Assembly: GCF_014652235.1 (NCBI RefSeq)
Contig: NZ_BMYK01000015.1
Location: forward strand, 1-64,000
Source of the DNA: Pseudorhodoferax aquiterrae
GTDB taxonomy: Bacteria > Pseudomonadota > Gammaproteobacteria > Burkholderiales > Burkholderiaceae_C
DNA length: 64,000 nt
Direction: 5' to 3'
The notes below the pieces were generated by a model that saw nothing but the letters and a program-made list of their open reading frames with translations, was not told the origin of the DNA and did not search any database. How positions within the stretch are numbered: position 1 is the stretch's first letter; every line of letters begins with the position of its first letter. The translations under genes and the position numbers were made by a program. Shown here in pieces: positions 1 to 64,000 of the stretch.

Positions 1-1
1 C

Positions 2-466
2 AAGAAGGTCAAAGGCCGCAAGCGCCACCTGGTGGTCGACACGCTGGGGCTGCTGCTGGCCGTGACCGTCACTTGCGCCAGCGTGCAGGACCGCGACGGT
101 GCTGCCTGCGTTGTCGCGCAAGCCTGTGCCAAGGTGACGGGCCTGAAGAGGCTTTACGCAGATTCGGCCTACGGTGGCCAGTGCGCGATGAATCTGGAGA
201 AGACCCACGGCATTGCCGTGGAGATCGTGCGCCGGCCCTCCAACCGCGTGACGGGCACCTTCGTCGTCGAGCAGCAGCAACTGTGGCCTGAGGCTCCCGC
301 CAAGGGCTTTGTCGTACAGGCCAAACGCTGGGTCGTCGAGCGCACCCATGCCTGGAACGAGCGTGCGCGCAGGCTCATCGCTCACCATGACCGCTCCAAA
401 TGGGCGCCCGTGGCCTGGGTCTGGCTCGCCGAAGCGCGTATGCTCGCGACTAGGCTGGCCGGGTGA
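2..466 (+). CDS. IS5-family transposase, C-terminal part (cut by window start)
   Basis: The reading frame is open from base 2 and encodes the C-terminal part of a DDE transposase. It starts inside the motif KKVKGRKRHLVVDT, which is typical of the IS5 superfamily and follows the first catalytic aspartate. Further on are YADSAYGG (second Asp region) and RRWVVER-like text (KRWVVERTHAWNERARR), matching the Y-R-E/W-ERT region of IS5-type enzymes. The 5' part lies outside the window, so it is not known whether the element is complete. The stop is followed by an AT-richer stretch that could hold the right end, but I cannot define the inverted repeat without its partner. Confidence 0.85.
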   Translation, partial: KKVKGRKRHLVVDTLGLLLAVTVTCASVQDRDGAACVVAQACAKVTGLKRLYADSAYGGQCAMNLEKTHGIAVEIVRRPSNRVTGTFVVEQQQLWPEAPAKGFVVQAKRWVVERTHAWNERARRLIAHHDRSKWAPVAWVWLAEARMLATRLAG

Positions 467-621
467 ATCATTTTAGATACACCATCTTAGAACGCTGTCT
501 CGCCCTGCCGCGGGGCGCCTTCGCCTGACAGGATGGCGCGCGTGCCTCCGGGCACTTCAAGCGCACGCACGTTCGGCAATGCCTAGCGGCCCGGCGCAAG
601 GGCGCAGGCCGGGGGGCAGCC

Positions 622-639
622 CGGGACCGCGGCTTGCCG
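622..639 (+). promoter_or_regulatory. Sigma-54-type -24/-12 promoter before the cytochrome oxidase relic
   Basis: GGACCGCGGCTTGCC has GG at 624-625 and GC at 636-637 with ten bases between, the RpoN spacing. Predicted +1 is near 649, and a purine-rich AGGAG follows at 662-666 before the decayed start codon. The same element recurs before many genes of the window. Confidence 0.55.
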
Positions 640-672
640 GCGCTGCGGCGTCCCTTTGCACAGGAGCGCCCC

Positions 673-1409
673 GTCAGCACTCCACCTCCTCTGGCCCATG
701 CCGTCCACGAGCCGCACGCCATGCCCCATGGCTGGGCCCGCTGGCTGGGCGCCACCAACCACAAGGACATCGGCACGCTGTACCTGCTGTTCAGCTTCGC
801 GATGCTGATGGTGGGCGGCGCCTTCGCGCTGGCCCTGCGCGCCGAGCTGCTGCAGCCCGGCCTGCAGCTGCTGAACCCCGACCTGTACAACCAGCTCGTG
901 ACCATGCACGGCTTGGTCATGGTGTTCGGCGCCATCATGCCGGCCTTCGTGGGCTTCGCGAACTGGATGGTCCCGCTGCAGATCGGCGCCTCCGACATGG
1001 CCTTCGCGCGCATGAACAATTTCAGCTTCTGGCTGCTGTGGCCGGCGTGGCGCTGCTCGCGTCGTTCTTCGTCACGGGCGGCGCGCCGGCCGCGGGCTGG
1101 ACGCTCTATGCGCCGCTGTCGTTCTTCATGTACGCCACGCTGCTGGTGGCCGTGCCCACGGCGGTCAAGGTGTTCAACTGGATCGCCACCATGTGGCAGG
1201 GCTCCATGACGTTCGAGACGCCCATGCTGTTCGCGGTGGGCTTCATCTTCGTGTTCACGGTAGGAGGCCTGTCCGGCGTGATGCTGGCGCTGGCGCCGCT
1301 GGACCTGCAGTACCACGACACCTGCTTCGTCGTCGCGCACTTCCACTACGTGCTGGTCTTCGAGCATCCGCCCCAACTCGACGCCACGGCCACGCGCGTG
1401 GTGGGCTAG
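673..1409 (+). pseudogene. Cytochrome c oxidase subunit I (ctaD-like) relic, frameshifted and internally deleted
   Basis: The frame contains unmistakable CoxI sequence: [19 protein letters not shown] at the N-terminus, then [22 protein letters not shown] frameshift near 1040 follows, after which the text resumes as [19 protein letters not shown] in another frame. After TLYAPLS the protein jumps to [20 protein letters not shown], so roughly 160 residues of the middle, including heme and copper ligands, are missing. It then ends soon after [14 protein letters not shown], losing the C-terminal helices. An AGGAG at 662-666 is well spaced from GTC AGC ACT at 673, suggesting an original GTG start mutated to GTC. 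The gene is dead. It was probably a second oxidase gene under the sigma-54-type promoter just upstream. Confidence 0.85.
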
Positions 1410-1639
1410 TGCGAGCTCGGCGCCGCGCGCTCGGCCGCCAGCAGCGCGCGTCCGCGCGCCGTGATGGCCAGCACGCGTGCCACACGCTGCGGGCTGGACG
1501 CGCCGTCGCCCGTGCGCAGGAAGAGCGCTGCGACCAGGTCGGCTGCGCGCAGGACCTGCGTCTCGTCCATCTCCGCGGGCTGCGAGAGCTGGACAGGCAA
1601 GGTGGTGGCTTCGAGTTTTCTGAGCAAGGCCAGGGTCAT
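1406..1639 (-). CDS. Small uncharacterised protein, 77 aa
   Basis: The 77-residue product begins [18 protein letters not shown] and has a compact, probably helical middle ([26 protein letters not shown]) that would suit a small winged-helix-like fold, but I do not recognise a family. The start is supported by AAGGA nine bases before the ATG and by a sigma-54-type element at 1672-1687 that places +1 about 22 nt upstream. Its stop overlaps the tail of the cytochrome oxidase relic on the other strand by a few bases. Confidence 0.6.
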
Positions 1640-1671
1640 GGTGGGGCGTCCTTCCTACACCACGGGACACG

Positions 1672-1687
1672 AGCAATCGGCATGCCA
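1672..1687 (-). promoter_or_regulatory. Sigma-54-type promoter of the 77-aa gene
   Basis: On the minus strand the sequence is TGGCATGCCGATTGCT, with GG-N10-GC and a very good match to the RpoN consensus TGGCACG-N4-TTGCW. Predicted +1 is near 1661, giving a 22-nt leader with an AAGGA ribosome site. Confidence 0.7.
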
Positions 1688-1846
1688 GCCAGGTCCCGAC
1701 GCCCCGTCTGCCGCTGCAGAGGAGCGAAGTGCGCAAGGGTCAGACTTGCTGCAAGCCTCGCCGCAGGTCGGCGCCTGACCGCAGACCTGGCGCGGCTACC
1801 GGCTCTGGTCGCGCTGGCGCTCGGAGGTGTTCTGGTGGGCCGGGGC

Positions 1847-2690
1847 TCATGGCGTTTCCTGGCATGGCATCGGCGGGCATGCCGGTTCCTGCGCAGCGGT
1901 CCGCGTGCCCACGGCGGCCGGCCAGACCAGTGCGCGGTACAGCCCTTGCATGGCCGCCGCGCTGTGGCCGAGCGCGAACTGCTGCTGCGCGCGCTGGCGC
2001 GCCGCAGCGCCCATGGCCTGGGCGCGCGCGGGTCGGTCGAGCAAGGCCGCCGCCTGTGTGGCCAATGCCTGGGCGTCGCGCGGCGGCACCAGCCAGCCGG
2101 TCTCGCCATGCACCACGAGGTCGGGCACGCCGCCCACGCGCGTGGCGATCACCGGCAGGCCGGCCGCCATGGCTTGCATGACGGCCAGCGGCATGGCCTC
2201 CGAGTGGGAGCTGCAGACCAGCAGCTGCAGCTGCGGGTACAAGCCGGGCATGTCCTCGCAGCCGCCGGCCAGGTGCACGCGTGCGGCCAGGCCGGCGTCC
2301 TCGATCTGCTGCGCCAGGGCGCTATGCAAGGGGCCTTCGCCGACCAGCACGGCGTGCATCTGTGGGCACCGGCGCTGCAGCAGCTGCGCGGCCTGCACGA
2401 AGAGTTCCGGCCCCTTCTCGGGCGACAGGCGGCCGACGAAGCCCATGAGCGGCACGTCCTGGGCCAGCCCCAGCTGCGCGCGCAGGGTGGGGCGGGCCGG
2501 GGCCACGTCGGGCCGGAACACCTCCGCGTCCACGCCGTTGGGCACGCAATGCAGCCGCTCCTGCGCCACGCCCATGGCCAGCGCATGGAAGTAGCTGTGT
2601 TGGCACACGGTGCAAAGCACGGTGTTGAGGTGGCGGTGCGCCTCCAGGTCCGCGGGCGTGGGCTGGCGGCCGTGCAGCGTGGCCAGCCGA
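1847..2690 (-). pseudogene. Glycosyltransferase family 4 (GT-B) C-terminal half, 5'-truncated
   Basis: From about 2690 down to the stop at 1847 the frame encodes the C-terminal Rossmann domain of a GT4 glycosyltransferase. Visible are CVPNGVDAEVF (start of the nucleotide-sugar domain), GFVGRLSPEKGPELFVQA, VLVGEGPLH and the EX7E-type region SHSEAMPLAVMQAMAAGLPVIATRVGGVPD. The N-terminal acceptor domain is missing: upstream of the fragment the DNA switches abruptly into an amidohydrolase remnant in another frame. This is the product of a deletion that joined two genes, and no credible start codon exists, so I call it a relic. A short active product from an internal start (2620) cannot be excluded. 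Confidence 0.75.
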
Positions 2691-3032
2691 AGACCGGCTG
2701 CGCGCAGGCGTCCTCGGGGTACCAGCCGCTGGGCACCATCTTGGCCCCGGCCAGACCCAGCGTCTGCACCGCATGGCGCAACGCATCGGCCGCGCCTGCG
2801 TGGCGCGGGTTCACCGCGGCCAGGCCCACCAGGCGGTCGCCATGGCCGCGCACCAGCCGGGCCAGATGCGCGTTGCCACGCTGCAGCGAGGGCGCATCGT
2901 CCAGCGCGTAGCCTCGCCCAGGAAGGGCGCGATCAGCACCGCCATGTCCACGCCCGCGGCGTCGGGCGTGCGCAGCACATCGTCGGCCCGCTCGCGGCCG
3001 GTGCAATGCAGGTGCGCGTCGATGATGGCCAT
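2691..3032 (-). pseudogene. Amidohydrolase family (amidohydrolase 2-like) N-terminal remnant
   Basis: The frame starts with MAIIDAHLHCTGRERADD, the metal-binding D-x-H-x-H-like opening of the amidohydrolase/TIM-barrel family. After about 40 residues the sense continues only in another frame (GYALDDAPSLQRGNAHLARL, then VGLAAVNPRHAGAADALR and LGLAGAKMVPSGW), so there is a frameshift near 2918. The gene then runs straight into the glycosyltransferase fragment near 2690 and lacks its C-terminal two thirds. It follows the DUF378 gene by about 60 bp and was probably cotranscribed with it. Confidence 0.7.
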
Positions 3033-3091
3033 GGCTGTGCCCGCTTCACGCGCGGCGGCCGTGGCCGCTCGGCAGGGCCTGCACGATGCGC

Positions 3092-3346
3092 TCAGGCCCG
3101 GGGCCGGCGCAGCATCAGCACGATGCCCCAGAGCGCGGCCAGACCGACCAGCACGTAGACCACGCGCGACAGCAGGCTCATGGGACCGAACAGCGCTGCC
3201 ACGAGGTCGAACTGCAGCAGCCCGACGAGGCCCCAGTTCAAGCCGCCGACCACGAGCAGCACCAGCGCGATGTAGTCGAGCGCGTTGAAGGGGCGGCGTG
3301 CCGCGACGTGCAGTTTCTGGGACGCGGTGTTCTGACCGATGGCCAT
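3092..3346 (-). CDS. DUF378 family small membrane protein, 84 aa
   Basis: The product has two hydrophobic helices (DYIALVLLVVGGLNWGLVGLL and VVYVLVGLAALWGIVLML) separated by a short loop with the DUF378 hallmark GGLNWGLVG, and it ends in basic residues. Length is normal for the family, whose function is unknown. The start at 3346 is chosen because AAGGAG sits just before it. A sigma-54-type element at 3389-3402 predicts a 32-nt leader. The upstream metallo-beta-lactamase gene ends at 3414, so the promoter fills the gap between them. Confidence 0.85.
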   Translation of the reverse strand: MAIGQNTASQKLHVAARRPFNALDYIALVLLVVGGLNWGLVGLLQFDLVAALFGPMSLLSRVVYVLVGLAALWGIVLMLRRPRA

Positions 3347-3386
3347 GGGGAGCTCCTTGGGATGGGGTGGGAGAGGCCGTGGCAAG

Positions 3387-3404
3387 CGGCAATCGACGTG
3401 CCGC
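3387..3404 (-). promoter_or_regulatory. Sigma-54-type promoter of the DUF378 gene
   Basis: The minus strand reads GGCACGTCGATTGCC, a near-perfect -24 box (GGCACG) and -12 box (TTGC) with N10 spacing. A second TTGCC follows six bases later. Predicted +1 is near 3378. Confidence 0.7.
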
Positions 3405-3413
3405 ACAGGGCTG

Positions 3414-4283
3414 TCAGCCGGCCGCCGGCCGCGCGGCGGGTGCCTCGATGGAGCGGCCTGCGAGCTGCTCGAATTCCAGGCGGTCGTGCGCGCAGAAGAG
3501 CGCCACAGTCGCATCGCCGCGGTTGCGCAGCTCGCGCAGGCGCTGCTGGTTGGCCAGCCGCGCGCGCCGATCCTTTTCCATGACGGTCTGGTACAGGCGC
3601 AGGCCGGGCGGGCACCAGGGCTGGCTGCGGTGCATCTCGGCATGGTGGAAGTAGGCGTCGCCGGCCAGCAGAAGCCAGCGCCCGGCGGACTGCACGGCCA
3701 CGCCCGCATGGCCCAGCGTGTGGCCAGGCAGGGGCACCAGCAGCAGCTCGGGCGGCAGGCCGGCCAGCCCGCGCACGCAGCCGAAACCGAACCAGGGCTC
3801 GCCCTCGCTGCCGTCGTAGACCTCCCAGCGGCGCTGCTGGCCCCATTGCTGCGGCCGGTAGCGCTGGCGGTCCAGCCAGCTCGACTGGGCCGCGGCATCG
3901 TCGCGCTCGCGCCGCAGCATGTGCACGCGCGCCTGCGGGAAGTCGTCCAGACCGCCGGCGTGGTCGAAGTCCAGGTGGGTCAGCACGATGTGGCGCACAT
4001 CCAGCGGATCGAAGCCGAGCCGCTGGATCTGGCGCAGCGCCGTCATCTCCTCGCGCAGCGCGGGCGCCATCAGGCGCAGGAAGAAGGGGCTGAGCCGGTT
4101 GTGCGGATCGTGCACGTCGCGCAGTCCATAGCCCGTGTCCACCAGCACCAGGCCCTGCGCGGTCTCCAGCAGCAGGCAGTGGCAGCACAGCTGCGCGCGC
4201 GTGATCGGGCCGCCCCGCTGCCCGTCCATGAGGTGGCCGCCGAGCGGGCAGGCCGTGATGCAGTTCAGGTGGTGGATGCGCAT
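3414..4283 (-). CDS. Metallo-beta-lactamase fold hydrolase
   Basis: A 289-residue MBL-fold protein. The zinc motif HLDFDHAGG (HxHxDH variant with Asp at the second position, as in lactonase-type members) follows the first strand VLVDTGYGLRD. PLPGHTLGHAG, LLLAGDAYFHHAEM and a C-terminal CAHD give the remaining ligands. The D in HxDxDH and the long N-terminal opening resemble AHL-lactonase/AttM-like enzymes, but the substrate cannot be told. I start it at MRIHHLNCIT, the normal N-terminus of this subgroup. The frame is open upstream to 4463. A sigma-54-type site puts +1 only 2 nt before this ATG, so the mRNA would be nearly leaderless. Confidence 0.85.
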   Translation of the reverse strand: MRIHHLNCITACPLGGHLMDGQRGGPITRAQLCCHCLLLETAQGLVLVDTGYGLRDVHDPHNRLSPFFLRLMAPALREEMTALRQIQRLGFDPLDVRHIVLTHLDFDHAGGLDDFPQARVHMLRRERDDAAAQSSWLDRQRYRPQQWGQQRRWEVYDGSEGEPWFGFGCVRGLAGLPPELLLVPLPGHTLGHAGVAVQSAGRWLLLAGDAYFHHAEMHRSQPWCPPGLRLYQTVMEKDRRARLANQQRLRELRNRGDATVALFCAHDRLEFEQLAGRSIEAPAARPAAG

Positions 4284-4294
4284 GGCCGCTGCGG

Positions 4295-4312
4295 CGGCAA
4301 GCGGCGCTCCCG
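4295..4312 (-). promoter_or_regulatory. Sigma-54-type promoter of the metallo-beta-lactamase gene
   Basis: The minus strand reads GGAGCGCCGCTTGCC with N10 spacing between GG and GC. The same 15-mer occurs before the DksA/TraR gene. Predicted +1 is near 4285, two bases before the ATG. Confidence 0.6.
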
Positions 4313-4479
4313 ACATTCCCATCGCACGGGACCGGTTCGCCAGCAGCCGTTCGAACGGTCGCGGAGCAGGCCCTGCCAGCAGACGCCGCGCAACGGGCTT
4401 CGCCCGGGCGCTGGCGGCGCCCCTGGAGGGGGATGGGCCTTCTACACGAAGTGAGAAGTCCAAACGGGGTGGTTCATGT

Positions 4480-4974
4480 TCAGCCGCGCAGGTGCGCGGC
4501 CATGTCCTTGGCCTGGCGCAGGATGCTGATCTTGCCGTCGGCCTCGAGCAGCGCGAGCTTCATGTCGGCCACATCGCAATCGGCCTCGCGCAGGGCCTCC
4601 AGCACATCTTCGCGCGTCACGTGCTCGGCGCGCAGCCGCTCGTCCAGTATGCGGCCGCCGTAGCCCACTACCACCGGCTCGCCTTCGGTGAGCTTGCGGA
4701 TGCGGTCGCTGCGCGCGCTGAGCCGGCTCACGAGCGCGTTGAGGCCCAGCAGCGTGCAGGCCGCGATCAGGCCGCCCACCAGCGATTCCTCGCCGCCGGT
4801 CAGGGCGTTGGAAACGCCTTCGCTGAGCAGCATCACGACCAGCAGGTCGAAGGGCGTGAACTGCCCGACCGTGCGTTTGCCCGACAGCCGCATGAGCACC
4901 AGCAGCACGGCGTAGACCGCCGCACCGCGCAGCACCAGCTCCCACCAGGGCAGGCTCATCTCGAACATCCGCAT
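4480..4974 (-). CDS. DUF421 (YetF-like) membrane protein, 164 aa
   Basis: An N-terminal membrane part (VLRGAAVYAVLLVLMRLSGKRTVGQFTPFDLLVVMLLSE, then a second segment LVGGLIAACTLLGLNALVSRL) is followed by a cytoplasmic domain with the DUF421 text LTEGEPVVVGYGGRILDERL and READCDVADMKLALLEADGKISIL. The motif GKRTVGQFTPFD is diagnostic for the YetF/DUF421 family. The molecular role is not established. It lies between the metallo-beta-lactamase gene and a small hydrophilic gene, all on the minus strand. Upstream, a TTGCCG element related to the island promoter is present but has GC in place of GG at -25/-24. Confidence 0.9.
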   Translation of the reverse strand: MRMFEMSLPWWELVLRGAAVYAVLLVLMRLSGKRTVGQFTPFDLLVVMLLSEGVSNALTGGEESLVGGLIAACTLLGLNALVSRLSARSDRIRKLTEGEPVVVGYGGRILDERLRAEHVTREDVLEALREADCDVADMKLALLEADGKISILRQAKDMAAHLRG

Positions 4975-5058
4975 CCTCCTCGTCGTCTCGTCGTGCAGGC
5001 AGGGCTTGCGGCAAGGTTCGCCGCAGCCCCTGTCACAGCCGGCAGCCCGGCGCGCGGC

Positions 5059-5265
5059 TCAAGTCCCCTTGCGTGGGGCGACGCCGCGGATCTGCGGCTC
5101 GCTGAGGCCTTCGGCGGCCTTGCTGTCTTCGCGCACCAAGCCGTACTGACCGTGCTCGGCCTCGGGTGCGCCGCGCTCGGCCTGCACGCCGGTGCGGGCG
5201 CCGTCGTCGGCGGTATCGGGCCGCAGGTCGGCACGTTCGCGTTCACGGGGTTGGTTGGTGGCCAT
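5059..5265 (-). CDS. Small hydrophilic protein, 68 aa
   Basis: The product MATNQPRERERADLRPDT... is strongly charged, rich in Glu/Arg/Asp and without hydrophobic segments, so probably soluble and possibly disordered. No family is recognised. GGAGAG precedes the ATG at good distance. Similar small charged proteins with low complexity recur in this island (DUF2934 gene, 31046-31633, 37779-38009), which is why I accept it as a gene. Confidence 0.5.
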   Translation of the reverse strand: MATNQPRERERADLRPDTADDGARTGVQAERGAPEAEHGQYGLVREDSKAAEGLSEPQIRGVAPRKGT

Positions 5266-5366
5266 GCATTGCTCTCCAGTGTGGACTTCAGTGTCACGAG
5301 GCTAGACCGGCCGGCGCAGGCGCGCTGTCGCGCGCATCCGCAAGCGCCTGTAGGAAACGCGCCGCT

Positions 5367-5747
5367 TCAATGGGCGTGGGGAAAGCGCGCCGAACAGAAG
5401 TCGAAGAAGGCGTCGAGCTGGGTCGACTTGTCGAACACCGCGTCTGCGCCCAAGGCCGCGCATTCCGCGCGGATCCTGTCCGTGGCGTAATTGCTGAGCA
5501 CCACGACGACCCGCCCGCGGTGGTGCCGGCCGCAGGCGCGCAGCACGTCGAGCCCCGAGCCCTTCTTGAGGAACAGGTCCACCACGGCCAGCTGCCACTC
5601 GGATCCGGGGGCCTGCAGCGCGTCGATCGCCTCGTCGGCGCTCTCGGCGGTGGCCATCACCTCCATGTCGCCGAGTTCGGCGAGCGTCGGGATCAGCGCA
5701 TCGCGGATGGTCTTGCTGTCTTCGACGAGGACGGTCTTGATCGACAT
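5367..5747 (-). CDS. Single-domain response regulator (CheY-like receiver), 126 aa
   Basis: The whole protein is one receiver domain: acidic pair E9-D10 after the first strand (TVLVEDSKTIRD), phosphoacceptor D57 in LAVVDLFLKKGSG, the Ser of VVVVLSNYA, and the conserved Lys in VFDKST. No output domain follows, so it acts by protein contact or in a phosphorelay. A soluble PAS histidine kinase lies at 32520-33683 and could be a partner, but this is only inference. The ATG at 5747 has no strong ribosome site. Confidence 0.9.
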   Translation of the reverse strand: MSIKTVLVEDSKTIRDALIPTLAELGDMEVMATAESADEAIDALQAPGSEWQLAVVDLFLKKGSGLDVLRACGRHHRGRVVVVLSNYATDRIRAECAALGADAVFDKSTQLDAFFDFCSARFPHAH

Positions 5748-5886
5748 GGACCGATTCTGAGAGCGGCCGCCGCGCGCCGGGTAGGCGCGGGCGCCGCCGC
5801 CGTGTCCATGCAGGCGCGCTGCAGGGGTGGGCGAAACGCCAGCGGCCGGGCCGGCGCAGCGCCACGGACGGGCCGTGGCGGCAAGG

Positions 5887-6144
5887 CTAGAGCGCGCCCG
5901 GCTTGCTCGGGGCCTCGCCCATCTGCGTGCGGATCCGCTCGACGCAGGCCGCCAGGTCCGGGATCAGCGCGAGCGAATCCAAGACCAGCAGCAGGACTTC
6001 GCGGCTGAGCCGGCCGCCGTCGTACATGCGGAGCAACTTGTCGAGCAGGTCATAGGCCAGCGCACGCATCTCGTCCGAGGTGTCGGCCGCGGCGAGCGCA
6101 CGCACGCATTGTTCCAACTGTTCGCGGGTCACTTGTCTGTGCAT
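5887..6144 (-). CDS. Small helical protein of unknown function, 85 aa
   Basis: The 85-residue product (MHRQVTREQLEQCVRALAAADTSDEMRALAYDLLDKLLRMYD...) reads as three amphipathic helices with evenly spaced Leu and charged residues and no membrane segment. I do not recognise a family. It sits 140 bp before the response regulator on the same strand and could be cotranscribed with it. Codon use fits its neighbours. Confidence 0.55.
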   Translation of the reverse strand: MHRQVTREQLEQCVRALAAADTSDEMRALAYDLLDKLLRMYDGGRLSREVLLLVLDSLALIPDLAACVERIRTQMGEAPSKPGAL

Positions 6145-6378
6145 GGCGATGGGGCGCGGCGGGGCGGTTCACGGCGGACCCGCCGCATCGGATGCTGGTT
6201 GGACGGCTGCCCTGGTACGGCCTGTGGCGCGGCGACTGTACGCGCGCTTGGCTGCGCTGGCGCCATGCCCATGGCTGCGTCAGGTGCAATCGCCGGCCGG
6301 CCCGTCGGCCACGGCACGCGGCATGTGCGCCATGGCGCAGCGTGCGCGGCCGAACGCCGCACGAGGCCATGGCGCTCA

Positions 6379-6644
6379 GAGGGTGTTTCCGAAATCAATA
6401 GGCCCACGTGTGGCCCCAGGGCGCGGCCAATCAAGGCGCAAGGCGCCGTGCGGGCTGTCTGCCCGCACAAGCCTTGCAACGCCGAGTGGGCGTGCCCTGG
6501 GGCCGCACCCTTCGGGCCGGGGCGCCCTGCAGCCATGGGCGGCGTTGCGCCACTTGGCCGGGCTGCAGCACGGCCTGCGTGTCGCGCCTTGCCCATGGCC
6601 GCAGGGCACCCCGGCGTGGGCCTATTCATTTCGGAAACACCCTC
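6379..6644. mobile_element. MITE-like element, 266 bp, with ~29-bp terminal inverted repeats
   Basis: The left end (GAGGGTGTTTCCGAAATCAA) and the inverted right end (6616-6644) match over about 29 bases with one or two differences, continuing through ATAGGCCCAC. The element is flanked on both sides by TCA (6376-6378 and 6645-6647), a 3-bp target duplication of TNA type as used by the IS1031 group of IS5 transposases. It is too short to encode a transposase. The interior holds further imperfect inverted repeats (GGCCCCAGGGC against GCCCTGGGGCC). It has cut the 3' end of the neighbouring oxidoreductase-like relic. Confidence 0.8.
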
Positions 6645-7198
6645 TCAACGCCGGCCTGGCGCACTGGCCGGCGCCGAAGGTGCGCTGGGCCTGATAGCGC
6701 CGCACCGGCAGCGCGGTCTGGCTGGCGTTGTTGCGGAAGGTCAGCGTCTCGCGCGTGTTGTCCTGCATCATGCCCTTGCGCACCGCGTAGCGCAGCTCGT
6801 CGTGCATGGCCGGTCCCTGGAAGTCCGGCACGGTGGCCTGATGGCGGTCGCGCTCCAGGCCCACCACCGTGAGGCCCGCGCGCGTGAGCGCGGCCCGGCA
6901 CCTCGCCGCGCTGGCGTTCGCCGGTCTGCAGCGCGCGCAGCTGCGCATCGCGCGCGGGGCCGTCCAGCTCGGCGAAGGCGGTGCCGCCGCCGGCCTGTTC
7001 TGCGCTGCGCCAGGCCGTCAGCGCGGCGCGGAACAGCTCGGCCGGGGTGTAGGGCAACTGGTGGCCCTGCTGCGGCAGGCCGCCCTGCCAGGGGCCGCTG
7101 CGGTACAGGCGTTCGCCGGCTGCGGCCACGCCGGCCGAATGCAGGACGAAGCTGCGCCGCGGCAGCGCGGTCCCGGGGGGCTTGGGCGGCGCGTTCAT
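6622..7198 (-). pseudogene. Gluconate 2-dehydrogenase subunit 3-like relic, frameshifted and ended by the MITE
   Basis: The start (MNAPPKPPGTALPRRSFVLH, 7198) overlaps the stop of the cytochrome c gene by four bases, as in gluconate dehydrogenase-type operons. ERLYRSGPWQGGLPQQGHQLPYTPAELFRAAL is typical of the subunit 3 family, but the stretch between the N-terminal leader and this motif is missing. A frameshift near 6900 follows. The other frame then reads LTVVGLERDRHQATVPDFQG and QDNTRETLTFRNNASQTALP, a piece I cannot assign. That frame runs into the MITE at 6644 and stops inside it at 6622. At least three lesions make function unlikely. Confidence 0.65.
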
Positions 7199-7527
7199 TT
7201 GGCAGGCGCTCCGGAGGCGATCCACTCGGCGAGGGTGCGCGCAGCCGCCGCGTCCACGCCCGGGTTGGGCGGCATGGGCACCGGGCCCCAGGCGCCCACG
7301 CTGCCGGCGCGGATCTTGTTGGCCAGGTAGTCTGCGGCGTCGGCGCGGCCCTTGTACTTGGCCGCGACCTCGTTGTAGCCCGGCCCCACGACCTTGTGGT
7401 CGGGCGCATGGCAGGCCAGGCAGTTGTTCTTCGCGAGCAGAGGCTGCACCTGGGCATAGGCCGGCGCGGCGCCGGCCTCGGCCGCGAGCAGCGCGAGGGG
7501 CAGGATCAGGGCGTGGGCGGGTTTCAT
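7195..7527 (-). CDS. Periplasmic c-type cytochrome (class I), 110 aa
   Basis: A signal peptide (MKPAHALILPLALLAAEAGA) precedes a single class I cytochrome c domain with heme motif CLACH at residues 36-40, HKVVGPGYNEVAAKYKG after it, and the Met ligand region GPVPMPPNPGV. The C-terminal helix AARTLAEWIASGAP completes the fold. This is cytochrome c551/c552-like and would carry electrons in the periplasm. AAGGAG precedes the ATG. The following gene, a dehydrogenase subunit relic, overlaps by ATGA, so the electron donor has probably been lost. Confidence 0.9.
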   Translation of the reverse strand: MKPAHALILPLALLAAEAGAAPAYAQVQPLLAKNNCLACHAPDHKVVGPGYNEVAAKYKGRADAADYLANKIRAGSVGAWGPVPMPPNPGVDAAAARTLAEWIASGAPAK

Positions 7528-7684
7528 CGGGGGCTCCTTGCGTGGTGCACGGATGGGCGGCGGCGCCTTCGGCAAGATCTGCCGCAAGAACTGCCCATCG
7601 CGCCGCGGTGTCGCAGGCCGCCGGCACGCTGCCGACGGCTGCCACGGGCGGGCAAGCCGGGTGCCCGGCCCACATGCGTGCTGC

Positions 7685-8452
7685 TCAGCGCGGCGCGAAC
7701 CGCGTGGCGCCCAGGCAGCCGGCCAGCGGCCCGCGGCCGACCAGCAGCGCACCGTCGGCGAGCAGTCCCCAGGCCTGGCGCGGCTGGTCCATCTGCAACG
7801 CCCACACCCCGTCCCGGGCCCAGAGCACGCGCGCATCCAGCCGTGCGAGCGCGTCGAAGGCCCGCGCGCCCCGCGTGCCGGGTGCGAAGACCACGAGCAC
7901 CTGGTCGGTGTCGGCGGGAAGGGCCGCCAGCGGGCCGGCGAGCAGCGCGGCGAGCCCCAGCGCGGCGGCGCCACGGCGGCCGGCGCCTCCTCCCTTGGGC
8001 GGCGGTGGCCGGCGCCGCCACCACAGGGCCAGCGCCAGCGGCACAAGGCCGAAAGCGGCGAGCCAGCCCAGGTCCCAGGCCAGCGGGTCGGCCACGTCCA
8101 TGCGCACGCGGTGCAGTCCCAGCAGCCAGTGCGAGAGCAGGGCGTCCAGCACATGCCAGCCGCCGAAGCCGAGCAGCGCGGCGCTGCCCAGCACGCGGCC
8201 GGCCCCGGGCTCGTCCCAGGCCCCCCGCGCGCGCCACAGTCCCACGAGGCCGGCCAGCGCGAGCAGGTACATCAGCGCATGGAACATGCCGTCGGCCAGC
8301 AGCTGCAGGCGCAGGTCGCGCACGCGCTCCAGGCCCGACAGCAGGTGGTGCCACTGCAGGATCTGGTGCAGCACGATGCCGTCGAAGAAGCCGCCCAGCG
8401 CGATGCCGAGCAGCAGCGCGGATCGGCCTGGTGCGTTTGCCGGGGCGCTCAT
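7685..8452 (-). CDS. DUF2243 domain membrane protein, 255 aa
   Basis: The N-terminal half has several membrane helices with the DUF2243 text LLGIALGGFFDGIVLHQILQWHHLLS and DGMFHALMYLLALAGL, including histidines inside the membrane that could bind metal or heme. A long tail from about residue 170 (LLAGPLAALPADTDQVLVVFAPG onward) is not part of the usual domain and reads as a soluble domain. Proteins of this type are often next to cytochrome and oxidase genes. The function is unknown. The ATG at 8452 is only 12 bases after the end of the upstream gene. Confidence 0.8.
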   Translation of the reverse strand: MSAPANAPGRSALLLGIALGGFFDGIVLHQILQWHHLLSGLERVRDLRLQLLADGMFHALMYLLALAGLVGLWRARGAWDEPGAGRVLGSAALLGFGGWHVLDALLSHWLLGLHRVRMDVADPLAWDLGWLAAFGLVPLALALWWRRRPPPPKGGGAGRRGAAALGLAALLAGPLAALPADTDQVLVVFAPGTRGARAFDALARLDARVLWARDGVWALQMDQPRQAWGLLADGALLVGRGPLAGCLGATRFAPR

Positions 8453-8463
8453 GGCGCGCCGGC

Positions 8464-8754
8464 CTACTTGGGTGTGCCCAGGATGCTGCCCGCGTCGCTG
8501 TCGCGCGGGGTGCTGCTGCCCTTGCGGTAGCCAGGCGGGTGCTTGGCGTCGTGCTCGGAACGCGGCGTGGCGCCGGCCGATGCGGCGGCGCTGGGCGGGC
8601 GTGGCGTGCCGGCGCGCGTGCTGCCGTCCTGGCGCGGGTTGGCGCCCTCGCCGGTCGTGGGGCGGGGCGGGCTGCTGGCGTTCTGGGCGTGCAGCGCGGG
8701 CAGCATGCCGGCGAGCAGGGCGGCTGCGAGGGTGAGCGATCGAGCGGTGCGCAT
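8464..8754 (-). CDS. Small secreted low-complexity protein, 96 aa
   Basis: A clear signal peptide (MRTARSLTLAAALLAGMLPALHAQ) is followed by a Pro/Ser/Gly/Ala-rich, probably disordered mature part ending in DSDAGSILGTPK. I recognise no domain. The start at 8754 fits GGAG eight bases upstream; a second ATG two codons earlier (8760) is too close to it. A TTGCAG element with +1 near 8766 lies upstream but has GC rather than GG at -25/-24. It is in tandem with DUF2243. Confidence 0.55.
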   Translation of the reverse strand: MRTARSLTLAAALLAGMLPALHAQNASSPPRPTTGEGANPRQDGSTRAGTPRPPSAAASAGATPRSEHDAKHPPGYRKGSSTPRDSDAGSILGTPK

Positions 8755-8799
8755 GGTCATTCTCCGAAGTGGGGTCTGCAAGCGGACGGGCGGCGCGCC

Positions 8800-9447
8800 T
8801 CAGCCCGGAGGGCGCGGTGCCGTGCGGCCCGCGGCGAGCTGGCGCGCCTGGGCGAGATGGGCCTGCAGCATGGGCAGGGTCTTGCGCGCGAACGCCCGCA
8901 CGTCGGCATCGCCGGCCTTGTCGGCCGCCTCGGTGAAGCGTTCCACCGCGTCGGTGTAGGTGTCGCCGTCCAGGCGTTCGCGGTAGCGGCCGTCGAAATC
9001 GGCGCGGTCGGCGTCCTCCAGCCGCCGCAGCTGCGCGCGTGCGCCCATCGGCGGTCCGTCGGGCAGCTCCACGCCCTTGCGCTGCGCCAGGCGGCGCAGT
9101 TCGGCCTCGCTTTGCGCGAGGTCCTGCGCAAGGCGGCGCGCAAAGGCGGCCAGTTGCGGATCGCGGGCCTTCTGCGCCGCGAGCCGCGCCGCCGGCAGTT
9201 CGGCCATGGCCAGCTTGGCGGCATCGTTGAGGAAGGTGGTGTCCACCCGCGTCAGGAAGGCCTGCTGGCGGCCCTTGCGGACCCCGTCCTCGCCCGCGAA
9301 TTCCGGGCCGTTGTCCGGGCGGCTGTGGCGGGTCGCGTCGGCGCCGCGATGGCCTGCGGCCAGGCCGGTGTCCGGCTGCGCGTGCGCGCCCAGGGCCCAG
9401 CACAGCGCGCAGAACAGGGCGCTGGGACCGAAGAACAGGCTTCTCAT
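8800..9447 (-). CDS. DUF4142 domain secreted protein, 215 aa
   Basis: A signal peptide (MRSLFFGPSALFCALCWALGAHA) and a spacer are followed by the ferritin-like four-helix DUF4142 domain: FLNDAAKLAMAELPAARLAAQKARDPQLAAFARRLAQDLAQ, then KGVELPDGPP and FTEAADKAGDADVRAFARKTLPMLQAHL. No metal-ligand set is obvious, and the biochemical role of this periplasmic family is unknown. A paralogue lies at 11332-11952. Both have a sigma-54-type promoter and a good ribosome site (AGGAG), so the two are likely coregulated. Confidence 0.85.
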   Translation of the reverse strand: MRSLFFGPSALFCALCWALGAHAQPDTGLAAGHRGADATRHSRPDNGPEFAGEDGVRKGRQQAFLTRVDTTFLNDAAKLAMAELPAARLAAQKARDPQLAAFARRLAQDLAQSEAELRRLAQRKGVELPDGPPMGARAQLRRLEDADRADFDGRYRERLDGDTYTDAVERFTEAADKAGDADVRAFARKTLPMLQAHLAQARQLAAGRTAPRPPG

Positions 9448-9490
9448 GGTTGGGTCTCCTGGTGGTGCTGGGGGGCGGCAGAACGGGGAC

Positions 9491-9508
9491 TGGCAAACGG
9501 CGGTCCCG
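9491..9508 (-). promoter_or_regulatory. Sigma-54-type promoter of the first DUF4142 gene
   Basis: The minus strand reads GGACCGCCGTTTGCC, GG-N10-GC, +1 near 9481 and a 34-nt leader that carries AGGAG. Confidence 0.65.
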
Positions 9509-9512
9509 CGGC

Positions 9513-9755
9513 TCAACCCGCGCCCTCGATGTCGTTCTTCTTGAGACCGCGGATGTTCATGGCCGCCAGTCCCAGCTGCAGCGCCACCAGCGCCCAGCCA
9601 CTGGTGTGCACACCCCAGACCACCCACAGCACGTTGCTGAGCAGGAACACCCAGAAGCCGTAGGCGCGGCGCCGCTCCGAGGCCGATGCGACAAGCCAGG
9701 CGGCCGCGAGCGATGCGGCCATGGCGGGCCACTGGATGAGGTCGATGAGGTCCAT
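9513..9755 (-). CDS. Small membrane protein, 80 aa
   Basis: Three hydrophobic segments are visible (WPAMAASLAAAWLVASA, YGFWVFLLSNVLWVVWGV, WALVALQLGLAAMNIRG), with basic residues between them, ending KKNDIEGAG. The pattern resembles small YgjV-like or SWEET-like membrane proteins, but I cannot assign a family. No strong ribosome site precedes the ATG. A GG-N10-GC string (GGCAGTACCGGCGC) is present about 50 bp upstream but is a poor promoter match. Confidence 0.65.
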   Translation of the reverse strand: MDLIDLIQWPAMAASLAAAWLVASASERRRAYGFWVFLLSNVLWVVWGVHTSGWALVALQLGLAAMNIRGLKKNDIEGAG

Positions 9756-9875
9756 GGTGGGTGGTGCGGTGGGAAGAACGGGGAAGGGCACCACCGTAGC
9801 GCCGGTACTGCCCTTCGCATGTCGAGCAGTTGCCAGGGTGCGGGTAGGACGCCGGCCGACTCTGCGGCCTGGGTG

Positions 9876-9893
9876 ACGGCACGCCGTTTGCCG
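9876..9893 (+). promoter_or_regulatory. Sigma-54-type promoter before the 63-aa gene and UdgX
   Basis: GGCACGCCGTTTGCC is the best consensus match in the window, with GG at 9878-9879 and GC at 9890-9891. Predicted +1 is near 9903, 46 nt before the ATG at 9949. The udgX-like gene follows in the same direction 11 bp after the small gene. Confidence 0.72.
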
Positions 9894-9948
9894 GGGGGAT
9901 GGCCAGCGCCCTGCGCGCCCCCCTTCCTCCAACCCGAAGAGGCCCACG

Positions 9949-10140
9949 ATGCACGGACCAGCACCGGCCAGGACCGCGGACCTGGCCCAGCGCGCACGGC
10001 AGTCTGCCGCCCACGGCCAGCAGCTGTTCGAAGCGTACGTACGGGCCAGGCCGGTTCAGGCGGCCCTGTACGCTGCCGCCCTCGGCGCTGTGGTGGCCGA
10101 GCTGCTGATGCGGGCGCTGCGCCGCGGCCGGTCCCGCTAG
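9949..10140 (+). CDS. Small membrane-anchored protein, 63 aa (DUF883-like tail)
   Basis: An N-terminal hydrophilic helix (ARTADLAQRARQSAAHGQQLFEAYVRARP) leads to one C-terminal membrane segment (VQAALYAAALGAVVAELLMRAL) and a basic end RRGRSR. The layout matches ElaB/YqjD (DUF883)-type inner membrane anchors that bind ribosomes at stationary phase, though it is shorter and the match is only by pattern. It lies 46 nt downstream of a strong sigma-54-type site and 11 bp before a DNA repair gene. Confidence 0.6.
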   Translation: MHGPAPARTADLAQRARQSAAHGQQLFEAYVRARPVQAALYAAALGAVVAELLMRALRRGRSR

Positions 10141-10151
10141 GCCTGCAAGCC

Positions 10152-10754
10152 ATGGCCACCCGTGCTGCGGTGCCGCGGTCGGTGGGAGCGCTCAAGGCTG
10201 CCTGCGACGCCTGCCGCGACTGTCCCCTGGGCGAGCCGGCCACGCAGGCCGTGGTCGGCGCCGGGCCGCGCCGGGCCCGGCTGATGGTGGTGGGCGAGCA
10301 GCCCGGCGATCGCGAAGACCTCGCGGGCCAGGCCTTCGTGGGCCCGGCGGGCCGGCTGCTCGACGCGGCGCTGCAGCGCGCCGGCATCGACCGCGGCGCC
10401 GTGTTCCTGACCAACGCGGTCAAGCACTTCGGCTTCACCTGGCGCGGCAAGCGCCGGCTGCACGAGACGCCGGGCCAGCGCGAGGTCGATGCCTGCCTGC
10501 AGTGGCTGCAGGCCGAAATCGCGTTCGTGGCCCCGCAGGCCTTCGTGGCACTGGGTGCGACGGCGGCGCGCGCGCTGCTGGGCCGTCCAACGCCGGTGCT
10601 GCGCAACCGCGGCCAGTGGCTGGCCCGCGACGACGGGCGTCCCGTGCTCGTCACCGTGCATCCCTCGGCCCTGCTGCGCCTGCGCGGGGACGACTTCGCC
10701 CAAGGCCTGGCGGCGTTCGTGGACGACCTCGGCCAGGCCGCCGGCCGGGCCTAG
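10152..10754 (+). CDS. udgX: UdgX-type uracil-DNA glycosylase, 200 aa
   Basis: A uracil-DNA glycosylase superfamily protein: an N-terminal Cys pair (CDACRDCPLG) as in iron-sulfur family 4 enzymes, motif GEQPGDREDLAGQAFVGPAGRLLD, the inserted loop GKRRLHETPGQRE, and the C-terminal HPSALLR motif. The KRRxH loop is the hallmark of UdgX, in which the loop histidine forms a covalent bond with the abasic sugar after uracil removal. Here Ile of KRRIH is replaced by Leu. It lies 11 bp after a small membrane protein gene and shares its sigma-54-type promoter. Role: uracil/deamination damage repair. Confidence 0.88.
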   Translation: MATRAAVPRSVGALKAACDACRDCPLGEPATQAVVGAGPRRARLMVVGEQPGDREDLAGQAFVGPAGRLLDAALQRAGIDRGAVFLTNAVKHFGFTWRGKRRLHETPGQREVDACLQWLQAEIAFVAPQAFVALGATAARALLGRPTPVLRNRGQWLARDDGRPVLVTVHPSALLRLRGDDFAQGLAAFVDDLGQAAGRA

Positions 10755-10805
10755 GCCCCGCCTGCGCCAGCCGTGCGAGCGCCCGGCCTTTGGGGGGCCC
10801 CGGCG

Positions 10806-11225
10806 TCAGGAGCTCAGCGAGATCCTGATCGCGCCCGGATGCGCACGCTCGTGGCGCTCCTGGCAGGCGATGCAGCGCTCGGCCGCCGGCAGCGCCTGCA
10901 GCCGCTCCATCGCGATGGGAGCGCCGCAGTCCACGCACAAGCCGTAGTCGCCGCTGCGCATGCGTTCCTGCGCCTGGGCGATCTGCTGCAATTCCTGCTG
11001 GTCGCGCTCCTTCTCGGCATGGCGCACCGCGGTGCGGATGGCCTGCTCGCCGCGGTCGCCCTCGTCCCCGGGCTCATGGGGGCCGCCGGTGGTGCTCTGG
11101 GCGGCCTGGGCGGTGGCGTCCGCGGTCTCGGCGTCCAGCGTGCGCACCTCCTGGGCCAGCTCTGCGCGGCGCGCGCCGAGGCGCCGGCCGAGGTCGGCGA
11201 TGTCCTGCTCGTGGTCTTGGGTCAT
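10806..11225 (-). CDS. DksA/TraR family zinc-finger protein, 139 aa
   Basis: The N-terminal half is a coiled coil (LGRRLGARRAELAQEVRTLDAETADATAQ and IRTAVRHAEKERDQQELQQIAQAQERM), followed by the zinc finger CVDCGAPIAMERLQALPAAERCIACQ with four cysteines in the DksA/TraR C-x2-C...C-x2-C order and the family text GDYGLCVDCG. Such proteins bind the RNA polymerase secondary channel and tune promoters during stress. The gene is divergent from the second DUF4142 gene, each with its own sigma-54-type site in the 106-bp gap. The predicted leader is 13 nt and begins with the ribosome site. Confidence 0.88.
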   Translation of the reverse strand: MTQDHEQDIADLGRRLGARRAELAQEVRTLDAETADATAQAAQSTTGGPHEPGDEGDRGEQAIRTAVRHAEKERDQQELQQIAQAQERMRSGDYGLCVDCGAPIAMERLQALPAAERCIACQERHERAHPGAIRISLSS

Positions 11226-11247
11226 GCGATCTCCTTGCGCAGCGCTG

Positions 11248-11265
11248 TGGCAAGCGGCGCTCCCG
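11248..11265 (-). promoter_or_regulatory. Sigma-54-type promoter of the DksA/TraR gene
   Basis: The minus strand reads GGAGCGCCGCTTGCC, identical to the site before the metallo-beta-lactamase gene. +1 is near 11238, so the leader is only AAGGAG plus spacer. Confidence 0.65.
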
Positions 11266-11278
11266 CCCGCGCCGCGGC

Positions 11279-11296
11279 CGGGAACCCCGTTTGCCG
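11279..11296 (+). promoter_or_regulatory. Sigma-54-type promoter of the second DUF4142 gene
   Basis: GGAACCCCGTTTGCC, GG at 11281-11282 and GC at 11293-11294. +1 is near 11306 and the 26-nt leader includes CCAAGGAG. It lies back-to-back with the site for the DksA/TraR gene. Confidence 0.65.
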
Positions 11297-11331
11297 CAAC
11301 GGGCTGTTATTCAATCCAAGGAGCACTACGC

Positions 11332-11952
11332 ATGGCAAACACCACCTCCAAGACCCCCCTGGCGCTGCGCCTGGGCCTCGCTGGCAGCGTCCTGTGCCTG
11401 GCGCTGGCGGCCGCGGCGCAGACCAGCACCGCCACGCAGGGCGGCACGACCGCGGGGCAGGGCGAACGCGCAGGCCGGGCGTCGTCCCAGCTGTCGCGCG
11501 CCGACACCGCTTTCATGAAGCAGGCGGCCGAGAACAACCACGCGGAGATCGAGAGCAGCCGCCTGGCGGTGCAGAAGGCCAGCGATCCGGCCGTCAAGGC
11601 CTTCGCCCAGCAGATGGTGGCCGACCATGGGAAGACCGGGCAGGAGCTTGCCGCCCTGGCCAGCACCAAGGGGGTGGAACTGCCCGACGGGCCGTCCATG
11701 ATGCAAAAGGCCAAGCTCAAGCTGCTGGAGGCTGCCGACGGCGAGAAATTCGACCGCCGCTACAGCGAGACCATGGGCCTGGCGGCGCACCGCGACACCA
11801 TCGCGCTGTTCCAGAAGGCGGCCAAGGAGGCGCGCGACCCGGAGGTCAAGGCCTTCGCCACCAAGACGCTGCCGGCCCTGCAAGGCCACCTGGACATGGC
11901 GCAGAAGCTGCCCGCGGCACACGCGGCTGACAAGGGCCACGGCAAGCGCTGA
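11332..11952 (+). CDS. DUF4142 domain secreted protein, 206 aa
   Basis: A signal peptide (residues 1 to about 30, LRLGLAGSVLCLALAAAAQ) precedes the DUF4142 ferritin-like helices: FMKQAAENNHAEIESSRLAVQKASDPAVKAFAQQMVADHGKTGQEL, TKGVELPDGPSMMQKAKLKLL, and LFQKAAKEARDPEVKAFATKTLPALQGHLDMAQ. This is the canonical copy; the protein at 8800-9447 is a diverged paralogue with the same KGVELPDGP signature. A perfect ribosome site and a sigma-54-type promoter precede it. The periplasmic function is not known. Confidence 0.9.
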   Translation: MANTTSKTPLALRLGLAGSVLCLALAAAAQTSTATQGGTTAGQGERAGRASSQLSRADTAFMKQAAENNHAEIESSRLAVQKASDPAVKAFAQQMVADHGKTGQELAALASTKGVELPDGPSMMQKAKLKLLEAADGEKFDRRYSETMGLAAHRDTIALFQKAAKEARDPEVKAFATKTLPALQGHLDMAQKLPAAHAADKGHGKR

Positions 11953-11970
11953 GCGGGTCGGCGCGGCGGT

Positions 11971-14067
11971 TCAGCCGCCGCGCCAGCTGCGCGCGGCCAG
12001 GGCCTGCACCACGGCCTGCAGGCGCGGGTGCTCGGCCAGCGCCTCCAGCGCCGGGCCCAGCTTGCGGCGCCAGTTCGGGAACTCGTCCTCGCGCGTGCCG
12101 GGAAGGTTGACCTGCACCGGTTGCAGCGTGGCGTCCTCCAGCTGCACGCCCACCAGCCAGCAGGGCGTGCGCGCCAGGTAGGCATGGATGGCGAACAGCA
12201 GCGCCGTGTCCACCTGGCCGGGCGCATCGCCCGAGGCCGGCCACAGCCCGGCCCGCGCCAGGGCCTGCAGCAGCGCCTGGCGCACGGCGGCGCGCTGGCG
12301 CTCGGCGCTCTGTAGGTCCACGGCCTGCCCCAGCTGCTGCTGCAGCCGTAGGTCCATGGCCTGCCAGAAGCCGGCCAGCGTGGGCAGGTCGTGCGTGCCG
12401 AAGGAGGCGAAGGCCTGGGCCGGGAAGTCGGCCGGTGCCAGGAAGCGGCCCTGCGCGTCCTGCGCAAACATCAGCGGGCGGTACGACAGCACGCAGCGCT
12501 GTTGCATGGCCTCCTGCATCTCGGCCGGCACCGTGCCCAGGTCCTCGCCCACCACCAGGCAGCGCTGGCGGTGGCTCTCCAGGGCCAGCAGGCCCAGCAG
12601 GTCCTCGGCCGGGTAGCGCACGTAGGCGCCGCCTTCGGGACCGGTCCAGAACAGGCGCATCAGCACCATCACATGGTCCAGCCGCAGCGCGCCGGCGCTG
12701 CGCATGTTGGCGCGCAGGGTGTCGATGAAGGGCTGGTAGCCGGCAGCGCGCAAGGCCGGCGGCGTGGGCGGGGCCAGGCCCCAGTCCTGGCCCTGCGGCT
12801 GCAGCAGATCGGGCGGGGCGCCGATGCGCATGTCCAGCGCATACAGCTGCGGGCGCAGCCAGGTCTCCGAACCGCCGGGGTCCACGCCCACCGCCAGGTC
12901 GCGGTACAGGCCGATCGGCATGCCGGCGCGGCGGGCATGGGCCTGCACATCGGCGAGCTGCTGCTCGGCCAGGAACTGCAGCCACATGCGGTAGCGCACG
13001 CGTTCGGCATGCGTGACGCGGAAGGACTGCACGGCCGCGCCCTGCGGGTCGCGGTAGGCCTCGGGCCAGTCCTGCCAGCCATGGATGCCCTCGTGCTGCT
13101 GCGCCAGGTGCTCCTGCAGGGCCTCGTACAGCGCGTGCATGCCCAGCCGTGCGTCGTGTTCGAGCAGAAAGGCGCGAAAGGCGCGGCTGCCGGTCGCCGG
13201 CCAGGCGTGCTGGGCATCGACATGGCGCCAGACGACGGACAGCAGCTCCTCCTTGGCGGCGGCCACGCCCGCGTAGTCGACCAGTTCGGTGTCGCGCAGG
13301 GCCTGCCGGCGCTGCTGGTAGGCCGCGTCGTTCCAGAGCACGCGGGCCTCGGCGCAATCGGCGCCTGTCACCACCGCCTGCAGATCCAGGTACAGCGGGT
13401 TCAGCGCCAGCCGGCTGGACGGGCTATAGGGGCTGGCCCGCTGCGGCCGGTGCGGGAACAGTGCGTGCAGCGGGTTCAGCCCGATGAAGGCCGCGCCCTG
13501 GGCAGCCGCCAGGTCCACCAGCCGGCGCAGGTCGCCGAAGTCGCCGATGCCGCAGTCGTGCGCAGAGCGCAGCGCGTACAGCTGCACCGTGTAGCCCCAC
13601 CAGCGCGCGCCGGCCTGCAGCGGCGCCGGCGCCCAGCAGCGTGCGGGCGCCACGGCCACGCGGCACTGCTGGCGGCCGGCGGCCGTGCGCACGCGCAGCC
13701 GGTAGTAGCCCGGCGCCAGCGCGCCGCTGTGGGCGATGCTGGCCGTGCCGCCGGCAAAGGCCACGGCACCGCTGGCCAGGGCCGGCGCGCCGACCAGTTC
13801 CTCGTCCTGCAGTTCCCAGTGCGCGGGCGTGTCGTCGGCGGCCTGCCAGCGCAGCTGCAGCGGCTGGCCCTCGCGCAGCACCTGGCAGGCCGGCAGGCCG
13901 ACCGGCGTGCAGGGCCGGTCGGGCGCCACGCCCATGGCGGCCAACGCGCGCCGCAATGCCGCCTCGGGCACCTGGCGCTCGCTGCCGTCGAAGGCCTCGT
14001 AGCGCGCCAGCACGCCGGCGGCAGCGGCGCAGCCGGCCCAGTCCTCGGGCGACGGGGCGGCGCTCAC
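11971..14067 (-). CDS. malQ: 4-alpha-glucanotransferase (amylomaltase)
   Basis: A 698-residue GH77 enzyme that transfers alpha-1,4-glucan segments. An N-terminal beta-rich region (to about residue 180) precedes the barrel. Motifs: WWGYTVQLYALRSAHDCGIGDFGDL, GLNPLHALFPHRPQRASPYSPSSR, the nucleophile Asp in LRLDHVMVLMRLFW, the acid/base Glu in CLVVGEDLGTVP, and the third Asp in FGTHDLPTLAGFW. All are intact. The GTG start overlaps the treZ stop (GTGA), so the two are translationally coupled. The pair suggests processing of malto-oligosaccharides toward trehalose. No treY is present in the window. Confidence 0.93.
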   Translation of the reverse strand: MSAAPSPEDWAGCAAAAGVLARYEAFDGSERQVPEAALRRALAAMGVAPDRPCTPVGLPACQVLREGQPLQLRWQAADDTPAHWELQDEELVGAPALASGAVAFAGGTASIAHSGALAPGYYRLRVRTAAGRQQCRVAVAPARCWAPAPLQAGARWWGYTVQLYALRSAHDCGIGDFGDLRRLVDLAAAQGAAFIGLNPLHALFPHRPQRASPYSPSSRLALNPLYLDLQAVVTGADCAEARVLWNDAAYQQRRQALRDTELVDYAGVAAAKEELLSVVWRHVDAQHAWPATGSRAFRAFLLEHDARLGMHALYEALQEHLAQQHEGIHGWQDWPEAYRDPQGAAVQSFRVTHAERVRYRMWLQFLAEQQLADVQAHARRAGMPIGLYRDLAVGVDPGGSETWLRPQLYALDMRIGAPPDLLQPQGQDWGLAPPTPPALRAAGYQPFIDTLRANMRSAGALRLDHVMVLMRLFWTGPEGGAYVRYPAEDLLGLLALESHRQRCLVVGEDLGTVPAEMQEAMQQRCVLSYRPLMFAQDAQGRFLAPADFPAQAFASFGTHDLPTLAGFWQAMDLRLQQQLGQAVDLQSAERQRAAVRQALLQALARAGLWPASGDAPGQVDTALLFAIHAYLARTPCWLVGVQLEDATLQPVQVNLPGTREDEFPNWRRKLGPALEALAEHPRLQAVVQALAARSWRGG

Positions 14068-15896
14068 AGCGTAATCTCCGGGCCGATCTGCCAGCGCGCC
14101 GCCCAGGCCGGCCAGGTGCCGGGTGGCGTGTCGGCCGGCCAGCGGTGGGCGAACACCGGGCTCGCCTCCACCGGGCCGGGCCCGGGCCCATCGACCGCGA
14201 GCGGCGCGGCGCCCAGGTTCAGGTCCATGGCCAGCACCTGGCCGTCGTCGTAGCGCCATTGCACGGCCAGGCCCGTCGCGCCGACGCGCCGCGCCGTGTG
14301 CCGGCCGGTCAGCAGCATCTGCTGGCGCGGGCGGATCCACTGCCAGCGCGCGGCCAGGGCGCGCTGCACCACGGCGCGGTGCGCGCGGCCGGCCGGGCTG
14401 TCGGCCTGGGTCCAGTCGAGCCGGCTCGCAGCGAAAGTCTCCTCGCTGCAGGCATCGGGCAGGGGCCGTCCGCCCTGGGTGTCGACGGCATGGCCGAACT
14501 CGCGCCGGCGGCCCGCGCGCACGGCCTCGCGCAGTTCGCCGTGCCAGTCGGCGAAGTACAGGAAGGGCGTCTGCGCGCCGAACTCCTCGCCGAAGAACAG
14601 CAGGGGGGTCGCCGGCGTGAGCAGCGCGAGCAGCGTGGCCAGCAGCGCGGCCTCGGGCGCAACCAGCTGCGCCAGCCGCTCGCCGAAGGCCCGGTTGCCG
14701 ACCTGGTCGTGGTTCTGCGCGAAGTTCACGAGCGTGCCCAGCGGCTGCGCCGGCACCGGCACGCAGGCCTGGCGCCGCCCGTCCTCGCGCTGCGCGCCCT
14801 CGAACACCATGCCGTGCGTGCAGGCCCGCGCCAGCAGGTCCAGCGGCTCTGCGGTGTAGTCGCCGTAGTAGCCCCGGTGCTCGCCGGTCAGCGCCACGTG
14901 CAGCACGTGGTGGAAGTCGTCGTTCCACTGCGCGTCGTGGCGGCCGGGCACCGGCATGGGCGCCAGCCAGCTGTGGCCGTTGTGTTCGTTCTCCAGCGTC
15001 AGGTGCACATGGCGGCCGGCCGTGGCGCTGCGCACGGCGGTGGCGATCTCCTGCACGATGTGGCGCGGGCCGGTGTCGACGATGGCGTGCACGGCGTCCA
15101 GCCGCAGGCCGTCGATGCGGAACTCCTGCACCCAGTACAGCGCGTTGTGCACGAAGAACTGGCGCACCCAGTGGCTGGCCGGCCCATCGAAGTTGATGGC
15201 CGCGCCCCAGGGGCTGTGGTGCGTGCGCGAGAAGAAGTCGGGCGCGTAGCGTGCCAGGTGGTTGCCGTCCGGACCGAAGTGGTTGTAGACCACGTCCAGG
15301 AACACCATGAGGCCGAGCCGGTGGGCCTGCTGCACGAAGGCGCGCAGCGCGTCCGGGCTGCCGTAGGCGGCATGCGGCGCGAACGGCAGCACGCCGTCGT
15401 AGCCCCAGCCGAAGCGCCCGCCGAAGGCCGCCACGGGCATCAGCTCCACGGCCGTGATGCCCAGCGCGGCCAGCTCGGGCAGGCGGGCCGCGGCGGCGGC
15501 GAAGCTGCCCTCGGGCGTGAAGCAGCCCACGTGCAGCTCGTACAGCACGACTTCGTTCCAGGGCCGGCCCTGCCAGCCGTCGTCGTCCCAGGCGAAGCGG
15601 CGCGCGTCCACCACGCGGCTGGCACCGTGCACGCCGTCGGGGTTGCTGCGCGAGGCGGGGTCGGCCACCGCCGGGCCCTCGTCGATGCGCCAGCGGTAGG
15701 CCGTGCCGGGGCCGGCGTCGTCCACGCTGCAGTGCCACCAGCCCTCGGGCTGCGGCGTCGCAAGCAGCGTGCGCAGCGGCGCCTGGGCACCGAGCGCGAG
15801 CGCGACGCTGCGGGCGGCGGGCGCCCACAGCCGAAAGTCCACGCCGCCCCCGGGACGGGGCTGGGCGCCGAAGGGCATGGAGTGGCTGGCGGGCAT
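14064..15896 (-). CDS. treZ: Malto-oligosyltrehalose trehalohydrolase
   Basis: A GH13 enzyme that releases trehalose from maltooligosyl-trehalose. An N-terminal immunoglobulin-like domain (VDFRLWAPAARSVALAL) is followed by the barrel: LYELHVGCFTPEGSF, VELMPVAAFGGRFGWGYDG, VVYNHFGPDGN, the nucleophile in GLRLDAVHAI, the acid/base Glu in LTLENEHN, and NHDQVGNRA. About 610 residues, normal length. I start at 15896 because the predicted +1 is 15931; ATGs at 15926 and 15935 are alternatives, and none has a strong ribosome site. Operon with malQ. The partner enzyme TreY must be elsewhere, or trehalose synthesis is incomplete. Confidence 0.9.
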   Translation of the reverse strand: MPASHSMPFGAQPRPGGGVDFRLWAPAARSVALALGAQAPLRTLLATPQPEGWWHCSVDDAGPGTAYRWRIDEGPAVADPASRSNPDGVHGASRVVDARRFAWDDDGWQGRPWNEVVLYELHVGCFTPEGSFAAAAARLPELAALGITAVELMPVAAFGGRFGWGYDGVLPFAPHAAYGSPDALRAFVQQAHRLGLMVFLDVVYNHFGPDGNHLARYAPDFFSRTHHSPWGAAINFDGPASHWVRQFFVHNALYWVQEFRIDGLRLDAVHAIVDTGPRHIVQEIATAVRSATAGRHVHLTLENEHNGHSWLAPMPVPGRHDAQWNDDFHHVLHVALTGEHRGYYGDYTAEPLDLLARACTHGMVFEGAQREDGRRQACVPVPAQPLGTLVNFAQNHDQVGNRAFGERLAQLVAPEAALLATLLALLTPATPLLFFGEEFGAQTPFLYFADWHGELREAVRAGRRREFGHAVDTQGGRPLPDACSEETFAASRLDWTQADSPAGRAHRAVVQRALAARWQWIRPRQQMLLTGRHTARRVGATGLAVQWRYDDGQVLAMDLNLGAAPLAVDGPGPGPVEASPVFAHRWPADTPPGTWPAWAARWQIGPEITL

Positions 15897-15940
15897 GGAG
15901 ATGGTTCCGGGTTGGTGGCTCGGCATGGCGCCCACGCTGG

Positions 15941-15958
15941 CGGCAAACGCCGTGCCCG
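15941..15958 (-). promoter_or_regulatory. Sigma-54-type promoter of treZ-malQ
   Basis: The minus strand reads GGCACGGCGTTTGCC in the gap between treZ and the ABC gene stop at 15961. +1 is near 15931. Confidence 0.68.
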
Positions 15959-15960
15959 GC

Positions 15961-17724
15961 TCATTCCGTTTCCAGCCCCTCGGCCTGCAGCGCCCACAGC
16001 TGGGCGTACAGGCCGCCGGCGCGGCGCAGCTGCTGCGGCGAACCGTCCTCGACGATGCGGCCTTCGGCCATCACGAGGATGCGGTCGAAGTCGGCCACGG
16101 TGGACAACCGGTGCGCCACGGCCAGCACGGTGCGCCCGCGCATGAGGTGGTCCAGCGCGCGCTGGATCTGGCCTTCGGAGCGGCTGTCCAGCGCCGAGGT
16201 GGCCTCGTCCAGCAGCAGGATGGGTGCGTTCTTGAGCATGGCGCGGGCGATGCCGATGCGCTGGCGCTGCCCGCCCGACAGCCGCGTGCCGCGCTCGCCG
16301 ACCACGGTGGCATAGCCCTGGGCCAACCCGCGCACGAAGCCGTCGCAATGCGCGTCGCGGGCGGCCTGCAGCACCTCGGCGTCGGTGGCCTGGGGCCGGC
16401 CGTAGCGCAGGTTCTCCATGAGCGTGCGGTGCAGCAGGCTGATGTCTTGCGGCACCACGCCGATGGCCGCGCGCAGCGAGGCCAGCTGCAGCTGCGCGAT
16501 GGGCTGGCCGTCCACCAGGATGCGGCCCGCGTCCGGATCGGCCGTGCGCGCGATGAGCCGCAGCAGCGTGGACTTGCCCGCGCCCGAGGGCCCGACGATG
16601 CCCACGCGCTGGCCGGCCGGGATGTGCAGGTGCAGGCCGCGGAACACCGGCGGCTGGGCGGGGTAGGCGAAGTGCAGCGCCTCGATGCGGATCTCGCCGG
16701 GGCCGGGCTGCAACGGCGTGGCGCCCGGCCGGTCGGCCACCTCGTGCGGCACGGCCACGGCCTGCAGCATGTCGGCAATCACGCCGAACTGCTGCGACGC
16801 ATCGACCAGCGACAGCGCCAGGTCGCGCGAGCCGTGCAGGATGCGGAAGGTCAGCGCGCTGACCACCACCACGTCGCCGGGCATGGCCTCTCCCGCGCGC
16901 CAGGCCTGCACCACCCAGACCAGCATGCCGCCGGCCATCAGCCACAGGCACAGGTCGTGCGCGGCGCGCACCTTCTCCAGGTACAGCCAGCTGCGCCGCT
17001 GCGCCTGTGCCTCCAGGCCGAAGGCGGCCCGCAGCCGGCGGTGCTCGCGTGCGCGGGCGCCGAAGGCCTGCACCGTCCAGATGTTGGCCACCACGTCCAC
17101 CAGTTCGCCGCCGACCCGGGCTGCCTGTTCGGCGAACTGCTGCTGCAGCGGCCGGGCGCGCCGGCCGAAGCGCGCCAGCACCGCGCCCATGAGGGCGACG
17201 AAGCCGGCCAGGGCCAGCGCCATGCGCACGTCCACCGTCCACAGCACCACCGCCGCGCCGAGGAAGTCCACGCAGGGCGGCAGGATCTTCCAGATCAGCG
17301 TGCCGAGGATGGAGCCGGTCGCGCCCGCCGTGGCCGTCACGCGGTTGCCCAGCGATCCGGCCATGTGCCGCGAGAAGTAGTCCTGCGAATGGCCCGAGAG
17401 GTGGCGGAACATGTCCAGCCGCACATCCACGCCGGTCGCCACCACGGCGTGGCAGCCGAGCCAGCCGCCCAGCCGCCAGCACAGGCTTTCGGCCGCGATC
17501 AGCACGATGAACAGGGCCAGCCAGCGCCAGATGGCGCGGCTGTGCCGGTCGTCCAGCGCCATCGCGTCGACGATGAGCTTCATGCCGTACTGCACGCCGA
17601 CCGAGCAGGCCGCGCCGGCCACGATCAGCAGCGCAAGCGTGCCGAACAGCAGTGGCCGGCGCCGCACGTAGTGCCACAGGAAGGCCGCCGGTCGCGCCGG
17701 CAGCGCCGCTTCAGCCGCCGGCAA
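15961..17724 (-). CDS. ABC exporter, fused membrane and ATPase domains
   Basis: A half-transporter of about 587 residues. Six membrane helices start at FLWHYVRRRPLLFGTLALLIVAG and end near residue 300; the ATPase has Walker A GPSGAGKST, Q-loop VVPQDISLL, signature RLSGGQRQR, Walker B ILLLDEATSALD and the H-loop VAHRLST. It belongs to the lipid/peptide/multidrug exporter class. The start is uncertain: the frame has no ATG after the glf stop, and a TTG at 17724, overlapping glf by 14 bases, is my best choice. The coupling to glf suggests export of a galactofuranose-containing or lipid-linked product, which is only inference. Confidence 0.8.
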   Translation of the reverse strand: MPAAEAALPARPAAFLWHYVRRRPLLFGTLALLIVAGAACSVGVQYGMKLIVDAMALDDRHSRAIWRWLALFIVLIAAESLCWRLGGWLGCHAVVATGVDVRLDMFRHLSGHSQDYFSRHMAGSLGNRVTATAGATGSILGTLIWKILPPCVDFLGAAVVLWTVDVRMALALAGFVALMGAVLARFGRRARPLQQQFAEQAARVGGELVDVVANIWTVQAFGARAREHRRLRAAFGLEAQAQRRSWLYLEKVRAAHDLCLWLMAGGMLVWVVQAWRAGEAMPGDVVVVSALTFRILHGSRDLALSLVDASQQFGVIADMLQAVAVPHEVADRPGATPLQPGPGEIRIEALHFAYPAQPPVFRGLHLHIPAGQRVGIVGPSGAGKSTLLRLIARTADPDAGRILVDGQPIAQLQLASLRAAIGVVPQDISLLHRTLMENLRYGRPQATDAEVLQAARDAHCDGFVRGLAQGYATVVGERGTRLSGGQRQRIGIARAMLKNAPILLLDEATSALDSRSEGQIQRALDHLMRGRTVLAVAHRLSTVADFDRILVMAEGRIVEDGSPQQLRRAGGLYAQLWALQAEGLETE

Positions 17725-18916
17725 CGGCGGGCAGCTGCGGCGGCAGCAGGCTGGGCCGCAGGGCCTGCGGCGCGCGGACACCGGACGCCGCCGGGGCCGT
17801 CTGCGCGATGCGGGCGAACAGCGCCAGGCTCTGCGCCACCACCTGGTCCATGTTGTAGTAGCGGTAGGTGCCCAGGCGGCCCGTGAAGGTGACACCGGGC
17901 GTCTGTTCGGCCAGCTGGGCATAGCGCTCGTAGAGCGCGGCGTTCTCGGGCGCCGGAATGGGGTAATAGGGGTCGCCCTGGTCGGTCGGGTACTCGTGCG
18001 TGATGCTGGTGCGCGGGTGCCGCTGGCCGGTCAGGTGCTTGTACTCGGTGATGCGCGTGTAGGGCACCTCGGGTGCCGGGTAGTTGACCACCGCCACGGG
18101 CTGCAGCCACTCCTGGTCCAGCGTGCGGTGCTCGAAGCGCAGCGAACGGTAGGGCAGCGGGCCGAAGCAGTAGCCGAAGAACTCGTCCACCGGCCCGGTG
18201 TAGACCAGATGGCGCCAGCGCACGGTGCCGCCCAGTTCGGCGTGGTCGGTGTCTGGCAGGAAGCGGATGTTGGGATGGTCCACCATGCGCTCGAACATGC
18301 GCGTGTAGCCTTCCAGCGGCATGCACTGGAAGCGGTCCTGGAAATAGCGGTCGTCCGCATCCGTGCGGGTGGGCACGCGGGCGGTGACCGACTTGTCCAG
18401 CTCGGTCGCGTCGCGGCCCCACTGCTTGCGCGTGTAGCCCTCGAAAAAGGTGCGGTACAGCTCCTCGCCGACCTGGCTCACCACCACGTCGCGCGAACTG
18501 CGCAACTCGGGCAGGGCGGTCGCCCGTGCGGCAAGAAATGCCGCCGCGCCGGCGCTGTCCAGCGACAGGCCGTAAAGCCGGTTGATGGTCGTGAGGTTGA
18601 TCGGCATGGGCAGCTGCTGGCCCTGCACATCGGCCAGCACGCGGTGCTGGTAGGGCCGCCAGCGCGTGAACTGCGACAGGTAGTCCACCACCTTCTGCGC
18701 ATTGGTGTGGAAGATGTGCGGCCCGTAGCGGTGGACCAGGACGCCCGCCGCATCGGTGCAGTCGTAGGCGTTGCCGCCCAGGTGGTCGCGGCGGTCGATC
18801 AGCAGCACGCGCAGGCCCAGCTGGCTGGCCAGCCGTTCCGCGAGCACGCAGCCCGCGAAACCGGCCCCCACGATCAGGTAGTCGAAAGTCTCGGGGGCGT
18901 GGGACGTGGGGAGCAT
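17711..18916 (-). CDS. glf: UDP-galactopyranose mutase
   Basis: A flavoenzyme that interconverts UDP-galactopyranose and UDP-galactofuranose in the cytoplasm. The FAD fold is at the N-terminus (YLIVGAGFAGCVLAERLA, then DRRDHLGGNAYD). HRYGPHIFHTN, FEGYTRKQWGRDATEL and GPVDEFFGYCFGPLPYRSLRFEH are family-specific. Length is about 401 aa, with a C-terminal extension rich in Pro/Ala beyond the usual 370-390 residues. AAGGA precedes the ATG at 18916. A strong sigma-54-type site lies 40 bp upstream. Galactofuranose is a component of envelope glycans, matching the nearby glycosyltransferases. Confidence 0.93.
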   Translation of the reverse strand: MLPTSHAPETFDYLIVGAGFAGCVLAERLASQLGLRVLLIDRRDHLGGNAYDCTDAAGVLVHRYGPHIFHTNAQKVVDYLSQFTRWRPYQHRVLADVQGQQLPMPINLTTINRLYGLSLDSAGAAAFLAARATALPELRSSRDVVVSQVGEELYRTFFEGYTRKQWGRDATELDKSVTARVPTRTDADDRYFQDRFQCMPLEGYTRMFERMVDHPNIRFLPDTDHAELGGTVRWRHLVYTGPVDEFFGYCFGPLPYRSLRFEHRTLDQEWLQPVAVVNYPAPEVPYTRITEYKHLTGQRHPRTSITHEYPTDQGDPYYPIPAPENAALYERYAQLAEQTPGVTFTGRLGTYRYYNMDQVVAQSLALFARIAQTAPAASGVRAPQALRPSLLPPQLPAVAGG

Positions 18917-18954
18917 GGTGTTCCTTGAGGAGCAGAGGGAGGACAGCTTCCCGA

Positions 18955-18972
18955 GGGCAACCGGCGTGCCCG
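18955..18972 (-). promoter_or_regulatory. Sigma-54-type promoter of glf and the ABC exporter
   Basis: The minus strand reads GGCACGCCGGTTGCC, +1 near 18945 and a 29-nt leader with AAGGA. It is placed between the divergent glf and MFS genes. Confidence 0.7.
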
Positions 18973-19016
18973 GCGGCCGCGCCATACTGGCGCCTTTGCG
19001 CTGCACCCCGCCCGCC

Positions 19017-20447
19017 ATGCCGACAGCCGCCGCTTCCCCGCACGACAGTGACCGATCGCCCTTGCTGTGGCTGGTGGCCATCGGCTTCTTCATGCAGGCA
19101 CTTGACGGCACCATCGTCAACACGGCGCTGCCCACCATGGCCAGGAGCCTGGGCGAAAGCCCGCTGCGCATGCAGTCGGTGGTCGTGGCCTACACGCTGA
19201 CCATGGCGATGCTGATCCCGGCCTCGGGCTGGGTGGCGGACCGCTTCGGCACGCGGCGCGTCTACATCACGGCCATCTCGCTGTTCGTGGCCGGTTCGGC
19301 GGCTTGCGCGCTGGCCCAGAACCTCACGCAGCTGGTGGCTGCGCGCGTGCTGCAGGGCATGGGCGGCGCCATGCTGCTGCCGGTCGGCCGGCTGGCGGTG
19401 CTGCGCGCCTATCCGCGCGAGCGCTTCCTCAAGGCCATGAGCTTCGTCGCCATCCCCGGCCTCATCGGCCCGCTGATCGGCCCGACGCTGGGTGGCTGGC
19501 TGGTGGAATACGTGAGCTGGCACTGGATCTTCTTGATCAACCTGCCGGTGGGGCTGATCGGCCTCGTCGCGTCAAGGATCTACATGCCCGATGGCCGGAT
19601 GCCCGCGGTCACGCGCTTCGACACGGCCGGCTACCTGCTGCTGTCCTTCGGCATGGTGGCGATCTCGCTGTCGCTGGACGGCGTGTCGGAGCTGGGCCTG
19701 CGCCAGGCCGCGGTGCTGGTGCTGCTGGTGTTCGGCATGGCCAGCCTGGTGGCCTACTGGCTGCATGCGGCGCGCCGGCCCGATCCGCTGTTCACGCCGC
19801 GCCTGTTCGACATCCAGAGCGTCACGGTCGGCCTGCTGGGCAACCTGTTCGCGCGCCTGGGCAGCAGCTGCATGCCGTTTTTGATCCCCTTGCTGCTGCA
19901 GGTCAGCATGGGCTACTCGCCGGCCCAGGCCGGCATGATGATGCTGCCGGTCGCCATCGCGGGCATGGCGAGCAAGTCGCTGGCCACCCGGTGGATCGGC
20001 CGCGCCGGCTACCGCAAGGTGCTGGTCACCAACACCATGCTGGTCGGTCTGGCGATGGCCAGCTTCGCGCTGAGCGCGCCGGAGCAACCGCTGTGGCTGC
20101 GCATCATCCAGCTGGCGGCCTTCGGCGCGGTCAACTCGATGCAGTTCACGGCCATGAACAGCGTGAGCCTCAAGGACCTGGACGGGCCGCTGGCCAGCAG
20201 CGGCAACAGCCTGCTGTCGATGGTGCAGATGCTGGCCATGAGCATGGGTGTGGCCGCCGCTGGCGCGGTGCTGGCGGCCTACACGGGCTACTTCACGGCG
20301 GTCGGGCAGACCCAGACGCTGTTCGCCTTCCGGGCGACCTTCGCGACCATGGGCCTCATGACCATCGCCTCCGCCTGGATCTTCTGGCAACTTGCGCCCG
20401 ACACGCCCCGCGCGGCGCCGGTGGAGCATCCGGTCGACGTGGGGTGA
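19017..20447 (+). CDS. MFS multidrug efflux protein (DHA2 family, MdtD-like)
   Basis: A 476-residue drug:H+ antiporter with fourteen predicted helices. The DHA2 motif LDGTIVNTALPTMARSLG is near the N-terminus, motif A appears as GWVADRFGTRRVYI, and motif C-like GLIGPLIGPTLGGWLVE follows. MdtD-type members have the same QALDGTIVNTALP opening. The start at 19017 (MPTAAASPHDSD) is inferred from where similarity should begin; no clear ribosome site is seen. It is divergent from glf. Substrate is unknown. Confidence 0.88.
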   Translation: MPTAAASPHDSDRSPLLWLVAIGFFMQALDGTIVNTALPTMARSLGESPLRMQSVVVAYTLTMAMLIPASGWVADRFGTRRVYITAISLFVAGSAACALAQNLTQLVAARVLQGMGGAMLLPVGRLAVLRAYPRERFLKAMSFVAIPGLIGPLIGPTLGGWLVEYVSWHWIFLINLPVGLIGLVASRIYMPDGRMPAVTRFDTAGYLLLSFGMVAISLSLDGVSELGLRQAAVLVLLVFGMASLVAYWLHAARRPDPLFTPRLFDIQSVTVGLLGNLFARLGSSCMPFLIPLLLQVSMGYSPAQAGMMMLPVAIAGMASKSLATRWIGRAGYRKVLVTNTMLVGLAMASFALSAPEQPLWLRIIQLAAFGAVNSMQFTAMNSVSLKDLDGPLASSGNSLLSMVQMLAMSMGVAAAGAVLAAYTGYFTAVGQTQTLFAFRATFATMGLMTIASAWIFWQLAPDTPRAAPVEHPVDVG

Positions 20448-20499
20448 CGGCGGCCATGTCTGCGTCCGCCGCGCCGATTCGTCGAAGTTCGGGCGCAGT

Positions 20500-20820
20500 T
20501 CACGCAGCAGGTCCACCGACTGGCGATTTCCGAGCGCCGCCCGACAACAGGGCCCGCAGCACCGCCATGTCCACCGGCTTGACGAGGTGGGCGTCGAAGC
20601 CCGCCTGTTCCGTCAGTTGCCGGTTGGCATGCTGGCCCAGGCCCGTGAGCGCGATGATGGGAATGCCGCGCCCCCATGGCTGCTGGCGCATGCGCCGGCA
20701 GGCCTCGTGGCCGCTCATGAACGGCATCCCGATGTCCATCAGCACCACGTTGGGCAGCAGCCCGGCGCCCACCTGCAGCGCCTGGGCACCGCTGTGTGCG
20801 GTGTGCGCGGCGTGGCCGTC
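20500..20820 (-). pseudogene. Receiver domain remnant of a hybrid kinase or response regulator
   Basis: The frame encodes the C-terminal two thirds of a receiver domain: HTAHSGAQALQVGAGLLPNVVLMDIGMPFMSGHEACRRMR with the phosphoacceptor Asp, then PIIALTGLGQHANRQLTEQAGFDAHLVKPVD with the conserved Thr and Lys. The first beta strand and acidic pair are missing, and upstream the frame turns into unrelated sequence near 20820. Such DIGMP-type receivers usually end hybrid histidine kinases in this group. It is a broken piece without start. Confidence 0.7.
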
Positions 20821-21005
20821 TATGCCGCGGCCAGCGCGAACTACCGTCTGGCCGACATGCTGACGCAGGCCTGGCAGCTGGGCTGGGTCCGGGCGGAACT
20901 GGCGCGCGAACTGAGCAAGCAGCATGCGGCGCTGCAGCGCCATCTGCGGCTCTTCGGCAGCGCGCGCCGCGCCTGAACCGGCGCGCGGCGGGGCGGCCGT
21001 TGCCC
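20821..21005 (+). other. Gene-poor stretch with an orphan reading-frame end
   Basis: Between the receiver remnant and the glycosyltransferase promoter, the plus strand carries the end of an open frame (20833-20976) with helical text ANYRLADMLTQAWQLGWV and ARELSKQHAALQRHLRLF. It lacks any start codon and joins the receiver remnant on the other strand at about 20820, so it is probably the tail of another decayed gene. I cannot assign it. Confidence 0.3.
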
Positions 21006-21023
21006 CGGGCACGTCGTTTGCCG
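21006..21023 (+). promoter_or_regulatory. Sigma-54-type promoter of the glycosyltransferase-nadE-GH1 operon
   Basis: GGCACGTCGTTTGCC with GG at 21008-21009 and GC at 21020-21021. +1 is near 21033, leaving an unusually long leader of about 118 nt before the GTG at 21151. The leader contains an imperfect hairpin (GCCCGTGTCACGGGC at about 21062). Confidence 0.65.
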
Positions 21024-21150
21024 CATGGACCGCGATGGATGCCATCTCTTCACCGCGGGATGCCCGTGTCACGGGCCTGTCGGCCCGCGCATGTCCGCAG
21101 TGCTGGCCAGCCGGCGCCATCCCCGATCCACTCCGTCACAAGGACACGCC

Positions 21151-22287
21151 GTGCTCCCCATCCTCGTCTTCTCGCACCTGCGCTGGCAGTTCGTCTACCA
21201 GAGACCGCAGCACCTGCTGGCGCGGCTGGCCGCGCGCAGGCCGGTGCTGTTCTTCGAGGAGCCCATCACCGGGGCCGAGCGGCCCTGGCTCGCGCATGCG
21301 CGCACACCGGAGGGCGTGACCGTGCTGCGCCCGCACGTGTGCGGGCAGGCGGCAGGTTTCGACGATGCCCACCTGCCGGTGCTGCGGCGCATGGTGCAGG
21401 AGGTGGTGCAGGACCCTGCGCTGGGCGCACACCTGCTGTGGTTCTACACGCCCATGGCGCTGGGGCTGGCTGCGGAGCTGCGCCCGCGCGGCGTGGTCTA
21501 CGACTGCATGGACGAACTATCGGCGTTTGCCGGCGCGCCGCCGCAGATGCTGGAGCGCGAGAGCGCGCTGCTGCAGCTCGCCGACGTCGTGCTGGCCGGC
21601 GGGCGCAGCCTGTACGAGGCCAAGCGCGAGCGCCATGCCGAGGTGCACTGCCTGCCCAGCAGCGTGGACGCCGCCCACTTTGCCAAGCAGCCGCCGGAGC
21701 ATGCCAGCCAGGCGGCCCTGCCGCACCCGCGCCTGGGCTACTACGGCGTGATCGATGAGCGGCTGGACCTGGACCTCGTCGCGGCGCTGGCCGATGCCCA
21801 TTCCGACTGGCAGGTCGTGATGGTGGGGCCCGTGGTCAAGATCGATCCGGCCAGCCTGCCGCATCGGCCCAATCTGCACTGGCTGGGCGCGCGCAGCTAT
21901 GCGGAGCTGCCGGCCCACCTGGTCGGCTGGGACGTGGCGCTGCTGCCGTTCGCGCTGAACGCCTCCACGCGTTTCATCAGTCCCACCAAGACGCTGGAGT
22001 ATCTCGCGGCCGGGCGGCCCTGTGTCAGCACGCGGATTCGCGACGTGGCGCGGGAGTACGGGCCCGAGGTCGCCATCGCCGACGGGCCGGCGGCCTTCGT
22101 CGCCGCCTGCGAGCGCATCCTGACCTGGTCCGCGGCCCAGCGTGCGGCGTTCGCTGCCGCGGCGCGGGCGCGGGTGGCTGCCACCTCGTGGGACCGCCAG
22201 GTCGAACGCATCGAAGCGCTGCTGGCGCGCTTCGAACCGGGACACGGCACGGGCGCGGCCGGTGCAGCGCCCGCCCTGGCGGCCTGA
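21151..22287 (+). CDS. GT-B glycosyltransferase
   Basis: A 378-residue glycosyltransferase of the GT4-like class. It opens with LPILVFSHLRWQFVYQRPQHLLARLA, a motif of glycosyltransferases found beside glf in envelope glycan clusters. A C-terminal Rossmann domain follows: GYYGVIDERLDLDLV, VMVGPVVKIDPASLPHRPNLHWLGARSYAELP and the donor site RFISPTKTLEYLAAGRPCVSTRIRDV. The GTG at 21151 is chosen because AAGGA lies seven bases upstream. First gene of an operon with nadE and a GH1-glycosyltransferase fusion, whose C-terminal domain is its paralogue. Confidence 0.85.
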   Translation: MLPILVFSHLRWQFVYQRPQHLLARLAARRPVLFFEEPITGAERPWLAHARTPEGVTVLRPHVCGQAAGFDDAHLPVLRRMVQEVVQDPALGAHLLWFYTPMALGLAAELRPRGVVYDCMDELSAFAGAPPQMLERESALLQLADVVLAGGRSLYEAKRERHAEVHCLPSSVDAAHFAKQPPEHASQAALPHPRLGYYGVIDERLDLDLVAALADAHSDWQVVMVGPVVKIDPASLPHRPNLHWLGARSYAELPAHLVGWDVALLPFALNASTRFISPTKTLEYLAAGRPCVSTRIRDVAREYGPEVAIADGPAAFVAACERILTWSAAQRAAFAAAARARVAATSWDRQVERIEALLARFEPGHGTGAAGAAPALAA

Positions 22288-22315
22288 CGGTCCGCAGCGA
22301 CGAAGGGACCGCCCG

Positions 22316-23209
22316 ATGCAGCCCACCCAGCGCCCTGAACCGGGGTCTCTGCCCGCCACCGACCGGGCGGTTTCGTCCATGGCCGGCGAGGCGCCACTAT
22401 CCCGGCACGCGGTGCTGCAGCAGCTGCAAGTGCTGGGCGATTTCGACGCGGAACGCGAACTCGAACGCCGCGTCGCCTTCCTGGCCGAAGACCTGCGCGC
22501 CAGCGGCAGGCGCGCGCTGGTGCTGGGCATCAGCGGCGGTGTCGATTCGCTGGTGGCCGGCGCCATGGCGCAACGGGCCGTGTCGCGGCTGCGGGCCGCA
22601 GGCGCGCGCGCGGAGTTCATCGCCATGCGCCTGCCGTACGGCCGCCAGCACGATGCCGCCGAGGCCGAGCGCTGCGTCGCCTTCATCGCGCCCGACCGCG
22701 TGCACGCGGTGGACGTGCAGGGCGCGGTGGATGCGCTGCGCGATGCCCTGCGCGGGGCCGGCGTGGACCTGGGCGACGCGGGCACGGCTGACTTCCTGGT
22801 CGGCAACATCAAGGCCCGCGCGCGCATGGTGGCGCAGTACGCCGCGGCCGGCGCCTACGACGGTCTGGTCATCGGCACCGACCATGCGGCCGAGGCCTTG
22901 ATGGGCTTCTTCACCAAGCATGGCGACGGCGCTGCCGACGTGCTGCCGCTGGCCGGCCTGTCCAAGCGCCGTGTGCGCGCGCTGGGGCTGGCGCTGGGCG
23001 CGCCGGTGGAGCTGGTCATGAAGGTGCCCACGGCCGACCTGGAGAGCCTGGCGCCGCTCAAGCCCGACGAGCAGGCCTTCGGTGTCTCCTACGACACCAT
23101 CGACGACTACCTGGAGGGCCTGCCCGTCGATGCCGCGGCCGAGCGGCGCATCCTCGCGCAGTACCTGGCCACGGCGCACAAGCGGGCGCCGGCGCGCCGG
23201 CCGGCGTAG
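22316..23209 (+). CDS. nadE: NAD+ synthetase, ammonia-dependent type
   Basis: The final step of NAD synthesis: deamido-NAD to NAD with ATP and ammonia. The PP-loop is LGISGGVDSLVAGAMA; further motifs are MRLPYGRQHDAAEAERC, NIKARARMVAQYAAA, VIGTDHAAEALMGFFTKHGDGAADVLPLAGLSKRRVRAL and SLAPLKPDEQAFGVSYDTIDDYLEG. There is no glutaminase domain. Length is 297 aa, with an N-terminal extension of about 25 residues relative to the domain. An inner ATG at 22379 is possible, but GAAGGGA before 22316 favours the longer form. Its place between two glycosylation genes is unexpected. Confidence 0.92.
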   Translation: MQPTQRPEPGSLPATDRAVSSMAGEAPLSRHAVLQQLQVLGDFDAERELERRVAFLAEDLRASGRRALVLGISGGVDSLVAGAMAQRAVSRLRAAGARAEFIAMRLPYGRQHDAAEAERCVAFIAPDRVHAVDVQGAVDALRDALRGAGVDLGDAGTADFLVGNIKARARMVAQYAAAGAYDGLVIGTDHAAEALMGFFTKHGDGAADVLPLAGLSKRRVRALGLALGAPVELVMKVPTADLESLAPLKPDEQAFGVSYDTIDDYLEGLPVDAAAERRILAQYLATAHKRAPARRPA

Positions 23210-23222
23210 CCTGGGATACCGC

Positions 23223-25565
23223 ATGCAGGAGACCGATGGCAGGCAGGCGGGCGGCACGGCCGCATGGGAGCAGCCGGTGTCGCTGCGCTCGTTCTGGATG
23301 GGCGGCTTCGAAGGCGCCGACCACCTGGATCCGCAGTGCCGCCCGCTCGACATGGCCAGCGCGCATGGCCACCTGGCGCAGCTGGAGGACGACTATGCCC
23401 GCGCCGCTGCGGCCGGCCTGCAGACTGTGCGCGAGAGCATCGGCTGGCGCCTGTGCGAGCCGCGCCCTGGCGTGTTCGACCTGGCGCGCCCGCTGCGCAT
23501 GGCGCGCTGCGCGCGCCGCCATGGACTGCAGATCCTGTGGACCGTGATGCACTACGGCACGCCGCCCGACGTGGACCTGCGAGACGACGCGCTGATCGAC
23601 CGCTTCGCCGCCTTCGCTGCGGCCGTCGCGCAGGCCCTGGGCGGGCAGGGCGCCGAGCCGCCCATCTATACCCTGGTCAACGAGATCAGCTTCCTGTCGT
23701 GGGCCGTCGCGCACACCAACATGCTCGGTGCCTATCAGGGCGCCCAGGAACGCCGGCCCAGCACGCGCGCCAGCGGCTACGAGGTCAAGCGCCGCCTCGT
23801 CCGTGCCACGCTGGCGGCCGCAGAGGCCGTGCGCCGCATCGATCCGCAGGCGCGCTTTCTGCAGGTCGAGCCGCTCGTGCACGTGGTGGCGCCGGCCGGC
23901 CGGCCCGAGCTGGCACCGCTGGCCGCGCAAGTGGCCGCCTACCAGTGGCAGGCCTGGGACCTGCTGGCCGGCCTGGCCGAACCGGGGCTGGGCGGTGGGC
24001 CCGGCATGCTGGACCTGCTGGGCGTGAACCACTACCACAGCGGGCAATGGGAGGTGGAGACCGAGCAGCGCCTGTGGTGGCATGCGCGCGACCCGCGCCG
24101 GCGCGGCCTGGACATGCTGCTGCACGACGCCTGGCAGCGCTACGGCCGGCCGCTGCTGGTGGCAGAGACCAGCCATGTGGGCGCAGGCCGGGCGGCCTGG
24201 CTCGGCGACGTGGCCTGCCAGGCGCTGCGCGCGCGTGCCGCCGGCGTGCCGCTGCTGGGTCTGTGCCTGTATCCGCTGGTGGACCGGCCGGACTGGAACG
24301 ACGCCAGCGCCTGGCACCACAGCGGCCTGTGGGACGTGGCGCCAGCGCCGGCCGCGCGCGCGCCCTTCGAGCGGGTGCTGCACCGCCCCTATGCGCGCGC
24401 GCTGGCGCTGTGGCAGCAGCGCTTGCCGGAACCGGCAGCGGCACCGGAACCACCCACGCTTGCCGTGTTCTCGCACCGCCCCTGGGACCCGCTGCAGCAT
24501 CGCACGCTCCACCTGATGACCGAACTGGCGGTGGACCACCGCATCGTGTTCATCGAGCCGCCGGTGCCGGGCGAGGGGCCGGCACGGCTGCTGCGCAGTT
24601 GCCCATGGCCTGGGGTGGAGGTGCTGCAGCCGCTGCTCCCGGGGGCCTCGGACGGCTTCGATGGCGCGCCGCCGCCGGCCATGGCCGCGCTGCTGGCACC
24701 TGAGATCGTGCCTGGTGCGCTGGCCTGGGCCTGCACGCCGCTGGCCCTGCCGCTGCTGCGCGCGTTGCGCCTGTGCCCTGCGGTCTACGACTGCGCCGAG
24801 GGGCCTCCTGTGGGCGCCTTGGCGCCACGGTGGCGGCTGCAGCAGGCGCGGCTGCTGCGCGGGGCGGCGCAGGTCTGCGCGGCCGGCCCGGCGTTGGCGC
24901 GTGCGCTGGCACGGCAGCGCCCTGGGGTGCAGAGCCTGTTCCAGGCGGTGGACGCCGCGCACTTCACGCCAGCGGCCGTGGCGCCAGGTGGCAGCGAAGC
25001 GCAGGAGGCCGCGCGCCTGCTCGGGGGTCTGGTCGGGCCCGTGCTCTGCCACGTGGGTCGCATCAGCGCCCATGTGAATCTGGCACTGCTCGCTGCCATC
25101 GCCGACGCGCGGCCGCATTGGCAGCTCGTGCTGATCGGCCCGGTCGCGCTGCCGGTGGACACGCCGCTGCCGCAGCGGCCCAACCTGCACTGGCTGGGCG
25201 CGCAGCCTTACAGCCTGCTGCCGGCTCTGCTGGCGCGCGTGCAGCTGGGCCTGCTGGCCTGGCACCGCGATGCCCACACCGCATTGGCCCATCCGCCGCA
25301 GCTGCTGGAGTTCCTTGCCGCGGGCAAGCCGGTGGTCAGCGTGCCGTTGCCGGACGTGCACGACCTCTACGCTGCCGTGGTCGACACCGCAGAGGACGCG
25401 GCCGGCTTCGTGCAGGCCTGCGAGGCGGCACTGCAGCGCGAGGGAGTGCACGACCTGCACCGGCACGCGCGCATCCAGGCGATGCTCGCGCGCTGCAGCT
25501 GGGAACGCCGCGCGCAGACGGTGCGGGCGCTGCTGCAGGCCGCCGCGGCGGGCGCTGCTGCCTAA
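23223..25565 (+). CDS. Fusion of GH1-like glycosidase and GT-B glycosyltransferase, 780 aa
   Basis: Residues about 15-400 form a GH1/clan-A barrel: SFWMGGFEGADHLD, GLQTVRESIGWRLCEPRPG, the acid/base Glu in YTLVNEISFLSW (the NE of TFNEP), LGVNHYHSGQWE, and the nucleophile Glu in PLLVAETSHVG. Both catalytic glutamates are retained. Residues about 415-780 form a GT-B transferase similar to the gene at 21151 (FSHRPWDPLQHRTLHLM, QRPNLHWLGAQPYSLLP, QLLEFLAAGKPVVSVPLPDV), with a weaker donor region. A protein that both cuts and transfers sugars in one chain suggests remodelling or transglycosylation. It follows nadE by 13 bp and its end overlaps the convergent DUF2934 gene by about four bases. Confidence 0.82.
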   Translation: MQETDGRQAGGTAAWEQPVSLRSFWMGGFEGADHLDPQCRPLDMASAHGHLAQLEDDYARAAAAGLQTVRESIGWRLCEPRPGVFDLARPLRMARCARRHGLQILWTVMHYGTPPDVDLRDDALIDRFAAFAAAVAQALGGQGAEPPIYTLVNEISFLSWAVAHTNMLGAYQGAQERRPSTRASGYEVKRRLVRATLAAAEAVRRIDPQARFLQVEPLVHVVAPAGRPELAPLAAQVAAYQWQAWDLLAGLAEPGLGGGPGMLDLLGVNHYHSGQWEVETEQRLWWHARDPRRRGLDMLLHDAWQRYGRPLLVAETSHVGAGRAAWLGDVACQALRARAAGVPLLGLCLYPLVDRPDWNDASAWHHSGLWDVAPAPAARAPFERVLHRPYARALALWQQRLPEPAAAPEPPTLAVFSHRPWDPLQHRTLHLMTELAVDHRIVFIEPPVPGEGPARLLRSCPWPGVEVLQPLLPGASDGFDGAPPPAMAALLAPEIVPGALAWACTPLALPLLRALRLCPAVYDCAEGPPVGALAPRWRLQQARLLRGAAQVCAAGPALARALARQRPGVQSLFQAVDAAHFTPAAVAPGGSEAQEAARLLGGLVGPVLCHVGRISAHVNLALLAAIADARPHWQLVLIGPVALPVDTPLPQRPNLHWLGAQPYSLLPALLARVQLGLLAWHRDAHTALAHPPQLLEFLAAGKPVVSVPLPDVHDLYAAVVDTAEDAAGFVQACEAALQREGVHDLHRHARIQAMLARCSWERRAQTVRALLQAAAAGAAA

Positions 25566-26140
25566 GGCGCGCCGTCGCCGCTGCCGTCGACCTGGCGTTC
25601 GGCCTGCAGCCAGTCCTCGACTTCGCGGCCGGGTGCGAAGCCGCGCCCGGCGGCCAATGCGTAGGCCGCGGCGCGGATGCGTTCCTCACGACCGCCGGCC
25701 GCGTCTGCACCGTCCTGCGTGCGGCCCTGCGCGGCTTCGTGCTCGTGCAGGCTGGGTGCCACGTTGGGGCCTTCGGGCAGCGTCGCGGGGGCCTGCTGCA
25801 GATCGGCGGGCGTGGGGGAGGGGTGGGGTGTCGCCATGCTGTCCTCCTGTGGATCGCTGTCCGGCAGCGACGTGGGACTGCGGCGCGGCTCGCCGCGTGC
25901 GGCGTCGTCGCGCGAAGGGCCGCTCAGCACCGCACGCTGCTGGCGCTCGTGCTCCGCCGCGGGGGCGCCGCGTTCGCCGGCCGGGTACTCGTAGGCGGTG
26001 GTGGGCGCATCGGCCGGCGCGCGGCGCGCGGGCTGCCCCGTGCCCGGCGGCGGTGCGCTTGCCACATCGCCAGGCCCCTGTGGTTGTTCCTGTTGCTGCT
26101 GCTGCGGTGGGCCGCTCGGCGGCCTGGTCTTCGGCTTCAT
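25562..26140 (-). CDS. DUF2934 C-terminal domain protein with long disordered N-terminus, 192 aa
   Basis: The first 140 residues are low complexity (poly-Gln run in PPQQQQQEQPQGPGD, then Pro/Ala/Gln/Glu-rich). The end is a DUF2934 helix pair: REERIRAAAYALAAGRGFAPGREVEDWLQAERQV. A GGAAGGA ribosome site and a sigma-54-type promoter support the start at 26140. Inside the gene, at 25837, an ATG in the same frame is preceded by a still better AGGAGG with nearly the same surrounding bases (GGACAGCATG), so a short form of 91 residues with the DUF2934 domain may be made too, or two genes fused after loss of a stop. Confidence 0.7.
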   Translation of the reverse strand: MKPKTRPPSGPPQQQQQEQPQGPGDVASAPPPGTGQPARRAPADAPTTAYEYPAGERGAPAAEHERQQRAVLSGPSRDDAARGEPRRSPTSLPDSDPQEDSMATPHPSPTPADLQQAPATLPEGPNVAPSLHEHEAAQGRTQDGADAAGGREERIRAAAYALAAGRGFAPGREVEDWLQAERQVDGSGDGAP

Positions 26141-26185
26141 GCTGTCCTTCCGGAGTTCGCGGGGTGCGGTGTCGCCTTGGCCCCG

Positions 26186-26203
26186 GGGCAAGGCGCGTTC
26201 CCG
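26186..26203 (-). promoter_or_regulatory. Sigma-54-type promoter of the DUF2934 gene
   Basis: The minus strand reads GGAACGCGCCTTGCC, +1 near 26176, 36-nt leader. It is divergent from the weaker site for the 30-aa reading frame 20 bp away. Confidence 0.62.
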
Positions 26204-26219
26204 CCGTCCACCGCTGCGG

Positions 26220-26237
26220 CGGGTATGGGTCTTGCTC
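26220..26237 (+). promoter_or_regulatory. Possible sigma-54-type promoter of the 30-aa gene
   Basis: GGTATGGGTCTTGCT has the exact GG-N10-GC spacing (26222-26223, 26234-26235) and a TTGCT -12 box, but a poor -24 box. +1 would be near 26247, 29 nt before the ATG, with GAAGGA in the leader. Confidence 0.4.
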
Positions 26238-26275
26238 CCCCCAGGGCGTCATCCACCCAACGAACGAAGGACCGC

Positions 26276-26368
26276 ATGACAGCCCGGGCCAAGGACAAGC
26301 TGCTGGACTGGTGGCGCGGTGCGCACGCCATGCCGAAGCCGGCCGGGCAGATGCGGGCCAGGCACTGA
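26276..26368 (+). CDS. Very small protein, 30 aa
   Basis: A complete reading frame MTARAKDKLLDWWRGAHAMP...MRARH, basic and with a WW pair, preceded by GAAGGA at ideal distance and a sigma-54-like site. The first half reads as a short amphipathic helix. No family is known to me. The evidence is only the coincidence of ribosome site, promoter-like element and clean frame in a gap between other genes of the island. Confidence 0.4.
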   Translation: MTARAKDKLLDWWRGAHAMPKPAGQMRARH

Positions 26369-26458
26369 TGAGCCCGCCCGGCGGGCCGGCACGGTTTGCG
26401 GCAAGATTTGCCGGGCGATCGCACGCCAGTGACGGGCCGGCGGCGGAGCCCCCACGCC

Positions 26459-26977
26459 ATGGTCGGTGACGCGCTGGCGCTGTGGCTGTACGGCGTGCTG
26501 CCGCTGTGGATCGCGGCCGGCTTCGCCGACTGGTGGTGCCACCGCCGCACTGCGATCGAGCACCACAGTGGCTGGCGCGAGTCGGCTTTCCACTGCGCGC
26601 TGTTCGCGCAGATGGGCGCAGCAACCCTGATGACCCTGCTGCTGGAGCCCACGCCGGCCGTACTGGCCATCCTGGCCGCAGCCATCGTGGCGCACGAAGC
26701 CACGACCTGGCTGGAGCTGCGCTTCGTCGTCGGCCGGCGCGCGGTGCGCCCCTTCGAGCAGATGGTGCACAGCTTCATGGAAGTGCTGCCGCTGGCCGGG
26801 CTGCTGTTGCTGGCGCTGACGCCCCCGGCCACGGGCGCGGCCGGTCTGGCACTGCGCCACCAGCCGTTGCCGGCCGCCACGTTGGTCGGCCTGTGCACGG
26901 CCTCGCTGGTCTTCAACGTCGTGCCGCTGCTGGAGGAGCTGTGGCGCTGCCTGCGCGCCAGGCGGCGGCCGGCCTAG
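26459..26977 (+). CDS. Uncharacterised membrane protein, 172 aa
   Basis: Four to five hydrophobic helices (LALWLYGVLPLWIAAGFADWW, AQMGAATLMTLLLEP, AVLAILAAAIVAHEATTWLELRFV, FMEVLPLAGLLLLALT, PAATLVGLCTASLVFNVVPLL) with conserved-looking charged positions in or near the membrane (DWWCHRRTAIEHHSGWRES, HEATTWLELR, PFEQMVHSFME). The family appears in related bacteria without known role. Upstream is TTGCGGCAAGATTTGCC, a variant of the island promoter with GC in place of GG at -25/-24 and +1 36 nt before the ATG. Confidence 0.7.
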   Translation: MVGDALALWLYGVLPLWIAAGFADWWCHRRTAIEHHSGWRESAFHCALFAQMGAATLMTLLLEPTPAVLAILAAAIVAHEATTWLELRFVVGRRAVRPFEQMVHSFMEVLPLAGLLLLALTPPATGAAGLALRHQPLPAATLVGLCTASLVFNVVPLLEELWRCLRARRRPA

Positions 26978-26980
26978 GCC

Positions 26981-27874
26981 TCAGCCCAGCGCCGTGTCCA
27001 GCACCATCATGAGCACGAAGCCCAGCAGCAGACCACCGGTGGCGAAGGCCTCGTGGCCCTGGCGGTGCGATTCGGGAATGATCTCGTGGCTGATCACGAA
27101 CAGCATGGCGCCGGCGGCCGCCGCCAGGCCCCAGGGCAGCAGCCCGACCGACACCGTCATGAGCGCGGCGCCCATCACGGCGGCCACGGGCTCGATCAGG
27201 CCGGAGGCGATGCCGATGCCGGCGCTGAGCCAGCGCCCGTAGCCCACGCTGCGCAGCGCGAGCGCCACGACCATGCCCTCGGGCACGTCCTGGATCGCGA
27301 TGCCGGTGGCCAGCGCATTGGCGCCGAAGTGGTCCGCACCGCCGTAGCCCACGCCGATGGCCAGACCTTCGGGAAAGTTGTGCAGTGCAATGGCCAGCAC
27401 GAACAGCCAGGCCCGGCGCAGCGAACGTGCGCGCAGGCCTTCCGTGCCCTTGACGAAATGCTCGTGCGGCACGAGCCGGTCGATCAGCATGAGCAGCGCC
27501 GCGCCCAGCAGCAGCGCGCTGCCGACCAGGCCGCCTGCCCCCCAGGGACCGGCACCCTGGGCCTTGGCCGCGGCAAGCGCCGGCAGCACCAGCGAGAAGG
27601 CGCAGGCGGCCAGCATCACGCCCGCGCCGAAGCCCAGCAGCGTGTCGCAGGTACGCTGCGACATCTGCTGGCGCAGCAACACCGGCAGCGTGCCGAGTGC
27701 CGTGGCCAGCGCGGCCATGCCGCCGCCGGCCAGTGCGCCCAGCAGGCGCGGATCCTCCCAGGGCAGCGCCTGCCAGGCCCGCAGCGCGAGCAGCACCAGG
27801 CCCAGCACGAGGATCAACGTGCCCAGCGCGCGGCGCCACGGGCGCAGCGTGCCGGCGGCCACGGGTGCGTGCAT
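26981..27874 (-). CDS. ZIP family divalent metal transporter
   Basis: A 297-residue inner membrane protein of the ZIP family (zinc/iron/manganese uptake). Helix IV contains IALHNFPEGLAIGVGYGG and helix V IAIQDVPEGMVVALAL, the two HNxPEG/xDxPEG metal-binding motifs, with one His replaced by Gln-Asp in the second. The variable loop has HEHFVKG; near the end VISHEIIPESHRQGHEA. It is likely cotranscribed with the YciE-like gene five bases upstream. Metal supply fits the manganese catalases nearby, but this is inference. Confidence 0.87.
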   Translation of the reverse strand: MHAPVAAGTLRPWRRALGTLILVLGLVLLALRAWQALPWEDPRLLGALAGGGMAALATALGTLPVLLRQQMSQRTCDTLLGFGAGVMLAACAFSLVLPALAAAKAQGAGPWGAGGLVGSALLLGAALLMLIDRLVPHEHFVKGTEGLRARSLRRAWLFVLAIALHNFPEGLAIGVGYGGADHFGANALATGIAIQDVPEGMVVALALRSVGYGRWLSAGIGIASGLIEPVAAVMGAALMTVSVGLLPWGLAAAAGAMLFVISHEIIPESHRQGHEAFATGGLLLGFVLMMVLDTALG

Positions 27875-27879
27875 GGCGA

Positions 27880-28374
27880 TCAGCTCTCGACCGCTTCCTC
27901 GATCGAGGCCGCCTGGCCCAGCGTGCCGAGCTTCTCGTCGGTGGCCTTCTCCTCGGCCAGGGAGGCTTCCAGCAGCGGCACGGCCTCGGTCAGGCCCAGT
28001 TTGGTGGCCAGCAGCACCAGCGTGGTGTAGCTGGCGATCTCGTAGTGCTCGACCTTCTGGGCCGCGCCGATCAGCGCCACGTCCAGCACCGGGCCCTTGT
28101 CGATCTCGTCGATGAGGTCGTTGCCTTCCTCGACCAGGCCTTCCATCGCGGCGCATTTGATGCGTTTGAGCTTCAGGCCCGTGAGCTCGACGATCTGGTC
28201 GATGCGTTCCACCTGGGTGCGCGTTTCCTCGAGATGGTCGCGGAAGGCCTGGGCCAACTGCTCGTCGGCGGCGGCGCGCGCCATCTTGGGCAGCGAGCGC
28301 GTCATCTGCTTCTCGGCGCTGTAGGTGTCGGACAGTTCGTGGATGAACAGTTCCTGGACGGTCTTGACGGCCAT
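27880..28374 (-). CDS. YciE/DUF892 ferritin-like protein, 164 aa
   Basis: The DUF892 family four-helix bundle: VQELFIHELSDTYSAEKQMTRSLPKMARAA, FRDHLEETRTQVERIDQIVELTGLK, then CAAMEGLVEEGNDLIDE, VALIGAAQKVEHYEIASYTTLVLLATKLG and LLEASLAEEKATDEKLGTL. Glu and His positions expected for a di-iron centre (HE, EET, QKVEHYE, EEK) are all present. Members are induced by stress in enterobacteria. CAGGAG precedes the ATG. It leads a short operon with the ZIP transporter. I found no full promoter match upstream; GGAACGCC occurs but lacks the -12 box. Confidence 0.9.
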   Translation of the reverse strand: MAVKTVQELFIHELSDTYSAEKQMTRSLPKMARAAADEQLAQAFRDHLEETRTQVERIDQIVELTGLKLKRIKCAAMEGLVEEGNDLIDEIDKGPVLDVALIGAAQKVEHYEIASYTTLVLLATKLGLTEAVPLLEASLAEEKATDEKLGTLGQAASIEEAVES

Positions 28375-28543
28375 GGTGGGCTCCTGTGTGAAGGTGAAGG
28401 GTGTGGCGCGCCGGCATGCCTTGGCGCGACGCAGTGATGGTGCGGGCTGCCGCAGGGCGCTGCTGTCAGCGCCTGGCCGGTGGGCGTTCCCCGCGCACTT
28501 CCGGTCCTGTTGTCGGAGCGGATTGACAGGCTGGAACGCGTGC

Positions 28544-29008
28544 TCATGCGGGCTTGGCGACCATGAGCCAGAAGATCGCCAGAAAGGCTCCGAGCGCGGG
28601 CACGCCGAGCGCGCACCACCAGCGGAAGTAGCGCCAATAAGGCGGTGGCAGCGGGACCCCATCACGCAAGGCCTGGGCCGCCACGTCGCGCAGGCGCATC
28701 TGCAGCCAGACCACGGGCAACCAGCAGGCCATCGCCAGCACGTACAGGCCGATCGACCACTGCAGCCAGCGCGCCGTGGCCGGAAAGCCGGCCAGCTGCA
28801 TGAGCCACCAGCCCGTGAGCGGCTGCAGCACGGCCGTGGTAACCGTGAACAGCCAGTCCGCCCGCACCACCCAGCGCGTGACGCCGGCCGTCAGCCCCAC
28901 GTCGCGGCTCAGGCTGGCGACCAGCAGATAGAAGGCCGTGCCGATGCCGGTGCCGAACAGCACCGTGGACGACAGGATGTGCAGCCATTTGGCCGGGAGG
29001 TAGTCCAT
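28544..29008 (-). CDS. DUF2269 family membrane protein, 154 aa
   Basis: Four membrane helices with DUF2269 text: WLHILSSTVLFGTGIGTAFYLLVA, WLFTVTTAVLQPLTGWWLMQLAGF, WLQWSIGLYVLAMACWLPVVWLQMRLR and a C-terminal segment LGVPALGAFLAIFWLMV. The His in KWLHILSS is conserved in the family. It follows the SDR-DoxX gene by nine bases on the same strand, a pairing often seen. Function unknown. Confidence 0.85.
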   Translation of the reverse strand: MDYLPAKWLHILSSTVLFGTGIGTAFYLLVASLSRDVGLTAGVTRWVVRADWLFTVTTAVLQPLTGWWLMQLAGFPATARWLQWSIGLYVLAMACWLPVVWLQMRLRDVAAQALRDGVPLPPPYWRYFRWWCALGVPALGAFLAIFWLMVAKPA

Positions 29009-29017
29009 GGCGCCGCC

Positions 29018-30322
29018 TCAGGGTTTGTCGCGCTGCGTGGCCCACAGCACGCCGATCAGCGCGAGCATGGGCAGGTTCTTGGACAGCGGACCGTACGGAT
29101 GCAGCCACCAGTGCGGCATGCGCAGCGTGATCAGGGCGGTGTAGCCGGCGATGACCAGCAGCAGTGCACACCACACGCGGCCCATGTGGCGCCGCGGCGC
29201 CAGCAAGGTCGCCACACCCAGCGCGAGGTCGAGCAGGGCGCCGGCGTACAGGGCCACGCGGGCCGGCGCCCCGTGCAGGCCGAAGTCGGCAAGCAGCGCC
29301 AGGCTGCCCGCCACCGGGTACAGGCCGAGGGAGACGGCGGCGGTCCACAGCCAGACCGCGGCCACGCTGGCCCGCCCCAGCGGCAGCAGCAGCCGCAGGA
29401 CGGCGGCCTGACGCAGCGCGGGCCGTTCGGTCGGCGCGACGAAGGCCGCAGGCGCACGCGGCGGCCGGCCCAGCAGGCCGGTGATGGCGGCCGCGTCGGC
29501 GGTGTTGCCGCGCACCAGCATGCGCACGGCCTCGGCGTCCACCGTGCTGCCGGGCAGGCGTCCCAGCACCCCCGCAGCGCCTTCGGCAAGGCGGGGCGGC
29601 ACCGGCAGCACCCAGGCCGGCCGCCGCCAGCCCAGGGCGCGGCGCAGCGTGGCCAGGTAGGCCGCCAGGCCCAGCGGCTGCGGACCCACGGCGGCCAGCG
29701 TCATGCTGGGTGCCCCGGCATCGCCGATCCAGCGCAGCACCGCCTGCACGAGGTCGTCCAGGTGCAGCGGCTGCACCTGGGCCGGCGTGGCCGGCAGCGC
29801 CAGCAGCGGCAGCGCGGCCAGGCCATGGAACAGCCGGGTGCTGGCGCCCGCAGGTGCGTACACCAGCGAGGGTTGCACCACCAGGGAGCGCAGCGGCAGC
29901 GCGCGCAGTGCAGCATCGGCCGCGTGCTTGCTGCGGTGAAAGGCGCTGGCGGCCTGGGCACCGCTGCCCAGTGCCGAGACCTGTACCGCGCGCGGCACGC
30001 CGGCCTGGGCCGCGCCCTCGAACAGCGCGATGGGTCCGCGCGCATGCAGGGTGTCGAAGCGCTGGCGGCCGTGCTCGCGGAAGATGCCGACCGCGTTGAC
30101 CACGAGGTCCATGCCGCGCAGTTGCCCCGCCCACCAGGGGGCTGGCGGCACCTCGGCCAGATCGGCCTGCAGCGTGGCCGTGGCCGGTGTGGCGGCATGC
30201 AGCGCAGGCGTGCGCACCGCCGCGACCACACTGTGGCCCTGTTGCGCCAGCGCGCGTGCCAGTGCGCCGCCGATCAGGCCGGAGGCGCCCACGACCAGGA
30301 TCCGCAGCGGCCTGGGACTCAC
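29018..30322 (-). CDS. NAD-binding SDR protein with DoxX-like membrane domain, 434 aa
   Basis: Residues 1-290 are an atypical short-chain dehydrogenase/NmrA-like fold: ILVVGASGLIGGALARALAQQGH (dinucleotide site), DLVVNAVGIFREHG, VQVSALGS and HRSKHAADAALR. Residues about 305-434 hold four membrane helices with DoxX-like text (ASVAAVWLWTAAVSLGLYPV, LYAGALLDLALGVATLL, WWLHPYGPLSKNLPMLALIGVLW). The GTG start overlaps the upstream stop. Such fusions sit next to DUF2269 proteins. The substrate is unknown; a membrane redox role is likely. Confidence 0.85.
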   Translation of the reverse strand: MSPRPLRILVVGASGLIGGALARALAQQGHSVVAAVRTPALHAATPATATLQADLAEVPPAPWWAGQLRGMDLVVNAVGIFREHGRQRFDTLHARGPIALFEGAAQAGVPRAVQVSALGSGAQAASAFHRSKHAADAALRALPLRSLVVQPSLVYAPAGASTRLFHGLAALPLLALPATPAQVQPLHLDDLVQAVLRWIGDAGAPSMTLAAVGPQPLGLAAYLATLRRALGWRRPAWVLPVPPRLAEGAAGVLGRLPGSTVDAEAVRMLVRGNTADAAAITGLLGRPPRAPAAFVAPTERPALRQAAVLRLLLPLGRASVAAVWLWTAAVSLGLYPVAGSLALLADFGLHGAPARVALYAGALLDLALGVATLLAPRRHMGRVWCALLLVIAGYTALITLRMPHWWLHPYGPLSKNLPMLALIGVLWATQRDKP

Positions 30323-30846
30323 GGCAGCTGCCCGGGCGGCGCTGCGGCTGGCGCCGCGTTGCGGCGCCGCTCCACGGCCGCGGTGCCGAGTGCCAGCCCC
30401 AGCGCGAAGGCCGCATACACGCCGGCCAGCGCGGGGCGGGACAGCCGGTGTTCGAACCCGGGCGTGAAGCGCCTGGGGGTGAGCTGGAAGTCGACGAAGC
30501 AGGCCAGCGCACTCGTCGCCGCGCTGCCCATCAGCGCTCCCTTGCCACGGCGCAGCGCCGGCTGGCGGCGGCAGGCCAGCGCGAACAGCCCTGCCCAGAA
30601 CACCGAGGTGGCATGGTGCGTGGCATAGCCGGTGGCGGTGTGCGCCGCGTCCACGCCGTCGTGCTGCAGCGCCTCGTCGTCCCAGTACCAATGGCTGACG
30701 GCGTTCAGCGGCGCAGCGGCGCTGGCATTCTCGCGGCGGCCGGCCCAGGCCAGCACGGCGCAGGAGAGCAGGCTGGCCAGGCTGCCGGCCACGAGTGCAT
30801 GCACGGCCGTGGCGCGGGCCGCTGGTCGATCCAAGGGGGAGGGCAT
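30319..30846 (-). CDS. Uncharacterised membrane protein, 175 aa
   Basis: Hydrophobic segments at ALVAGSLASLLSCAVLAWAG, SVFWAGLFALACRR, GSAATSALACFVDFQL and ALAGVYAAFALGLALG. A polar stretch SHWYWDDEALQHDGVDAAHTATGYATHHATSVFW between helices has several His and Asp. I recognise no named family. The start at 30846 (MPSPLDRP) is chosen over 30864 because AAAGGC precedes it. First gene of an operon with the SDR-DoxX and DUF2269 genes (GTGA overlap). Confidence 0.65.
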   Translation of the reverse strand: MPSPLDRPAARATAVHALVAGSLASLLSCAVLAWAGRRENASAAAPLNAVSHWYWDDEALQHDGVDAAHTATGYATHHATSVFWAGLFALACRRQPALRRGKGALMGSAATSALACFVDFQLTPRRFTPGFEHRLSRPALAGVYAAFALGLALGTAAVERRRNAAPAAAPPGQLP

Positions 30847-30884
30847 ACGGGAGGCCTTTCGCATGGGAAGCTGCGCGCGCGTGG

Positions 30885-30917
30885 AGAAAAAAGCGCCCGC
30901 CGGGTGTGGCGGGCGCA
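30885..30917 (-). terminator. Rho-independent terminator
   Basis: Read on the minus strand: a GC-rich hairpin (GCGCCCGCC, loop ACACCC, GGCGGGCGC) followed by TTTTTT. It lies about 130 bp downstream of the gene ending at 31046 and separates it from the next operon. Confidence 0.85.
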
Positions 30918-31045
30918 GACCCCTGCAAGCAATTTGCGTCCAGGACCGAGACGCGAAGCCAGTCTCGCCCGGTGCACGGCGTCCGACCGCCGGATGGCGC
31001 CGGCAGGCCCTGTGGGACAGGCCGCGCAGCGCCGAACAGCACGGC

Positions 31046-31633
31046 TCAGCGGGTCTGGTCGGTCTGTCCCCCGGGCGGCGGCACCACGTCCTCGGCGCGG
31101 CCCCGCTCTGCCTGTTCGGGCAGGCCGCTGGTGGGCTCGCCCTTGATGGCATGGTCGGCGCGGGCGCGTCGCAGCACGGCCCGCTTCTTGGCCAGGTCCT
31201 CGCGCGACAGGGAGGACGAGGCCTGCTGGCCGGCCTGGTGCTCGGCGTCATCCATGGGGGCTCTCGCGGGTGTGGTGGACCCGCTGGCGCCGGCGCCCGC
31301 AGGCGCGGGCGGTGCCGCGGCGGCTTCGGCCGGCCGCGCCTGGCCGCCGGCCCGCGCTGTCAAGTCGCTGTAGCGCCGCTGCGTGGCGGGGCCGCGGGGC
31401 GCATCGGCCTGGCCGGCCTGCAGTTCGCGGCCCGCCTGGCGCATGCTTTCACTGGGCGCGCGCACGCCGCTGTCGGACGACTCGTCGCGCTCGTGCGGCA
31501 GGCGCAGCGCCTCGTCGTCCTGCACCACGGTGCGGGTGGTGCCGCGGTCGGCGGGGCTGCCGCTGGCCGGCGGCGGGTCGCCGGCGCTGGCATGGGTGGC
31601 AAGCTCGGGGGAAGGTGGGGTAGTCCGGGTCAT
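31046..31633 (-). CDS. Hydrophilic low-complexity protein, 195 aa
   Basis: The product is rich in Ala, Pro, Arg, Gln and Glu with no hydrophobic segment, for example VVQDDEALRLPHERDESSDSG and DLAKKRAVLRRARADHAIKGE. It is predicted to be largely disordered, a style common in desiccation or stress proteins, but no family is recognised. The DESSDSG motif with HERDE recurs in small hypothetical proteins of this group. The ATG at 31633 coincides exactly with the predicted +1 of a sigma-54-type promoter, so its mRNA would be leaderless; no ribosome site is visible. Confidence 0.6.
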   Translation of the reverse strand: MTRTTPPSPELATHASAGDPPPASGSPADRGTTRTVVQDDEALRLPHERDESSDSGVRAPSESMRQAGRELQAGQADAPRGPATQRRYSDLTARAGGQARPAEAAAAPPAPAGAGASGSTTPARAPMDDAEHQAGQQASSSLSREDLAKKRAVLRRARADHAIKGEPTSGLPEQAERGRAEDVVPPPGGQTDQTR

Positions 31634-31642
31634 GGCATTGCG

Positions 31643-31660
31643 TGGCAATCGGCGTTCCAC
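31643..31660 (-). promoter_or_regulatory. Sigma-54-type promoter, predicted leaderless transcript
   Basis: The minus strand reads GGAACGCCGATTGCC. The C of the -12 GC is at 31645, so +1 is 31633, the A of the ATG. Confidence 0.65.
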
Positions 31661-31678
31661 ACTGCGCGCGCAGCGGCC

Positions 31679-31942
31679 TCAGAGCCGGGCCAGGCCGCGC
31701 AGCGCCGCCAGCGCCTTGTCGCGTGCCTCGTGACCTTCGGGAGGCCGGCAGGCCGCCGCCGCAGTGGCCGATGCAGCCAGCATGGTGCGCAGGTGCTGGG
31801 AAGCCAGCTGGCGCAGCGCCGCGGCCTGCTGCCGATCCAGCGCACTGGCGTGCGCCGGCCCGTTGCGCAATGTCAGGAGTTCGGCCTGCTGCGCCGCTTG
31901 GTGGGCGGCTTTCCAGGCTTCATATGCATCGCGGAACTCCAT
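31679..31942 (-). CDS. Small helical protein, 87 aa
   Basis: Long helices are predicted (MEFRDAYEAWKAAHQAAQQAELLTLRN and DRQQAAALRQLASQHLRTMLAAS), and no membrane segment is present. No family is recognised. GGAGG precedes the ATG at 31942. Upstream, CGTGCCCTGGTTGCC resembles the island promoter but has CG instead of GG at -25/-24; its +1 would give a 24-nt leader. Confidence 0.6.
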   Translation of the reverse strand: MEFRDAYEAWKAAHQAAQQAELLTLRNGPAHASALDRQQAAALRQLASQHLRTMLAASATAAAACRPPEGHEARDKALAALRGLARL

Positions 31943-32113
31943 GGGAGCACCTCCGAGGGTGCGCTCACGGTGGCTCGGCAACCAGGGCACGAAGGAGGCT
32001 GCCGCCCCAGTGTGGTGCCGGCCGATGGCGATGTAAAGCGCGGTGGCGCCAGAACGGTCGGATCGGGGCGACGTCCTACATGCCGTGCGCCGTGCCTACC
32101 CGTAGAAGCTTGC

Positions 32114-32344
32114 ATGGACAGTGCGGTGGACAGGGCGATGGAAGCGGGGCGTAGCGCCTACCGGTGCGGGCAGCAGCGCTGGGCCAACCCGTATGGTGCG
32201 GACCCCGGCTCGCGGCTGGCCCAGATGCAGGCCTGCGCCTGGACCATCGGTTGGGTGCGCGAACACCACGAAGCCGTGATGCGCGCATCCTTGCATGCGC
32301 GGCAGGGATCGCTGGCCTGGGAGACGCAGCCGCCCTGTCCCTGA
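32114..32344 (+). CDS. Rmf/CrpP-like small protein, 76 aa
   Basis: The centre reads MEAGRSAYRCGQQRWANPYGADPGSRLAQMQACAWTIGWVREHH. The order G-x2-AY-x2-G...NPY...W-x2-GW is the pattern of the ribosome modulation factor/CrpP superfamily, in which Rmf makes ribosome dimers in stationary phase. It lacks the exact Rmf text, so ribosome binding is only a hypothesis. No clear ribosome site or promoter is seen before the ATG. It stands alone between oppositely oriented genes. Confidence 0.6.
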   Translation: MDSAVDRAMEAGRSAYRCGQQRWANPYGADPGSRLAQMQACAWTIGWVREHHEAVMRASLHARQGSLAWETQPPCP

Positions 32345-32519
32345 GGGTGTAGCCGCATACCGGTCTGGAACGTGGGCCCAAGGCGCCGACAGGCGGTCCG
32401 GGCGCACGCCTACGTGGCGCGGCGAACAGCCGTGCAGACTGAGCAGCCATCGACCTCACCGAGCCGCCGCACATGCCCCTTGCTCTCCTTGCCATCGGCC
32501 ACCGCGCGGCCAGCCGCCC

Positions 32520-33683
32520 ATGAGCCTGCAGACGCAGGGCAACGCGGCATGGGACGCGCAGGACGCCCAGGCGCTGTTCGCGCTGTTCCCGGCCGGCCTC
32601 AAGCAGTACGCCGTGGTGTTCGTCGACACCGCTGGGTGCATCTCGGGCTGGAGCGAGGGCGCCTTCGCGCTGACCGGATTCAGGGCGCAGGACGTGCTCG
32701 GCCGGTCCCTGTCGATGCTGTTCACGCCCGAGGACGCGGCGCTGGATCTGCACCTGCACGAGCTCAACAGCGCCCGGCTGCTCGGTTCGGCCGAGGACGA
32801 GCGCTGGCATATGCGCAAGGACGGCTCGCGGCTGTGGGCCAGTGGCATGACGGTGCCCCTGGGCACTGCGGGGGAGCCGCGCGGCTATGCCAAGCTGTTC
32901 CGCGATGCCACCCACTTGCGGCTGCGCCTGGATGCGCTGGAGCAGGAGGTGCGCCAGGTGCGCCAGTTCCGCCAGGACCAGGACCTTGTGCTGGCGACGA
33001 TCGCCCACGAGCTGCGCAGCCCGCTGCAGCCGCTGACCACGGCCGCCGAGCTGCTGTCCCAGCCCATCGAACCGGCCCTGCGCGAGCGCGCCACGCGCAT
33101 CCTGCGCCGGCAGATCCACCAGATGGAGCGGCTGGTCGAGGACCTGATCGACATGACGCGCGTGGGCCAGGGCAGCATGCGCATCGTCTACGAGACTGTG
33201 CCACTGCAGCCGCTGCTGGCCGAGGCCGTGGAGAGCTGTCGCGAGGCGGCCATGCGCCGGCAGCTCGACCTGGTTTGCGTGCTGCCGCCGGTGGCGGTGC
33301 AGGTCGAAGTGGACCCCGGCCGCATCGTGCAGGTCGTCGGCAACCTGCTGGACAACGCCATCAAGTTCACGCCGGCCGGTGGACGGGTCGCGCTGCAGGC
33401 CAATGTGGAAACGCGGCATTTCGTCGTGCGCGTGCAGGACACGGGGCGCGGCATCGGTCCGGAGCTGCAGCCAAGGATCTTCGAGATGTTCACGCAGGCC
33501 GAGGGCGCGGACACCGCCCGCGGCAAGGGCCTGGGCATCGGGCTGGCGCTGGTCAAGGAGATCGTCGCGCTGCATGGCGGCTCGGTGGAGGTCAAGAGCG
33601 AGGGTGCCGGCAAGGGCAGCGAGTTCTTCGTGCGCGTTCCGCTCACGCGGCCCGCCACCTACCTGCACGGACCGGCGCCGTAG
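32520..33683 (+). CDS. Soluble PAS-domain histidine kinase, 387 aa
   Basis: An N-terminal PAS domain (VVFVDTAGCISGWSEGAFALTGFRAQDVLGRSL ... WHMRKDGSRLWASGM), a short coiled coil, then HisKA with H163 in LATIAHELRSPLQPL, and an ATPase domain with N box NLLDNAIKFTPAGG, G1 DTGRGIGPEL, F box FEMF and G2 GKGLGIGLALVKEIVALHGGSV. No membrane segment, so a cytoplasmic signal or redox/light cofactor is sensed. No linked response regulator; the receiver-only protein at 5367-5747 is a candidate partner. The ATG at 32520 has no ribosome site but is the only sensible start. Confidence 0.9.
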   Translation: MSLQTQGNAAWDAQDAQALFALFPAGLKQYAVVFVDTAGCISGWSEGAFALTGFRAQDVLGRSLSMLFTPEDAALDLHLHELNSARLLGSAEDERWHMRKDGSRLWASGMTVPLGTAGEPRGYAKLFRDATHLRLRLDALEQEVRQVRQFRQDQDLVLATIAHELRSPLQPLTTAAELLSQPIEPALRERATRILRRQIHQMERLVEDLIDMTRVGQGSMRIVYETVPLQPLLAEAVESCREAAMRRQLDLVCVLPPVAVQVEVDPGRIVQVVGNLLDNAIKFTPAGGRVALQANVETRHFVVRVQDTGRGIGPELQPRIFEMFTQAEGADTARGKGLGIGLALVKEIVALHGGSVEVKSEGAGKGSEFFVRVPLTRPATYLHGPAP

Positions 33684-33898
33684 CAAGGGGGCAGGGCGGA
33701 CAGCTCCGGCGTGGACCCCACGCTGGGGGGCTTCGCTGCGTCTGCGTGAAGCCTGTCGGCGGGCCGTGCTGTTCCGGCGCGTGCGCCGGCACTGAAGCGC
33801 AGAGCTGCCATCGACTGACACCGCAGCACCGCCGGCAGGCCGACAGTGGCGACAGGTCCCGCAGCGGCGGGCTTCTTCCACGCAACCACGGAGCTTCC

Positions 33899-34569
33899 AT
33901 GTTCTTTCACAACAAGCGTCTGCAGTACACGGTCCGCGTGACCGAGACCAACCCGGGTCTGGCCAACCTCATGCTCGAGCAGTTCGGCGGGCCGCAGGGC
34001 GAGCTGGCCGCCGCCTGCCGCTACTTCACCCAGGCCCTGGGCGAGGACGACCCCGGCCGCAAGGACATGCTCATGGACATCGCCACCGAAGAACTCAGCC
34101 ACCTGGAGGTCATCGGCACCATCGTGGCCATGCTCAACAAGGGCGCCAAGGGCCGGCTGGCCGAGGGCGTGGAGACCGAGGCCGAGCTGTACCGCGCCAT
34201 CTCGGGCGCCGGCAACGACAGCCACGTGACCCAGGTGCTGTACGGCGGCGGCCCGCCGCTGGTGAACTCCGCCGGCGTGCCCTGGACGGCCGCCTACATC
34301 GACACCATCGGCGAGCCCACGGCGGACCTGCGCTCCAACATCGCGGCCGAGGCGCGCGCCAAGATCGTCTACGAGCGGCTCATCAACCTCACGGACGACC
34401 CGGGCGTGAAGGAGGCGCTGGGCTTTCTGATGACGCGCGAGATCGCGCACCAGAAGTCCTTCGAGAAGGCGCTGTACAGCATCGCGCCGAACTTCCCGCC
34501 GGGCAAGACGCCGGGCGACCCGCGCTTCACCAGCGTGTACTTCAACATGTCGCAGGGCGACGGCGACGC
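33899..34569. repeat. Inverted long repeat, arm 1 (catalase core)
   Basis: About 670 bp are nearly identical, with a few silent changes, to 40050-40720 on the opposite strand. Similarity stops abruptly after the codons for SQGDGD. The arms enclose about 5.5 kb. Confidence 0.9.
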
Positions 34570-34852
34570 GGCGACCGGGCCCTGGAACACCGGCGAGCGC
34601 TGGCAGGTGGTGTCCGAACGCGAGGCGCAAAGCGCTGTCGATGGCGGCGATGGCTCGGCGACGACCCAGCTCGACGACGCCGAGGCGGCGGTCGTCGCGC
34701 AGATGGCGGGCCGCACGGCCTCGGTGCCGGCTGGCGATCCCATGACCGGCGCCGAGCTCGGCATGGCCGACGACGAAGCCTTGACCGAGGTCCAGCGCAC
34801 GCTGGAGTCCGTCCCGGCCGACGGCGTTGGCACGCCGCGGCCTGGGCAGTAG
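33899..34852 (+). CDS. Manganese catalase, copy 1, 317 aa
   Basis: A non-heme dimanganese catalase that removes hydrogen peroxide. Ligands: E35 in GPQGELAAACRY, E65 and H68 in ATEELSHLEVI, then the Glu of AAEARAKIVYERL and the His of REIAHQKSFEKAL. YGGGPPLVNSAGVPWTAAYI and FPPGKTPGDPRFTSVYFNMS are typical. The C-terminal tail from about residue 225 is variable and Ala/Glu-rich. The first about 223 residues are the same as in the copy at 39758-40720 except residue 3. Unlike that copy it has no promoter of the island type upstream. Confidence 0.95.
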   Translation: MFFHNKRLQYTVRVTETNPGLANLMLEQFGGPQGELAAACRYFTQALGEDDPGRKDMLMDIATEELSHLEVIGTIVAMLNKGAKGRLAEGVETEAELYRAISGAGNDSHVTQVLYGGGPPLVNSAGVPWTAAYIDTIGEPTADLRSNIAAEARAKIVYERLINLTDDPGVKEALGFLMTREIAHQKSFEKALYSIAPNFPPGKTPGDPRFTSVYFNMSQGDGDAATGPWNTGERWQVVSEREAQSAVDGGDGSATTQLDDAEAAVVAQMAGRTASVPAGDPMTGAELGMADDEALTEVQRTLESVPADGVGTPRPGQ

Positions 34853-34870
34853 CGGGGCAGGGAAGCCGGC

Positions 34871-35794
34871 TTGGCCAGCGTGCGCATCGGCATCTCGGGC
34901 TGGCGCTATGCGCGCTGGCGCGGCGTGTTCTATCCGCGCGGCCTGGCACAGCGCCTGGAGCTGCGCTTCGCCGCGCGCATGCTGCCCACCATCGAGCTCA
35001 ACGGCTCGCACTACGCGCTGCAGCAGCCAGCCTCGTACGAGGCCTGGCACGACGAAACGCCCGAGGACTTCCAGTTCGCCGTGAAGGGGCCGCGCTACAT
35101 CACCCACATGCTGCGGCTGCGCGAAGTCCACACGCCGCTGGCCAACTTCTTCGCCTCCGGCCTGTTCGCGCTGGGCCGCAAGCTGGGGCCGCTGCTCTGG
35201 CAGTTTCCGCCTTCCCTCGCCTACGACGCCGAGCGCTGCGAGGCCTTCTTCGCGCAGCTGCCGCAGGACACCGAGGCCGCGCTGGCCCGGGCGCACGACG
35301 CGCGCATGCAGGGCAGGGCGCTGCTGCGGCCACGTGCGGCGCAGCGGCTGCGCCACGCGGTGGAGGTCCGCCATGCCAGCTTCGCCGACCCGGCCTTCGT
35401 CGCCCAGCTGCGCCGCCACGGCATCGCGCTGGTGGTGGCCGACACGGCCGGGCGCTGGCCGCTGCTGGAGGACCTGACGGCCGACTTCGTCTACGTGCGC
35501 CTGCATGGCGACGAGGAGCTCTACGCCAGCGGCTACGGCGATGCGGCGCTGGACGACTGGGCCGGGCGCGTGCGCGCCTGGCGCGCGGGCGGCCAGCATG
35601 CGCAGGCGCACACGGTGGGCAAGGGGCAGGGCCGGCGCCGGCCGCGCGACGTGTTCGTCTACTTCGACAACGACGTGAAGGTGCATGCGCCCTTCGACGC
35701 GGGCCGGCTGGCGGTGCGCCTGCAGGTGCCCACCGGCATGGACGCGCAGGGCGGCTTCGCGCTGCCGGACGGATGGGATGCAGCGCCGCGCTGA
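34871..35794 (+). CDS. DUF72 family protein, 307 aa
   Basis: The TIM-barrel-like DUF72 (YecE) family: RIGISGWRYARWRGVFYP at the start, then TIELNGSHYALQQPASYEAWHDETPEDFQFAVKGPRYITHM, LGPLLWQFPPSL, AVEVRHASF and FVYVRLHGDEELYASGY with DVFVYFDND near the end. All family blocks are present; the activity is unknown. The start is TTG at 34871 with GGGAAG upstream. It follows the Mn-catalase gene by 18 bp and is probably cotranscribed. Confidence 0.9.
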   Translation: MASVRIGISGWRYARWRGVFYPRGLAQRLELRFAARMLPTIELNGSHYALQQPASYEAWHDETPEDFQFAVKGPRYITHMLRLREVHTPLANFFASGLFALGRKLGPLLWQFPPSLAYDAERCEAFFAQLPQDTEAALARAHDARMQGRALLRPRAAQRLRHAVEVRHASFADPAFVAQLRRHGIALVVADTAGRWPLLEDLTADFVYVRLHGDEELYASGYGDAALDDWAGRVRAWRAGGQHAQAHTVGKGQGRRRPRDVFVYFDNDVKVHAPFDAGRLAVRLQVPTGMDAQGGFALPDGWDAAPR

Positions 35795-35889
35795 TGCGTC
35801 GCAGCCTGCAGCGCCCCACGCCGGCCTGCACCTGCGCGATGCGCCATGAACCTACATCCGCACGCCGGCCACGCCGTCACCATTTCCGC

Positions 35890-36651
35890 ATGACCTCCAC
35901 CGCATGGCCCCACACCCTCTGGATCGTGCGCCATGGCCAGAGCGCCGGCAACGTGGCGCGCGACGCGGCCGAAGCCGCGGGCCAGGCCATGATCGACATC
36001 TCGTTTCGCGATATCGACACGCCGCTGTCGGAGCTGGGCGTCACGCAGTCGCGTGCGCTTGGCCGCTGGTTCGGCAGCCTGCCGCCAGAGCAGCGGCCCC
36101 AGGTGGTGCTGTGCTCGCCCTACCTGCGCGCGCTGGAGACTGCCCGCATCGTCGCCGAGTCGGCCGGCGGCTGGGATGGCGCGGTGCGCACGCGCCAGGA
36201 CGAGCGCCTGCGCGAGAAGGAGTTCGGCATCGTCGACCGGCTCACGCGCCATGGCATTGCCCAGAAGCATCCCGAGCTGAACGCGCAGCGCGGCCATGTC
36301 GGCAAGTTCTACTTCCGCCCGCCCGGCGGCGAGAGCTGGTGCGACGTGATCCTGCGCCTGCGCAGCCTGACCGAGATGCTCACGCGCGAGTACGCCGGGC
36401 AACGCGTGCTGGTGGTGGCGCACCAAGTGGTGGTGAACTGCATGCGTTACCTGATCGAGGAACTGGACGAAGGGCAGATCCTGGCCATCGATGCCGAGGG
36501 CGATGTGCCCAATTGCAGCGTGACCTCGTACCGACGGGCCGCGGACGGGCAGGGCCTGGTGCTGGACCTCGTGAACTTCCTCGCGCCCTTGCAGGAGGCC
36601 GGCGTGCCGGCCACCGCCGCACCCGACGCGCCGGCCGCGCCCAAGCCATGA
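35890..36651 (+). CDS. Histidine phosphatase superfamily protein, 253 aa
   Basis: A phosphoglycerate mutase-like phosphatase: the catalytic motif LWIVRHGQSAGNVARD, LSELGVTQSRALGRWF, SPYLRALETARIV, DERLREKEFGIVDRLT, and the second His in VLVVAHQVVVNCMRYL. The C-terminal tail is Ala/Pro-rich. Substrate cannot be predicted. It is coupled to the following NAD(P)H-hydrate dehydratase gene by an ATGA overlap, so a role in metabolite repair or phosphometabolite hydrolysis is possible. Confidence 0.9.
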   Translation: MTSTAWPHTLWIVRHGQSAGNVARDAAEAAGQAMIDISFRDIDTPLSELGVTQSRALGRWFGSLPPEQRPQVVLCSPYLRALETARIVAESAGGWDGAVRTRQDERLREKEFGIVDRLTRHGIAQKHPELNAQRGHVGKFYFRPPGGESWCDVILRLRSLTEMLTREYAGQRVLVVAHQVVVNCMRYLIEELDEGQILAIDAEGDVPNCSVTSYRRAADGQGLVLDLVNFLAPLQEAGVPATAAPDAPAAPKP

Positions 36652-37571
36652 ATGCCGCGCCGGCCGAGCCGCTCGCTTTGACCGCGCAATCGCTGCGCGA
36701 CTGGCCGCTGCCGGCGCCCGATGCCGGCGGCGACAAGGAGGCGCGCGGCCAGGTGCTGGTCGTGGCCGGCAGCCGCGAGATGCCCGGCGCGGCGCTGCTG
36801 GCCGCGCGCGCTGCGCTGCGGGCCGGCGCGGGCAAGCTGTCCATGGCCGTGCCGCAGTGCATCGCGCAGGGACTGGCCCTGCAGATGCCCGAGGCGCGTG
36901 TGATCGCCTTGCCCGAGACCGCCGAGGGCGGCCTGGCCGCCGATGGCGCGCAAGAACTCGCGGCGGTGGCCGGCAAGGCCTCGGCCGTGCTGGTCGGGCC
37001 GGGCATGCAGCATGGGGCCGCCACCTGTGCCTTCGTGGCGGTGGCGCTGCCGCTGTGCGCGCAGGCCACGGTCGTGCTCGACGCGCTGGCCATGGACATC
37101 GTGCGCGCGGGCAGCCGCTTCACCCAGCCGGTGGTGCTGACGCCGCACGCGGGCGAAATGGCGGGCCTGCTGGACATTCCCAAGGACGAGATCCTGGCCG
37201 CACCGGCCCGCCACGCGCTGGCCGCGGCCCGGCGCTGGCAAGCCGTCGTGGCGCTCAAGGGCGCCACCACCTGCATCGCCGCTGCGGACGGCCGTGCCTG
37301 GCAGCACAGCTGCACGGTGCCGGGCCTGGGCACCTCCGGGTCGGGCGATGTGCTGGCCGGCGCGCTGGCCGGGCTGGCGGCCCAGGGTGTGCCTGCCGAG
37401 CAGGCGGCCGCCTGGGCCGTGGCCGCGCACGCGCAGGCCGGCAGCCGGCTCGCGCGCCGGCACGGCACGCTGGGCTATCTGGCCAGCGAGATCTGCGATG
37501 CACTGCCGGCCGCGCTGCACCGCTTGGCGCAGCACCCGCGCGGGAACGCGGTTTGCCGCACCCACGCATGA
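36648..37571 (+). CDS. nnrD: ADP/ATP-dependent (S)-NAD(P)H-hydrate dehydratase
   Basis: A YjeF C-terminal/carbohydrate-kinase-like domain alone, without the epimerase half. GQVLVVAGSREMPGAALLAARAALRAGAGKLSMAVP, AVLVGPGMQHG, VVLTPHAGEMAGLL, VVALKGATTCIAAADGRAW and the catalytic GTSGSGDVLAGALAGLAAQG are all there. It repairs hydrated NAD(P)H with ADP/ATP. Its 3' end (codons for GNAVCR) doubles as the sigma-54-type promoter of the next gene. Confidence 0.92.
   Translation: MNAAPAEPLALTAQSLRDWPLPAPDAGGDKEARGQVLVVAGSREMPGAALLAARAALRAGAGKLSMAVPQCIAQGLALQMPEARVIALPETAEGGLAADGAQELAAVAGKASAVLVGPGMQHGAATCAFVAVALPLCAQATVVLDALAMDIVRAGSRFTQPVVLTPHAGEMAGLLDIPKDEILAAPARHALAAARRWQAVVALKGATTCIAAADGRAWQHSCTVPGLGTSGSGDVLAGALAGLAAQGVPAEQAAAWAVAAHAQAGSRLARRHGTLGYLASEICDALPAALHRLAQHPRGNAVCRTHA
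37541..37558 (+). promoter_or_regulatory. Sigma-54-type promoter inside the nnrD 3' end, leaderless
   Basis: GGAACGCGGTTTGCC, GG at 37543-37544 and GC at 37555-37556. +1 is 37568, the A of the next ATG. Because the sequence is also coding it must serve both roles. Confidence 0.6.
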
Positions 37572-37777
37572 CGCACGACGACCCATCCCCAGCCACCGGC
37601 GCGCCCGCGGCGCCGGCCAGTCCGCCCATGGCCCCGGGCGACGAAGCGCCTGCCGGCACGCCGGGCACGGGCGAAGCCCCGTGCCGCGACTGCGGCGGCA
37701 CCGGCCGCATCGATGGCCGGACCTGCGCCACCTGCCAGGGCACGGGCACCGTCAACGTCGGCATCGGAGGTGCATGA
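37568..37777 (+). CDS. Small zinc-ribbon protein with DnaJ-type motif, 69 aa
   Basis: A Pro/Ala-rich head is followed by CRDCGGTGRIDGRTCATCQGTGTVN, two CxxCxGxG repeats like one half of the DnaJ zinc finger. Four cysteines would bind one zinc. No J domain, so it is not a co-chaperone by itself. The stop lies just before the next ATG (37779), so the pair is coupled. The start overlaps the nnrD stop and coincides with the predicted +1. Confidence 0.75.
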   Translation: MTHDDPSPATGAPAAPASPPMAPGDEAPAGTPGTGEAPCRDCGGTGRIDGRTCATCQGTGTVNVGIGGA

Positions 37778-37778
37778 G

Positions 37779-38009
37779 ATGACCAGCAAACGCCCTTGGC
37801 CTTTTCCCACGGCGGAGCACCACCCGCCGCCCGATCCCGCTGCGCCGCTGCCCAAGACGCCCAGCGAAGACGCGCTCGACCACGGCATCCAGGAGAGCTT
37901 CCCGGCCAGCGACCCGGTGTCCGTGACCGTGACCACGGTGCCCGACGAGGTCCCTGGCAGCGCGCCGCCGCGCGCCCCGGCCGGCAAGCCCCCGGCGGAC
38001 GGCGACTGA
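37779..38009 (+). CDS. Small hydrophilic protein, 76 aa
   Basis: The core DALDHGIQESFPASDPVSVTVTT matches a short motif (ESFPASDP) common in small uncharacterised stress-linked proteins of proteobacteria. Flanks are Pro-rich and disordered. GGAGG at ideal distance before the ATG. It forms an operon with the zinc-ribbon gene. Confidence 0.7.
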   Translation: MTSKRPWPFPTAEHHPPPDPAAPLPKTPSEDALDHGIQESFPASDPVSVTVTTVPDEVPGSAPPRAPAGKPPADGD

Positions 38010-38019
38010 CGCCAGGCCC

Positions 38020-38544
38020 TCAGCGTCGGCGCCTCAGCAGGTAGAGCAGCGCCAGCGCCCCCACGGCCAGACCGACCTTGTGCACGGCGCCGCGCGGGTT
38101 GTGCTGCCATTCGGCGCGCATGCCCATCTCGGCCGGGATGTTGGGCACGCGGCCACGCAGCAGGTCGTCCACCAGGCCTTCGCCCACATGCACGCGGTCG
38201 GCGGCCAGCAGCACCAGCCAATGGCGCAGGTCGTTCTCGCTCCAGCGAAAGGCCAGGCCCCGCAGCAGGCCACTGATCCCGCGCGGCGGCACGGTGGTGC
38301 CGAAGACGGGCGTGATGCCGGGCCGCTCGACCGAGCAGAGCACGTGGACATGGCTTTGCTGCTGCTCGGGCTGGGTCCAGTGCAGGCCCGGCAGGCGCGC
38401 CGGCTGGCGTTCCTTGGGCACAGCCGGCCGGTTCTGCGGCGGCAGGTCGGCGCCCCAGCCGGGCGGGCGCGGGCGCAAGGGCGGGGCCGCGCTGGCGCTG
38501 CCTTCGGAGGGGGTGCTGGCGGCGGTGACGGTGTCGTCGGGCAT
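38020..38544 (-). CDS. Uncharacterised protein with C-terminal membrane anchor, 174 aa
   Basis: A disordered Pro/Ala-rich first 50 residues, a middle domain (HVHVLCSVERPGITPVFGTTVPPRGISGLLRGLAFRWSENDLRHWLVLLAADRVHVGEGLVDDLLRG), and a C-terminal single helix VGLAVGALALLYLLRRRR. No family recognised. It is the last gene of the catalase 2-dehydrogenase operon, beginning 15 bp after the dehydrogenase stop. Confidence 0.7.
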   Translation of the reverse strand: MPDDTVTAASTPSEGSASAAPPLRPRPPGWGADLPPQNRPAVPKERQPARLPGLHWTQPEQQQSHVHVLCSVERPGITPVFGTTVPPRGISGLLRGLAFRWSENDLRHWLVLLAADRVHVGEGLVDDLLRGRVPNIPAEMGMRAEWQHNPRGAVHKVGLAVGALALLYLLRRRR

Positions 38545-38559
38545 GGGAGGCTCCTGGGT

Positions 38560-39711
38560 TCAGCGCGCGGAGGGCATGGTCAGCACCGTCTTGATGCAGC
38601 CGTCGAGCTTGCTCGAGAAGATGTGGTACGCATCGGCCACGTGCTCCAGCGGAATGCGGTGGGTGATGACTTCGGAAGGCTTGACCCGACCGGCGCGCAC
38701 ATGCTCGATGAGCCGCGGCAGGTGGCGCTTGACGCTGGCCTGGTTCATGCGCAGCGTGAGGCCTTTGTTCAGCGCGTTGCCGATGGGCACGGCGTTGAAG
38801 GTGGGGCCGTAGACGCCCACGATGGAGACCGTGCCGCCCTTGCGCACCGAATTGATGGCCCAGTGCAGCACGGTGGCCGCGCCGGCCTGCAGCATGAGGT
38901 GCACACCGGTCAGCCGCTGCAGCGCGCTGCCGCTGGCCTCGGCGCCCACGGCGTCGATGCAGACGTCCGGGCCGAGCCCGTCGGTCATCTTCTTCAGGTG
39001 CACGGCCATGTCGCGCACGTCGCGGAAGTTCACGGTCTCGCAGTGCGCGAAGCGGCGCACGAAGTCCAGCCGGTAGTCGACCTCGTCGACGACGATCACG
39101 CGGCCGGCACCCAGCAGCCAGGCCGATTTGGCCGCGAAGATGCCGACCGGCCCGGCGCCGAACACCACCACCGTGTCGTTCTCGCGGATGTCGCCCATCT
39201 CGGCGGCCTGGTAGCCGGTGGGGAAGGCATCGGTCAGCAGCACCGCATCGTCCAGCGAAATGTCCTCCGGGATCACGGTCGGGCCGATGTCGGCCATGGG
39301 CACGCGCACCCGTTCGGCCTGGCCGCCGGCATAGCCGCCCGTGGTGTGCGAGTAGCCGTAGATGCCGCCGACGGCCGTGGCCTCGGGGTTCACGTTGTGG
39401 CAGTTGCTGTAGAGCTCGCGCTCGCAGAACCAGCAGGTGCCGCAGAAGATGTTGAAGGGCACGAGCACGGCGTCGCCGACCTTGAGGTTGCGCACCGCAG
39501 GGCCGACCTCCTCGACGACGCCGCAGAACTCGTGGCCGAAGGTGCTGCCCACGCGCGTGTCGGGCACCAGGCCATGGAACAGGTGCAGGTCCGAGCCGCA
39601 GATGCACGAGCGCGTGACGCGCACGATGGCATCGCCCGGGTGCTCGATGCGCGGTTCGGGCATGTGGTCGGCACGCACGCGGTAGGGACCGCGGTAATTC
39701 ATTGCCAGCAT
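38560..39711 (-). CDS. Zinc-dependent alcohol dehydrogenase (formaldehyde dehydrogenase-like)
   Basis: A 383-residue MDR enzyme. Catalytic zinc site CICGSDLHLFHG with FGHEFCGVVEEVG; structural zinc loop FCGTCWFCERELYSNC; NAD site VVVFGAGPVGIFAAKSAWLLGAGRVIVVDEVD. The long insertion between the zinc sites resembles glutathione-independent formaldehyde dehydrogenases of the FdhA class. GGAG before the ATG. It follows Mn-catalase 2 by 46 bp, so peroxide and aldehyde removal are coexpressed from the sigma-54-type promoter at 40756. Confidence 0.88.
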   Translation of the reverse strand: MLAMNYRGPYRVRADHMPEPRIEHPGDAIVRVTRSCICGSDLHLFHGLVPDTRVGSTFGHEFCGVVEEVGPAVRNLKVGDAVLVPFNIFCGTCWFCERELYSNCHNVNPEATAVGGIYGYSHTTGGYAGGQAERVRVPMADIGPTVIPEDISLDDAVLLTDAFPTGYQAAEMGDIRENDTVVVFGAGPVGIFAAKSAWLLGAGRVIVVDEVDYRLDFVRRFAHCETVNFRDVRDMAVHLKKMTDGLGPDVCIDAVGAEASGSALQRLTGVHLMLQAGAATVLHWAINSVRKGGTVSIVGVYGPTFNAVPIGNALNKGLTLRMNQASVKRHLPRLIEHVRAGRVKPSEVITHRIPLEHVADAYHIFSSKLDGCIKTVLTMPSAR

Positions 39712-39757
39712 GGATCGCTCTCCGGAAAGGGGCCGCGGTGCGGCCCGTGGGTGGACG

Positions 39758-40720
39758 TCAGAGACCGGGGGTGGTGGGCGGAGTGGTGCCGCCCGCGCCG
39801 TCCGTCGACGGCTTGACGGCCCGCGTGATGTCGTTGAGCGCGGCGTCCTCGCCCATGCCGAGTTCGGCGCCGGTGAGCGGATCGCCGGTGGGCACGGAGG
39901 CGGTGCGCTGGGCCATCTGCTGCACCACGCTGTCTTCCTCGGCGCCCAGCTGCACGCCGGGCAGGCCGGAGCCGCCGTCGACCGCGGCCTGCTGGTCGCG
40001 GTCGGACACGAACTGCCAGCGGTCGCCGGCGTTCCAGGGACCGCGCACGGTGTCGCCATCCCCCTGCGACATGTTGAAGTACACGCTGGTGAAGCGCGGA
40101 TCGCCCGGCGTCTTGCCTGGCGGGAAGTTCGGCGCGATGCTGTACAGCGCCTTCTCGAAGGACTTCTGGTGCGCGATCTCGCGCGTCATCAAAAAGCCCA
40201 GCGCCTCCTTCACGCCCGGATCGTCCGTGAGGTTGATGAGCCGCTCGTAGACGATCTTGGCGCGCGCCTCGGCCGCGATGTTGGAGCGCAGGTCCGCCGT
40301 GGGCTCGCCGATGGTGTCGATGTAGGCGGCCGTCCAGGGCACGCCGGCGGAATTCACCAGCGGCGGGCCGCCGCCGTACAGCACCTGGGTCACGTGGCTG
40401 TCGTTGCCGGCGCCCGAGATGGCGCGGTACAGCTCGGCCTCGGTCTCCACGCCCTCGGCCAGCCGGCCCTTGGCGCCCTTGTTGAGCATGGCCACGATGG
40501 TGCCGATCACCTCCAGGTGGCTGAGCTCCTCGGTGGCGATGTCCATGAGCATGTCCTTGCGGCCGGGGTCGTCCTCGCCCAGGGCCTGGGTGAAGTAGCG
40601 GCAGGCGGCGGCCAGCTCGCCCTGCGGGCCGCCGAACTGCTCGAGCATGAGATTGGCCAGGCCCGGGTTGGTCTCGGTCACGCGGACCGTGTACTGCAGG
40701 CGTTTGTTGTGGGCGAACAT
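39758..40720 (-). CDS. Manganese catalase, copy 2, 320 aa
   Basis: The same family and ligands as copy 1 (E35, E65, H68, plus the Glu in AAEARAKIVYERL and the His in REIAHQKSF). Residues 1 to about 223 are the same except A3 for F3; then the tails diverge (DTVRGPWNAGDRWQFVSDRDQQ...). CAGGAG precedes the ATG. A sigma-54-type promoter gives a 26-nt leader. The first gene of an operon with an alcohol dehydrogenase and an anchored protein. Confidence 0.95.
   Translation of the reverse strand: MFAHNKRLQYTVRVTETNPGLANLMLEQFGGPQGELAAACRYFTQALGEDDPGRKDMLMDIATEELSHLEVIGTIVAMLNKGAKGRLAEGVETEAELYRAISGAGNDSHVTQVLYGGGPPLVNSAGVPWTAAYIDTIGEPTADLRSNIAAEARAKIVYERLINLTDDPGVKEALGFLMTREIAHQKSFEKALYSIAPNFPPGKTPGDPRFTSVYFNMSQGDGDTVRGPWNAGDRWQFVSDRDQQAAVDGGSGLPGVQLGAEEDSVVQQMAQRTASVPTGDPLTGAELGMGEDAALNDITRAVKPSTDGAGGTTPPTTPGL
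40050..40720. repeat. Inverted long repeat, arm 2 (catalase core)
   Basis: Counterpart of 33899-34569 in inverted orientation. The start codons of both genes are at the arm ends, and flanking and tail sequences are unrelated or much diverged. Confidence 0.9.
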
Positions 40721-40755
40721 GAAGAACTCCTGGTGGGTGGTGGTCCGGCCGGTGT

Positions 40756-40773
40756 CGGCAATCGGTGTGCCGG
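40756..40773 (-). promoter_or_regulatory. Sigma-54-type promoter of the Mn-catalase 2 operon
   Basis: The minus strand reads GGCACACCGATTGCC, +1 near 40746, 26-nt leader with CAGGAG. Confidence 0.68.
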
Positions 40774-40885
40774 CGCGACGCCATCACCGCGTGCCTGGCG
40801 GCGCGCGGATTTCCAGGAGATTCCCGCTGGCCGGTCGACGGCCCTGGCGCGGCGGCTTGTGGTAAGGCTTGCCGCAAGCGCCGCA

Positions 40886-41476
40886 CTAGCTGCGCCTGGC
40901 GGGTTGGCGCGGCGTGCGGAAGGTGATGGACCACCGCTGCGCCTTCACCGCCGGCACGCAGTGCTGCCAGGCCCAGCGGGACGCGCCCGCCAGCCTGTAG
41001 ATGGACCGTGCCGCCACGTGCAGCTGGACCACCTGGCGCCTGGCGGCCGCGCCGGGTGGGTAGGGTCTGAACCGAAGCAGGGCCGCGTTGCCCAGAGAGA
41101 CGCCGGCGATGGTCTCGAAGTCCGGCACATCGCGGTGCCAGCCCAGCGGCGTGCCGGGCGCGTACGCGGCCACCAGAACCTGCACCAGCTGATCGCGGTC
41201 CACGCCGAGCCAGCCGGCGACGCGGTCACGCAAGGGCAGCAGTCGCTCGTCGAGCGCCATCCCGGGCCGCAAGGTGTTCGTGTCGAAGTCGTAGCTGCTG
41301 CCGAAACTGACCACCTGGCGGCGTGCCGTGTAGTCCTTGTATTTCGCCGGAACTAGAGGCAGTGTCCGCACGAGCGCGAGCAACTGCAGTTCTTCCTCCA
41401 CGCTCAGGAAGTCGGGCGCGTACCGCAGACCAGGAATGGACTGGACGGCGTCGTCGGCGAACAGGTCGGCTTGCAT
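40886..41476 (-). CDS. alkB: AlkB-like 2-oxoglutarate/Fe(II) dioxygenase
   Basis: A 196-residue AlkB family protein: IPGLRYAPDFLSVEEELQLL, the substrate lid YDFDTNTLRPGM, the iron ligands H-x-D in GWHRDVPDFETIAGVSLG, and a late His with the 2-oxoglutarate-binding Arg cluster in QRWSITFRTPR. The third iron ligand is less certain (the H of WQHCVPAVKAQRWSITFR). It repairs alkylated bases by oxidative demethylation. The last gene of the island; downstream the base composition drops. Confidence 0.85.
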   Translation of the reverse strand: MQADLFADDAVQSIPGLRYAPDFLSVEEELQLLALVRTLPLVPAKYKDYTARRQVVSFGSSYDFDTNTLRPGMALDERLLPLRDRVAGWLGVDRDQLVQVLVAAYAPGTPLGWHRDVPDFETIAGVSLGNAALLRFRPYPPGAAARRQVVQLHVAARSIYRLAGASRWAWQHCVPAVKAQRWSITFRTPRQPARRS

Positions 41477-41649
41477 GCGGCGTGCTGGTGTGGGGCTTGG
41501 TCTCGGCGCCACGACGAGTGCATTGGCACTGCGTTTATGTACAGCGATTGTAGGCTCTGGCGCAATCGGGTGCTGACCATAGCGGCCCCTCGCACTACCT
41601 TGTGCCGATTGATACGATGTATATTATGTTAATTTGCGCTGACGACGAA
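41477..41649. other. AT-rich intergenic region at the island boundary
   Basis: Lower GC than anywhere else in the window (for example GATACGATGTATATTATGTT near 41612). No convincing reading frame. It separates the stress island from the housekeeping half, and could hold the alkB promoter region. Confidence 0.4.
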
Positions 41650-41671
41650 AGCAGGATGCGAAATCCTGCTC
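41650..41671 (-). terminator. Likely Rho-independent terminator of the PilZ-domain gene
   Basis: On the minus strand AGCAGGAT-TTCGC-ATCCTGCT forms a perfect 8-bp stem, followed by a short TTTCGTC tract. It starts within 10 bases of the stop of the PilZ-domain gene. Confidence 0.6.
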
Positions 41672-41675
41672 TACT

Positions 41676-42371
41676 TCAGTTGCGATGGATCAACAGCGTT
41701 TCGTAGACATAGTTCTGCAGCAAGGCCTGGTGCGTCGCATCGATGTCGAGGAAATTGATGCCGTAGGTATAGACGGTATAGAAGGCTCCGCCATCAGGCG
41801 CCGTGCCGACCGCCTGCTGCACGCTGCGGATCGAGGCTGTCGTCGAAATGGCGACTTCTTCGTTCTGCGACTGCACGAGGATGGAGAAATTGATCTCGAT
41901 GGTGTCGCCGACCGCGCCCAGCGGATTGGGCGTCGATACCAAGGCGCCGGACAGGCTGATGTCCGACAGCGTCGCCTCCTTCACCAGCTCGCGGTTCGTC
42001 GGGTTGACGACGCGTACGGGGATGTTGGCTTTGACGCGCACCGCTTTCCGCAGCCCGACCTTCTGGATGTTGGTCGGGAACGACAGCAGCATGAGCGGTC
42101 GGGGCTTGCTCAACACGGCTTCGATGCGCGAATCGAAGGTGAACACCGACACGCCGGAAAACACGCGCAATGCCACTTCGGCCCCAGCCGCGGTCTCGAC
42201 CGGTTTGCCATCCTGCTGCGGGACCTGCATCAGCAGATAGTCGTCCACCACAAAGCCGATCAGCGATGTGTACTGCACAGTCGGACTGCTCGCCTGTTTG
42301 GGCATGATTTGCAGGCGGACGCCGACCTGCAGGTTCATGTCCTCGAACTCGATCTTTGCCTTTTTACTCAT
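41676..42371 (-). CDS. YcgR-like PilZ domain protein
   Basis: Two domains: an N-terminal YcgR-like barrel (DMNLQVGVRLQIMPKQ ... VDDYLLMQVPQQDGKPV) and a C-terminal PilZ domain with the c-di-GMP motifs RKAVRVKANIPVRV (RxxxR) and DISLSGALVSTP (DxSxxG). Such proteins slow the flagellar motor or change other outputs when c-di-GMP rises. The diguanylate cyclase at 58917 is a possible source of signal. The start at MSKKAKIEFED (42371) is chosen; a GTG at 42437 would add 22 residues. Confidence 0.85.
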   Translation of the reverse strand: MSKKAKIEFEDMNLQVGVRLQIMPKQASSPTVQYTSLIGFVVDDYLLMQVPQQDGKPVETAAGAEVALRVFSGVSVFTFDSRIEAVLSKPRPLMLLSFPTNIQKVGLRKAVRVKANIPVRVVNPTNRELVKEATLSDISLSGALVSTPNPLGAVGDTIEINFSILVQSQNEEVAISTTASIRSVQQAVGTAPDGGAFYTVYTYGINFLDIDATHQALLQNYVYETLLIHRN

Positions 42372-42464
42372 CTCGATGTTGGGATGTAGGTGGAGCCGCC
42401 GGAAACCGCCTTGCACCGTCATCTGTTCAAAAACCACGCAGTTTAAGCGCCTGTGTCGAACAGT

Positions 42465-44957
42465 TCATGGTACTAGTTGGAGTGTATGCGGAATGCTTTC
42501 GGGCGCCATGCGCAAAAATCGATACTCGGTGTGCGACCATTCCTTCACCATGTCACGGTAGCGGCTGGCGAACACCAAACCGCTCTGCCCCGTCTGGTAT
42601 ATGAACTGGCTGCGTTCGGGATCCGCGAGGTCATAGACCGCGCGCAGGGATGCAGCGTGGCGGCTGGCGAAGGGGTTCTTCGCGTCGTTCGGCCAGTATT
42701 GCCCCACGTTCACAGTGAAGGTGTCGCCGCCCGTGGGCACCCGCACGTCGAACCAGCGGGCCAGCAGCTCGACGTTGCCGAATGGCCGGTGGACGCTCAG
42801 CGCCATGTGGGCCGCGTCCCAGCGCCAGCGCGATGGATCGTCGCCGTAAAGCTTGGACAGCCGGTCCAGGGCCCGCGTGAGCGCCTGGCCGGCCTGCTCG
42901 GCGCAACCGCCCGGCGCGCACCACCAGGCGTCGTCGGACTCAAGCGCGGTCTCCACCGTGCTGCGGAAATGCCGCTTGCCGTACAGCGCATCGAAGCGTT
43001 CCTGTCCCAGGCGTGGCACCAGCAGGCCCCGCGTGAGTTCATCCGCCCACACGGAAAACACGAGGGCGGCCGCGCTGTCGCCGCGCATGTCGCCGTCGAA
43101 GCTTTGCAGCATGCGCTGCACCCCGAGCGCCAGGGGATGGCTGGAAGAGGCCTTGCGCAGAAAGGGCAGCAGCCGCTGCGTGGCGAGCGACACCGTGTCG
43201 CCCTGCAGCCGCGCCATGCTCTGCGCGTCGTGGTGCGGCGTGGCGCCCAGCCGCTCGACGATGCGGTCGAATCGGTAGGGCACTGCCCAGTCCTGCCCGA
43301 TGAAGTACGGATAGTCCGGTGGGGTCGGACGCTGGTTGGCGTTGGCGATCCAGGCCGGCTGATCGCCCTCGCCTGCCCCGTGCGCCGGGGTGTCGGCATA
43401 GGGCAGCCAGCCGGACCACGCGTAGCGCGGATCCCAGCCGGGTGCGGGCGCGATGCCGCGGATGTCGTTGTCAGGTCGGCGCAATGGCACGCGGCCCACG
43501 GCCTTGTAGGCGATGCGGCCGGTCGTGTCGGCCATCATCACGTTCTGCATCGGCGAGTGGTAGTCGGAGAAGGCGGAAAGCAGCTCGCCGACGGTGCCAG
43601 CCTCGTTCACGCGCTGCATGGCCAGGGCCGTCTTGTTGTCCGCTTCCAGGGCCGTCCAGCGCAACGCCAGCACGTAGCGGTTCAGGTCGATCAGCTTGGC
43701 ATGCGCGCTCTGCGCATCGCTGAGCACCGGCCCGTGGCGCGTGCTGCGCACGAGGTGCTGGACATCCGCCCTGCCCTTGACGCGGATGGTCTCCGTGCGT
43801 TGTTCGAACCTGGCCCAGGCGGCCTGGCCCTGGACATCGTCCACCCGGTAGGACGTCGGGTCGTCCGGCTTGATCTGCTCGATATACAGGTCCTGCACGT
43901 CGGGGCCGGTGTTCGTGAAACCCCAGGCGGCCGTGCGGGTGCGGCCGAGCACCACGAACGGCAGCCCCGGCAAGGTGGCACCGATCACGTCGAGCTTGGG
44001 CGCCTGCAGGCGCGCGAAGTACCAGATCGCCGGCGCGCTGAGGCCCAGGTGGGGATCGTTCGCAAGCAGGGGCTTGCCCGAAGCCGTGTTGCTTCCGCTG
44101 ACGACCCAGGCATTGCTGCCCTTGCCCTCGGACAGTCCGGCATCGCGCACGAAGGCTTGCGACCAAGCGCGCGCCGCGTCGTCGAGCAACCGGGCCGCGA
44201 CCGGGGTGGCGCCCGGCGCGCGCGAGGTCTTCGGGCTGGCCGGCGGCTCGGCGCGGTAGATGCCCAACTGGCGGTACAGCGCTGCGAAATCCACCGCGGA
44301 GGCCGGCGGCTCACCAGGGTATGGCGGAAACAGCTCCCACAGCCGGGGCGTGTCCACGACCTGGGCGGCGGACAGGCGCGCGAACTCCGTGCCCCAGTTG
44401 CCGCCGAGATCGAGCGCCATCATCAGTGACCAGCCGACGCAGTCCACGGCCTCCCAGGCCGTGCCGGTCCGGCCGGGGCGCACGCCGAGCAGCAGGAACT
44501 CCGGCTGCAATGCCTGCGGCCGGTTCGCGTAGAAGGACTGGATGCCCTCGCTGTAGGCTTCCAGCGCCGCCCGCGCCTCGGGCGGCATGCGATCGAGCTG
44601 GCGCTCGGCCGCCTGCATGATGCCCAGTGTGCGCATGAGCTTGTCGGTTTCCAGCGTGGCTTCGCCCAGCACCTCGGACAGCGTGCCGCGCATCACGCGC
44701 CGGTTGAACTCCAGTTGCCAGCCCCGCTCCTGCGCATGCACGAAGCCCAGTGTGAACCAGGCGTCCCGTGCCGACGCCGCCTTGATGTGCGTGACATCGG
44801 AGGCGTCCCGCTCGACCGTGACGGCGCCTTGCAGGCCCTGCACGCGCAGCGTGCCGTCGCGCTGCGGGAAGCTGCGCCAGACGTACATGCCCAGCACCAG
44901 CAGTCCGGCCAGAACGAGGAACAGCACAACGGCGCCGAGGCGCTTGAACCATCGCAT
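42465..44957 (-). CDS. Penicillin acylase family amidohydrolase, 830 aa
   Basis: An Ntn-hydrolase precursor with N-terminal signal anchor (RLGAVVLFLVLAGLLVLGMYVW), alpha chain (VERDASDVTHIKAASARDAWFTLGFVHAQERGWQLE), a spacer, and the autocatalytic serine in GLSEGKGSNAWVVSGS that starts the beta chain (ANDPHLGLSAPAIWYFARL, GFTNTGPDVQDLYIE). Periplasmic. Family members cleave beta-lactams, acyl-homoserine lactones or lipoamides; specificity is not visible. Normal length. The next gene lies 24 bp upstream. Confidence 0.92.
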   Translation of the reverse strand: MRWFKRLGAVVLFLVLAGLLVLGMYVWRSFPQRDGTLRVQGLQGAVTVERDASDVTHIKAASARDAWFTLGFVHAQERGWQLEFNRRVMRGTLSEVLGEATLETDKLMRTLGIMQAAERQLDRMPPEARAALEAYSEGIQSFYANRPQALQPEFLLLGVRPGRTGTAWEAVDCVGWSLMMALDLGGNWGTEFARLSAAQVVDTPRLWELFPPYPGEPPASAVDFAALYRQLGIYRAEPPASPKTSRAPGATPVAARLLDDAARAWSQAFVRDAGLSEGKGSNAWVVSGSNTASGKPLLANDPHLGLSAPAIWYFARLQAPKLDVIGATLPGLPFVVLGRTRTAAWGFTNTGPDVQDLYIEQIKPDDPTSYRVDDVQGQAAWARFEQRTETIRVKGRADVQHLVRSTRHGPVLSDAQSAHAKLIDLNRYVLALRWTALEADNKTALAMQRVNEAGTVGELLSAFSDYHSPMQNVMMADTTGRIAYKAVGRVPLRRPDNDIRGIAPAPGWDPRYAWSGWLPYADTPAHGAGEGDQPAWIANANQRPTPPDYPYFIGQDWAVPYRFDRIVERLGATPHHDAQSMARLQGDTVSLATQRLLPFLRKASSSHPLALGVQRMLQSFDGDMRGDSAAALVFSVWADELTRGLLVPRLGQERFDALYGKRHFRSTVETALESDDAWWCAPGGCAEQAGQALTRALDRLSKLYGDDPSRWRWDAAHMALSVHRPFGNVELLARWFDVRVPTGGDTFTVNVGQYWPNDAKNPFASRHAASLRAVYDLADPERSQFIYQTGQSGLVFASRYRDMVKEWSHTEYRFLRMAPESIPHTLQLVP

Positions 44958-44981
44958 CAGAGATTCCTCGCAGTACGCCGG

Positions 44982-45905
44982 TCAGCGTTGTGTGCCGCCG
45001 TTGATGGAAAAGGTCACGGTCGGCGCACTGAGGTCGCCGTGCGGGACGCCCAGCGCGATCTCTCCGGTGCCGTGGAGCTGGCATTCGTCGCGCCGCAGTG
45101 CGATGTCCGAATCGCTGCCGGAGAAACGCACCCAGGTGCCGAAGCTGCTGAGGTCGATCAGCACGAAGCCACCGCTGCGCGATTCGATGCGCGCGTGCAG
45201 GCGGGATACGCGTGGATCGTTGACGACCACTTCGGCATGTTCGTTCCTGCCCAGATGCACCGGCAGTTCGCGCGCGTGAAAACTCAGCGAGAGGTCCAGG
45301 TGCTGCAACTGGATGCGGCTCGACGCTGGGGCTTCGGCGACCACGGGCCGCGCCAGCACGGCCTGCTGGGTCAGGAAGTCGGAGGCGATGTCTTCCTCCC
45401 ATTCCACCTTGAACAGCGCGAGCGGCTCGGCCTTGCCGCGCAGCGTGACCGAGCCCAGGCTGCGAAAGCGCAGGCCGTGGCCTTCATCGACACCATCGAC
45501 CACGGACGCCGTGGCCCAGATCTCGCTGCCGCCGGCCAGATCGCTCAGGCGCGCGGCCACGTTGACGGCGTCGCCGTAGCAGTCGCCGTCGACTTCCACC
45601 ACCTCGCCACGCGCCACGCCGGCCTTGATCTCCATGCGCAAGGGCTCGGGCCATTGCTCCAGCCGGATGCGGTGCCCGCGCTGCATCTGGATGACGGCAT
45701 CGGCCGCATCGATGGCCTGCTCGAACACGGCCAGGATGCCGTCGCCCAGGGTCTTGACCACGCGCCCGCGGTGGGCCTCGCAGATGGCGCCGATCCATTG
45801 CGTGAGCCGTGTGATGGTCGCCGTCGCCTTCTCGTTGCCCAACGTCTCGAAGAACGCCGTGCTGTCCGATAGGTCTGCAAAAACAACCGTGGCCTGAACG
45901 CCCAT
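44982..45905 (-). CDS. Class III adenylate/guanylate cyclase with FHA domain, 307 aa
   Basis: Residues 1-165 form a class III nucleotide cyclase: TVVFADLSDSTAFFETLG, GRVVKTLGDGILAVF (second metal Asp), GEVVEVDGDCYGDAVNVAARLSDLA. Residues 205-300 are an FHA phosphothreonine-binding domain: VHLGRNEHAEVVVNDPRVSRLHARIESRSGGFVLIDLSSFGTWV. The cyclase precedes FHA, with no membrane part. Activity toward ATP or GTP is not predicted. FHA suggests control by a Ser/Thr kinase elsewhere. Confidence 0.9.
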   Translation of the reverse strand: MGVQATVVFADLSDSTAFFETLGNEKATATITRLTQWIGAICEAHRGRVVKTLGDGILAVFEQAIDAADAVIQMQRGHRIRLEQWPEPLRMEIKAGVARGEVVEVDGDCYGDAVNVAARLSDLAGGSEIWATASVVDGVDEGHGLRFRSLGSVTLRGKAEPLALFKVEWEEDIASDFLTQQAVLARPVVAEAPASSRIQLQHLDLSLSFHARELPVHLGRNEHAEVVVNDPRVSRLHARIESRSGGFVLIDLSSFGTWVRFSGSDSDIALRRDECQLHGTGEIALGVPHGDLSAPTVTFSINGGTQR

Positions 45906-45966
45906 GGTGCTGCGGGTGGGTGACGGGAAGATGCCCGCAGTGTAGGGGATGTCGCCTGCCGCGGGC

Positions 45967-46965
45967 TCAGTGCGCGTGGTCGCCGTGACCGTGGTGGCTG
46001 CCTTCCAGGTGGCCCCAGAACAGCAGCGCCTCCCGGTTCTCCACCACCATCTGCACCTTGGCACCGACCGGCAGCAACACCTTGGTGGGCACATGGCCGA
46101 ATGGCAATTGGGTGAAGACCGGCACCTTGAGCTGGCTGCGCAGCCAGGCCACCACCGTGGCCATGCGGAAGTTGCGGTCGTGCGCCACCGTCTGGTAGCC
46201 CGTGAACTGGCCGAGCACCACGGCCTTCTGGCGGGCCAGCACGCCGGCATGCAACAGCTGCGTGAGCATGCGCTCGATCCGGTACGGGTGCTCGTTCACG
46301 TCTTCCAGGAACAGGATGCCGCCGCGTACGTCCGGCAGATAGGGCGTGCCGACCATGCCGCTCAGCACGGCCAGGTTGCCGCCCCACAGCGTGGCGTCGC
46401 GGATGCTCCAGGAGGGCGGCACTTGCGCGGTAGCGGCCGCACCGCGCCGCGCGCGCGGGGCCGGCATCGGATCGTCACGGCCGATGCGCCAGCCCGTGCC
46501 CTCGCCCTGCCCCAGCAGCAGATCGTCGAAGCAGGCCTGCATGATCTCGTCGGGCTCTTCCTCGCCGCCGAAGTCGCCGCACAGCGCGGGGCCGGCCCAG
46601 CTGGTGCCGCCAGCGCGTGCCAGCAGCGCCAGCTGCAGGGCCGTGAAGTCGCTGTGGCCGACGAAGCGCAGGCCGCGCTCTGCGGCACGCGCCAGCACCG
46701 GGTAGCGGATGCGGTCCAGGATGCGCGTGAGGCCGTAGCCGCCACGCGAGATCAGTGCGATATCCGCGCCGCTGGCCGCAGCGCGGTGCACTGCAGCCAG
46801 CCGCGTGTCGTCGTCACCGGCAAAGCGCATGTGGCTCTTCAGCGCGGCCTCGTCGATCTCGACGGCGTGGCCTTGCCCGCGCAAGCGCTGCACCGCGCGC
46901 TTGAACGCGGCCTTGTCGCGCACGGCGCCGGCGGGGGAATAAATGTAGATGTGCTTGGGATTCAC
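45967..46965 (-). CDS. ldcA: LD-carboxypeptidase
   Basis: An S66-family serine peptidase that removes the terminal D-Ala from tetrapeptides in murein recycling. Nucleophile Ser in FVGHSDFTALQLALL, GPALCGDFG, WGGNLAVLSGMVGTPYLPD, the catalytic Glu in ILFLEDVNEHPYRIERML and the His in LPFGHVPTK. It has an unusual His-rich C-terminus (HLEGSHHGHGDHAH) that could bind metal. The stop codon of the upstream tadA fusion overlaps this start by four bases. Confidence 0.9.
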   Translation of the reverse strand: MNPKHIYIYSPAGAVRDKAAFKRAVQRLRGQGHAVEIDEAALKSHMRFAGDDDTRLAAVHRAAASGADIALISRGGYGLTRILDRIRYPVLARAAERGLRFVGHSDFTALQLALLARAGGTSWAGPALCGDFGGEEEPDEIMQACFDDLLLGQGEGTGWRIGRDDPMPAPRARRGAAATAQVPPSWSIRDATLWGGNLAVLSGMVGTPYLPDVRGGILFLEDVNEHPYRIERMLTQLLHAGVLARQKAVVLGQFTGYQTVAHDRNFRMATVVAWLRSQLKVPVFTQLPFGHVPTKVLLPVGAKVQMVVENREALLFWGHLEGSHHGHGDHAH

Positions 46966-48188
46966 GGGCGGGAGTATCCCACCGTGAATCCGTCGAGCAG
47001 CTGGCGCGCGAGCGCGGCCTCGCCGCCAGCGGCCGGCGGCGGCTGTGCGGCGGACCAGTCCGGCGCCACGGCGTCGTCGCCCGCCCAGCGCTGGAACGCG
47101 CGCGGCCCGGCGCGGTGGCCCGCGTCGGGAAAGGGCGTGCCGTCCGCTTCACCGCGCGGCTCCTGCTGCAGCAGTTGCAGCGCATGCCGCACCTGCGCAG
47201 GCTGCCACATCGCCGGCCATGGCGCGGCGTCCGGACGCATCGCCACCGCCGCCGACAAATCGGGGGCCAGGGCGACCAGGCCGCGGTAGCGTGCCGGTGC
47301 CCGCTGCGGCAGATCCAGCGCCAGCAGGCCGCCTCTGCCCAGCAGCACCAGCACGATGTCGTGCAGATCGAGGGTCTGCACGAATTCCTCGAGCACCGCG
47401 CGGTGCCAGGCCGGACTGTGCGCGCTCTCCTTCTTGGGCTTGTCGCTCATGCCGAAGCCCGGCAGGTCGATGGCGACGACGCGGTGTCCGGCGTCGCGCC
47501 AGACCGGCAGCAGGGTACGGAAGTCGTGACTCCAGCCTTCGGCACCATGGACACAGAGCAGCGTCAAGGGCCGGCCAGAGCCCTGCCCTCGCTCGTCCAG
47601 GTAGTGCATCGACAAACCGGCCAGGCTCGGCAGGCTGCGGATGTACTGGCCATGCCATGGGTAGTCCGCCAGCCCCGCGAAGCGCCCGGCCGGCGTGCGC
47701 AGCGCGTCTTCGCGCAAGGGCACGCGTGCGTGGGCCTGCGCCTGGCGCTGCTGCTGAAAGAAGTCGCGCAACAGCGCTCCGCAGGCCTCCCCCAGGACGC
47801 CGCGGCGCACGCGCGTGTGGTGGTTCAGTGCGTTCTGGGCGAACAGATCGAGCACCGAACCGGCGGCGCCGGTCTTGGGATCGGCCGCGCCGTAGACCAC
47901 GCGCGACAGGCGCGCGTGCAGCATCGCGCCGCTGCACATGGCACAGGGCTCCAGCGTGACGAACAGTTCACAGTCCTCGAGCCGGTAGTTGCCCAGCGCG
48001 CGGGCAGCCGCCCGCAGGGCAACGACTTCCGCATGCGCCGTGGGATCGCACTGCCCGATCGGCGCGTTGGCCCCCGTCGCCACCACCTGCCGCTGGTGCA
48101 GCACGACCGCGCCGACCGGAACTTCGCCGCGCGCGGCCGCGCTGCGTGCCTGCGCGAGCGCGAGCGCCATGGCCTCCTCGTCCGTCAT
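46962..48188 (-). CDS. tadA: tRNA adenosine deaminase fused to alpha/beta hydrolase, 408 aa
   Basis: Residues 1-155 are TadA, which makes inosine at tRNA-Arg position 34: zinc and catalytic motif TAHAEVVALRAAARALG and TLEPCAMCSGAMLHARLSRVVYGA, then TGAAGSVLDLFAQNALNHHTRV. Residues about 195-405 are an alpha/beta hydrolase: LTLLCVHGAEGWSHDFR (oxyanion region), VVAIDLPGFGMSDKPKK, and VLLGRGGLLALDLPQ at the nucleophile elbow. The elbow reads G-R-G instead of G-x-S-x-G, so the hydrolase serine seems lost. Known fusion in Comamonadaceae; its purpose is unclear. Confidence 0.92.
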   Translation of the reverse strand: MTDEEAMALALAQARSAAARGEVPVGAVVLHQRQVVATGANAPIGQCDPTAHAEVVALRAAARALGNYRLEDCELFVTLEPCAMCSGAMLHARLSRVVYGAADPKTGAAGSVLDLFAQNALNHHTRVRRGVLGEACGALLRDFFQQQRQAQAHARVPLREDALRTPAGRFAGLADYPWHGQYIRSLPSLAGLSMHYLDERGQGSGRPLTLLCVHGAEGWSHDFRTLLPVWRDAGHRVVAIDLPGFGMSDKPKKESAHSPAWHRAVLEEFVQTLDLHDIVLVLLGRGGLLALDLPQRAPARYRGLVALAPDLSAAVAMRPDAAPWPAMWQPAQVRHALQLLQQEPRGEADGTPFPDAGHRAGPRAFQRWAGDDAVAPDWSAAQPPPAAGGEAALARQLLDGFTVGYSRP

Positions 48189-48264
48189 GGACGAAGGGTG
48201 GAACGGAAACGGGGGAAGAACTTGAACATCGACGGCATGGCGGATGTCCCAAGAAGACAATGGG

Positions 48265-48340
48265 TGGTAGGACGTACTGGGGTCGAACCAGTGACAAACG
48301 GATTAAAAGTCCGCTGCTCTACCAACTGAGCTAACGTCCC
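48265..48340 (-). tRNA. tRNA-Lys (UUU)
   Basis: A 76-nt cloverleaf with the CCA encoded. The acceptor stem GGGACGU pairs with ACGUCCU, the D arm holds AGCUCAGUUGGUAGAGC, the anticodon loop is CUUUUAA (anticodon UUU), and the T arm is CUGGUUCGACCCCAG. Confidence 0.97.
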
Positions 48341-48381
48341 ACTGCTGTCTGCAGCAAAGCCTACGATTATAGCCAGACGAA

Positions 48382-49167
48382 TCAGGCTTTTTGCACGCGC
48401 CGTGCAATTTGGTCGAGCACCCAGCCCGCGGCGCATTGGCCGAAGGTGGCCGTCACGCTGACGACGGACCCGTAGCCGTGGCAGTTCAGGCTGCCGTCCC
48501 CTGCGATCGCACAGGAGGGGTCGGGCGGCGCCACGGGCTCACGGCTGAACACGCAGGCCACGCCCATGCGCTTGCCGTCGCGCGGGGCTCGGTGGTGCTT
48601 GCGCAAGCGTTGGCGAACCTGGGCCAGCAGCGGATCGTGCGTGACCGCGGCCAGATCCTCGATCTGCACGGCATGCGCCAGGCGCTTGCCGCCGGCCGCG
48701 CCCACGCCGATGAACAGCCGGCGCTGCGCGGCCGCACTGCGGGACCAGGCCGCCATGGCCGTCTTCGCGGCCACCTGGTCGCAGGCGTCGATCACGGCGT
48801 CGGCATCGGCCGGCAGCAAGGCGGGCCAGTTCTCGGGCGTCACGAAGTCGTCGACAGCATCCACGCGGCAGCCCGGATGGATCTGTGCGATGCGCTCGCG
48901 CATGGCCAGCACCTTGGCCTGGCCCACGGTGCTGTCCAACGCGTGGATCTGGCGGTTGATGTTCGACTCGGCGACATGGTCCATGTCGACCAGCGTCAAC
49001 TGCGCCACGCCACTGCGCGCCAGTGCCTCCGCAGCCCACGAGCCGACGCCACCGATGCCCACCACGACGGCGTGCGCGCGGCGGATCGCGCCGGCCCCGG
49101 CCACGCCGTAGAGCCGCTCCAGGCCGCCGAAGCGCCGCGCCAGATCGGGTTCGTCCAGCGCCGTCAT
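48382..49167 (-). CDS. tcdA: tRNA threonylcarbamoyladenosine dehydratase
   Basis: An E1-like ThiF-family enzyme that cyclises t6A37 to ct6A in tRNAs. ATP site GIGGVGSWAAEALARSG, then LTLVDMDHVAESNINRQIHAL, IDACDQVAAKTAM, and VACVFSREPVAPP with the C-terminal GSVVSVTATFGQCAAGWVLDQI. About 261 residues. It lies beside tRNA-Lys, whose position 37 carries t6A. The start at 49167 overlaps the transporter stop. Confidence 0.93.
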   Translation of the reverse strand: MTALDEPDLARRFGGLERLYGVAGAGAIRRAHAVVVGIGGVGSWAAEALARSGVAQLTLVDMDHVAESNINRQIHALDSTVGQAKVLAMRERIAQIHPGCRVDAVDDFVTPENWPALLPADADAVIDACDQVAAKTAMAAWSRSAAAQRRLFIGVGAAGGKRLAHAVQIEDLAAVTHDPLLAQVRQRLRKHHRAPRDGKRMGVACVFSREPVAPPDPSCAIAGDGSLNCHGYGSVVSVTATFGQCAAGWVLDQIARRVQKA

Positions 49168-50279
49168 GGCAGGCGCTCCAGGCGCCAGCGCTGGTAGCGC
49201 AGCGCGAGAACCGCGCCGGCCAGGATGGCCGCGACGGCCACCAAGCTGGTCAGGCTCAGCGTGGACAGGCCCGACAGCCCCTGGCCGACGGTGCAGCCCA
49301 TGGCCGTGATGCCGCCCACGCCCATCAGCACGGCACCGATCAAGTGGTTGGCCAGGTCTTCGGTGTCGCCAAAGCCTTCCCAGCGGAAGCTGCGCGAGAT
49401 GAGCGCCATGGCCCAGGAGCCAGCGACCACGCCGGCGACCGACACGATGCCCAGCGTCAAGACCCTGCTGCGGTCGCTGAAGAAGAGCAGCCAGTCCAGC
49501 GTATGCGCCAGGGGGGCGACGAAGCTCAGCGCCTCGATGCGGCCCGAGTTGGTCGCGAGGTAGGCTTCTTCCAGCGTCTCGGGATGTTCGGGTACATGCC
49601 CGAGATGGCCGCTGACCCACCACATGGCCACCAGCACCGCCCCGACGCCGAGTCCGGCCAGCAGGTTGTCGGCGCGCAGGAAGCCCTTGCCGACCAAGGC
49701 CCAGAACACAAGTGCCCCCCCGACGAGCAGACCCAGGGCCAGGCTGGCGACGGGCAGGCTCCAGCCCGTGGCCGGCGCCACCAGCTGCGGCAACGCGGCC
49801 TGGGTGGCCAGTTGCCAGGCCATCTGATCGACCGAGCCCGCACGCAGCACGGCAGTGACACCGCGCAATGTCGCGAACCCAGCAACGGCCATCACCACGA
49901 ACACGACCACGGCCTTGAGGCTGCCGCCGCCGATGCGCACCAGCGTCTTGCTGCCGCATCCCGATGCCAGCACCATGCCGAAACCGAACATGCCGCCGCC
50001 TGCGAGTGCCGAGAGCCACAGCCAGCGGTGCGATGCGTACAGCGTCCTGGACGGATCGACCTGCCCGAAGAACACCAGCGCGCCGAAGCCGATCGTGGCC
50101 ACGCCAGCCGCCAGGGCCCATTGGCGCATGCGCGTCCAGTCGCCCATGTGCACCGCATCGCTGACGGCGCCCATGGTGCAGAAATGCGTGCGCTGTGCAA
50201 TGGCGCCGAAGACCACGGACAGCGCGAGCGCTGCCCATAGCACCTGGTGCGTCAGCAGCGAAATGTCGGGGGACTGCAT
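49164..50279 (-). CDS. YeeE/YedE (TsuA-like) sulfur transporter, 371 aa
   Basis: About nine to ten membrane helices. Conserved cysteines FCTMGAVSDAVHMGDW, LASGCGSKTLVRIGGGSLK and AMGCTVGQGLSGLSTLS are the thiosulfate-handling cysteines of the YeeE/TsuA family. Full length. It overlaps tcdA by four bases, so the two are coexpressed, perhaps linking sulfur uptake with tRNA modification. Confidence 0.9.
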   Translation of the reverse strand: MQSPDISLLTHQVLWAALALSVVFGAIAQRTHFCTMGAVSDAVHMGDWTRMRQWALAAGVATIGFGALVFFGQVDPSRTLYASHRWLWLSALAGGGMFGFGMVLASGCGSKTLVRIGGGSLKAVVVFVVMAVAGFATLRGVTAVLRAGSVDQMAWQLATQAALPQLVAPATGWSLPVASLALGLLVGGALVFWALVGKGFLRADNLLAGLGVGAVLVAMWWVSGHLGHVPEHPETLEEAYLATNSGRIEALSFVAPLAHTLDWLLFFSDRSRVLTLGIVSVAGVVAGSWAMALISRSFRWEGFGDTEDLANHLIGAVLMGVGGITAMGCTVGQGLSGLSTLSLTSLVAVAAILAGAVLALRYQRWRLERLP

Positions 50280-50306
50280 CGGCGCAATTCTAGGAAGACC
50301 CCGACC

Positions 50307-51278
50307 TCACCGGGCGGCGCGCCGCTCCAGCGGTGCGACCCGCCGGACCCAAGTATGGATCTCGTGCGGCGCCAGCAGGGCCGGATCGACGGGTCGGAAC
50401 GGCCGGCGCATGAAGGCGCCGATCTCTGCAGCGTCGACACGCGTGATGACCAGCACCCGGTCGGGGTCGAAGTAGGCGTCCTCGCGCGCAGAGAGGCGGT
50501 TGGTGACGATCTTCTTCTGCAGGAACAGCGCCTCCATGCTGCGCAGCGTGGGGCCGGATTGGTGCTCTTGCACGATCTCCACCAGGCAATCGGCGTGCTG
50601 GCTCTCGAGCAGGTTGCGCGCATACGGGATCCAGCCCGCCTGCAGATGCGCCTGCAACGCTGGCGCGTAGTCCTTGCCCTTGTCGGCGACGACATGGAAC
50701 TGTGCGGACATCCCCAGTTGCCCGATGGCCGCCTTGAGCTCCAGCAGCAGACCGAGGCGCCCCTTGTCCACGCCGGAGAAATAGAACGCATGCCGCTTGC
50801 CAGCGTCCGCCAAGGCGGGCACATGCCGGTAGGGTTGGGGCGTGAAATGCAATCCGTAGGCCGCGGCATCCTCCTGGTCGAAGGTGTGGATGGCGTCGAC
50901 GATCTGCTGCAGCTTGTGAAGCTGCCGCCGGCTATGGGCCAGGTCGCCCCTGATCCTGGCGACCGGATTCCAGAGAAAGACGTGGCGCGTCTGCGCCCGG
51001 ATGTACTTCGCCACGCTGGCGATGTTGTTGAGGTTCTCCATCGCGAAGAAGAGCACCACATCCGTGGGCGCGATCTTGCGCAGCCGCGTCCGCGTCCCCG
51101 CATCCGGGTACAGCCCGAGCCGGGTGCCAGGGAACCTGGATTCGACGCCCCGGCCGACCCGCCCGGTCCAGCTGTCCGGCATTTCCCGGTAGGGAATCAG
51201 GCGGGTGTCTTGATCGCTGAAGCCTTCGAACACGAAGGCAGCCAACTCGGAACTCGCGTTGTAGATGACGTGGCGCAT
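50307..51278 (-). CDS. Uncharacterised glycan-type protein, 323 aa
   Basis: The chain MRHVIYNASSELAAFVFEGFSDQDTRLIPYREMP... has alternating beta/alpha pattern. LFFAMENLNNIASVAKYIR, HVFLWNPVARIRGD, FYFSGVDKGRLGLLLELK, then the C-terminal GPTLRSMEALFLQKKIVTNRLSAREDAYF. The late E-x-L-F-x-x-K-K-I-x-T-N block is like the donor domain of LPS or capsule glycosyltransferases. Function only inferred. It lies between the Tol-Pal block and the transporter. Confidence 0.65.
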   Translation of the reverse strand: MRHVIYNASSELAAFVFEGFSDQDTRLIPYREMPDSWTGRVGRGVESRFPGTRLGLYPDAGTRTRLRKIAPTDVVLFFAMENLNNIASVAKYIRAQTRHVFLWNPVARIRGDLAHSRRQLHKLQQIVDAIHTFDQEDAAAYGLHFTPQPYRHVPALADAGKRHAFYFSGVDKGRLGLLLELKAAIGQLGMSAQFHVVADKGKDYAPALQAHLQAGWIPYARNLLESQHADCLVEIVQEHQSGPTLRSMEALFLQKKIVTNRLSAREDAYFDPDRVLVITRVDAAEIGAFMRRPFRPVDPALLAPHEIHTWVRRVAPLERRAAR

Positions 51279-51361
51279 GAAGCAGGGCGCGCGGCGCCGA
51301 GGTGGGCATCCACCGCCGCCTGCTCCTTCGTGCGCACGGCGTGCAGGCAGGGTGGCGGCGC

Positions 51362-52159
51362 TCAGCGCATCTTGGCCAGACGGTCCTTGGCGGCGGCGGC
51401 GGCTTCGGACTGCGGGTAGACCTTGATCAGGTCTTCCAGCGTCTTGCGCGCGCCGCGCACTTCCTTGAGCTCCAGCTGGCAGTTGGCGATCGACAGCGCA
51501 GCTTCGGGCGCGCGCGGATGGTTGGCGTCCACCGTCAGCATGTTCTTGAAATTGCCGACGGCGGCCTGGTACTCGCGCGTGGCGTACTGCGCGTTGCCCA
51601 GCCAGAAGAGGGCCAGCGCGCGGTAACCGCTCTGCGGGTAGCGCTTCATGAACTCGGTGAAGGCGTTGCCGGCGGCCGCGAAATCGCCCTTGCGGAACAC
51701 GGCCAGCGCCGCATCGTAGTCGCGCGTTTCGGCCGGGTCGGCCAGGAACTCGCGGCCGTCCACCGTCACCTTGGCCGGCTCGAATTTGCGCAGCCGCTCG
51801 TCCACGCCCTGGGCAATGTCCTTCTGGCGGCGCTGCATCTCGGCGACATCGCGGGCCAGCTGCTCCTCTTGGCCGCGCGACTTGGCCAGGTCGGCGCGCA
51901 GGGCGTCGATCTGGGTCTGCAGGTCCAGCAGGCTGCGGCGCATCTGGGTGTTCTCGTCGTTCACCCGGCGCAGTTCTTCCGCGGAATTCTGCTGCGCGGC
52001 CTGCAACGCATCGTGGCGCTGGCGCAGCTCCAGGATCGCGCGCCGCGCCTCGTCGTCGCCGAACAGCGCGTGCGCCGGCATGCTGGCCAGCAACGCCATG
52101 CCCAGGCACGCCGCAGCGGCCGCGCGCGCGCCCGCGCGCATCACTGCAGTGGTGCGCAT
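51362..52159 (-). CDS. cpoB: Cell division coordinator CpoB (YbgF)
   Basis: Signal peptide (MRAGARAAAAACLGMALLASMPAHA), coiled-coil trimerisation region (residues about 40-115: AILELRQRHDALQAAQQNSAEELRRVNDENTQM), then a TPR domain (YDAALAVFRKGDFAAAGNAFTEFMKRYPQSGYRALALFWLGNAQYATREY ... APEAALSIANCQLEL). Periplasmic; links outer membrane constriction by Tol-Pal with murein synthesis. It follows pal by five bases in the usual order. Confidence 0.94.
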   Translation of the reverse strand: MRTTAVMRAGARAAAAACLGMALLASMPAHALFGDDEARRAILELRQRHDALQAAQQNSAEELRRVNDENTQMRRSLLDLQTQIDALRADLAKSRGQEEQLARDVAEMQRRQKDIAQGVDERLRKFEPAKVTVDGREFLADPAETRDYDAALAVFRKGDFAAAGNAFTEFMKRYPQSGYRALALFWLGNAQYATREYQAAVGNFKNMLTVDANHPRAPEAALSIANCQLELKEVRGARKTLEDLIKVYPQSEAAAAAKDRLAKMR

Positions 52160-52164
52160 GCGCT

Positions 52165-52701
52165 TCAACGGTAGGTGATTTCGGCGCGGCGGTTCTTGGC
52201 GTAGGCCGCCTCGTCGGAGCCCTGCACGGCCGGCTTTTCCTTGCCGAAGCTCACGGCTTCGACCTGGTTGTCGGCCACGCCCAGCAGCACCAGCGAACGG
52301 CGCACGGCCTCGGCACGCTTCTGGCCCAGGGCCAGGTTGTATTCGCGGCCGCCACGCTCGTCGGTGTGGCCTTCGACCACGCTCTTGCGGTTGCGGTCGG
52401 CGCGCAGGAAGCGCGCGTTGTTCTCGATCGTGGTCTGCTCGGTGGCTTCGATGCTGTAGCTGTCGTAGCCGAAGTAGACGGTGCGGGCACCGGCCGGGCC
52501 GGCGGCCAGGTCGTTGGACTTGCTCAGGTCCACGGGTGCCACGCTGCTCTGGCCCACGTTGCCGGCGCCAGCGCCTTGCGAGCCGATGGTCGAGGCCGAG
52601 GTGCCGGCCTTGTCCTGCACCGGCACGTCGTCCAGCTTCACGGGCGAACTGCAACCCACCAGAGCGGCGGCGACGATCGCGGTCAATACGAACTGCTTCA
52701 T
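52165..52701 (-). CDS. pal: Peptidoglycan-associated lipoprotein Pal
   Basis: Lipoprotein signal with lipobox ALVGC (Cys17), a linker, and an OmpA-like domain: TVYFGYDSYSIEATEQTTIENNARFL, VVEGHTDERGGREYNLALGQKRAEAVRRSL with the murein-binding Asp and Arg, and NRRAEITYR at the end. Outer membrane anchored partner of TolB. Normal length, 178 aa. Confidence 0.96.
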   Translation of the reverse strand: MKQFVLTAIVAAALVGCSSPVKLDDVPVQDKAGTSASTIGSQGAGAGNVGQSSVAPVDLSKSNDLAAGPAGARTVYFGYDSYSIEATEQTTIENNARFLRADRNRKSVVEGHTDERGGREYNLALGQKRAEAVRRSLVLLGVADNQVEAVSFGKEKPAVQGSDEAAYAKNRRAEITYR

Positions 52702-52736
52702 TTACACACTCCCCTTTTTGACAAAAAAACCGATGC

Positions 52737-54023
52737 TCAAGCCTTCAGGAACGGGCCCCAGTCGGGCTCGCGGATGTCGCCCGCCTGGCCGGCCAGGCGG
52801 GCCTTGATCTTGCCGTCCAGCGTGGTCGTCATGAGCGCCTCGCGGCCGTTCTGCACCGTGGCATAGACCAGGAGCTTGCTGTTGGGCGCGAAGCTCGGGC
52901 GCTCGTCGGCCGTGGTGTCGGTGATGCCGGCCACGGTGGAGCTCGCCAGTTCCATGACCTGCAGGCGGAACGCGCCGCCGATGCGCGACACGTAGGCCAG
53001 CCAGCGCCCATCCGGGCTCAGCGCCGGCGAGATGTTGTAGCTGCCGCTGAAGGTCACGCGCTCGGCCGCGCCGCCGGACGAGGGCATGCGGTAGATCTGC
53101 GGCGCGCCGCCGCGGTCGCTCACGAAATACAGGCTCTTGCCGTCAGGCGAGAAGGCGGGCTCGGTGTCGATGCTGTTGGACTGGGTCAGCCGGCGCGGCT
53201 CGCCGCCGTTGCTGTCGATGGCGTAGAGCTGCGAGCCGCCATCGCGCGTGAGCGTGACGGCCAGCGTGCGGCCGTCCGGCGACCAGGCCGGCGCGCTGTT
53301 GGAGCCGCGGAAGTTGGCCACCAGCCGGCGCCGGCCGCTGGCCACGTCGTGCACGTAGACCACCGGCTTGCGCGACTCGAAGGACACGTAGGCCAGTTGC
53401 TGGCCGGTCGGCGACCAGGCCGGCGAGATGATGGATTCGGGGCTGGCCAGCGCGGTCTGGCTGTTCTCGCCATCGGCATCGGCCACCCACAGCGTGTAGC
53501 GCTGGCCGGCGCGCGTCACGTAGGCGATGCGCGTGGAGAACACGCCGCGTTCGCCGGTCAGCTTCTCGTAGACATAGTCGGCAATGCGGTGGGCCGACAG
53601 GCGCAGGTCGGCCTGCACCACGCTGTAGCTCTGACCGCCCAGGTCCTGGCCACGCACCACGTCCCACAGACGGAAGCGCACGTCGAAGCGGCCATCGGCC
53701 AGACGCGTCACGCTGCCGGTCAAGAGCGAGTCTGCGGCGCGCTGGCGCCACAGCGACATGTCGGGCCGGGAGGCTTCGTCGAGTGCGGCACCCGAGACAT
53801 CGACCCCGCGGAACTGGCCGCTGCGTTCCAGGTCGGCCTGCACGATGGCGGCGATCTTCTGCGGCGACTGATCGTCGCCCCGGAAGGTGGCGACAGCGAT
53901 CGGCAGCTGGGTCAGGCCCACGCCCGTCACTTCGACGCGGAACTGCGCCCAGGCGGGCAAGGCGCCGGCCAGCGCCAGGCCTGCGACACATTGCCGGCGG
54001 CGGGAGGAAAACTCAAATGGCAT
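52737..54023 (-). CDS. tolB: Tol-Pal system protein TolB
   Basis: A periplasmic protein of 428 residues. Signal peptide (SSRRRQCVAGLALAGALPAWA), N-terminal domain (FRVEVTGVGLTQLPIAVATFRG ... IVQADLERSGQFRGVD), then a six-bladed propeller with repeated SPAWSPTGQQLAYVSF, SAPAWSPDGRTLAVTLTRDG, TEPAFSPDGKSLYFVSDRGG and ISPALSPDGRWLAYVSR. It starts the tolB-pal-cpoB operon. tolQRA would lie upstream in many relatives but are not here: a lipid export gene set follows in the other direction. Confidence 0.95.
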   Translation of the reverse strand: MPFEFSSRRRQCVAGLALAGALPAWAQFRVEVTGVGLTQLPIAVATFRGDDQSPQKIAAIVQADLERSGQFRGVDVSGAALDEASRPDMSLWRQRAADSLLTGSVTRLADGRFDVRFRLWDVVRGQDLGGQSYSVVQADLRLSAHRIADYVYEKLTGERGVFSTRIAYVTRAGQRYTLWVADADGENSQTALASPESIISPAWSPTGQQLAYVSFESRKPVVYVHDVASGRRRLVANFRGSNSAPAWSPDGRTLAVTLTRDGGSQLYAIDSNGGEPRRLTQSNSIDTEPAFSPDGKSLYFVSDRGGAPQIYRMPSSGGAAERVTFSGSYNISPALSPDGRWLAYVSRIGGAFRLQVMELASSTVAGITDTTADERPSFAPNSKLLVYATVQNGREALMTTTLDGKIKARLAGQAGDIREPDWGPFLKA

Positions 54024-54325
54024 GGAAGAAATGTAATGAACGCGAGCCACTCGGGTCAGATCAGCCCCAGGAAGTTCCCGCTCAAGGTTTCAAAATGTTG
54101 GTCACGCGGCCACCGACCATCCTCGGTTCCGCGGCGCCGGCCCGCGATAGGACAGAAGCGCAATCCCGCGCCCGACATGGCTGGCAGACGCGCACGCCGC
54201 GCCCGAGAACATCCACCCGCCGACGGCCGCAGGCACAGGGATGTGAGGTGACTTGGCACGGGAGGCTGCTGTGGGGGGGGGACGGTGGCGGGTGCGCCAC
54301 AGCCCGCGAGGATAGCAGAGTCCCA
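54024..54325. other. Intergenic region between tolB and the msbA operon
   Basis: 302 bp with no credible gene. It contains a run of nine G at 54274-54282. It presumably carries the promoters of two divergent operons; I see no clear -35/-10. Confidence 0.4.
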
Positions 54326-54598
54326 ATGGCCGACTCGGCACCGTGTGGCACCGATAATGCCGCGCCTGCGCTCCTGCGCATGGAACTGTATTTTCTCTAC
54401 CGCGACCTGTGCCTGGGCGAGCGGCCTGCCGTGCGTGCAGGCGTCTCGGCCATGTCCGCCCTGCTGATCTCCTGCATGTTCAACTCCATCCTGTTCGACG
54501 CGGCCATCGGCGACTTCTTCTGCGTCACCATCGGCCTGTTGATGGCCCTGAACTTGCGCACGGCCGACTGGTCGGCGCCGCAGGGCCGAGCCGCATGA
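54326..54598 (+). pseudogene. O-antigen ligase-like C-terminal fragment, 90 aa
   Basis: LLRMELYFLYRDLCLGERPAVRAGVSAMSALLISCMFNSILFDAAIGDFFCVTIGLLMAL reads like the last two helices of an O-antigen ligase/polymerase, including the FNS-x-LFD motif. The rest of such a protein is absent upstream, so this is a remnant kept because its end overlaps the msbA start (ATGA) and may serve translation coupling. It is also possible that it is a small real membrane protein. Confidence 0.5.
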
Positions 54599-56343
54599 CC
54601 GAGCCGACCGCCGCGCCCAAGGCCTCCATCGGCCAGCGCCTGCGCCGGGTCTGGCCCTACTTCCGGTCGGCCCGTGCGGGCTGGGTGCTGCTGGTGCTGG
54701 CCACGGCCGTGGTCGCGGCGACGGAGCCCATGATCCCGGCCCTGCTGAAACCGCTGCTGGACCGCGGCTTCCAGCGCGACGGCCTGCCCCTGTGGGCGAT
54801 CCCGGTGGCACTGCTGGGCCTGTTCGGCCTGCGCGGGCTGGCGGCGTTCACGGCCAACTACGCACTCGGGCGCATCGCCAACCAGGGCCTGCTGCAGCTG
54901 CGGCGTGAACTGTTCGCCAAGATCCTGTCCGGCGACCTGCGGCTGTTCCGCAGCCAGTCGGCCAGCTCGCTGGCCAACACGGTGGTCTACGAGGTGCAGA
55001 CCGGCTCGCAGGTGCTGGTCGGCGCCATCATGGCGTTCTCGCGCGACAGCCTCACGCTGCTGGCGCTGGTGGGCTACCTGCTCTACCTGAACTGGAAGCT
55101 GACCCTGATCGTGGCGCTGCTGATTCCCGCGGTCGCATGGGTCATGGGTGTGCTGTCGCGCCGCTTGTACAAGCTCACACGGGCCAGCCAGAGCTCCACC
55201 GACGCGCTGGCCTACGTGGTCGAGGAGAACGTGCTGGCCCACCGCGACGTGCGGCTGCAAGCCGCGCAGGCCTTGCAGCAGCAGCGTTTCAACGAACTCA
55301 GCGAGCGGCTGCGCCAGCTGTCGATGAAATCCATCGTGGCCTCCTCCACCATGTCGCCGCTGACCCAGATGCTGGTGGCCGTGGCCATGTCGGCCGTGAT
55401 CGCCATCGCGCTCGTGCAAAGCGCCGATGGCGGCACCTCGGTCGGCAGCTTCGTCGCCTTCATCACCGCGATGCTGCTGCTGGTGTCGCCGATCAAGCAC
55501 TTGTCGGAAGTGGCCAATCCGATCACGCGCGGCCTGGCCGCCATCGAACGCGCGCTGGAGCTCATGCAGCAGACCGAGGACGAGCGCGGCGGCAGCTTCA
55601 GCCTGCCGCGCGCACGCGGGGACATCGTGCTGCAGGGCGTGACCGTGCAGTTCGACGGCACCGCCCAACCAGCCCTCGATGCGCTGGACCTGCGCGTTGC
55701 CGCGGGCGAGACCGTGGCGCTCGTCGGTGCCTCCGGTGCCGGCAAGACCACGCTGGTGAACCTGCTGCCGCGCTTCCTCGAGCCCACCGCGGGCCGCGTG
55801 GCGCTGGACGGCCATGCCGTGCAGGACTGGGACCTCGCGGCACTGCGGCGCCAGTTCGCCGTGGTCAGCCAGCATGTCGTCATGCTCAACGACAGCGTGG
55901 CCGCCAACGTGGCGCTGGGCCAGCCGCTGGACCGTGCGCGGCTGGCGCGCTGCCTGGCCGACGCCAACCTGGACAAGCTGGTCGCCGAACTGCCGCAGGG
56001 CATGGACACGCCGGTCGGCCACAACGCGGCCCAGCTCTCCGGCGGCCAGCGCCAGCGCCTGGCGATCGCCCGAGCGCTCTACAAGGATGCGCCCGTGCTG
56101 ATCCTGGACGAGGCCACCTCGGCCCTGGACACCGAGTCGGAGCGTGCCGTGCAGGCCGCGCTGCAGCGGCTGATGCAGGGCCGCACCACGCTGGTCATCG
56201 CCCACCGGCTGTCGACCGTGCAGCACGCCGACCGCATCGTCGTCATGGAAGCCGGCCGCATCGTCGAAATGGGCTCCCACACCGAACTGCTGGCCCGCGA
56301 CGGCGCCTACGCCCGCCTGTACGGCCTGGGCCTGCCGGAGTGA
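54595..56343 (+). CDS. msbA: Lipid A export ABC transporter MsbA
   Basis: A 582-residue half-transporter that flips lipid A-core across the inner membrane. Six-helix domain (WVLLVLATAVVAATEPMIPALLKPLLDRGFQ, LGRIANQGLLQLRRELFAKIL, TLIVALLIPAVAWVMGVLSRRL) and ATPase with GASGAGKTT, VVSQHVVMLNDSVAANV, QLSGGQRQRLAIARALYKDAPVLILDEATSALD and VIAHRLSTV. LFRSQSASSLANTVVYEVQTGSQVL is typical of MsbA. Operon with an MFS gene and a family 2 glycosyltransferase of LPS core type. Confidence 0.94.
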   Translation: MTEPTAAPKASIGQRLRRVWPYFRSARAGWVLLVLATAVVAATEPMIPALLKPLLDRGFQRDGLPLWAIPVALLGLFGLRGLAAFTANYALGRIANQGLLQLRRELFAKILSGDLRLFRSQSASSLANTVVYEVQTGSQVLVGAIMAFSRDSLTLLALVGYLLYLNWKLTLIVALLIPAVAWVMGVLSRRLYKLTRASQSSTDALAYVVEENVLAHRDVRLQAAQALQQQRFNELSERLRQLSMKSIVASSTMSPLTQMLVAVAMSAVIAIALVQSADGGTSVGSFVAFITAMLLLVSPIKHLSEVANPITRGLAAIERALELMQQTEDERGGSFSLPRARGDIVLQGVTVQFDGTAQPALDALDLRVAAGETVALVGASGAGKTTLVNLLPRFLEPTAGRVALDGHAVQDWDLAALRRQFAVVSQHVVMLNDSVAANVALGQPLDRARLARCLADANLDKLVAELPQGMDTPVGHNAAQLSGGQRQRLAIARALYKDAPVLILDEATSALDTESERAVQAALQRLMQGRTTLVIAHRLSTVQHADRIVVMEAGRIVEMGSHTELLARDGAYARLYGLGLPE

Positions 56344-57518
56344 AGCCGCAGCGCCATGGTCCGGCGCTGGCCGTGGTGCTGGCCGGCGTCACGGCTGCAC
56401 TGCACGTGGGCAAGCTGCCACCGGCCCTGCCCGTGCTGCGCGAGGCGCTGCAGCTGTCGCTGGTGCAGGCGGGCTTCCTGCTCTCCCTGGTCCAGCTGGC
56501 CGGCATGGGCCTGGGCCTGGCGGTCGGCCTGGCCGGCGAGAGCCTGGGCCTCAAGCGCTGCATGGCCGCGGGCCTGGTGCTGTTGAGCGCGGCCAGCCTG
56601 GCCGGGGGTTTTGCCCAGGACGCGACCGCCCTGCTCGCCCTGCGTGCGCTGGAGGGCTTCGGCTTCCTGCTGGCCGTGACGCCCGGGCCCAGCCTGATCC
56701 GCCGGGTGGCCGAGGCCGGCGAACTCGATGCCAAGCTCGGCCTGTGGGGCGCCTACATGCCGCTGGGCACGGCGACGGCCTTGCTGGCCGGCCCCTGGCT
56801 GCTGCCGCTGCTGGGCTGGTCGGGCTGGTGGTGGCTGCTGGCCGCCCCCTCGCTGGCCATGGCGGCGCTGCTGTGGCTGGCGCTGCCGCCCGACGGGCGC
56901 GGCACGGCTCCGGGGCACAGCGCCTGGGCCACGCGGTTGCGCCGCACGCTGACAGCGCCCGGGCCCTGGCTGCTCGGCGCGAGTTTCGCGATGTACGCCG
57001 GCCAGTGGTTGGCCGTGGTCGGATTCCTGCCCACGGTGTTCGCACAGGCCCAGGTCGGTCCCCAGCTGGCCGGCGCACTCACCGCGCTGGTGGCGGCCGT
57101 CAACATCGTCGGCAACATCGCCGCGGGCCGGCTGCTGCGGCACGGTGCGGCGCCGCGCACGCTGCTGTGGACCGGCTTCGCCGCCATGGCCCTGGGCGCG
57201 GCCCTGGCCTTCGGACCGGCCCTGGACGCCGGGCCCGCGGTCCGCACCGGCGCCGTGCTGCTGTTCTCGCTGCTCGGCGGCCTGGTGCCGGCCACGCTGT
57301 TCGCGCTGTGCGTGCGGCTGGCACCGGGCAGCGACACCGTCGCCACCACGGTCGGCTGGATGCAGCAGTGCTCGGCGGTCGGGCAGTTCGTGCTGCCACC
57401 GCTGGTCGGCTGGGTCGCGCGGCTGGCGGGCGGCTGGCAATGGACCTGGGCACTGACCGCGTCGTGCTGCGCGGCCGGCGCGCTGCTGGCCTGGCGCATG
57501 ACCGCGGCCCGCGGCTGA
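56340..57518 (+). CDS. MFS transporter, 392 aa
   Basis: Twelve predicted helices (VVLAGVTAALHVGKLPPALPVL, AGFLLSLVQLAGMGLGLAVGLA, LLALRALEGFGFLLAVTPGPSLIRRV, YAGQWLAVVGFLPTVFAQ and so on). The CynX/NimT-like pattern with LRALEGFGFLLAVTPGPSLIRR suits a small-molecule exporter. The GTG start overlaps the msbA stop (GTGA). Substrate unknown. Confidence 0.85.
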   Translation: MKPQRHGPALAVVLAGVTAALHVGKLPPALPVLREALQLSLVQAGFLLSLVQLAGMGLGLAVGLAGESLGLKRCMAAGLVLLSAASLAGGFAQDATALLALRALEGFGFLLAVTPGPSLIRRVAEAGELDAKLGLWGAYMPLGTATALLAGPWLLPLLGWSGWWWLLAAPSLAMAALLWLALPPDGRGTAPGHSAWATRLRRTLTAPGPWLLGASFAMYAGQWLAVVGFLPTVFAQAQVGPQLAGALTALVAAVNIVGNIAAGRLLRHGAAPRTLLWTGFAAMALGAALAFGPALDAGPAVRTGAVLLFSLLGGLVPATLFALCVRLAPGSDTVATTVGWMQQCSAVGQFVLPPLVGWVARLAGGWQWTWALTASCCAAGALLAWRMTAARG

Positions 57519-57542
57519 CAGGCCTCGCCGACAATCCCCGCC

Positions 57543-58310
57543 ATGTCTTCGCCTTCCCCCACCCTCAGCGTCGTCATCGCCGCCAAGAACGAGGCCCTCC
57601 ACATCGCCGAGTGCGTGCGCTCGGCCAGCTTCGCCGACGAGATCCTGGTGCTGGACTCGGGCAGCACCGACGCCACCGCCGCCCTGGCGGCCGAACAGGG
57701 CGCCCGCGTCGTCGCCACCGACTGGCCCGGCTACGGGCCGCAGCAGCAGCGCGGCATCGCCATGGCGCGCGGCGACTGGGTGCTGTCGCTGGACGCCGAC
57801 GAGCGCATCAGCCCCGAGCTGCAGGCCGAGATCCGCGCGGCCATCGCCTCGGGCGCTGCCGACGGCTACCGACTGCCGCGCCTGTCCAGCTTCTGCGGCC
57901 AGTTCATCCACCACAGCGGCTGGCGGCCGGACTACACGCTGCGCCTGGTGCGCCGTGAGAAGGCCGGCTTCACCGCCCACCTGCTGCACGCCCACATGAC
58001 CGTGGACGGCACGCGTCGGGACCTGCGCCACAGCCTGATCCACTACAGCTACCAGGACCTGGACGACGTGCTGGAGAAGCTCAACCGCTATTCCGCCGTC
58101 GGCGCGCGCGACATGCAGGCGCGCGGCAAGAAGGCTTCGTTGGGCAGCGCCATCGTGCACGGTCTGTGGGCCTTCGTGCGGACCTATCTGGTCCGCCAGG
58201 GTTTTCGGGACGGGCGCGCAGGCTTCCTGATCGCCATCTACAACGCCGAAACGACCTTCTACAAGTACCTCAAGCTCATGGCGTTGAAGGCGCCGAAGCA
58301 GCAGCCGTAG
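57543..58310 (+). CDS. Family 2 glycosyltransferase, LPS core type (WaaE/KdtX-like)
   Basis: A 255-residue inverting GT2: LSVVIAAKNEALHIAECVRSASFADEILVLDSGSTDATAALA, GPQQQRGIAMARGDWVLSLDADERISPELQAEI with the DxD, GWRPDYTLRLVRREKAGF and HSLIHYSYQDLDDVLEKLNRYS. This is the LPS inner-core beta-1,4-glucosyltransferase class (WaaE/KdtX). It suits its place downstream of msbA. Confidence 0.9.
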   Translation: MSSPSPTLSVVIAAKNEALHIAECVRSASFADEILVLDSGSTDATAALAAEQGARVVATDWPGYGPQQQRGIAMARGDWVLSLDADERISPELQAEIRAAIASGAADGYRLPRLSSFCGQFIHHSGWRPDYTLRLVRREKAGFTAHLLHAHMTVDGTRRDLRHSLIHYSYQDLDDVLEKLNRYSAVGARDMQARGKKASLGSAIVHGLWAFVRTYLVRQGFRDGRAGFLIAIYNAETTFYKYLKLMALKAPKQQP

Positions 58311-58361
58311 CGGCGGTCCGGCCGCAGCGCGTCCGGCAGTTCTGCGGGGCGCCTGCGCGGC

Positions 58362-58799
58362 TCAGCGAGGCACCGGTTCGGGCCGCAGCCACAGCCAGCA
58401 CAGCACGGCGCCCATGCAGCCGCAGGCCAGCATGCTGACCCACCAGCGGCTGTTCAGCCACAGCAGCACCGCGGCGCAGACCGCCATGGCCAGCGTCGCG
58501 TTCCACTTGGCGCGCCGGCTCACACAGCCGCCGGCCTGCCAGTCCTGGATCAACCGGCCGAACACCCGGTGTGCCAGCAACCAGCGGTGCAGCCTGGGCG
58601 AACTGCGCGCCGCGGCCCAGGCCGCGATCAGCACGAACACCGTGGTCGGCAGGCCCGGAACGAACAGCCCCACCACGCCGGTGGCCAGGGAGACGCAGGC
58701 CAGCAGCAGCAACAGCCAGCGCCACGGTGCCGGCAGAGGTCGCGCGCCCGGCACACCCGCTTGGGGGCCTTCACTCGGGTGCGGATCATCGGTCGGCAT
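58362..58799 (-). CDS. DUF454 (YbaN-like) membrane protein, 145 aa
   Basis: Two paired membrane segments: WRWLLLLLACVSLATGVVGLFVPGLPTTVFVLIAAWAAARSSPRLHRWLLAH and RAKWNATLAMAVCAAVLLWL with WWVSMLACGCMGAVLCWLWLR. The motif GxxGLFxPxLPTTVFxLxAAW(C/A)xxRSSPRLHxWL is diagnostic of the YbaN/DUF454 family. Function unknown. Convergent with the preceding operon. Confidence 0.9.
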   Translation of the reverse strand: MPTDDPHPSEGPQAGVPGARPLPAPWRWLLLLLACVSLATGVVGLFVPGLPTTVFVLIAAWAAARSSPRLHRWLLAHRVFGRLIQDWQAGGCVSRRAKWNATLAMAVCAAVLLWLNSRWWVSMLACGCMGAVLCWLWLRPEPVPR

Positions 58800-58916
58800 G
58801 TCTGGGCCGCATTCTGGCCCAGCACTTCCAGCCGGAGACGGCACTTGCGGCCTGCACAACACCACTTCGTCCAGAATGTCGATCGGCTTCTCCACAAAAT
58901 TGATGAGATTCGGGAC

Positions 58917-60968
58917 ATGACCACCACGGCCCAGCCCGCGCCGCCCCTCCGCCGCCGCAGCCTTGCGCACTGGACCGCCATTGCCCTGGCCTGGGCCGTG
59001 CTGGTCGCGGTGGTCGTGCTGCTGTTCCTGGTGGAACGTTTCGCCGAGCGCCATGCCACGCGCACGGCCACCGCCGCGCTGGCGCAGATCGGCTGGCAGA
59101 TGCGCGAGCAGCTGGACCGCGGCATGGCCTACCGCTACGAGGAGTTGCGCATCCTTTCCGGGCTGCAGGACATGCAGCCGGGCCAGTTGCCCGAGCAGCG
59201 GCGCGCCGTGCTCGAGCGTGTGCAGCAGAGCTTTCCGCTGTACGCCTGGATCGGCTACGTGCACCGCGACGGCCGCGTGGAAGCCGCCACCGGGGGCCTG
59301 CTGGAAGGCCAGGACGTGTCCAAACGACCCTGGTTCCAGGGCGGTGTGCAGGGCGCCTTCGTCGGCGACGTGCACCCGGCCCTGCTGCTGGAAAAGCTGT
59401 TGCCGCAGCAACAGGAGCCGTGGCGTTTCGTCGACATTGCCATGCCGGTCCGGGAAGGGGGTGGCGGCCTGCACGCCGTGCTCGGCGCGCACCTGAGCTG
59501 GGAATGGGCGCGCGATCTGCAGCGCAACCTGCTGGCGCAGGCCCAGGCCCGCTACCAGGCCGAACTGTTCGTCGTCGACGCCAAGCGCATGGTGCTGCTG
59601 GGACCGGCCGGCACCGAAGGCAAGCCGCTCGACCTGCCGGCAGTGGGCGAACTGCGCGGCGCCGCGGGCGCGGCCATGCGCGACTGGGGTGACGGCCGGC
59701 ACTACGCCACAGCCATCGTGCCCACGGTGGGCGAGGGCAACTACCCCGGCGTGGGCTGGGTCGTGGTGGTGCGCCAGTCCGAACAGGTGGCCTTCGCCGA
59801 CTACCACCAGCTGCAGCGCGAGATGGCCATCGGCGGCATCGCCGTGTGCCTGCTGGCCGCGCTGTGCGCACCGCTGGCCGCCCGTCGCCTGGCACGGCCG
59901 TTGCACCGGCTGACGGAAGCGGTCGGCGCACGCGCCGCCGGCCAGGCCCGGCCGGTGCCGCCGGAGACGGCGTACCGAGAGGTCGAATTGCTGTCGCGTG
60001 CACTGGCCGATGCCGATGCGCGCGAGGCGCGCGACCGTGCCGCACTCGAGCAAGTCAACGCCGGCCTGGAGGAACGCATCGCCGAACGCACGGCCCAGAT
60101 CCGCGCGAGCCAGGCCCAGCTGCACAGCATCACCGACAACATTCCAGCGCTGGTCGCCGATGTCGACCGCACGCTGCGCTACCGCTTTGCGAACCGGGCC
60201 TATTTGGACTGGTTCGGCAGGGACCCGGACGCCTTGATCGGTGAAACCATGGAATCGCTCTACGGCGATGCCGCCGTGCGCCTGTGGCAACCCGAGCTGG
60301 CCCGCGTGCTGCAGGGCGAACGCGTGCAGTTCGAGCGCAGCATGGTGCTGAACGGCCAGCGCCGGCACAGCACCGCCATCTACCTGCCTTACCGCGACGC
60401 CCATGGCCAGGTCGACGGCTTCCATGCGCTGGTGTTCGACACCACGGCCAGCAAGGAGCTGGAACTGCGGCTGGAGGAAGAGGCCACGCGCGACGCCCTG
60501 ACCGGCCTGCCCAACCGCCGCCTGCTGCAGCGCAACCTGCCCGCCGCGCTGGCGCGCTCGGAGCGCCAGGGCCACAGCCTGGCCTTGCTGTTCCTGGACC
60601 TGAATGGCTTCAAGGCCGTCAACGACACCCATGGCCACGAGGCCGGCGACGCGCTGCTGCGCCAGGTCGGTCAGCGTCTGGTGGCGGCTGTGCGCGTGAC
60701 CGACACGGTGGCCCGGCTGGCCGGCGACGAGTACGTGGTGCTGCTCGAGCCGGTCAACGACCCGGTGGCCGACCCGGTGCGCGTGGCCGCCAAGATCGAG
60801 GCCGCCATCGCCGCGCCCTTCGCGCTCGAGGCGGCCACGGTGCAGGTCTCCGTCAGCATCGGCAGCGCCGTCTACCGGCCGCGTTGCGGCATTTCGGCCG
60901 AAGAGCTGCTCTCCGGCGCCGACCACGCCATGTACGCCGCCAAGCGGTCCGGCAGAAAGCCGATTTGA
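58917..60968 (+). CDS. Membrane sensor diguanylate cyclase, 683 aa
   Basis: An N-terminal helix (WTAIALAWAVLVAVVVLLFLVERF), a periplasmic Cache/CHASE-like sensor (FPLYAWIGYVHRDGRVEAATGGLLEGQDVSKRPWFQGGVQGAFVGDVHPA), a second helix (IGGIAVCLLAALCAPLAARRLARP) with HAMP-like linker and coiled coil, a PAS domain (ITDNIPALVADVDRTLRYRFANRAYLDWFG), then GGDEF (DALTGLPNRRLLQRNL, LFLDLNGFKAVNDTHGHEAGDALLRQVG). The active-site loop is AGDEY rather than GGDEF; the I-site RVTD sits five residues before it. The variant may retain activity. A PilZ protein is at 41676. Confidence 0.92.
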   Translation: MTTTAQPAPPLRRRSLAHWTAIALAWAVLVAVVVLLFLVERFAERHATRTATAALAQIGWQMREQLDRGMAYRYEELRILSGLQDMQPGQLPEQRRAVLERVQQSFPLYAWIGYVHRDGRVEAATGGLLEGQDVSKRPWFQGGVQGAFVGDVHPALLLEKLLPQQQEPWRFVDIAMPVREGGGGLHAVLGAHLSWEWARDLQRNLLAQAQARYQAELFVVDAKRMVLLGPAGTEGKPLDLPAVGELRGAAGAAMRDWGDGRHYATAIVPTVGEGNYPGVGWVVVVRQSEQVAFADYHQLQREMAIGGIAVCLLAALCAPLAARRLARPLHRLTEAVGARAAGQARPVPPETAYREVELLSRALADADAREARDRAALEQVNAGLEERIAERTAQIRASQAQLHSITDNIPALVADVDRTLRYRFANRAYLDWFGRDPDALIGETMESLYGDAAVRLWQPELARVLQGERVQFERSMVLNGQRRHSTAIYLPYRDAHGQVDGFHALVFDTTASKELELRLEEEATRDALTGLPNRRLLQRNLPAALARSERQGHSLALLFLDLNGFKAVNDTHGHEAGDALLRQVGQRLVAAVRVTDTVARLAGDEYVVLLEPVNDPVADPVRVAAKIEAAIAAPFALEAATVQVSVSIGSAVYRPRCGISAEELLSGADHAMYAAKRSGRKPI

Positions 60969-61054
60969 AACAAGGCGTCTGCCGGCCTTGTGCGGGCGGT
61001 GCGGGTCCCCATGTCTGGGCGACGGCCCCCCTGGCCGGCGAAGGAGACCTGTCG

Positions 61055-61327
61055 ATGTTCAAACGTGTATCGCTGCTGTGGACCGTGGTCCGGGGTGACC
61101 TGCTGCGGTTCTGGTGGGCGCTGCGCGACCCGCGCGCGCCGCGCTGGTTCAAGCTGGCCGCCGCCGGTCTCGTGGTCTACCTGCTGAGCCCGGTCGACCT
61201 GCTGCCCGACGCGATCCCGTTCCTGGGCGCGGTCGACGACCTCGTGCTGCTGCCGCTGGCCATGCGCTGGCTGCTGGCGCGCCTGCCCGCCGCGATGCAG
61301 GCCGACCTGGCAGCCCGCGCCGGCTGA
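61055..61327 (+). CDS. DUF1232 (YkvA-like) membrane protein, 90 aa
   Basis: ALRDPRAPRWFKLAAAGLVVYLLSPVDLLPDAIPFLGAVDDLVLLPLAMRWLL contains the DUF1232 signature YLLSPVDLLPDAIPFLGxxDD, a membrane-associated helix-turn-helix unit. AAGGAG before the ATG at 61055. Function unknown. Just upstream of a MITE. Confidence 0.92.
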   Translation: MFKRVSLLWTVVRGDLLRFWWALRDPRAPRWFKLAAAGLVVYLLSPVDLLPDAIPFLGAVDDLVLLPLAMRWLLARLPAAMQADLAARAG

Positions 61328-61333
61328 CGCTCA

Positions 61334-61554
61334 GAACGTGTGAACGAACCGATCGCGCTTACGACGGGGTGCGGCGGGCCGCAGGCGTAGGCGCGGGCCG
61401 CAGCCCGGGCTCGTGCCCGGGCAAGGACCGCAACGCCCGCATGCGGCCTGGCGCGCTCCGGCCCGAAGGGCGAGGCCCCTGGCGCGACGGACATGATGGA
61501 AACAGGTGCTCATCGGGGGCCTCGCGTGGGTGTGAGCGGCTCGTTCACACGTTC
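61334..61554. mobile_element. MITE-like element, 221 bp, with ~20-bp terminal inverted repeats
   Basis: Left end GAACGTGTGAACGAACCG and the inverted right end (CGGCTCGTTCACACGTTC) match except for one base. Flanked by TCA on both sides (61331-61333, 61555-61557), the same target duplication as the element at 6379. The interior is GC-rich with several short inverted repeats and no coding capacity. The right-hand TCA is the stop codon (TGA on the minus strand) of the FMN reductase gene. Confidence 0.8.
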
Positions 61555-62142
61555 TCAGCGCCCGGCCGGCACCAGCCGCGCCAGCGCGTCGAGCACGCGC
61601 ACCACCGACTGCGCCGCGCGCGCGTCGGCCAGCCCGCCCTCGGCGTCGAACGCTTCGTTCGCCCGGCCGAGCGCGAACTGCTGCGGCACCACCAGCATGG
61701 CGAAGGCCATCTGCAGGTACTGCCGCACGAAGTTCATGGAGCGCAGGCCGCCCAGCGGCCCGGGCGAGGCCGACAGCAGCCCGACCGGCTTGTCGGCGGT
61801 GCTGGCCAGGCCTGCAGGACGGCCGTCGGCCGCCTGGATGCGCGACAGCCAGTCGAAGGCGTTCACGAACAGCGGCGTCGGAAAGCCGTTGTACTCCGGC
61901 GTCACGACCAGCAGCGCCGTGCTCTCGGCAATCGCCTGCTGCAAGGCCAGCGCGCCGGCGGGCACACCCTCGGCGGCCTCCAGGTCGCCGTCGTACACCG
62001 GCAGCGCCAGGCTGCGCAGATCCAGCAGCTGCGCCTGCCAGCCCGCCGCCTCCGCCGTGCGCGCCGCATGGCGCGCCAGCTGGACGTTCAAGGACCCGGT
62101 GCGGGCGCTGGCGGGAATGACGAGAAGACGGCGTGCGGACAT
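61555..62142 (-). CDS. NADPH-dependent FMN reductase
   Basis: A flavodoxin-fold quinone/FMN reductase: RRLLVIPASARTGSLNVQLARHAARTAEAAG (phosphate loop), LPVYDGDLEAAEGVP, LLVVTPEYNGFPTPLFVNAFDWLSR, and VGLLSASPGPLGGLRSMNFVRQYLQ. 195 aa, complete. The stop codon lies in the target-site duplication of the MITE, so the insertion left the gene intact. Confidence 0.92.
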   Translation of the reverse strand: MSARRLLVIPASARTGSLNVQLARHAARTAEAAGWQAQLLDLRSLALPVYDGDLEAAEGVPAGALALQQAIAESTALLVVTPEYNGFPTPLFVNAFDWLSRIQAADGRPAGLASTADKPVGLLSASPGPLGGLRSMNFVRQYLQMAFAMLVVPQQFALGRANEAFDAEGGLADARAAQSVVRVLDALARLVPAGR

Positions 62143-62262
62143 GGATGAACTGTGGGAACAAGAACATGGAGCGCCGCCCGGCGGGTCGGCCGGGCGGCAT
62201 TGTGGCCCAAGTCGGGCGGTCGCCCCACCATAATCCGCGCGCCATCAACCATGGGAGAAGAC

Positions 62263-62853
62263 ATGCACAAGCGAGATTTCCTGGCCGGCGCGGCGCTGGC
62301 CGCCGTCGGCACGGCCCGGGCCCAGGGCGGCGCCAAGCCGGCCGCGGGCGGCCAGCCCACGCTGCTCACGGTGGGCGGCGCGATCGGCAAAGGCAACCGC
62401 GGTCCGCTGGACAAGGCGCTGGACCAGATGATGGCCAAGCACAAGCTGCAGTTCAGCACCGCCTTCGCGTTCGACGCCGCGGCGCTGCAACGCCTGCCGC
62501 GCGTGCACATCACGCCCACGCTGGAGTACGACAACAAGAAGCACAAGCTGAGCGGCCCGCTGCTGACCACTGTGCTGGCCGAGGCCGACGCCGACCTCAA
62601 GGCCCCGCTGCGCCTGGGCCTGCGCGCGGTCGACGGCTACAACGCCATCGTCTCGCTGGCCGACGCGCAGGCCTACCGCATGATGGTGGCCACGCACCTC
62701 GACGACCAGCCCATGGCGCTGGGTGGCCTGGGCCCGCAATGGGCGGTCTACGACGCCGACAACCTGCCCGCCTTCAAGGACAAGCCCGTGCACGAGCGCT
62801 TCGCGCTGTGCCCCTGGGGGCTCTACTACATCGACGTCGCGGTGCAGGGCTGA
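62263..62853 (+). CDS. Periplasmic molybdopterin-oxidoreductase-like protein, 196 aa
   Basis: Signal peptide (HKRDFLAGAALAAVGTARA) with a weak twin-arginine-like look (KRDFL), then the fold LTVGGAIGKGN ... TPTLEYDNKKHKLSGPLLTTVLAEADAD, LGLRAVDGYNAIVSLADAQAYRMMVATHLDDQPMALGGLGPQWAVYD and FALCPWGLYYIDV. The pattern is that of the sulfite-oxidase-like SUOX fold proteins without the cofactor cysteine, common as small periplasmic proteins. ATG at 62263 preceded by GGGAGAAG. Function unclear. Confidence 0.75.
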   Translation: MHKRDFLAGAALAAVGTARAQGGAKPAAGGQPTLLTVGGAIGKGNRGPLDKALDQMMAKHKLQFSTAFAFDAAALQRLPRVHITPTLEYDNKKHKLSGPLLTTVLAEADADLKAPLRLGLRAVDGYNAIVSLADAQAYRMMVATHLDDQPMALGGLGPQWAVYDADNLPAFKDKPVHERFALCPWGLYYIDVAVQG

Positions 62854-62876
62854 GCGCCCTGCCCTGACGGATCGGC

Positions 62877-64000
62877 TCAGTCGCGCTCGCGGTCTTCGAG
62901 CGCGCGGTTCAGGGCCAGCGCGCCCAGCGTGCAGGCAGCGCCCGAGAGCAGGTAGACGCTCACGTAGCCCAGCCCGAAGTGTGCCGACAGGCCCAGCGCC
63001 ACCAGGGGCGCGAAGGCCGCGCCGACCAGCCAGGCGATGTCGGACGTGAGCGCCGCGCCGGTGTAGCGGTAGCGCGGCGTGAAGTTGGCCGTCACGGTGC
63101 CGGACGACTGGCCGTAGGACAGGCCCAGCAGGATGAAGCCCAGCAGGATGAACACGTCCTGGCCCAGCGTGCCGCCGTCCAGCAGCGTGGGTGCGAAGCC
63201 GCTGAACACCGCGATCATGGCAGCCAGCGTGCCCAGCGTGCGGCGCCGGCCGTAGCGGTCGGCCAGCCGGCCCGAGACCGCGATGCTGGCCGCGCACAGG
63301 AAACCGCCCAGGACCTGGATCAGCAGGAACTGCACGATGGACTGCTCGGTGTAGAGCTGGATCCAGGACAGCGGGAACACCGTGACCAGGTGGAACAGTG
63401 CGTAGCTGGCCAGGGCCGCGAAGGCGCCGATGAACACGTTCGCACCCTGCGTGCGCACCAGTTCGGAGGCCGACACGGGTTCCAGCTCGCGCTGGGTCAG
63501 TTGCTCTTCCACGTCCTCGGCCACCACCAGACGCAGCCGGGCGAACAGCGCCACCACGTTGATCGCGAAGGCCACGAAGAAGGGATAGCGCCAGCCATAG
63601 TCGAGGAAGTCGGCATGCGACAGCGCGCCGTACAGGTACGCGAACAGCGCGCTGGCCAGGATGAAGCCGATCGGCGCGCCGAGCTGGCCCAGCATCGCGT
63701 ACCAACCGCGCCGGCCTTTGGGCGCGTTCAGCGCCAGCAGCGAGGGCAGACCGTCCCAGGAACCGCCCAGGGCCAGGCCCTGGCCGACGCGCAGCGCGGC
63801 CAGCAGCCATACTGCGGTGACGCCCAGGCTGGCCGCGCCCGGCAGGAAGGCGATGCCGGCCGTCGAGGAGCCGAGCAGGAACAGTGCGATGGTCAGCTTG
63901 GTGGCCCGGCCCCAGCGGCGCTGGATGGCCATGGAGACCACGGTGCCGATCGGGCGTGCGATGAAGGCCAGCGCGAACAGCGCGAACGACCACAGGGTTC
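62877..64000 (-). CDS. MFS metabolite:H+ symporter (MHS family), cut by window end
   Basis: The frame runs past the window end, so about the first 60 residues are missing. Visible: FIARPIGTVVSMAIQRRWGRATKLTIALFLLGSSTAGIAFLPG, RVGQGLALGGSWDGLPSLLALNAP, and GRLADRYGRRRTLGTLAAM. These are MHS-type (ShiA/ProP-like) motifs. Soluble loop VEEQLTQRELEPVSASELVR in the centre is typical. The substrate is probably an organic acid or osmolyte. Confidence 0.88.
   Translation of the reverse strand, partial: TLWSFALFALAFIARPIGTVVSMAIQRRWGRATKLTIALFLLGSSTAGIAFLPGAASLGVTAVWLLAALRVGQGLALGGSWDGLPSLLALNAPKGRRGWYAMLGQLGAPIGFILASALFAYLYGALSHADFLDYGWRYPFFVAFAINVVALFARLRLVVAEDVEEQLTQRELEPVSASELVRTQGANVFIGAFAALASYALFHLVTVFPLSWIQLYTEQSIVQFLLIQVLGGFLCAASIAVSGRLADRYGRRRTLGTLAAMIAVFSGFAPTLLDGGTLGQDVFILLGFILLGLSYGQSSGTVTANFTPRYRYTGAALTSDIAWLVGAAFAPLVALGLSAHFGLGYVSVYLLSGAACTLGALALNRALEDRERD

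Follow-up and report, generated by a model that had tools for sequence, protein, structure and literature searches.

The 64,000-nucleotide window analysed here (positions 1–64,000, forward strand, of contig NZ_BMYK01000015.1, assembly GCF_014652235.1) comes from the soil bacterium Pseudorhodoferax aquiterrae. At its left end, a −24/−12-type site (GGACCGCGGCTTGCC, 624..638, +) precedes a frameshifted or truncated cytochrome oxidase subunit I-like gene; its counterpart in the congener G003, GGACCGCGGTTTGCC, lies 53 nt upstream of the start of a 536-aa ORF. The site at 1672..1686 (−; GGCATGCCGATTGCT), to which G003 also has a similar one, is placed 47 nt before a 77-aa ORF (1406–1639) that matched no Pfam family. 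The DUF378 gene (3092–3346) follows a site at 3388..3402 (−), with GGCATGCCGATTGCC at its G003 orthologue, and the metallo-β-lactamase-fold gene (3414–4283) follows one only 27 nt away (4296..4310, −), identical in G003. Upstream of the DUF421 gene (4480–4968, −) there is a candidate enhancer (GGCAGGGCTTGCGGCAAGGTTCGCC, 4998..5022), and no clear −24/−12 site was seen there. Weak and doubtful as a promoter is GGCACCCGGCTTGCC (7651..7665, −), 138 nt before the ORF at 7195–7527. Further sites face a DUF4142 gene (8800–9447; site 9492..9506, −) and, in perfect-consensus form (9878..9892, +), two ORFs of 69 and 63 aa with a uracil-DNA-glycosylase-superfamily gene (10182–10754), named UdgX in the original prediction. 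A divergent pair (11249..11263, −, and 11281..11295, +) precedes a DksA/TraR zinc-finger gene (10806–11225) and another DUF4142 gene (11332–11952), respectively.

Beyond these, sites lie before a treZ-like CBM48/alpha-amylase gene (14064–15896; site 15942..15956, −), whose following gene is malQ by the earlier naming only, and before glf, encoding UDP-galactopyranose mutase (17711–18916), where the perfect-consensus site (18956..18970, −) recurs identically at the G004 orthologue (C165:175915). A glycosyltransferase gene (start uncertain within 21025–21151, end 22287) follows the site at 21008..21022 (+). The DUF2934 gene (ATG 26140, end 25562) has a site at 26187..26201 (−), its G004 orthologue has GGCACGCAACTTGCC at C165:165875, and a candidate enhancer (upstream activating sequence, UAS; GGCACGGTTTGCGGCAAGATTTGCC, 26388..26412) is located about 190 nt upstream of the window site. 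A perfect-consensus site (31644..31658, −) stands 25 nt before the ORF at 31046–31633, whose shorter call (31046–31528) matched no Pfam family, and a 69-aa ORF at 37568 has another site (37543..37557, +) 25 nt ahead of it. Finally, the Mn-catalase gene (39758–40720) begins 51 nt from the site at 40757..40771 (−), with a candidate enhancer starting GGTAAGGCTTGCCGCAA (40861..40885) about 90 nt farther upstream, of which one half only is good. Genes were called by a crude codon-usage caller made for this analysis, some of whose starts are wrong; sites 624, 9878, 26222 and 37543 have no called start in the site alignment, and their start distances were read separately.

Searching the window for GGMACGCCGNTTGCC with at most one mismatch gave 13 matches, against 0.27 ± 0.47 (maximum 2) in shuffled sequence. 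Twelve of them fall within 3.4–40.8 kb; the thirteenth (50585, −) starts with A and lies within a called gene. At up to three mismatches the excess is small and nearly uninformative (82 versus 56.6 ± 7.9). Weaker copies at 624, 1686, 26201 and 26222, the last doubtful as a promoter, raise the promoter-like total to about 16, in agreement with the sixteen sites originally counted, and the six examples given then (9878 +, 11281 +, 15956 −, 18970 −, 21008 + and 40771 −) are all present. Most sites lie close 5′ of start codons, at 25–70 nt, and are oriented into the genes.

The spacing was analysed in non-coding DNA up to 150 nt upstream of called starts. Between 0.5 and 41.5 kb, GG-N8-TTGC occurs 13 times in sense orientation versus 4 in antisense (shuffled sense mean 2.35, maximum 7), and once in 41.5–64 kb. 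Spacings of 5, 6, 7, 10 and 11 gave 1, 7, 2, 2 and 2 sense copies; the 11 copies at spacing 9 are read as an echo of a further G that stands before GG at 12 of the 18 window sites. The sigma-54 geometry GG-N10-GC, with GGCAC and TTGC blocks, is thus enriched at exactly this spacing, GG and TTGC being fixed by the search pattern. At spacing 8, the islands of three congeners hold 42 sense sites (shuffle means total 7.5), and 12 loci of other genomes hold 62 versus 12.0 shuffled; eight of the 12 exceed their own largest shuffle, and G016, G322, L116 and G040 do not. These counts are not fully independent, as they include orthologous sites of the three congeners and divergent promoter pairs. A position matrix trained only on 66 sites of other genera gave, at 14 bits or more, 13 matches in 0.5–41.5 kb and none in either 41.5–64 kb or a 160-kb control of eight stretches; at 12 bits the numbers were 17, 3 and 12. 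The right part of the window, where the original prediction noted no site, has none at 14 bits, except that the one-mismatch copy at 50585 lies in it. The proposed dispersed array is clustered at 0.6–41 kb and also extends beyond the window, with a second cluster of the same sites on another contig of this genome (C7:194–219 kb). Equal frequency throughout the genome, which would have spoken against a regulon, is the opposite of what was found in the parts compared, some 0.3 Mb out of a 7.1-Mb genome, and in an exact-pattern search of the whole.

The canonical sigma-54 consensus is TGGCACG-N4-TTGCW in the available text of PMC4371752. Among 44 island sites, C stands at −11 in 32, A or T in 9, and T precedes GG in only two; these sites depart from the textbook pattern of T before GG and A/T at −11. 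The 66 sites of other genera behave likewise (C at −11 in 43, T before GG in 2). By comparison, genomic sites with T before GG favour A/T after TTGC (39 versus 14 in the reversed control) over G/C (28 versus 24). The island sites share with canonical RpoN promoters the GG-N10-GC spacing, the GGCAC and TTGC blocks, a nearby activator gene and palindromic upstream candidate enhancers. They differ in C at −11, in the rarity of T before GG, in a frequent CCG within the normally free spacer, and in their stress-type targets, canonical ones being nitrogen and motility genes. At the level of sequence and comparison, geometry, orientation, start distance and clustering support the −24/−12 reading of the original prediction, and the motif is a variant rather than the textbook signal.

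This genome (G000) contains two rpoN genes. The second, rpoN2 (C7:216867–218255, 462 aa), sits inside the sister cluster, and its product carries PF00309, PF04963 and PF04552 (activator-interacting, core-binding and DNA-binding domains) with the RpoN box ARRTVTKYRQ. In the phylogenetic tree the RpoN2 group comprises 27 of 107 rows (SH-aLRT 97, with weak deeper forks), a clade separate from housekeeping RpoN1 rather than orthologous to it. Residue 384 is R in all 29 RpoN2, among them three Paracidovorax proteins added only for this comparison and left out of the tree, and S in 99% of 80 RpoN1. In other Burkholderiales, rpoN2 is often found among stress genes bearing such sites, and genes downstream of sites elsewhere encode BON, CsbD, hemerythrin, DJ-1/PfpI and long-catalase domains. 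RpoS passed the cut-off in six of nine genomes searched and stands beside RpoN2 in G000, G003, G004, G033 and G035; in G163, G151 and G074 it fell below the cut-off. Replacement of RpoS by RpoN2 in Pseudorhodoferax was rejected, given that RpoS passes in G000.

About 3 kb from rpoN2 lies an NtrC-type gene (C7:212685–214037), a candidate for the enhancer-binding protein that the original prediction had called for, judging from its sequence. It encodes a receiver, an AAA+ domain and a Fis-type helix-turn-helix (PF00072, PF00158, PF02954) with the loop GSFTGA, and adjoins a CheB/CheR/PAS hybrid histidine kinase gene. Activators with G[SA]FTGA-[DEA]RQH occur near rpoN2 at 20 of 32 loci (17/25 plus 3/7); none was seen at the other 12, where flanks are often short. 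All 15 activators compared, a set without those of G074, G040, L113, L114 and L154, were nearest to the C7 protein among 14 of the 16 activators of G000.

A candidate enhancer palindrome, GGCAANNNTTGC-S-GCAANNNTTGCC, occurs about 90–200 nt upstream of several promoters. Its dyad TTGCNGCAA was found in 8 of 36 upstream regions, some of them overlapping (divergent pairs) or orthologous, versus 0 of 217 controls, and twice in a 249-kb control; it was picked post hoc as the top match of a scan with words of 4–6 and gaps of 0–13, listing dyads in at least four regions. Single-strand matches separate genomes with rpoN2 (10, 4, 11) poorly from those without (6, 3, 3), and only the full two-strand dyad discriminates (3, 1, 4 versus 0, 0, 0). 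Candidate sites of this kind were found upstream of rpoN2, the hybrid kinase gene, 26201 and 40771. Within 300 nt, 4 of 18 window sites have a candidate, one overlapping a divergent promoter, and 14 have none; a candidate enhancer at every promoter was accordingly rejected.

Which sigma factor reads the sites has to be weighed. Our preferred reading, which we consider probable from sequence comparison, is that a dedicated RpoN2 and the neighbouring activator drive a stress and envelope regulon from the C-at-−11 variant. Ordinary RpoN1 reading the sites, with RpoN2 a bystander, is unlikely, though it has points in its favour. GG-N10-GC is the general sigma-54 geometry, and rpoN2's own promoter ends TTGCG in three congeners and is therefore possibly read by RpoN1. 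As described in part of PMC4371752, R. solanacearum relies on rpoN1 for rpoN2 expression, which makes RpoN1 active at one or more promoters in a system of this type. Against this, exact GGMACGNNGNTTGCC occurs 13, 20 and 6 times in G000, G003 and G004, which have rpoN2, versus 1, 3 and 2 times in the RpoN1-only congeners G001, G002 and G005 (reversed-pattern controls 1–3); as the latter also lack the Mn-catalase, whether the island is there accounts for part of the difference. In G003, 13 of the 20 copies lie outside its analysed island region, and G023 has 5 (control 2), even though all that matches as a second sigma-54 there is a marginal fragment. Canonical TGGYACGN4TTGCW sites, by contrast, are equally common with or without rpoN2 (7, 4, 8, 6, 8 and 6 in G000–G005), and both T before GG and A/T at −11 are uncommon among the island sites. 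The sigma-54 assignment of the original prediction is supported, with the evidence pointing more narrowly to RpoN2 in the sister cluster with its candidate activator.

Reading the 15-mer as a palindromic operator, GGCA-N7-TGCC, bound by a repressor or activator at sigma-70-type promoters, would suit its partial symmetry and its distance from starts, but is very improbable: the copies are directed into genes, rpoN2 promoters of other genera (GGCATGGTGTTTGCA, GGCACGGATATTGCG) break the symmetry yet keep GG-N10-GC, and the link to an rpoN paralogue is left unexplained. Still harder to credit is an ECF or RpoS-type promoter with the GGAAC-like half as its −35 element. Some sites do start GGAAC, the genes are of RpoS/ECF kind and RpoS is present in G000; however, positions 15–24 after the motif start hold no strongly conserved block (at most 0.57 bits, consistent with G+C content), and TTGCC at fixed spacing goes unexplained. 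The absence of a −10 block at a fixed distance downstream led to the rejection of this reading. Chance or base composition, the genome being rich in G+C, or a repeat scattered through it, to which the small three-mismatch excess and the 12-bit control matches might be ascribed, is virtually negligible in view of the one-mismatch excess, the clean control at 14 bits, the differing flanking DNA and the lower density in the other parts of the genome compared.

Drawing on the observed sites, clustering, clade, neighbourhoods and co-occurrence, we propose a putative model for the RpoN2 system. RpoN2 would read the window and C7 sites as −24/−12 promoters, and its holoenzyme would be triggered by the C7 activator, which is probably controlled by the hybrid kinase and probably binds the palindrome. 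Gene content suggests stationary phase, desiccation or envelope/oxidative stress as the signal. The targets would include the genes for Mn-catalase, DUF4142 proteins, the DksA/TraR-like protein, the treZ-like enzyme, glycosyltransferase and glf, among others. Specificity over RpoN1 may come from C at −11, the rarity of T before GG and RpoN2-specific residues; the RpoN2 holoenzyme would bind GGCACGCCGTTTGCC, and better than TGGCACG-N4-TTGCA.

Sigma-54 paralogues with their own promoters are already known, as is the published RpoN2–katE link. In a Burkholderia pseudomallei rpoN2 mutant, katE expression falls and was undetected by qRT-PCR, and the authors mention that katE had been reported before to be under RpoS (PMC4745423, in part). 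Much as proposed here, a stress catalase of a Burkholderiales member depends in late growth on its second sigma-54; one target was studied in depth, and the available text describes no promoter variant, activator or enhancer (PMC4745423). Cereibacter (Rhodobacter) sphaeroides likewise has sigma-54 paralogues with own targets, RpoN1, RpoN2 and RpoN3; according to excerpts of PMC3162934 and PMC11999139, RpoN1 and RpoN2 promoters differ at −11 and RpoN3 works with a cognate activator, AprX. Unlike the present host, it is an Alphaproteobacterium, and those excerpts concern nitrogen, flagellar and CtrA-repressor gene targets, with no stress island (PMC3162934, PMC11999139). In Ralstonia solanacearum, rpoN2 (Rsp1671) is close, by locus number, to the GSFTGA activators Rsp1667 and Rsp1668, as at several loci here; no observable role was found for it and its role is called enigmatic in the portions available (PMC4371752, PMC4676750). 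As far as those sources go, studies of second rpoN genes in Burkholderiales have revealed little phenotype (PMC4371752, PMC4745423).

In summary, this study names candidate targets, a promoter variant, a candidate activator and a candidate binding site for RpoN2. The gene kinds overlap with the RpoS general stress response (catalase, CsbD, BON-type, trehalose), and RpoS belongs to an unrelated sigma family. Sigma-54 promoters fire only with an activator, so that, in contrast to RpoS or ECF regulons, a stress regulon built on them would be off as long as its signal is absent. With RpoN1 and RpoN2, recognition at −11 could also be studied in two naturally paired sigma-54 dialects. On balance we lean towards a wider reading, a Burkholderiales-wide orthogonal sigma-54 stress system with RpoN2, its own activators, an enhancer palindrome, a promoter dialect and a portable general-stress regulon. 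Its signature would be an RpoN2 with box TKYR/SKYR or AKYRH and FFSR/FFPR, with mostly GSFTGA activators; its regulon would comprise catalases, BON, CsbD, hemerythrin, DUF4142, trehalose and exopolysaccharide genes, acting beside RpoS where present. If this is true, the rpoN2 genes of Burkholderiales, so far enigmatic, would share a common function.

Within the window, which is the opening 64 kb of contig C15 of the 7.11-Mb, 94-contig source genome (G000), the 15-mer occurs with at most one mismatch at 13 places, versus 0.27 in shuffles, and 12 of the 13 fall within 3.4–40.8 kb. The array put forward in the original prediction is thus real, and its sixteen sites are a fair count once weaker copies are added to these 13 places. 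At 41.5–64 kb, where the original prediction noted no site, no place reaches 14 bits in the matrix scan below, and one loose GG-N8-TTGC precedes a called gene. The sigma-54 promoter geometry was also borne out: in the non-coding DNA ahead of called starts, gene-directed GG-N8-TTGC peaks at spacing 8. The islands of three congeners carry 42 such sense sites, versus summed shuffle means of 7.5, and 19 antisense ones, part of them from divergent genes. Half of the sense sites (21 of 42) lie in 66.6 kb of G000, versus 6 in 272 kb of other G000 sequence, and the median distance from GG to start is 53.5 nt (n = 44 sites). Furthermore, a scoring matrix built exclusively on sites of other genera found 22 sites of at least 14 bits in the 66.6-kb G000 islands, versus 3 in about 294 kb of comparison DNA unselected for a match (window 41.5–64 kb, flanks of the contig C7 cluster, C15 64–104 kb, eight controls and C35); C13 and C2, picked for holding a match, gave one site each. 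A 12-bit cut-off discriminates less well, with 27 sites in the islands against 12 in 160 kb of controls.

Two genes for sigma-54 DNA-binding domains are present in G000, the housekeeping one on C35 and a second, rpoN2, at C7:216867–218255, inside a further cluster of the 15-mer sites. By Pfam, this C7 cluster encodes a carbamoyltransferase, a CheB/CheR/PAS hybrid kinase, other receiver proteins, an NtrC-type activator and hemerythrin; glycosyltransferase-like genes were recognized by eye. The C7 and C15 clusters have their equivalents in a single unbroken island at about C3:98–156 kb in the congener G003, and on C143 and C165 in G004. At the C15 start, a transposase-like fragment recognized by eye (window 2–466) adjoins the island and may be linked to its split between C7 and C15. 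The cytochrome c oxidase subunit I-like gene at window 624–1409, which follows a -24/-12 site, is frameshifted or truncated; in G003 it is a 536-aa ORF, likewise preceded by such a site. The two Mn-catalase genes at window 33899–34852 and 39758–40720 share 87% identity, and only the second is preceded by a clear -24/-12 site and a candidate enhancer.

Among six genus genomes, rpoN2 occurs in G000, G003 and G004, and a single rpoN in G001, G002 and G005. Exact island-type motifs number 13, 20 and 6 in the former versus 1, 3 and 2 in the latter, and reversed-pattern controls give 1–3. The canonical TGGYACG-N4-TTGCW numbers 7, 6 and 8 versus 4, 8 and 6, respectively. Two islands hold 10 of the 13 exact motifs of G000. 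In G003, 7 of the 20 are in the island and 13 lie outside C3:98–156 kb, more off-island motifs than in G000 or G004, and its dispersed regulon may be larger. Further genomes with a second sigma-54 gene, G016, G033 and G035, hold 4, 5 and 9 exact motifs, and G023 holds 5 although its second sigma-54 match is marginal. Mn-catalase is present in all three rpoN2-bearing genus genomes and was not found in G001, G002 and G005. Given this matching distribution, the island appears to be gained and lost as a block within the genus, so the motif counts partly reflect island presence, not selection on promoters alone.

Beyond the genus, a tree of 107 rows, with an arbitrary root and weak deeper forks, groups 27 RpoN2 relatives (SH-aLRT 97) apart from 80 RpoN1-like rows. 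The group includes Pseudorhodoferax, Roseateles, a Burkholderiales MAG, Pusillimonas, Parapusillimonas and other Alcaligenaceae; a Paracidovorax relative exists and was left out of the tree. Two residues separate RpoN2 from RpoN1 almost perfectly, namely Arg for Ser at 384, directly after the helix-turn-helix, and Arg for Lys at 310. Twelve loci of other genomes hold 62 sense sites, where shuffles give 12.0; the count is above the largest shuffle of the locus in 8 of them, but not in G016, G322, L116 and G040 (an outlying RpoN). Downstream of the sites in 27 sets of loci are 87 proteins, with 15 rpoN genes excluded, genes truncated at the edge of a locus removed and part of the sites expected to be chance. 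Among the commonest 25 of 83 Pfam families are BON (6), group-1 glycosyltransferase (4), short-chain dehydrogenase, DUF2383 and PRC-barrel (3 each), and CsbD, hemerythrin, DJ-1/PfpI, pyridoxamine-oxidase-like, transglycosylase-associated and long-catalase C-terminal domains (2 each).

The island-type site is GGCACGCCGTTTGCC, against the canonical TGGCACG-N4-TTGCA. The base after TTGC is C in 32 of 44 genus sites and in 43 of 66 sites of other genera, and T precedes GG in 2 of each set. At T-before-GG sites of six genomes, A or T after TTGC is enriched (39 versus 14 in the reversed control), and G or C barely so (28 versus 24). This resembles Rhodobacter sphaeroides, where the promoters of RpoN1 and RpoN2 are reported to differ at -11 (PMC3162934). 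By the filter used for the 27 sets of loci, rpoN2 itself has a sense site upstream in 15 of them, often ending in TTGCG. Across L057, L117–L125 and other loci, this promoter often reads TTGCG or TTGCA, not TTGCC, an ending that would fit a cascade from RpoN1 to RpoN2, as reported for R. solanacearum.

The C7 activator has the loop GSFTGA in place of GAFTGA. A G[SA]FTGA-[DEA]RQH relative is near rpoN2 at 20 of 32 loci (17/25 plus 3/7), and for all 15 activators compared, from 11 loci, the nearest match among 14 G000 activators is the C7 one. Paired different activators, mostly GSFTGA, are near each other beside rpoN2 in L118, L119, L123, L162, G131, G152 and G166, possibly a two-activator arrangement. 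When 36 upstream regions of G000 and G003 were scanned for dyads against 217 control regions, TTGCNGCAA ranked first (8 regions versus 0 controls) and GCAANNNTTGC second (5 versus 0). We take both words to belong to a single palindrome, GGCAANNNTTGC-S-GCAANNNTTGCC, a candidate enhancer with copies at C7:211344–211368 and window 26388–26412, among others. The palindrome stands about 110–125 nt ahead of the rpoN2 site in G000 and G004, a distance that grows to about 150 nt in G003. It also occurs between the operons of the hybrid kinase and the activator, as well as ahead of window sites 26201 (DUF2934 gene) and 40771 (Mn-catalase gene). Genome-wide, full dyads number 3, 1 and 4 in G000, G003 and G004 (context seen for three of the four in G004) versus 0, 0 and 0 in the rpoN2-lacking congeners. 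No candidate enhancer lies within 300 nt of 14 of the 18 window sites; thus, the promoters share activation, the binding site is looser than the pattern, or other activators are involved. An off-island perfect-consensus site at C13:44251–44265 (L058) lies near genes assigned by eye, namely a short CusF-like ORF and others of cupredoxin/multicopper-oxidase type, and TTGCNGCAA is absent from the 20 kb around it.

Alphaproteobacteria provide established cases of sigma-54 paralogues that have activators and promoters of their own (PMC3162934, PMC11999139), and a plasmid RpoN of a Bradyrhizobium strain is tied to stress (PMC13207237). Published work also describes lowered katE expression in a B. 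pseudomallei rpoN2 mutant, undetected by qRT-PCR (PMC4745423), and two RpoN in B. thailandensis, with a suggested RpoN role in stationary phase (PMC12322963). For R. solanacearum, the reports give no observed rpoN2 phenotype, rpoN2 expression that needs rpoN1, and two GSFTGA activators nearby by locus number (PMC4371752, PMC4676750), similar to the GSFTGA activator near rpoN2 here. No RpoN2 stress regulon of Burkholderiales that uses a promoter variant of its own appears among the open-literature matches listed, by titles and abstract openings; prior work may exist.

In summary, the sites, the second RpoN with its clade, the neighbourhoods and the co-occurrence were observed, and the most fitting reading is that the window array makes up half the regulon of a second, dedicated sigma-54. 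In this putative system, RpoN2 would read the island-type sites, the neighbouring C7 activator would bind the palindrome, and general stress would be the likely trigger. In Pseudorhodoferax, the RpoN2 system would work beside RpoS, not in its place.
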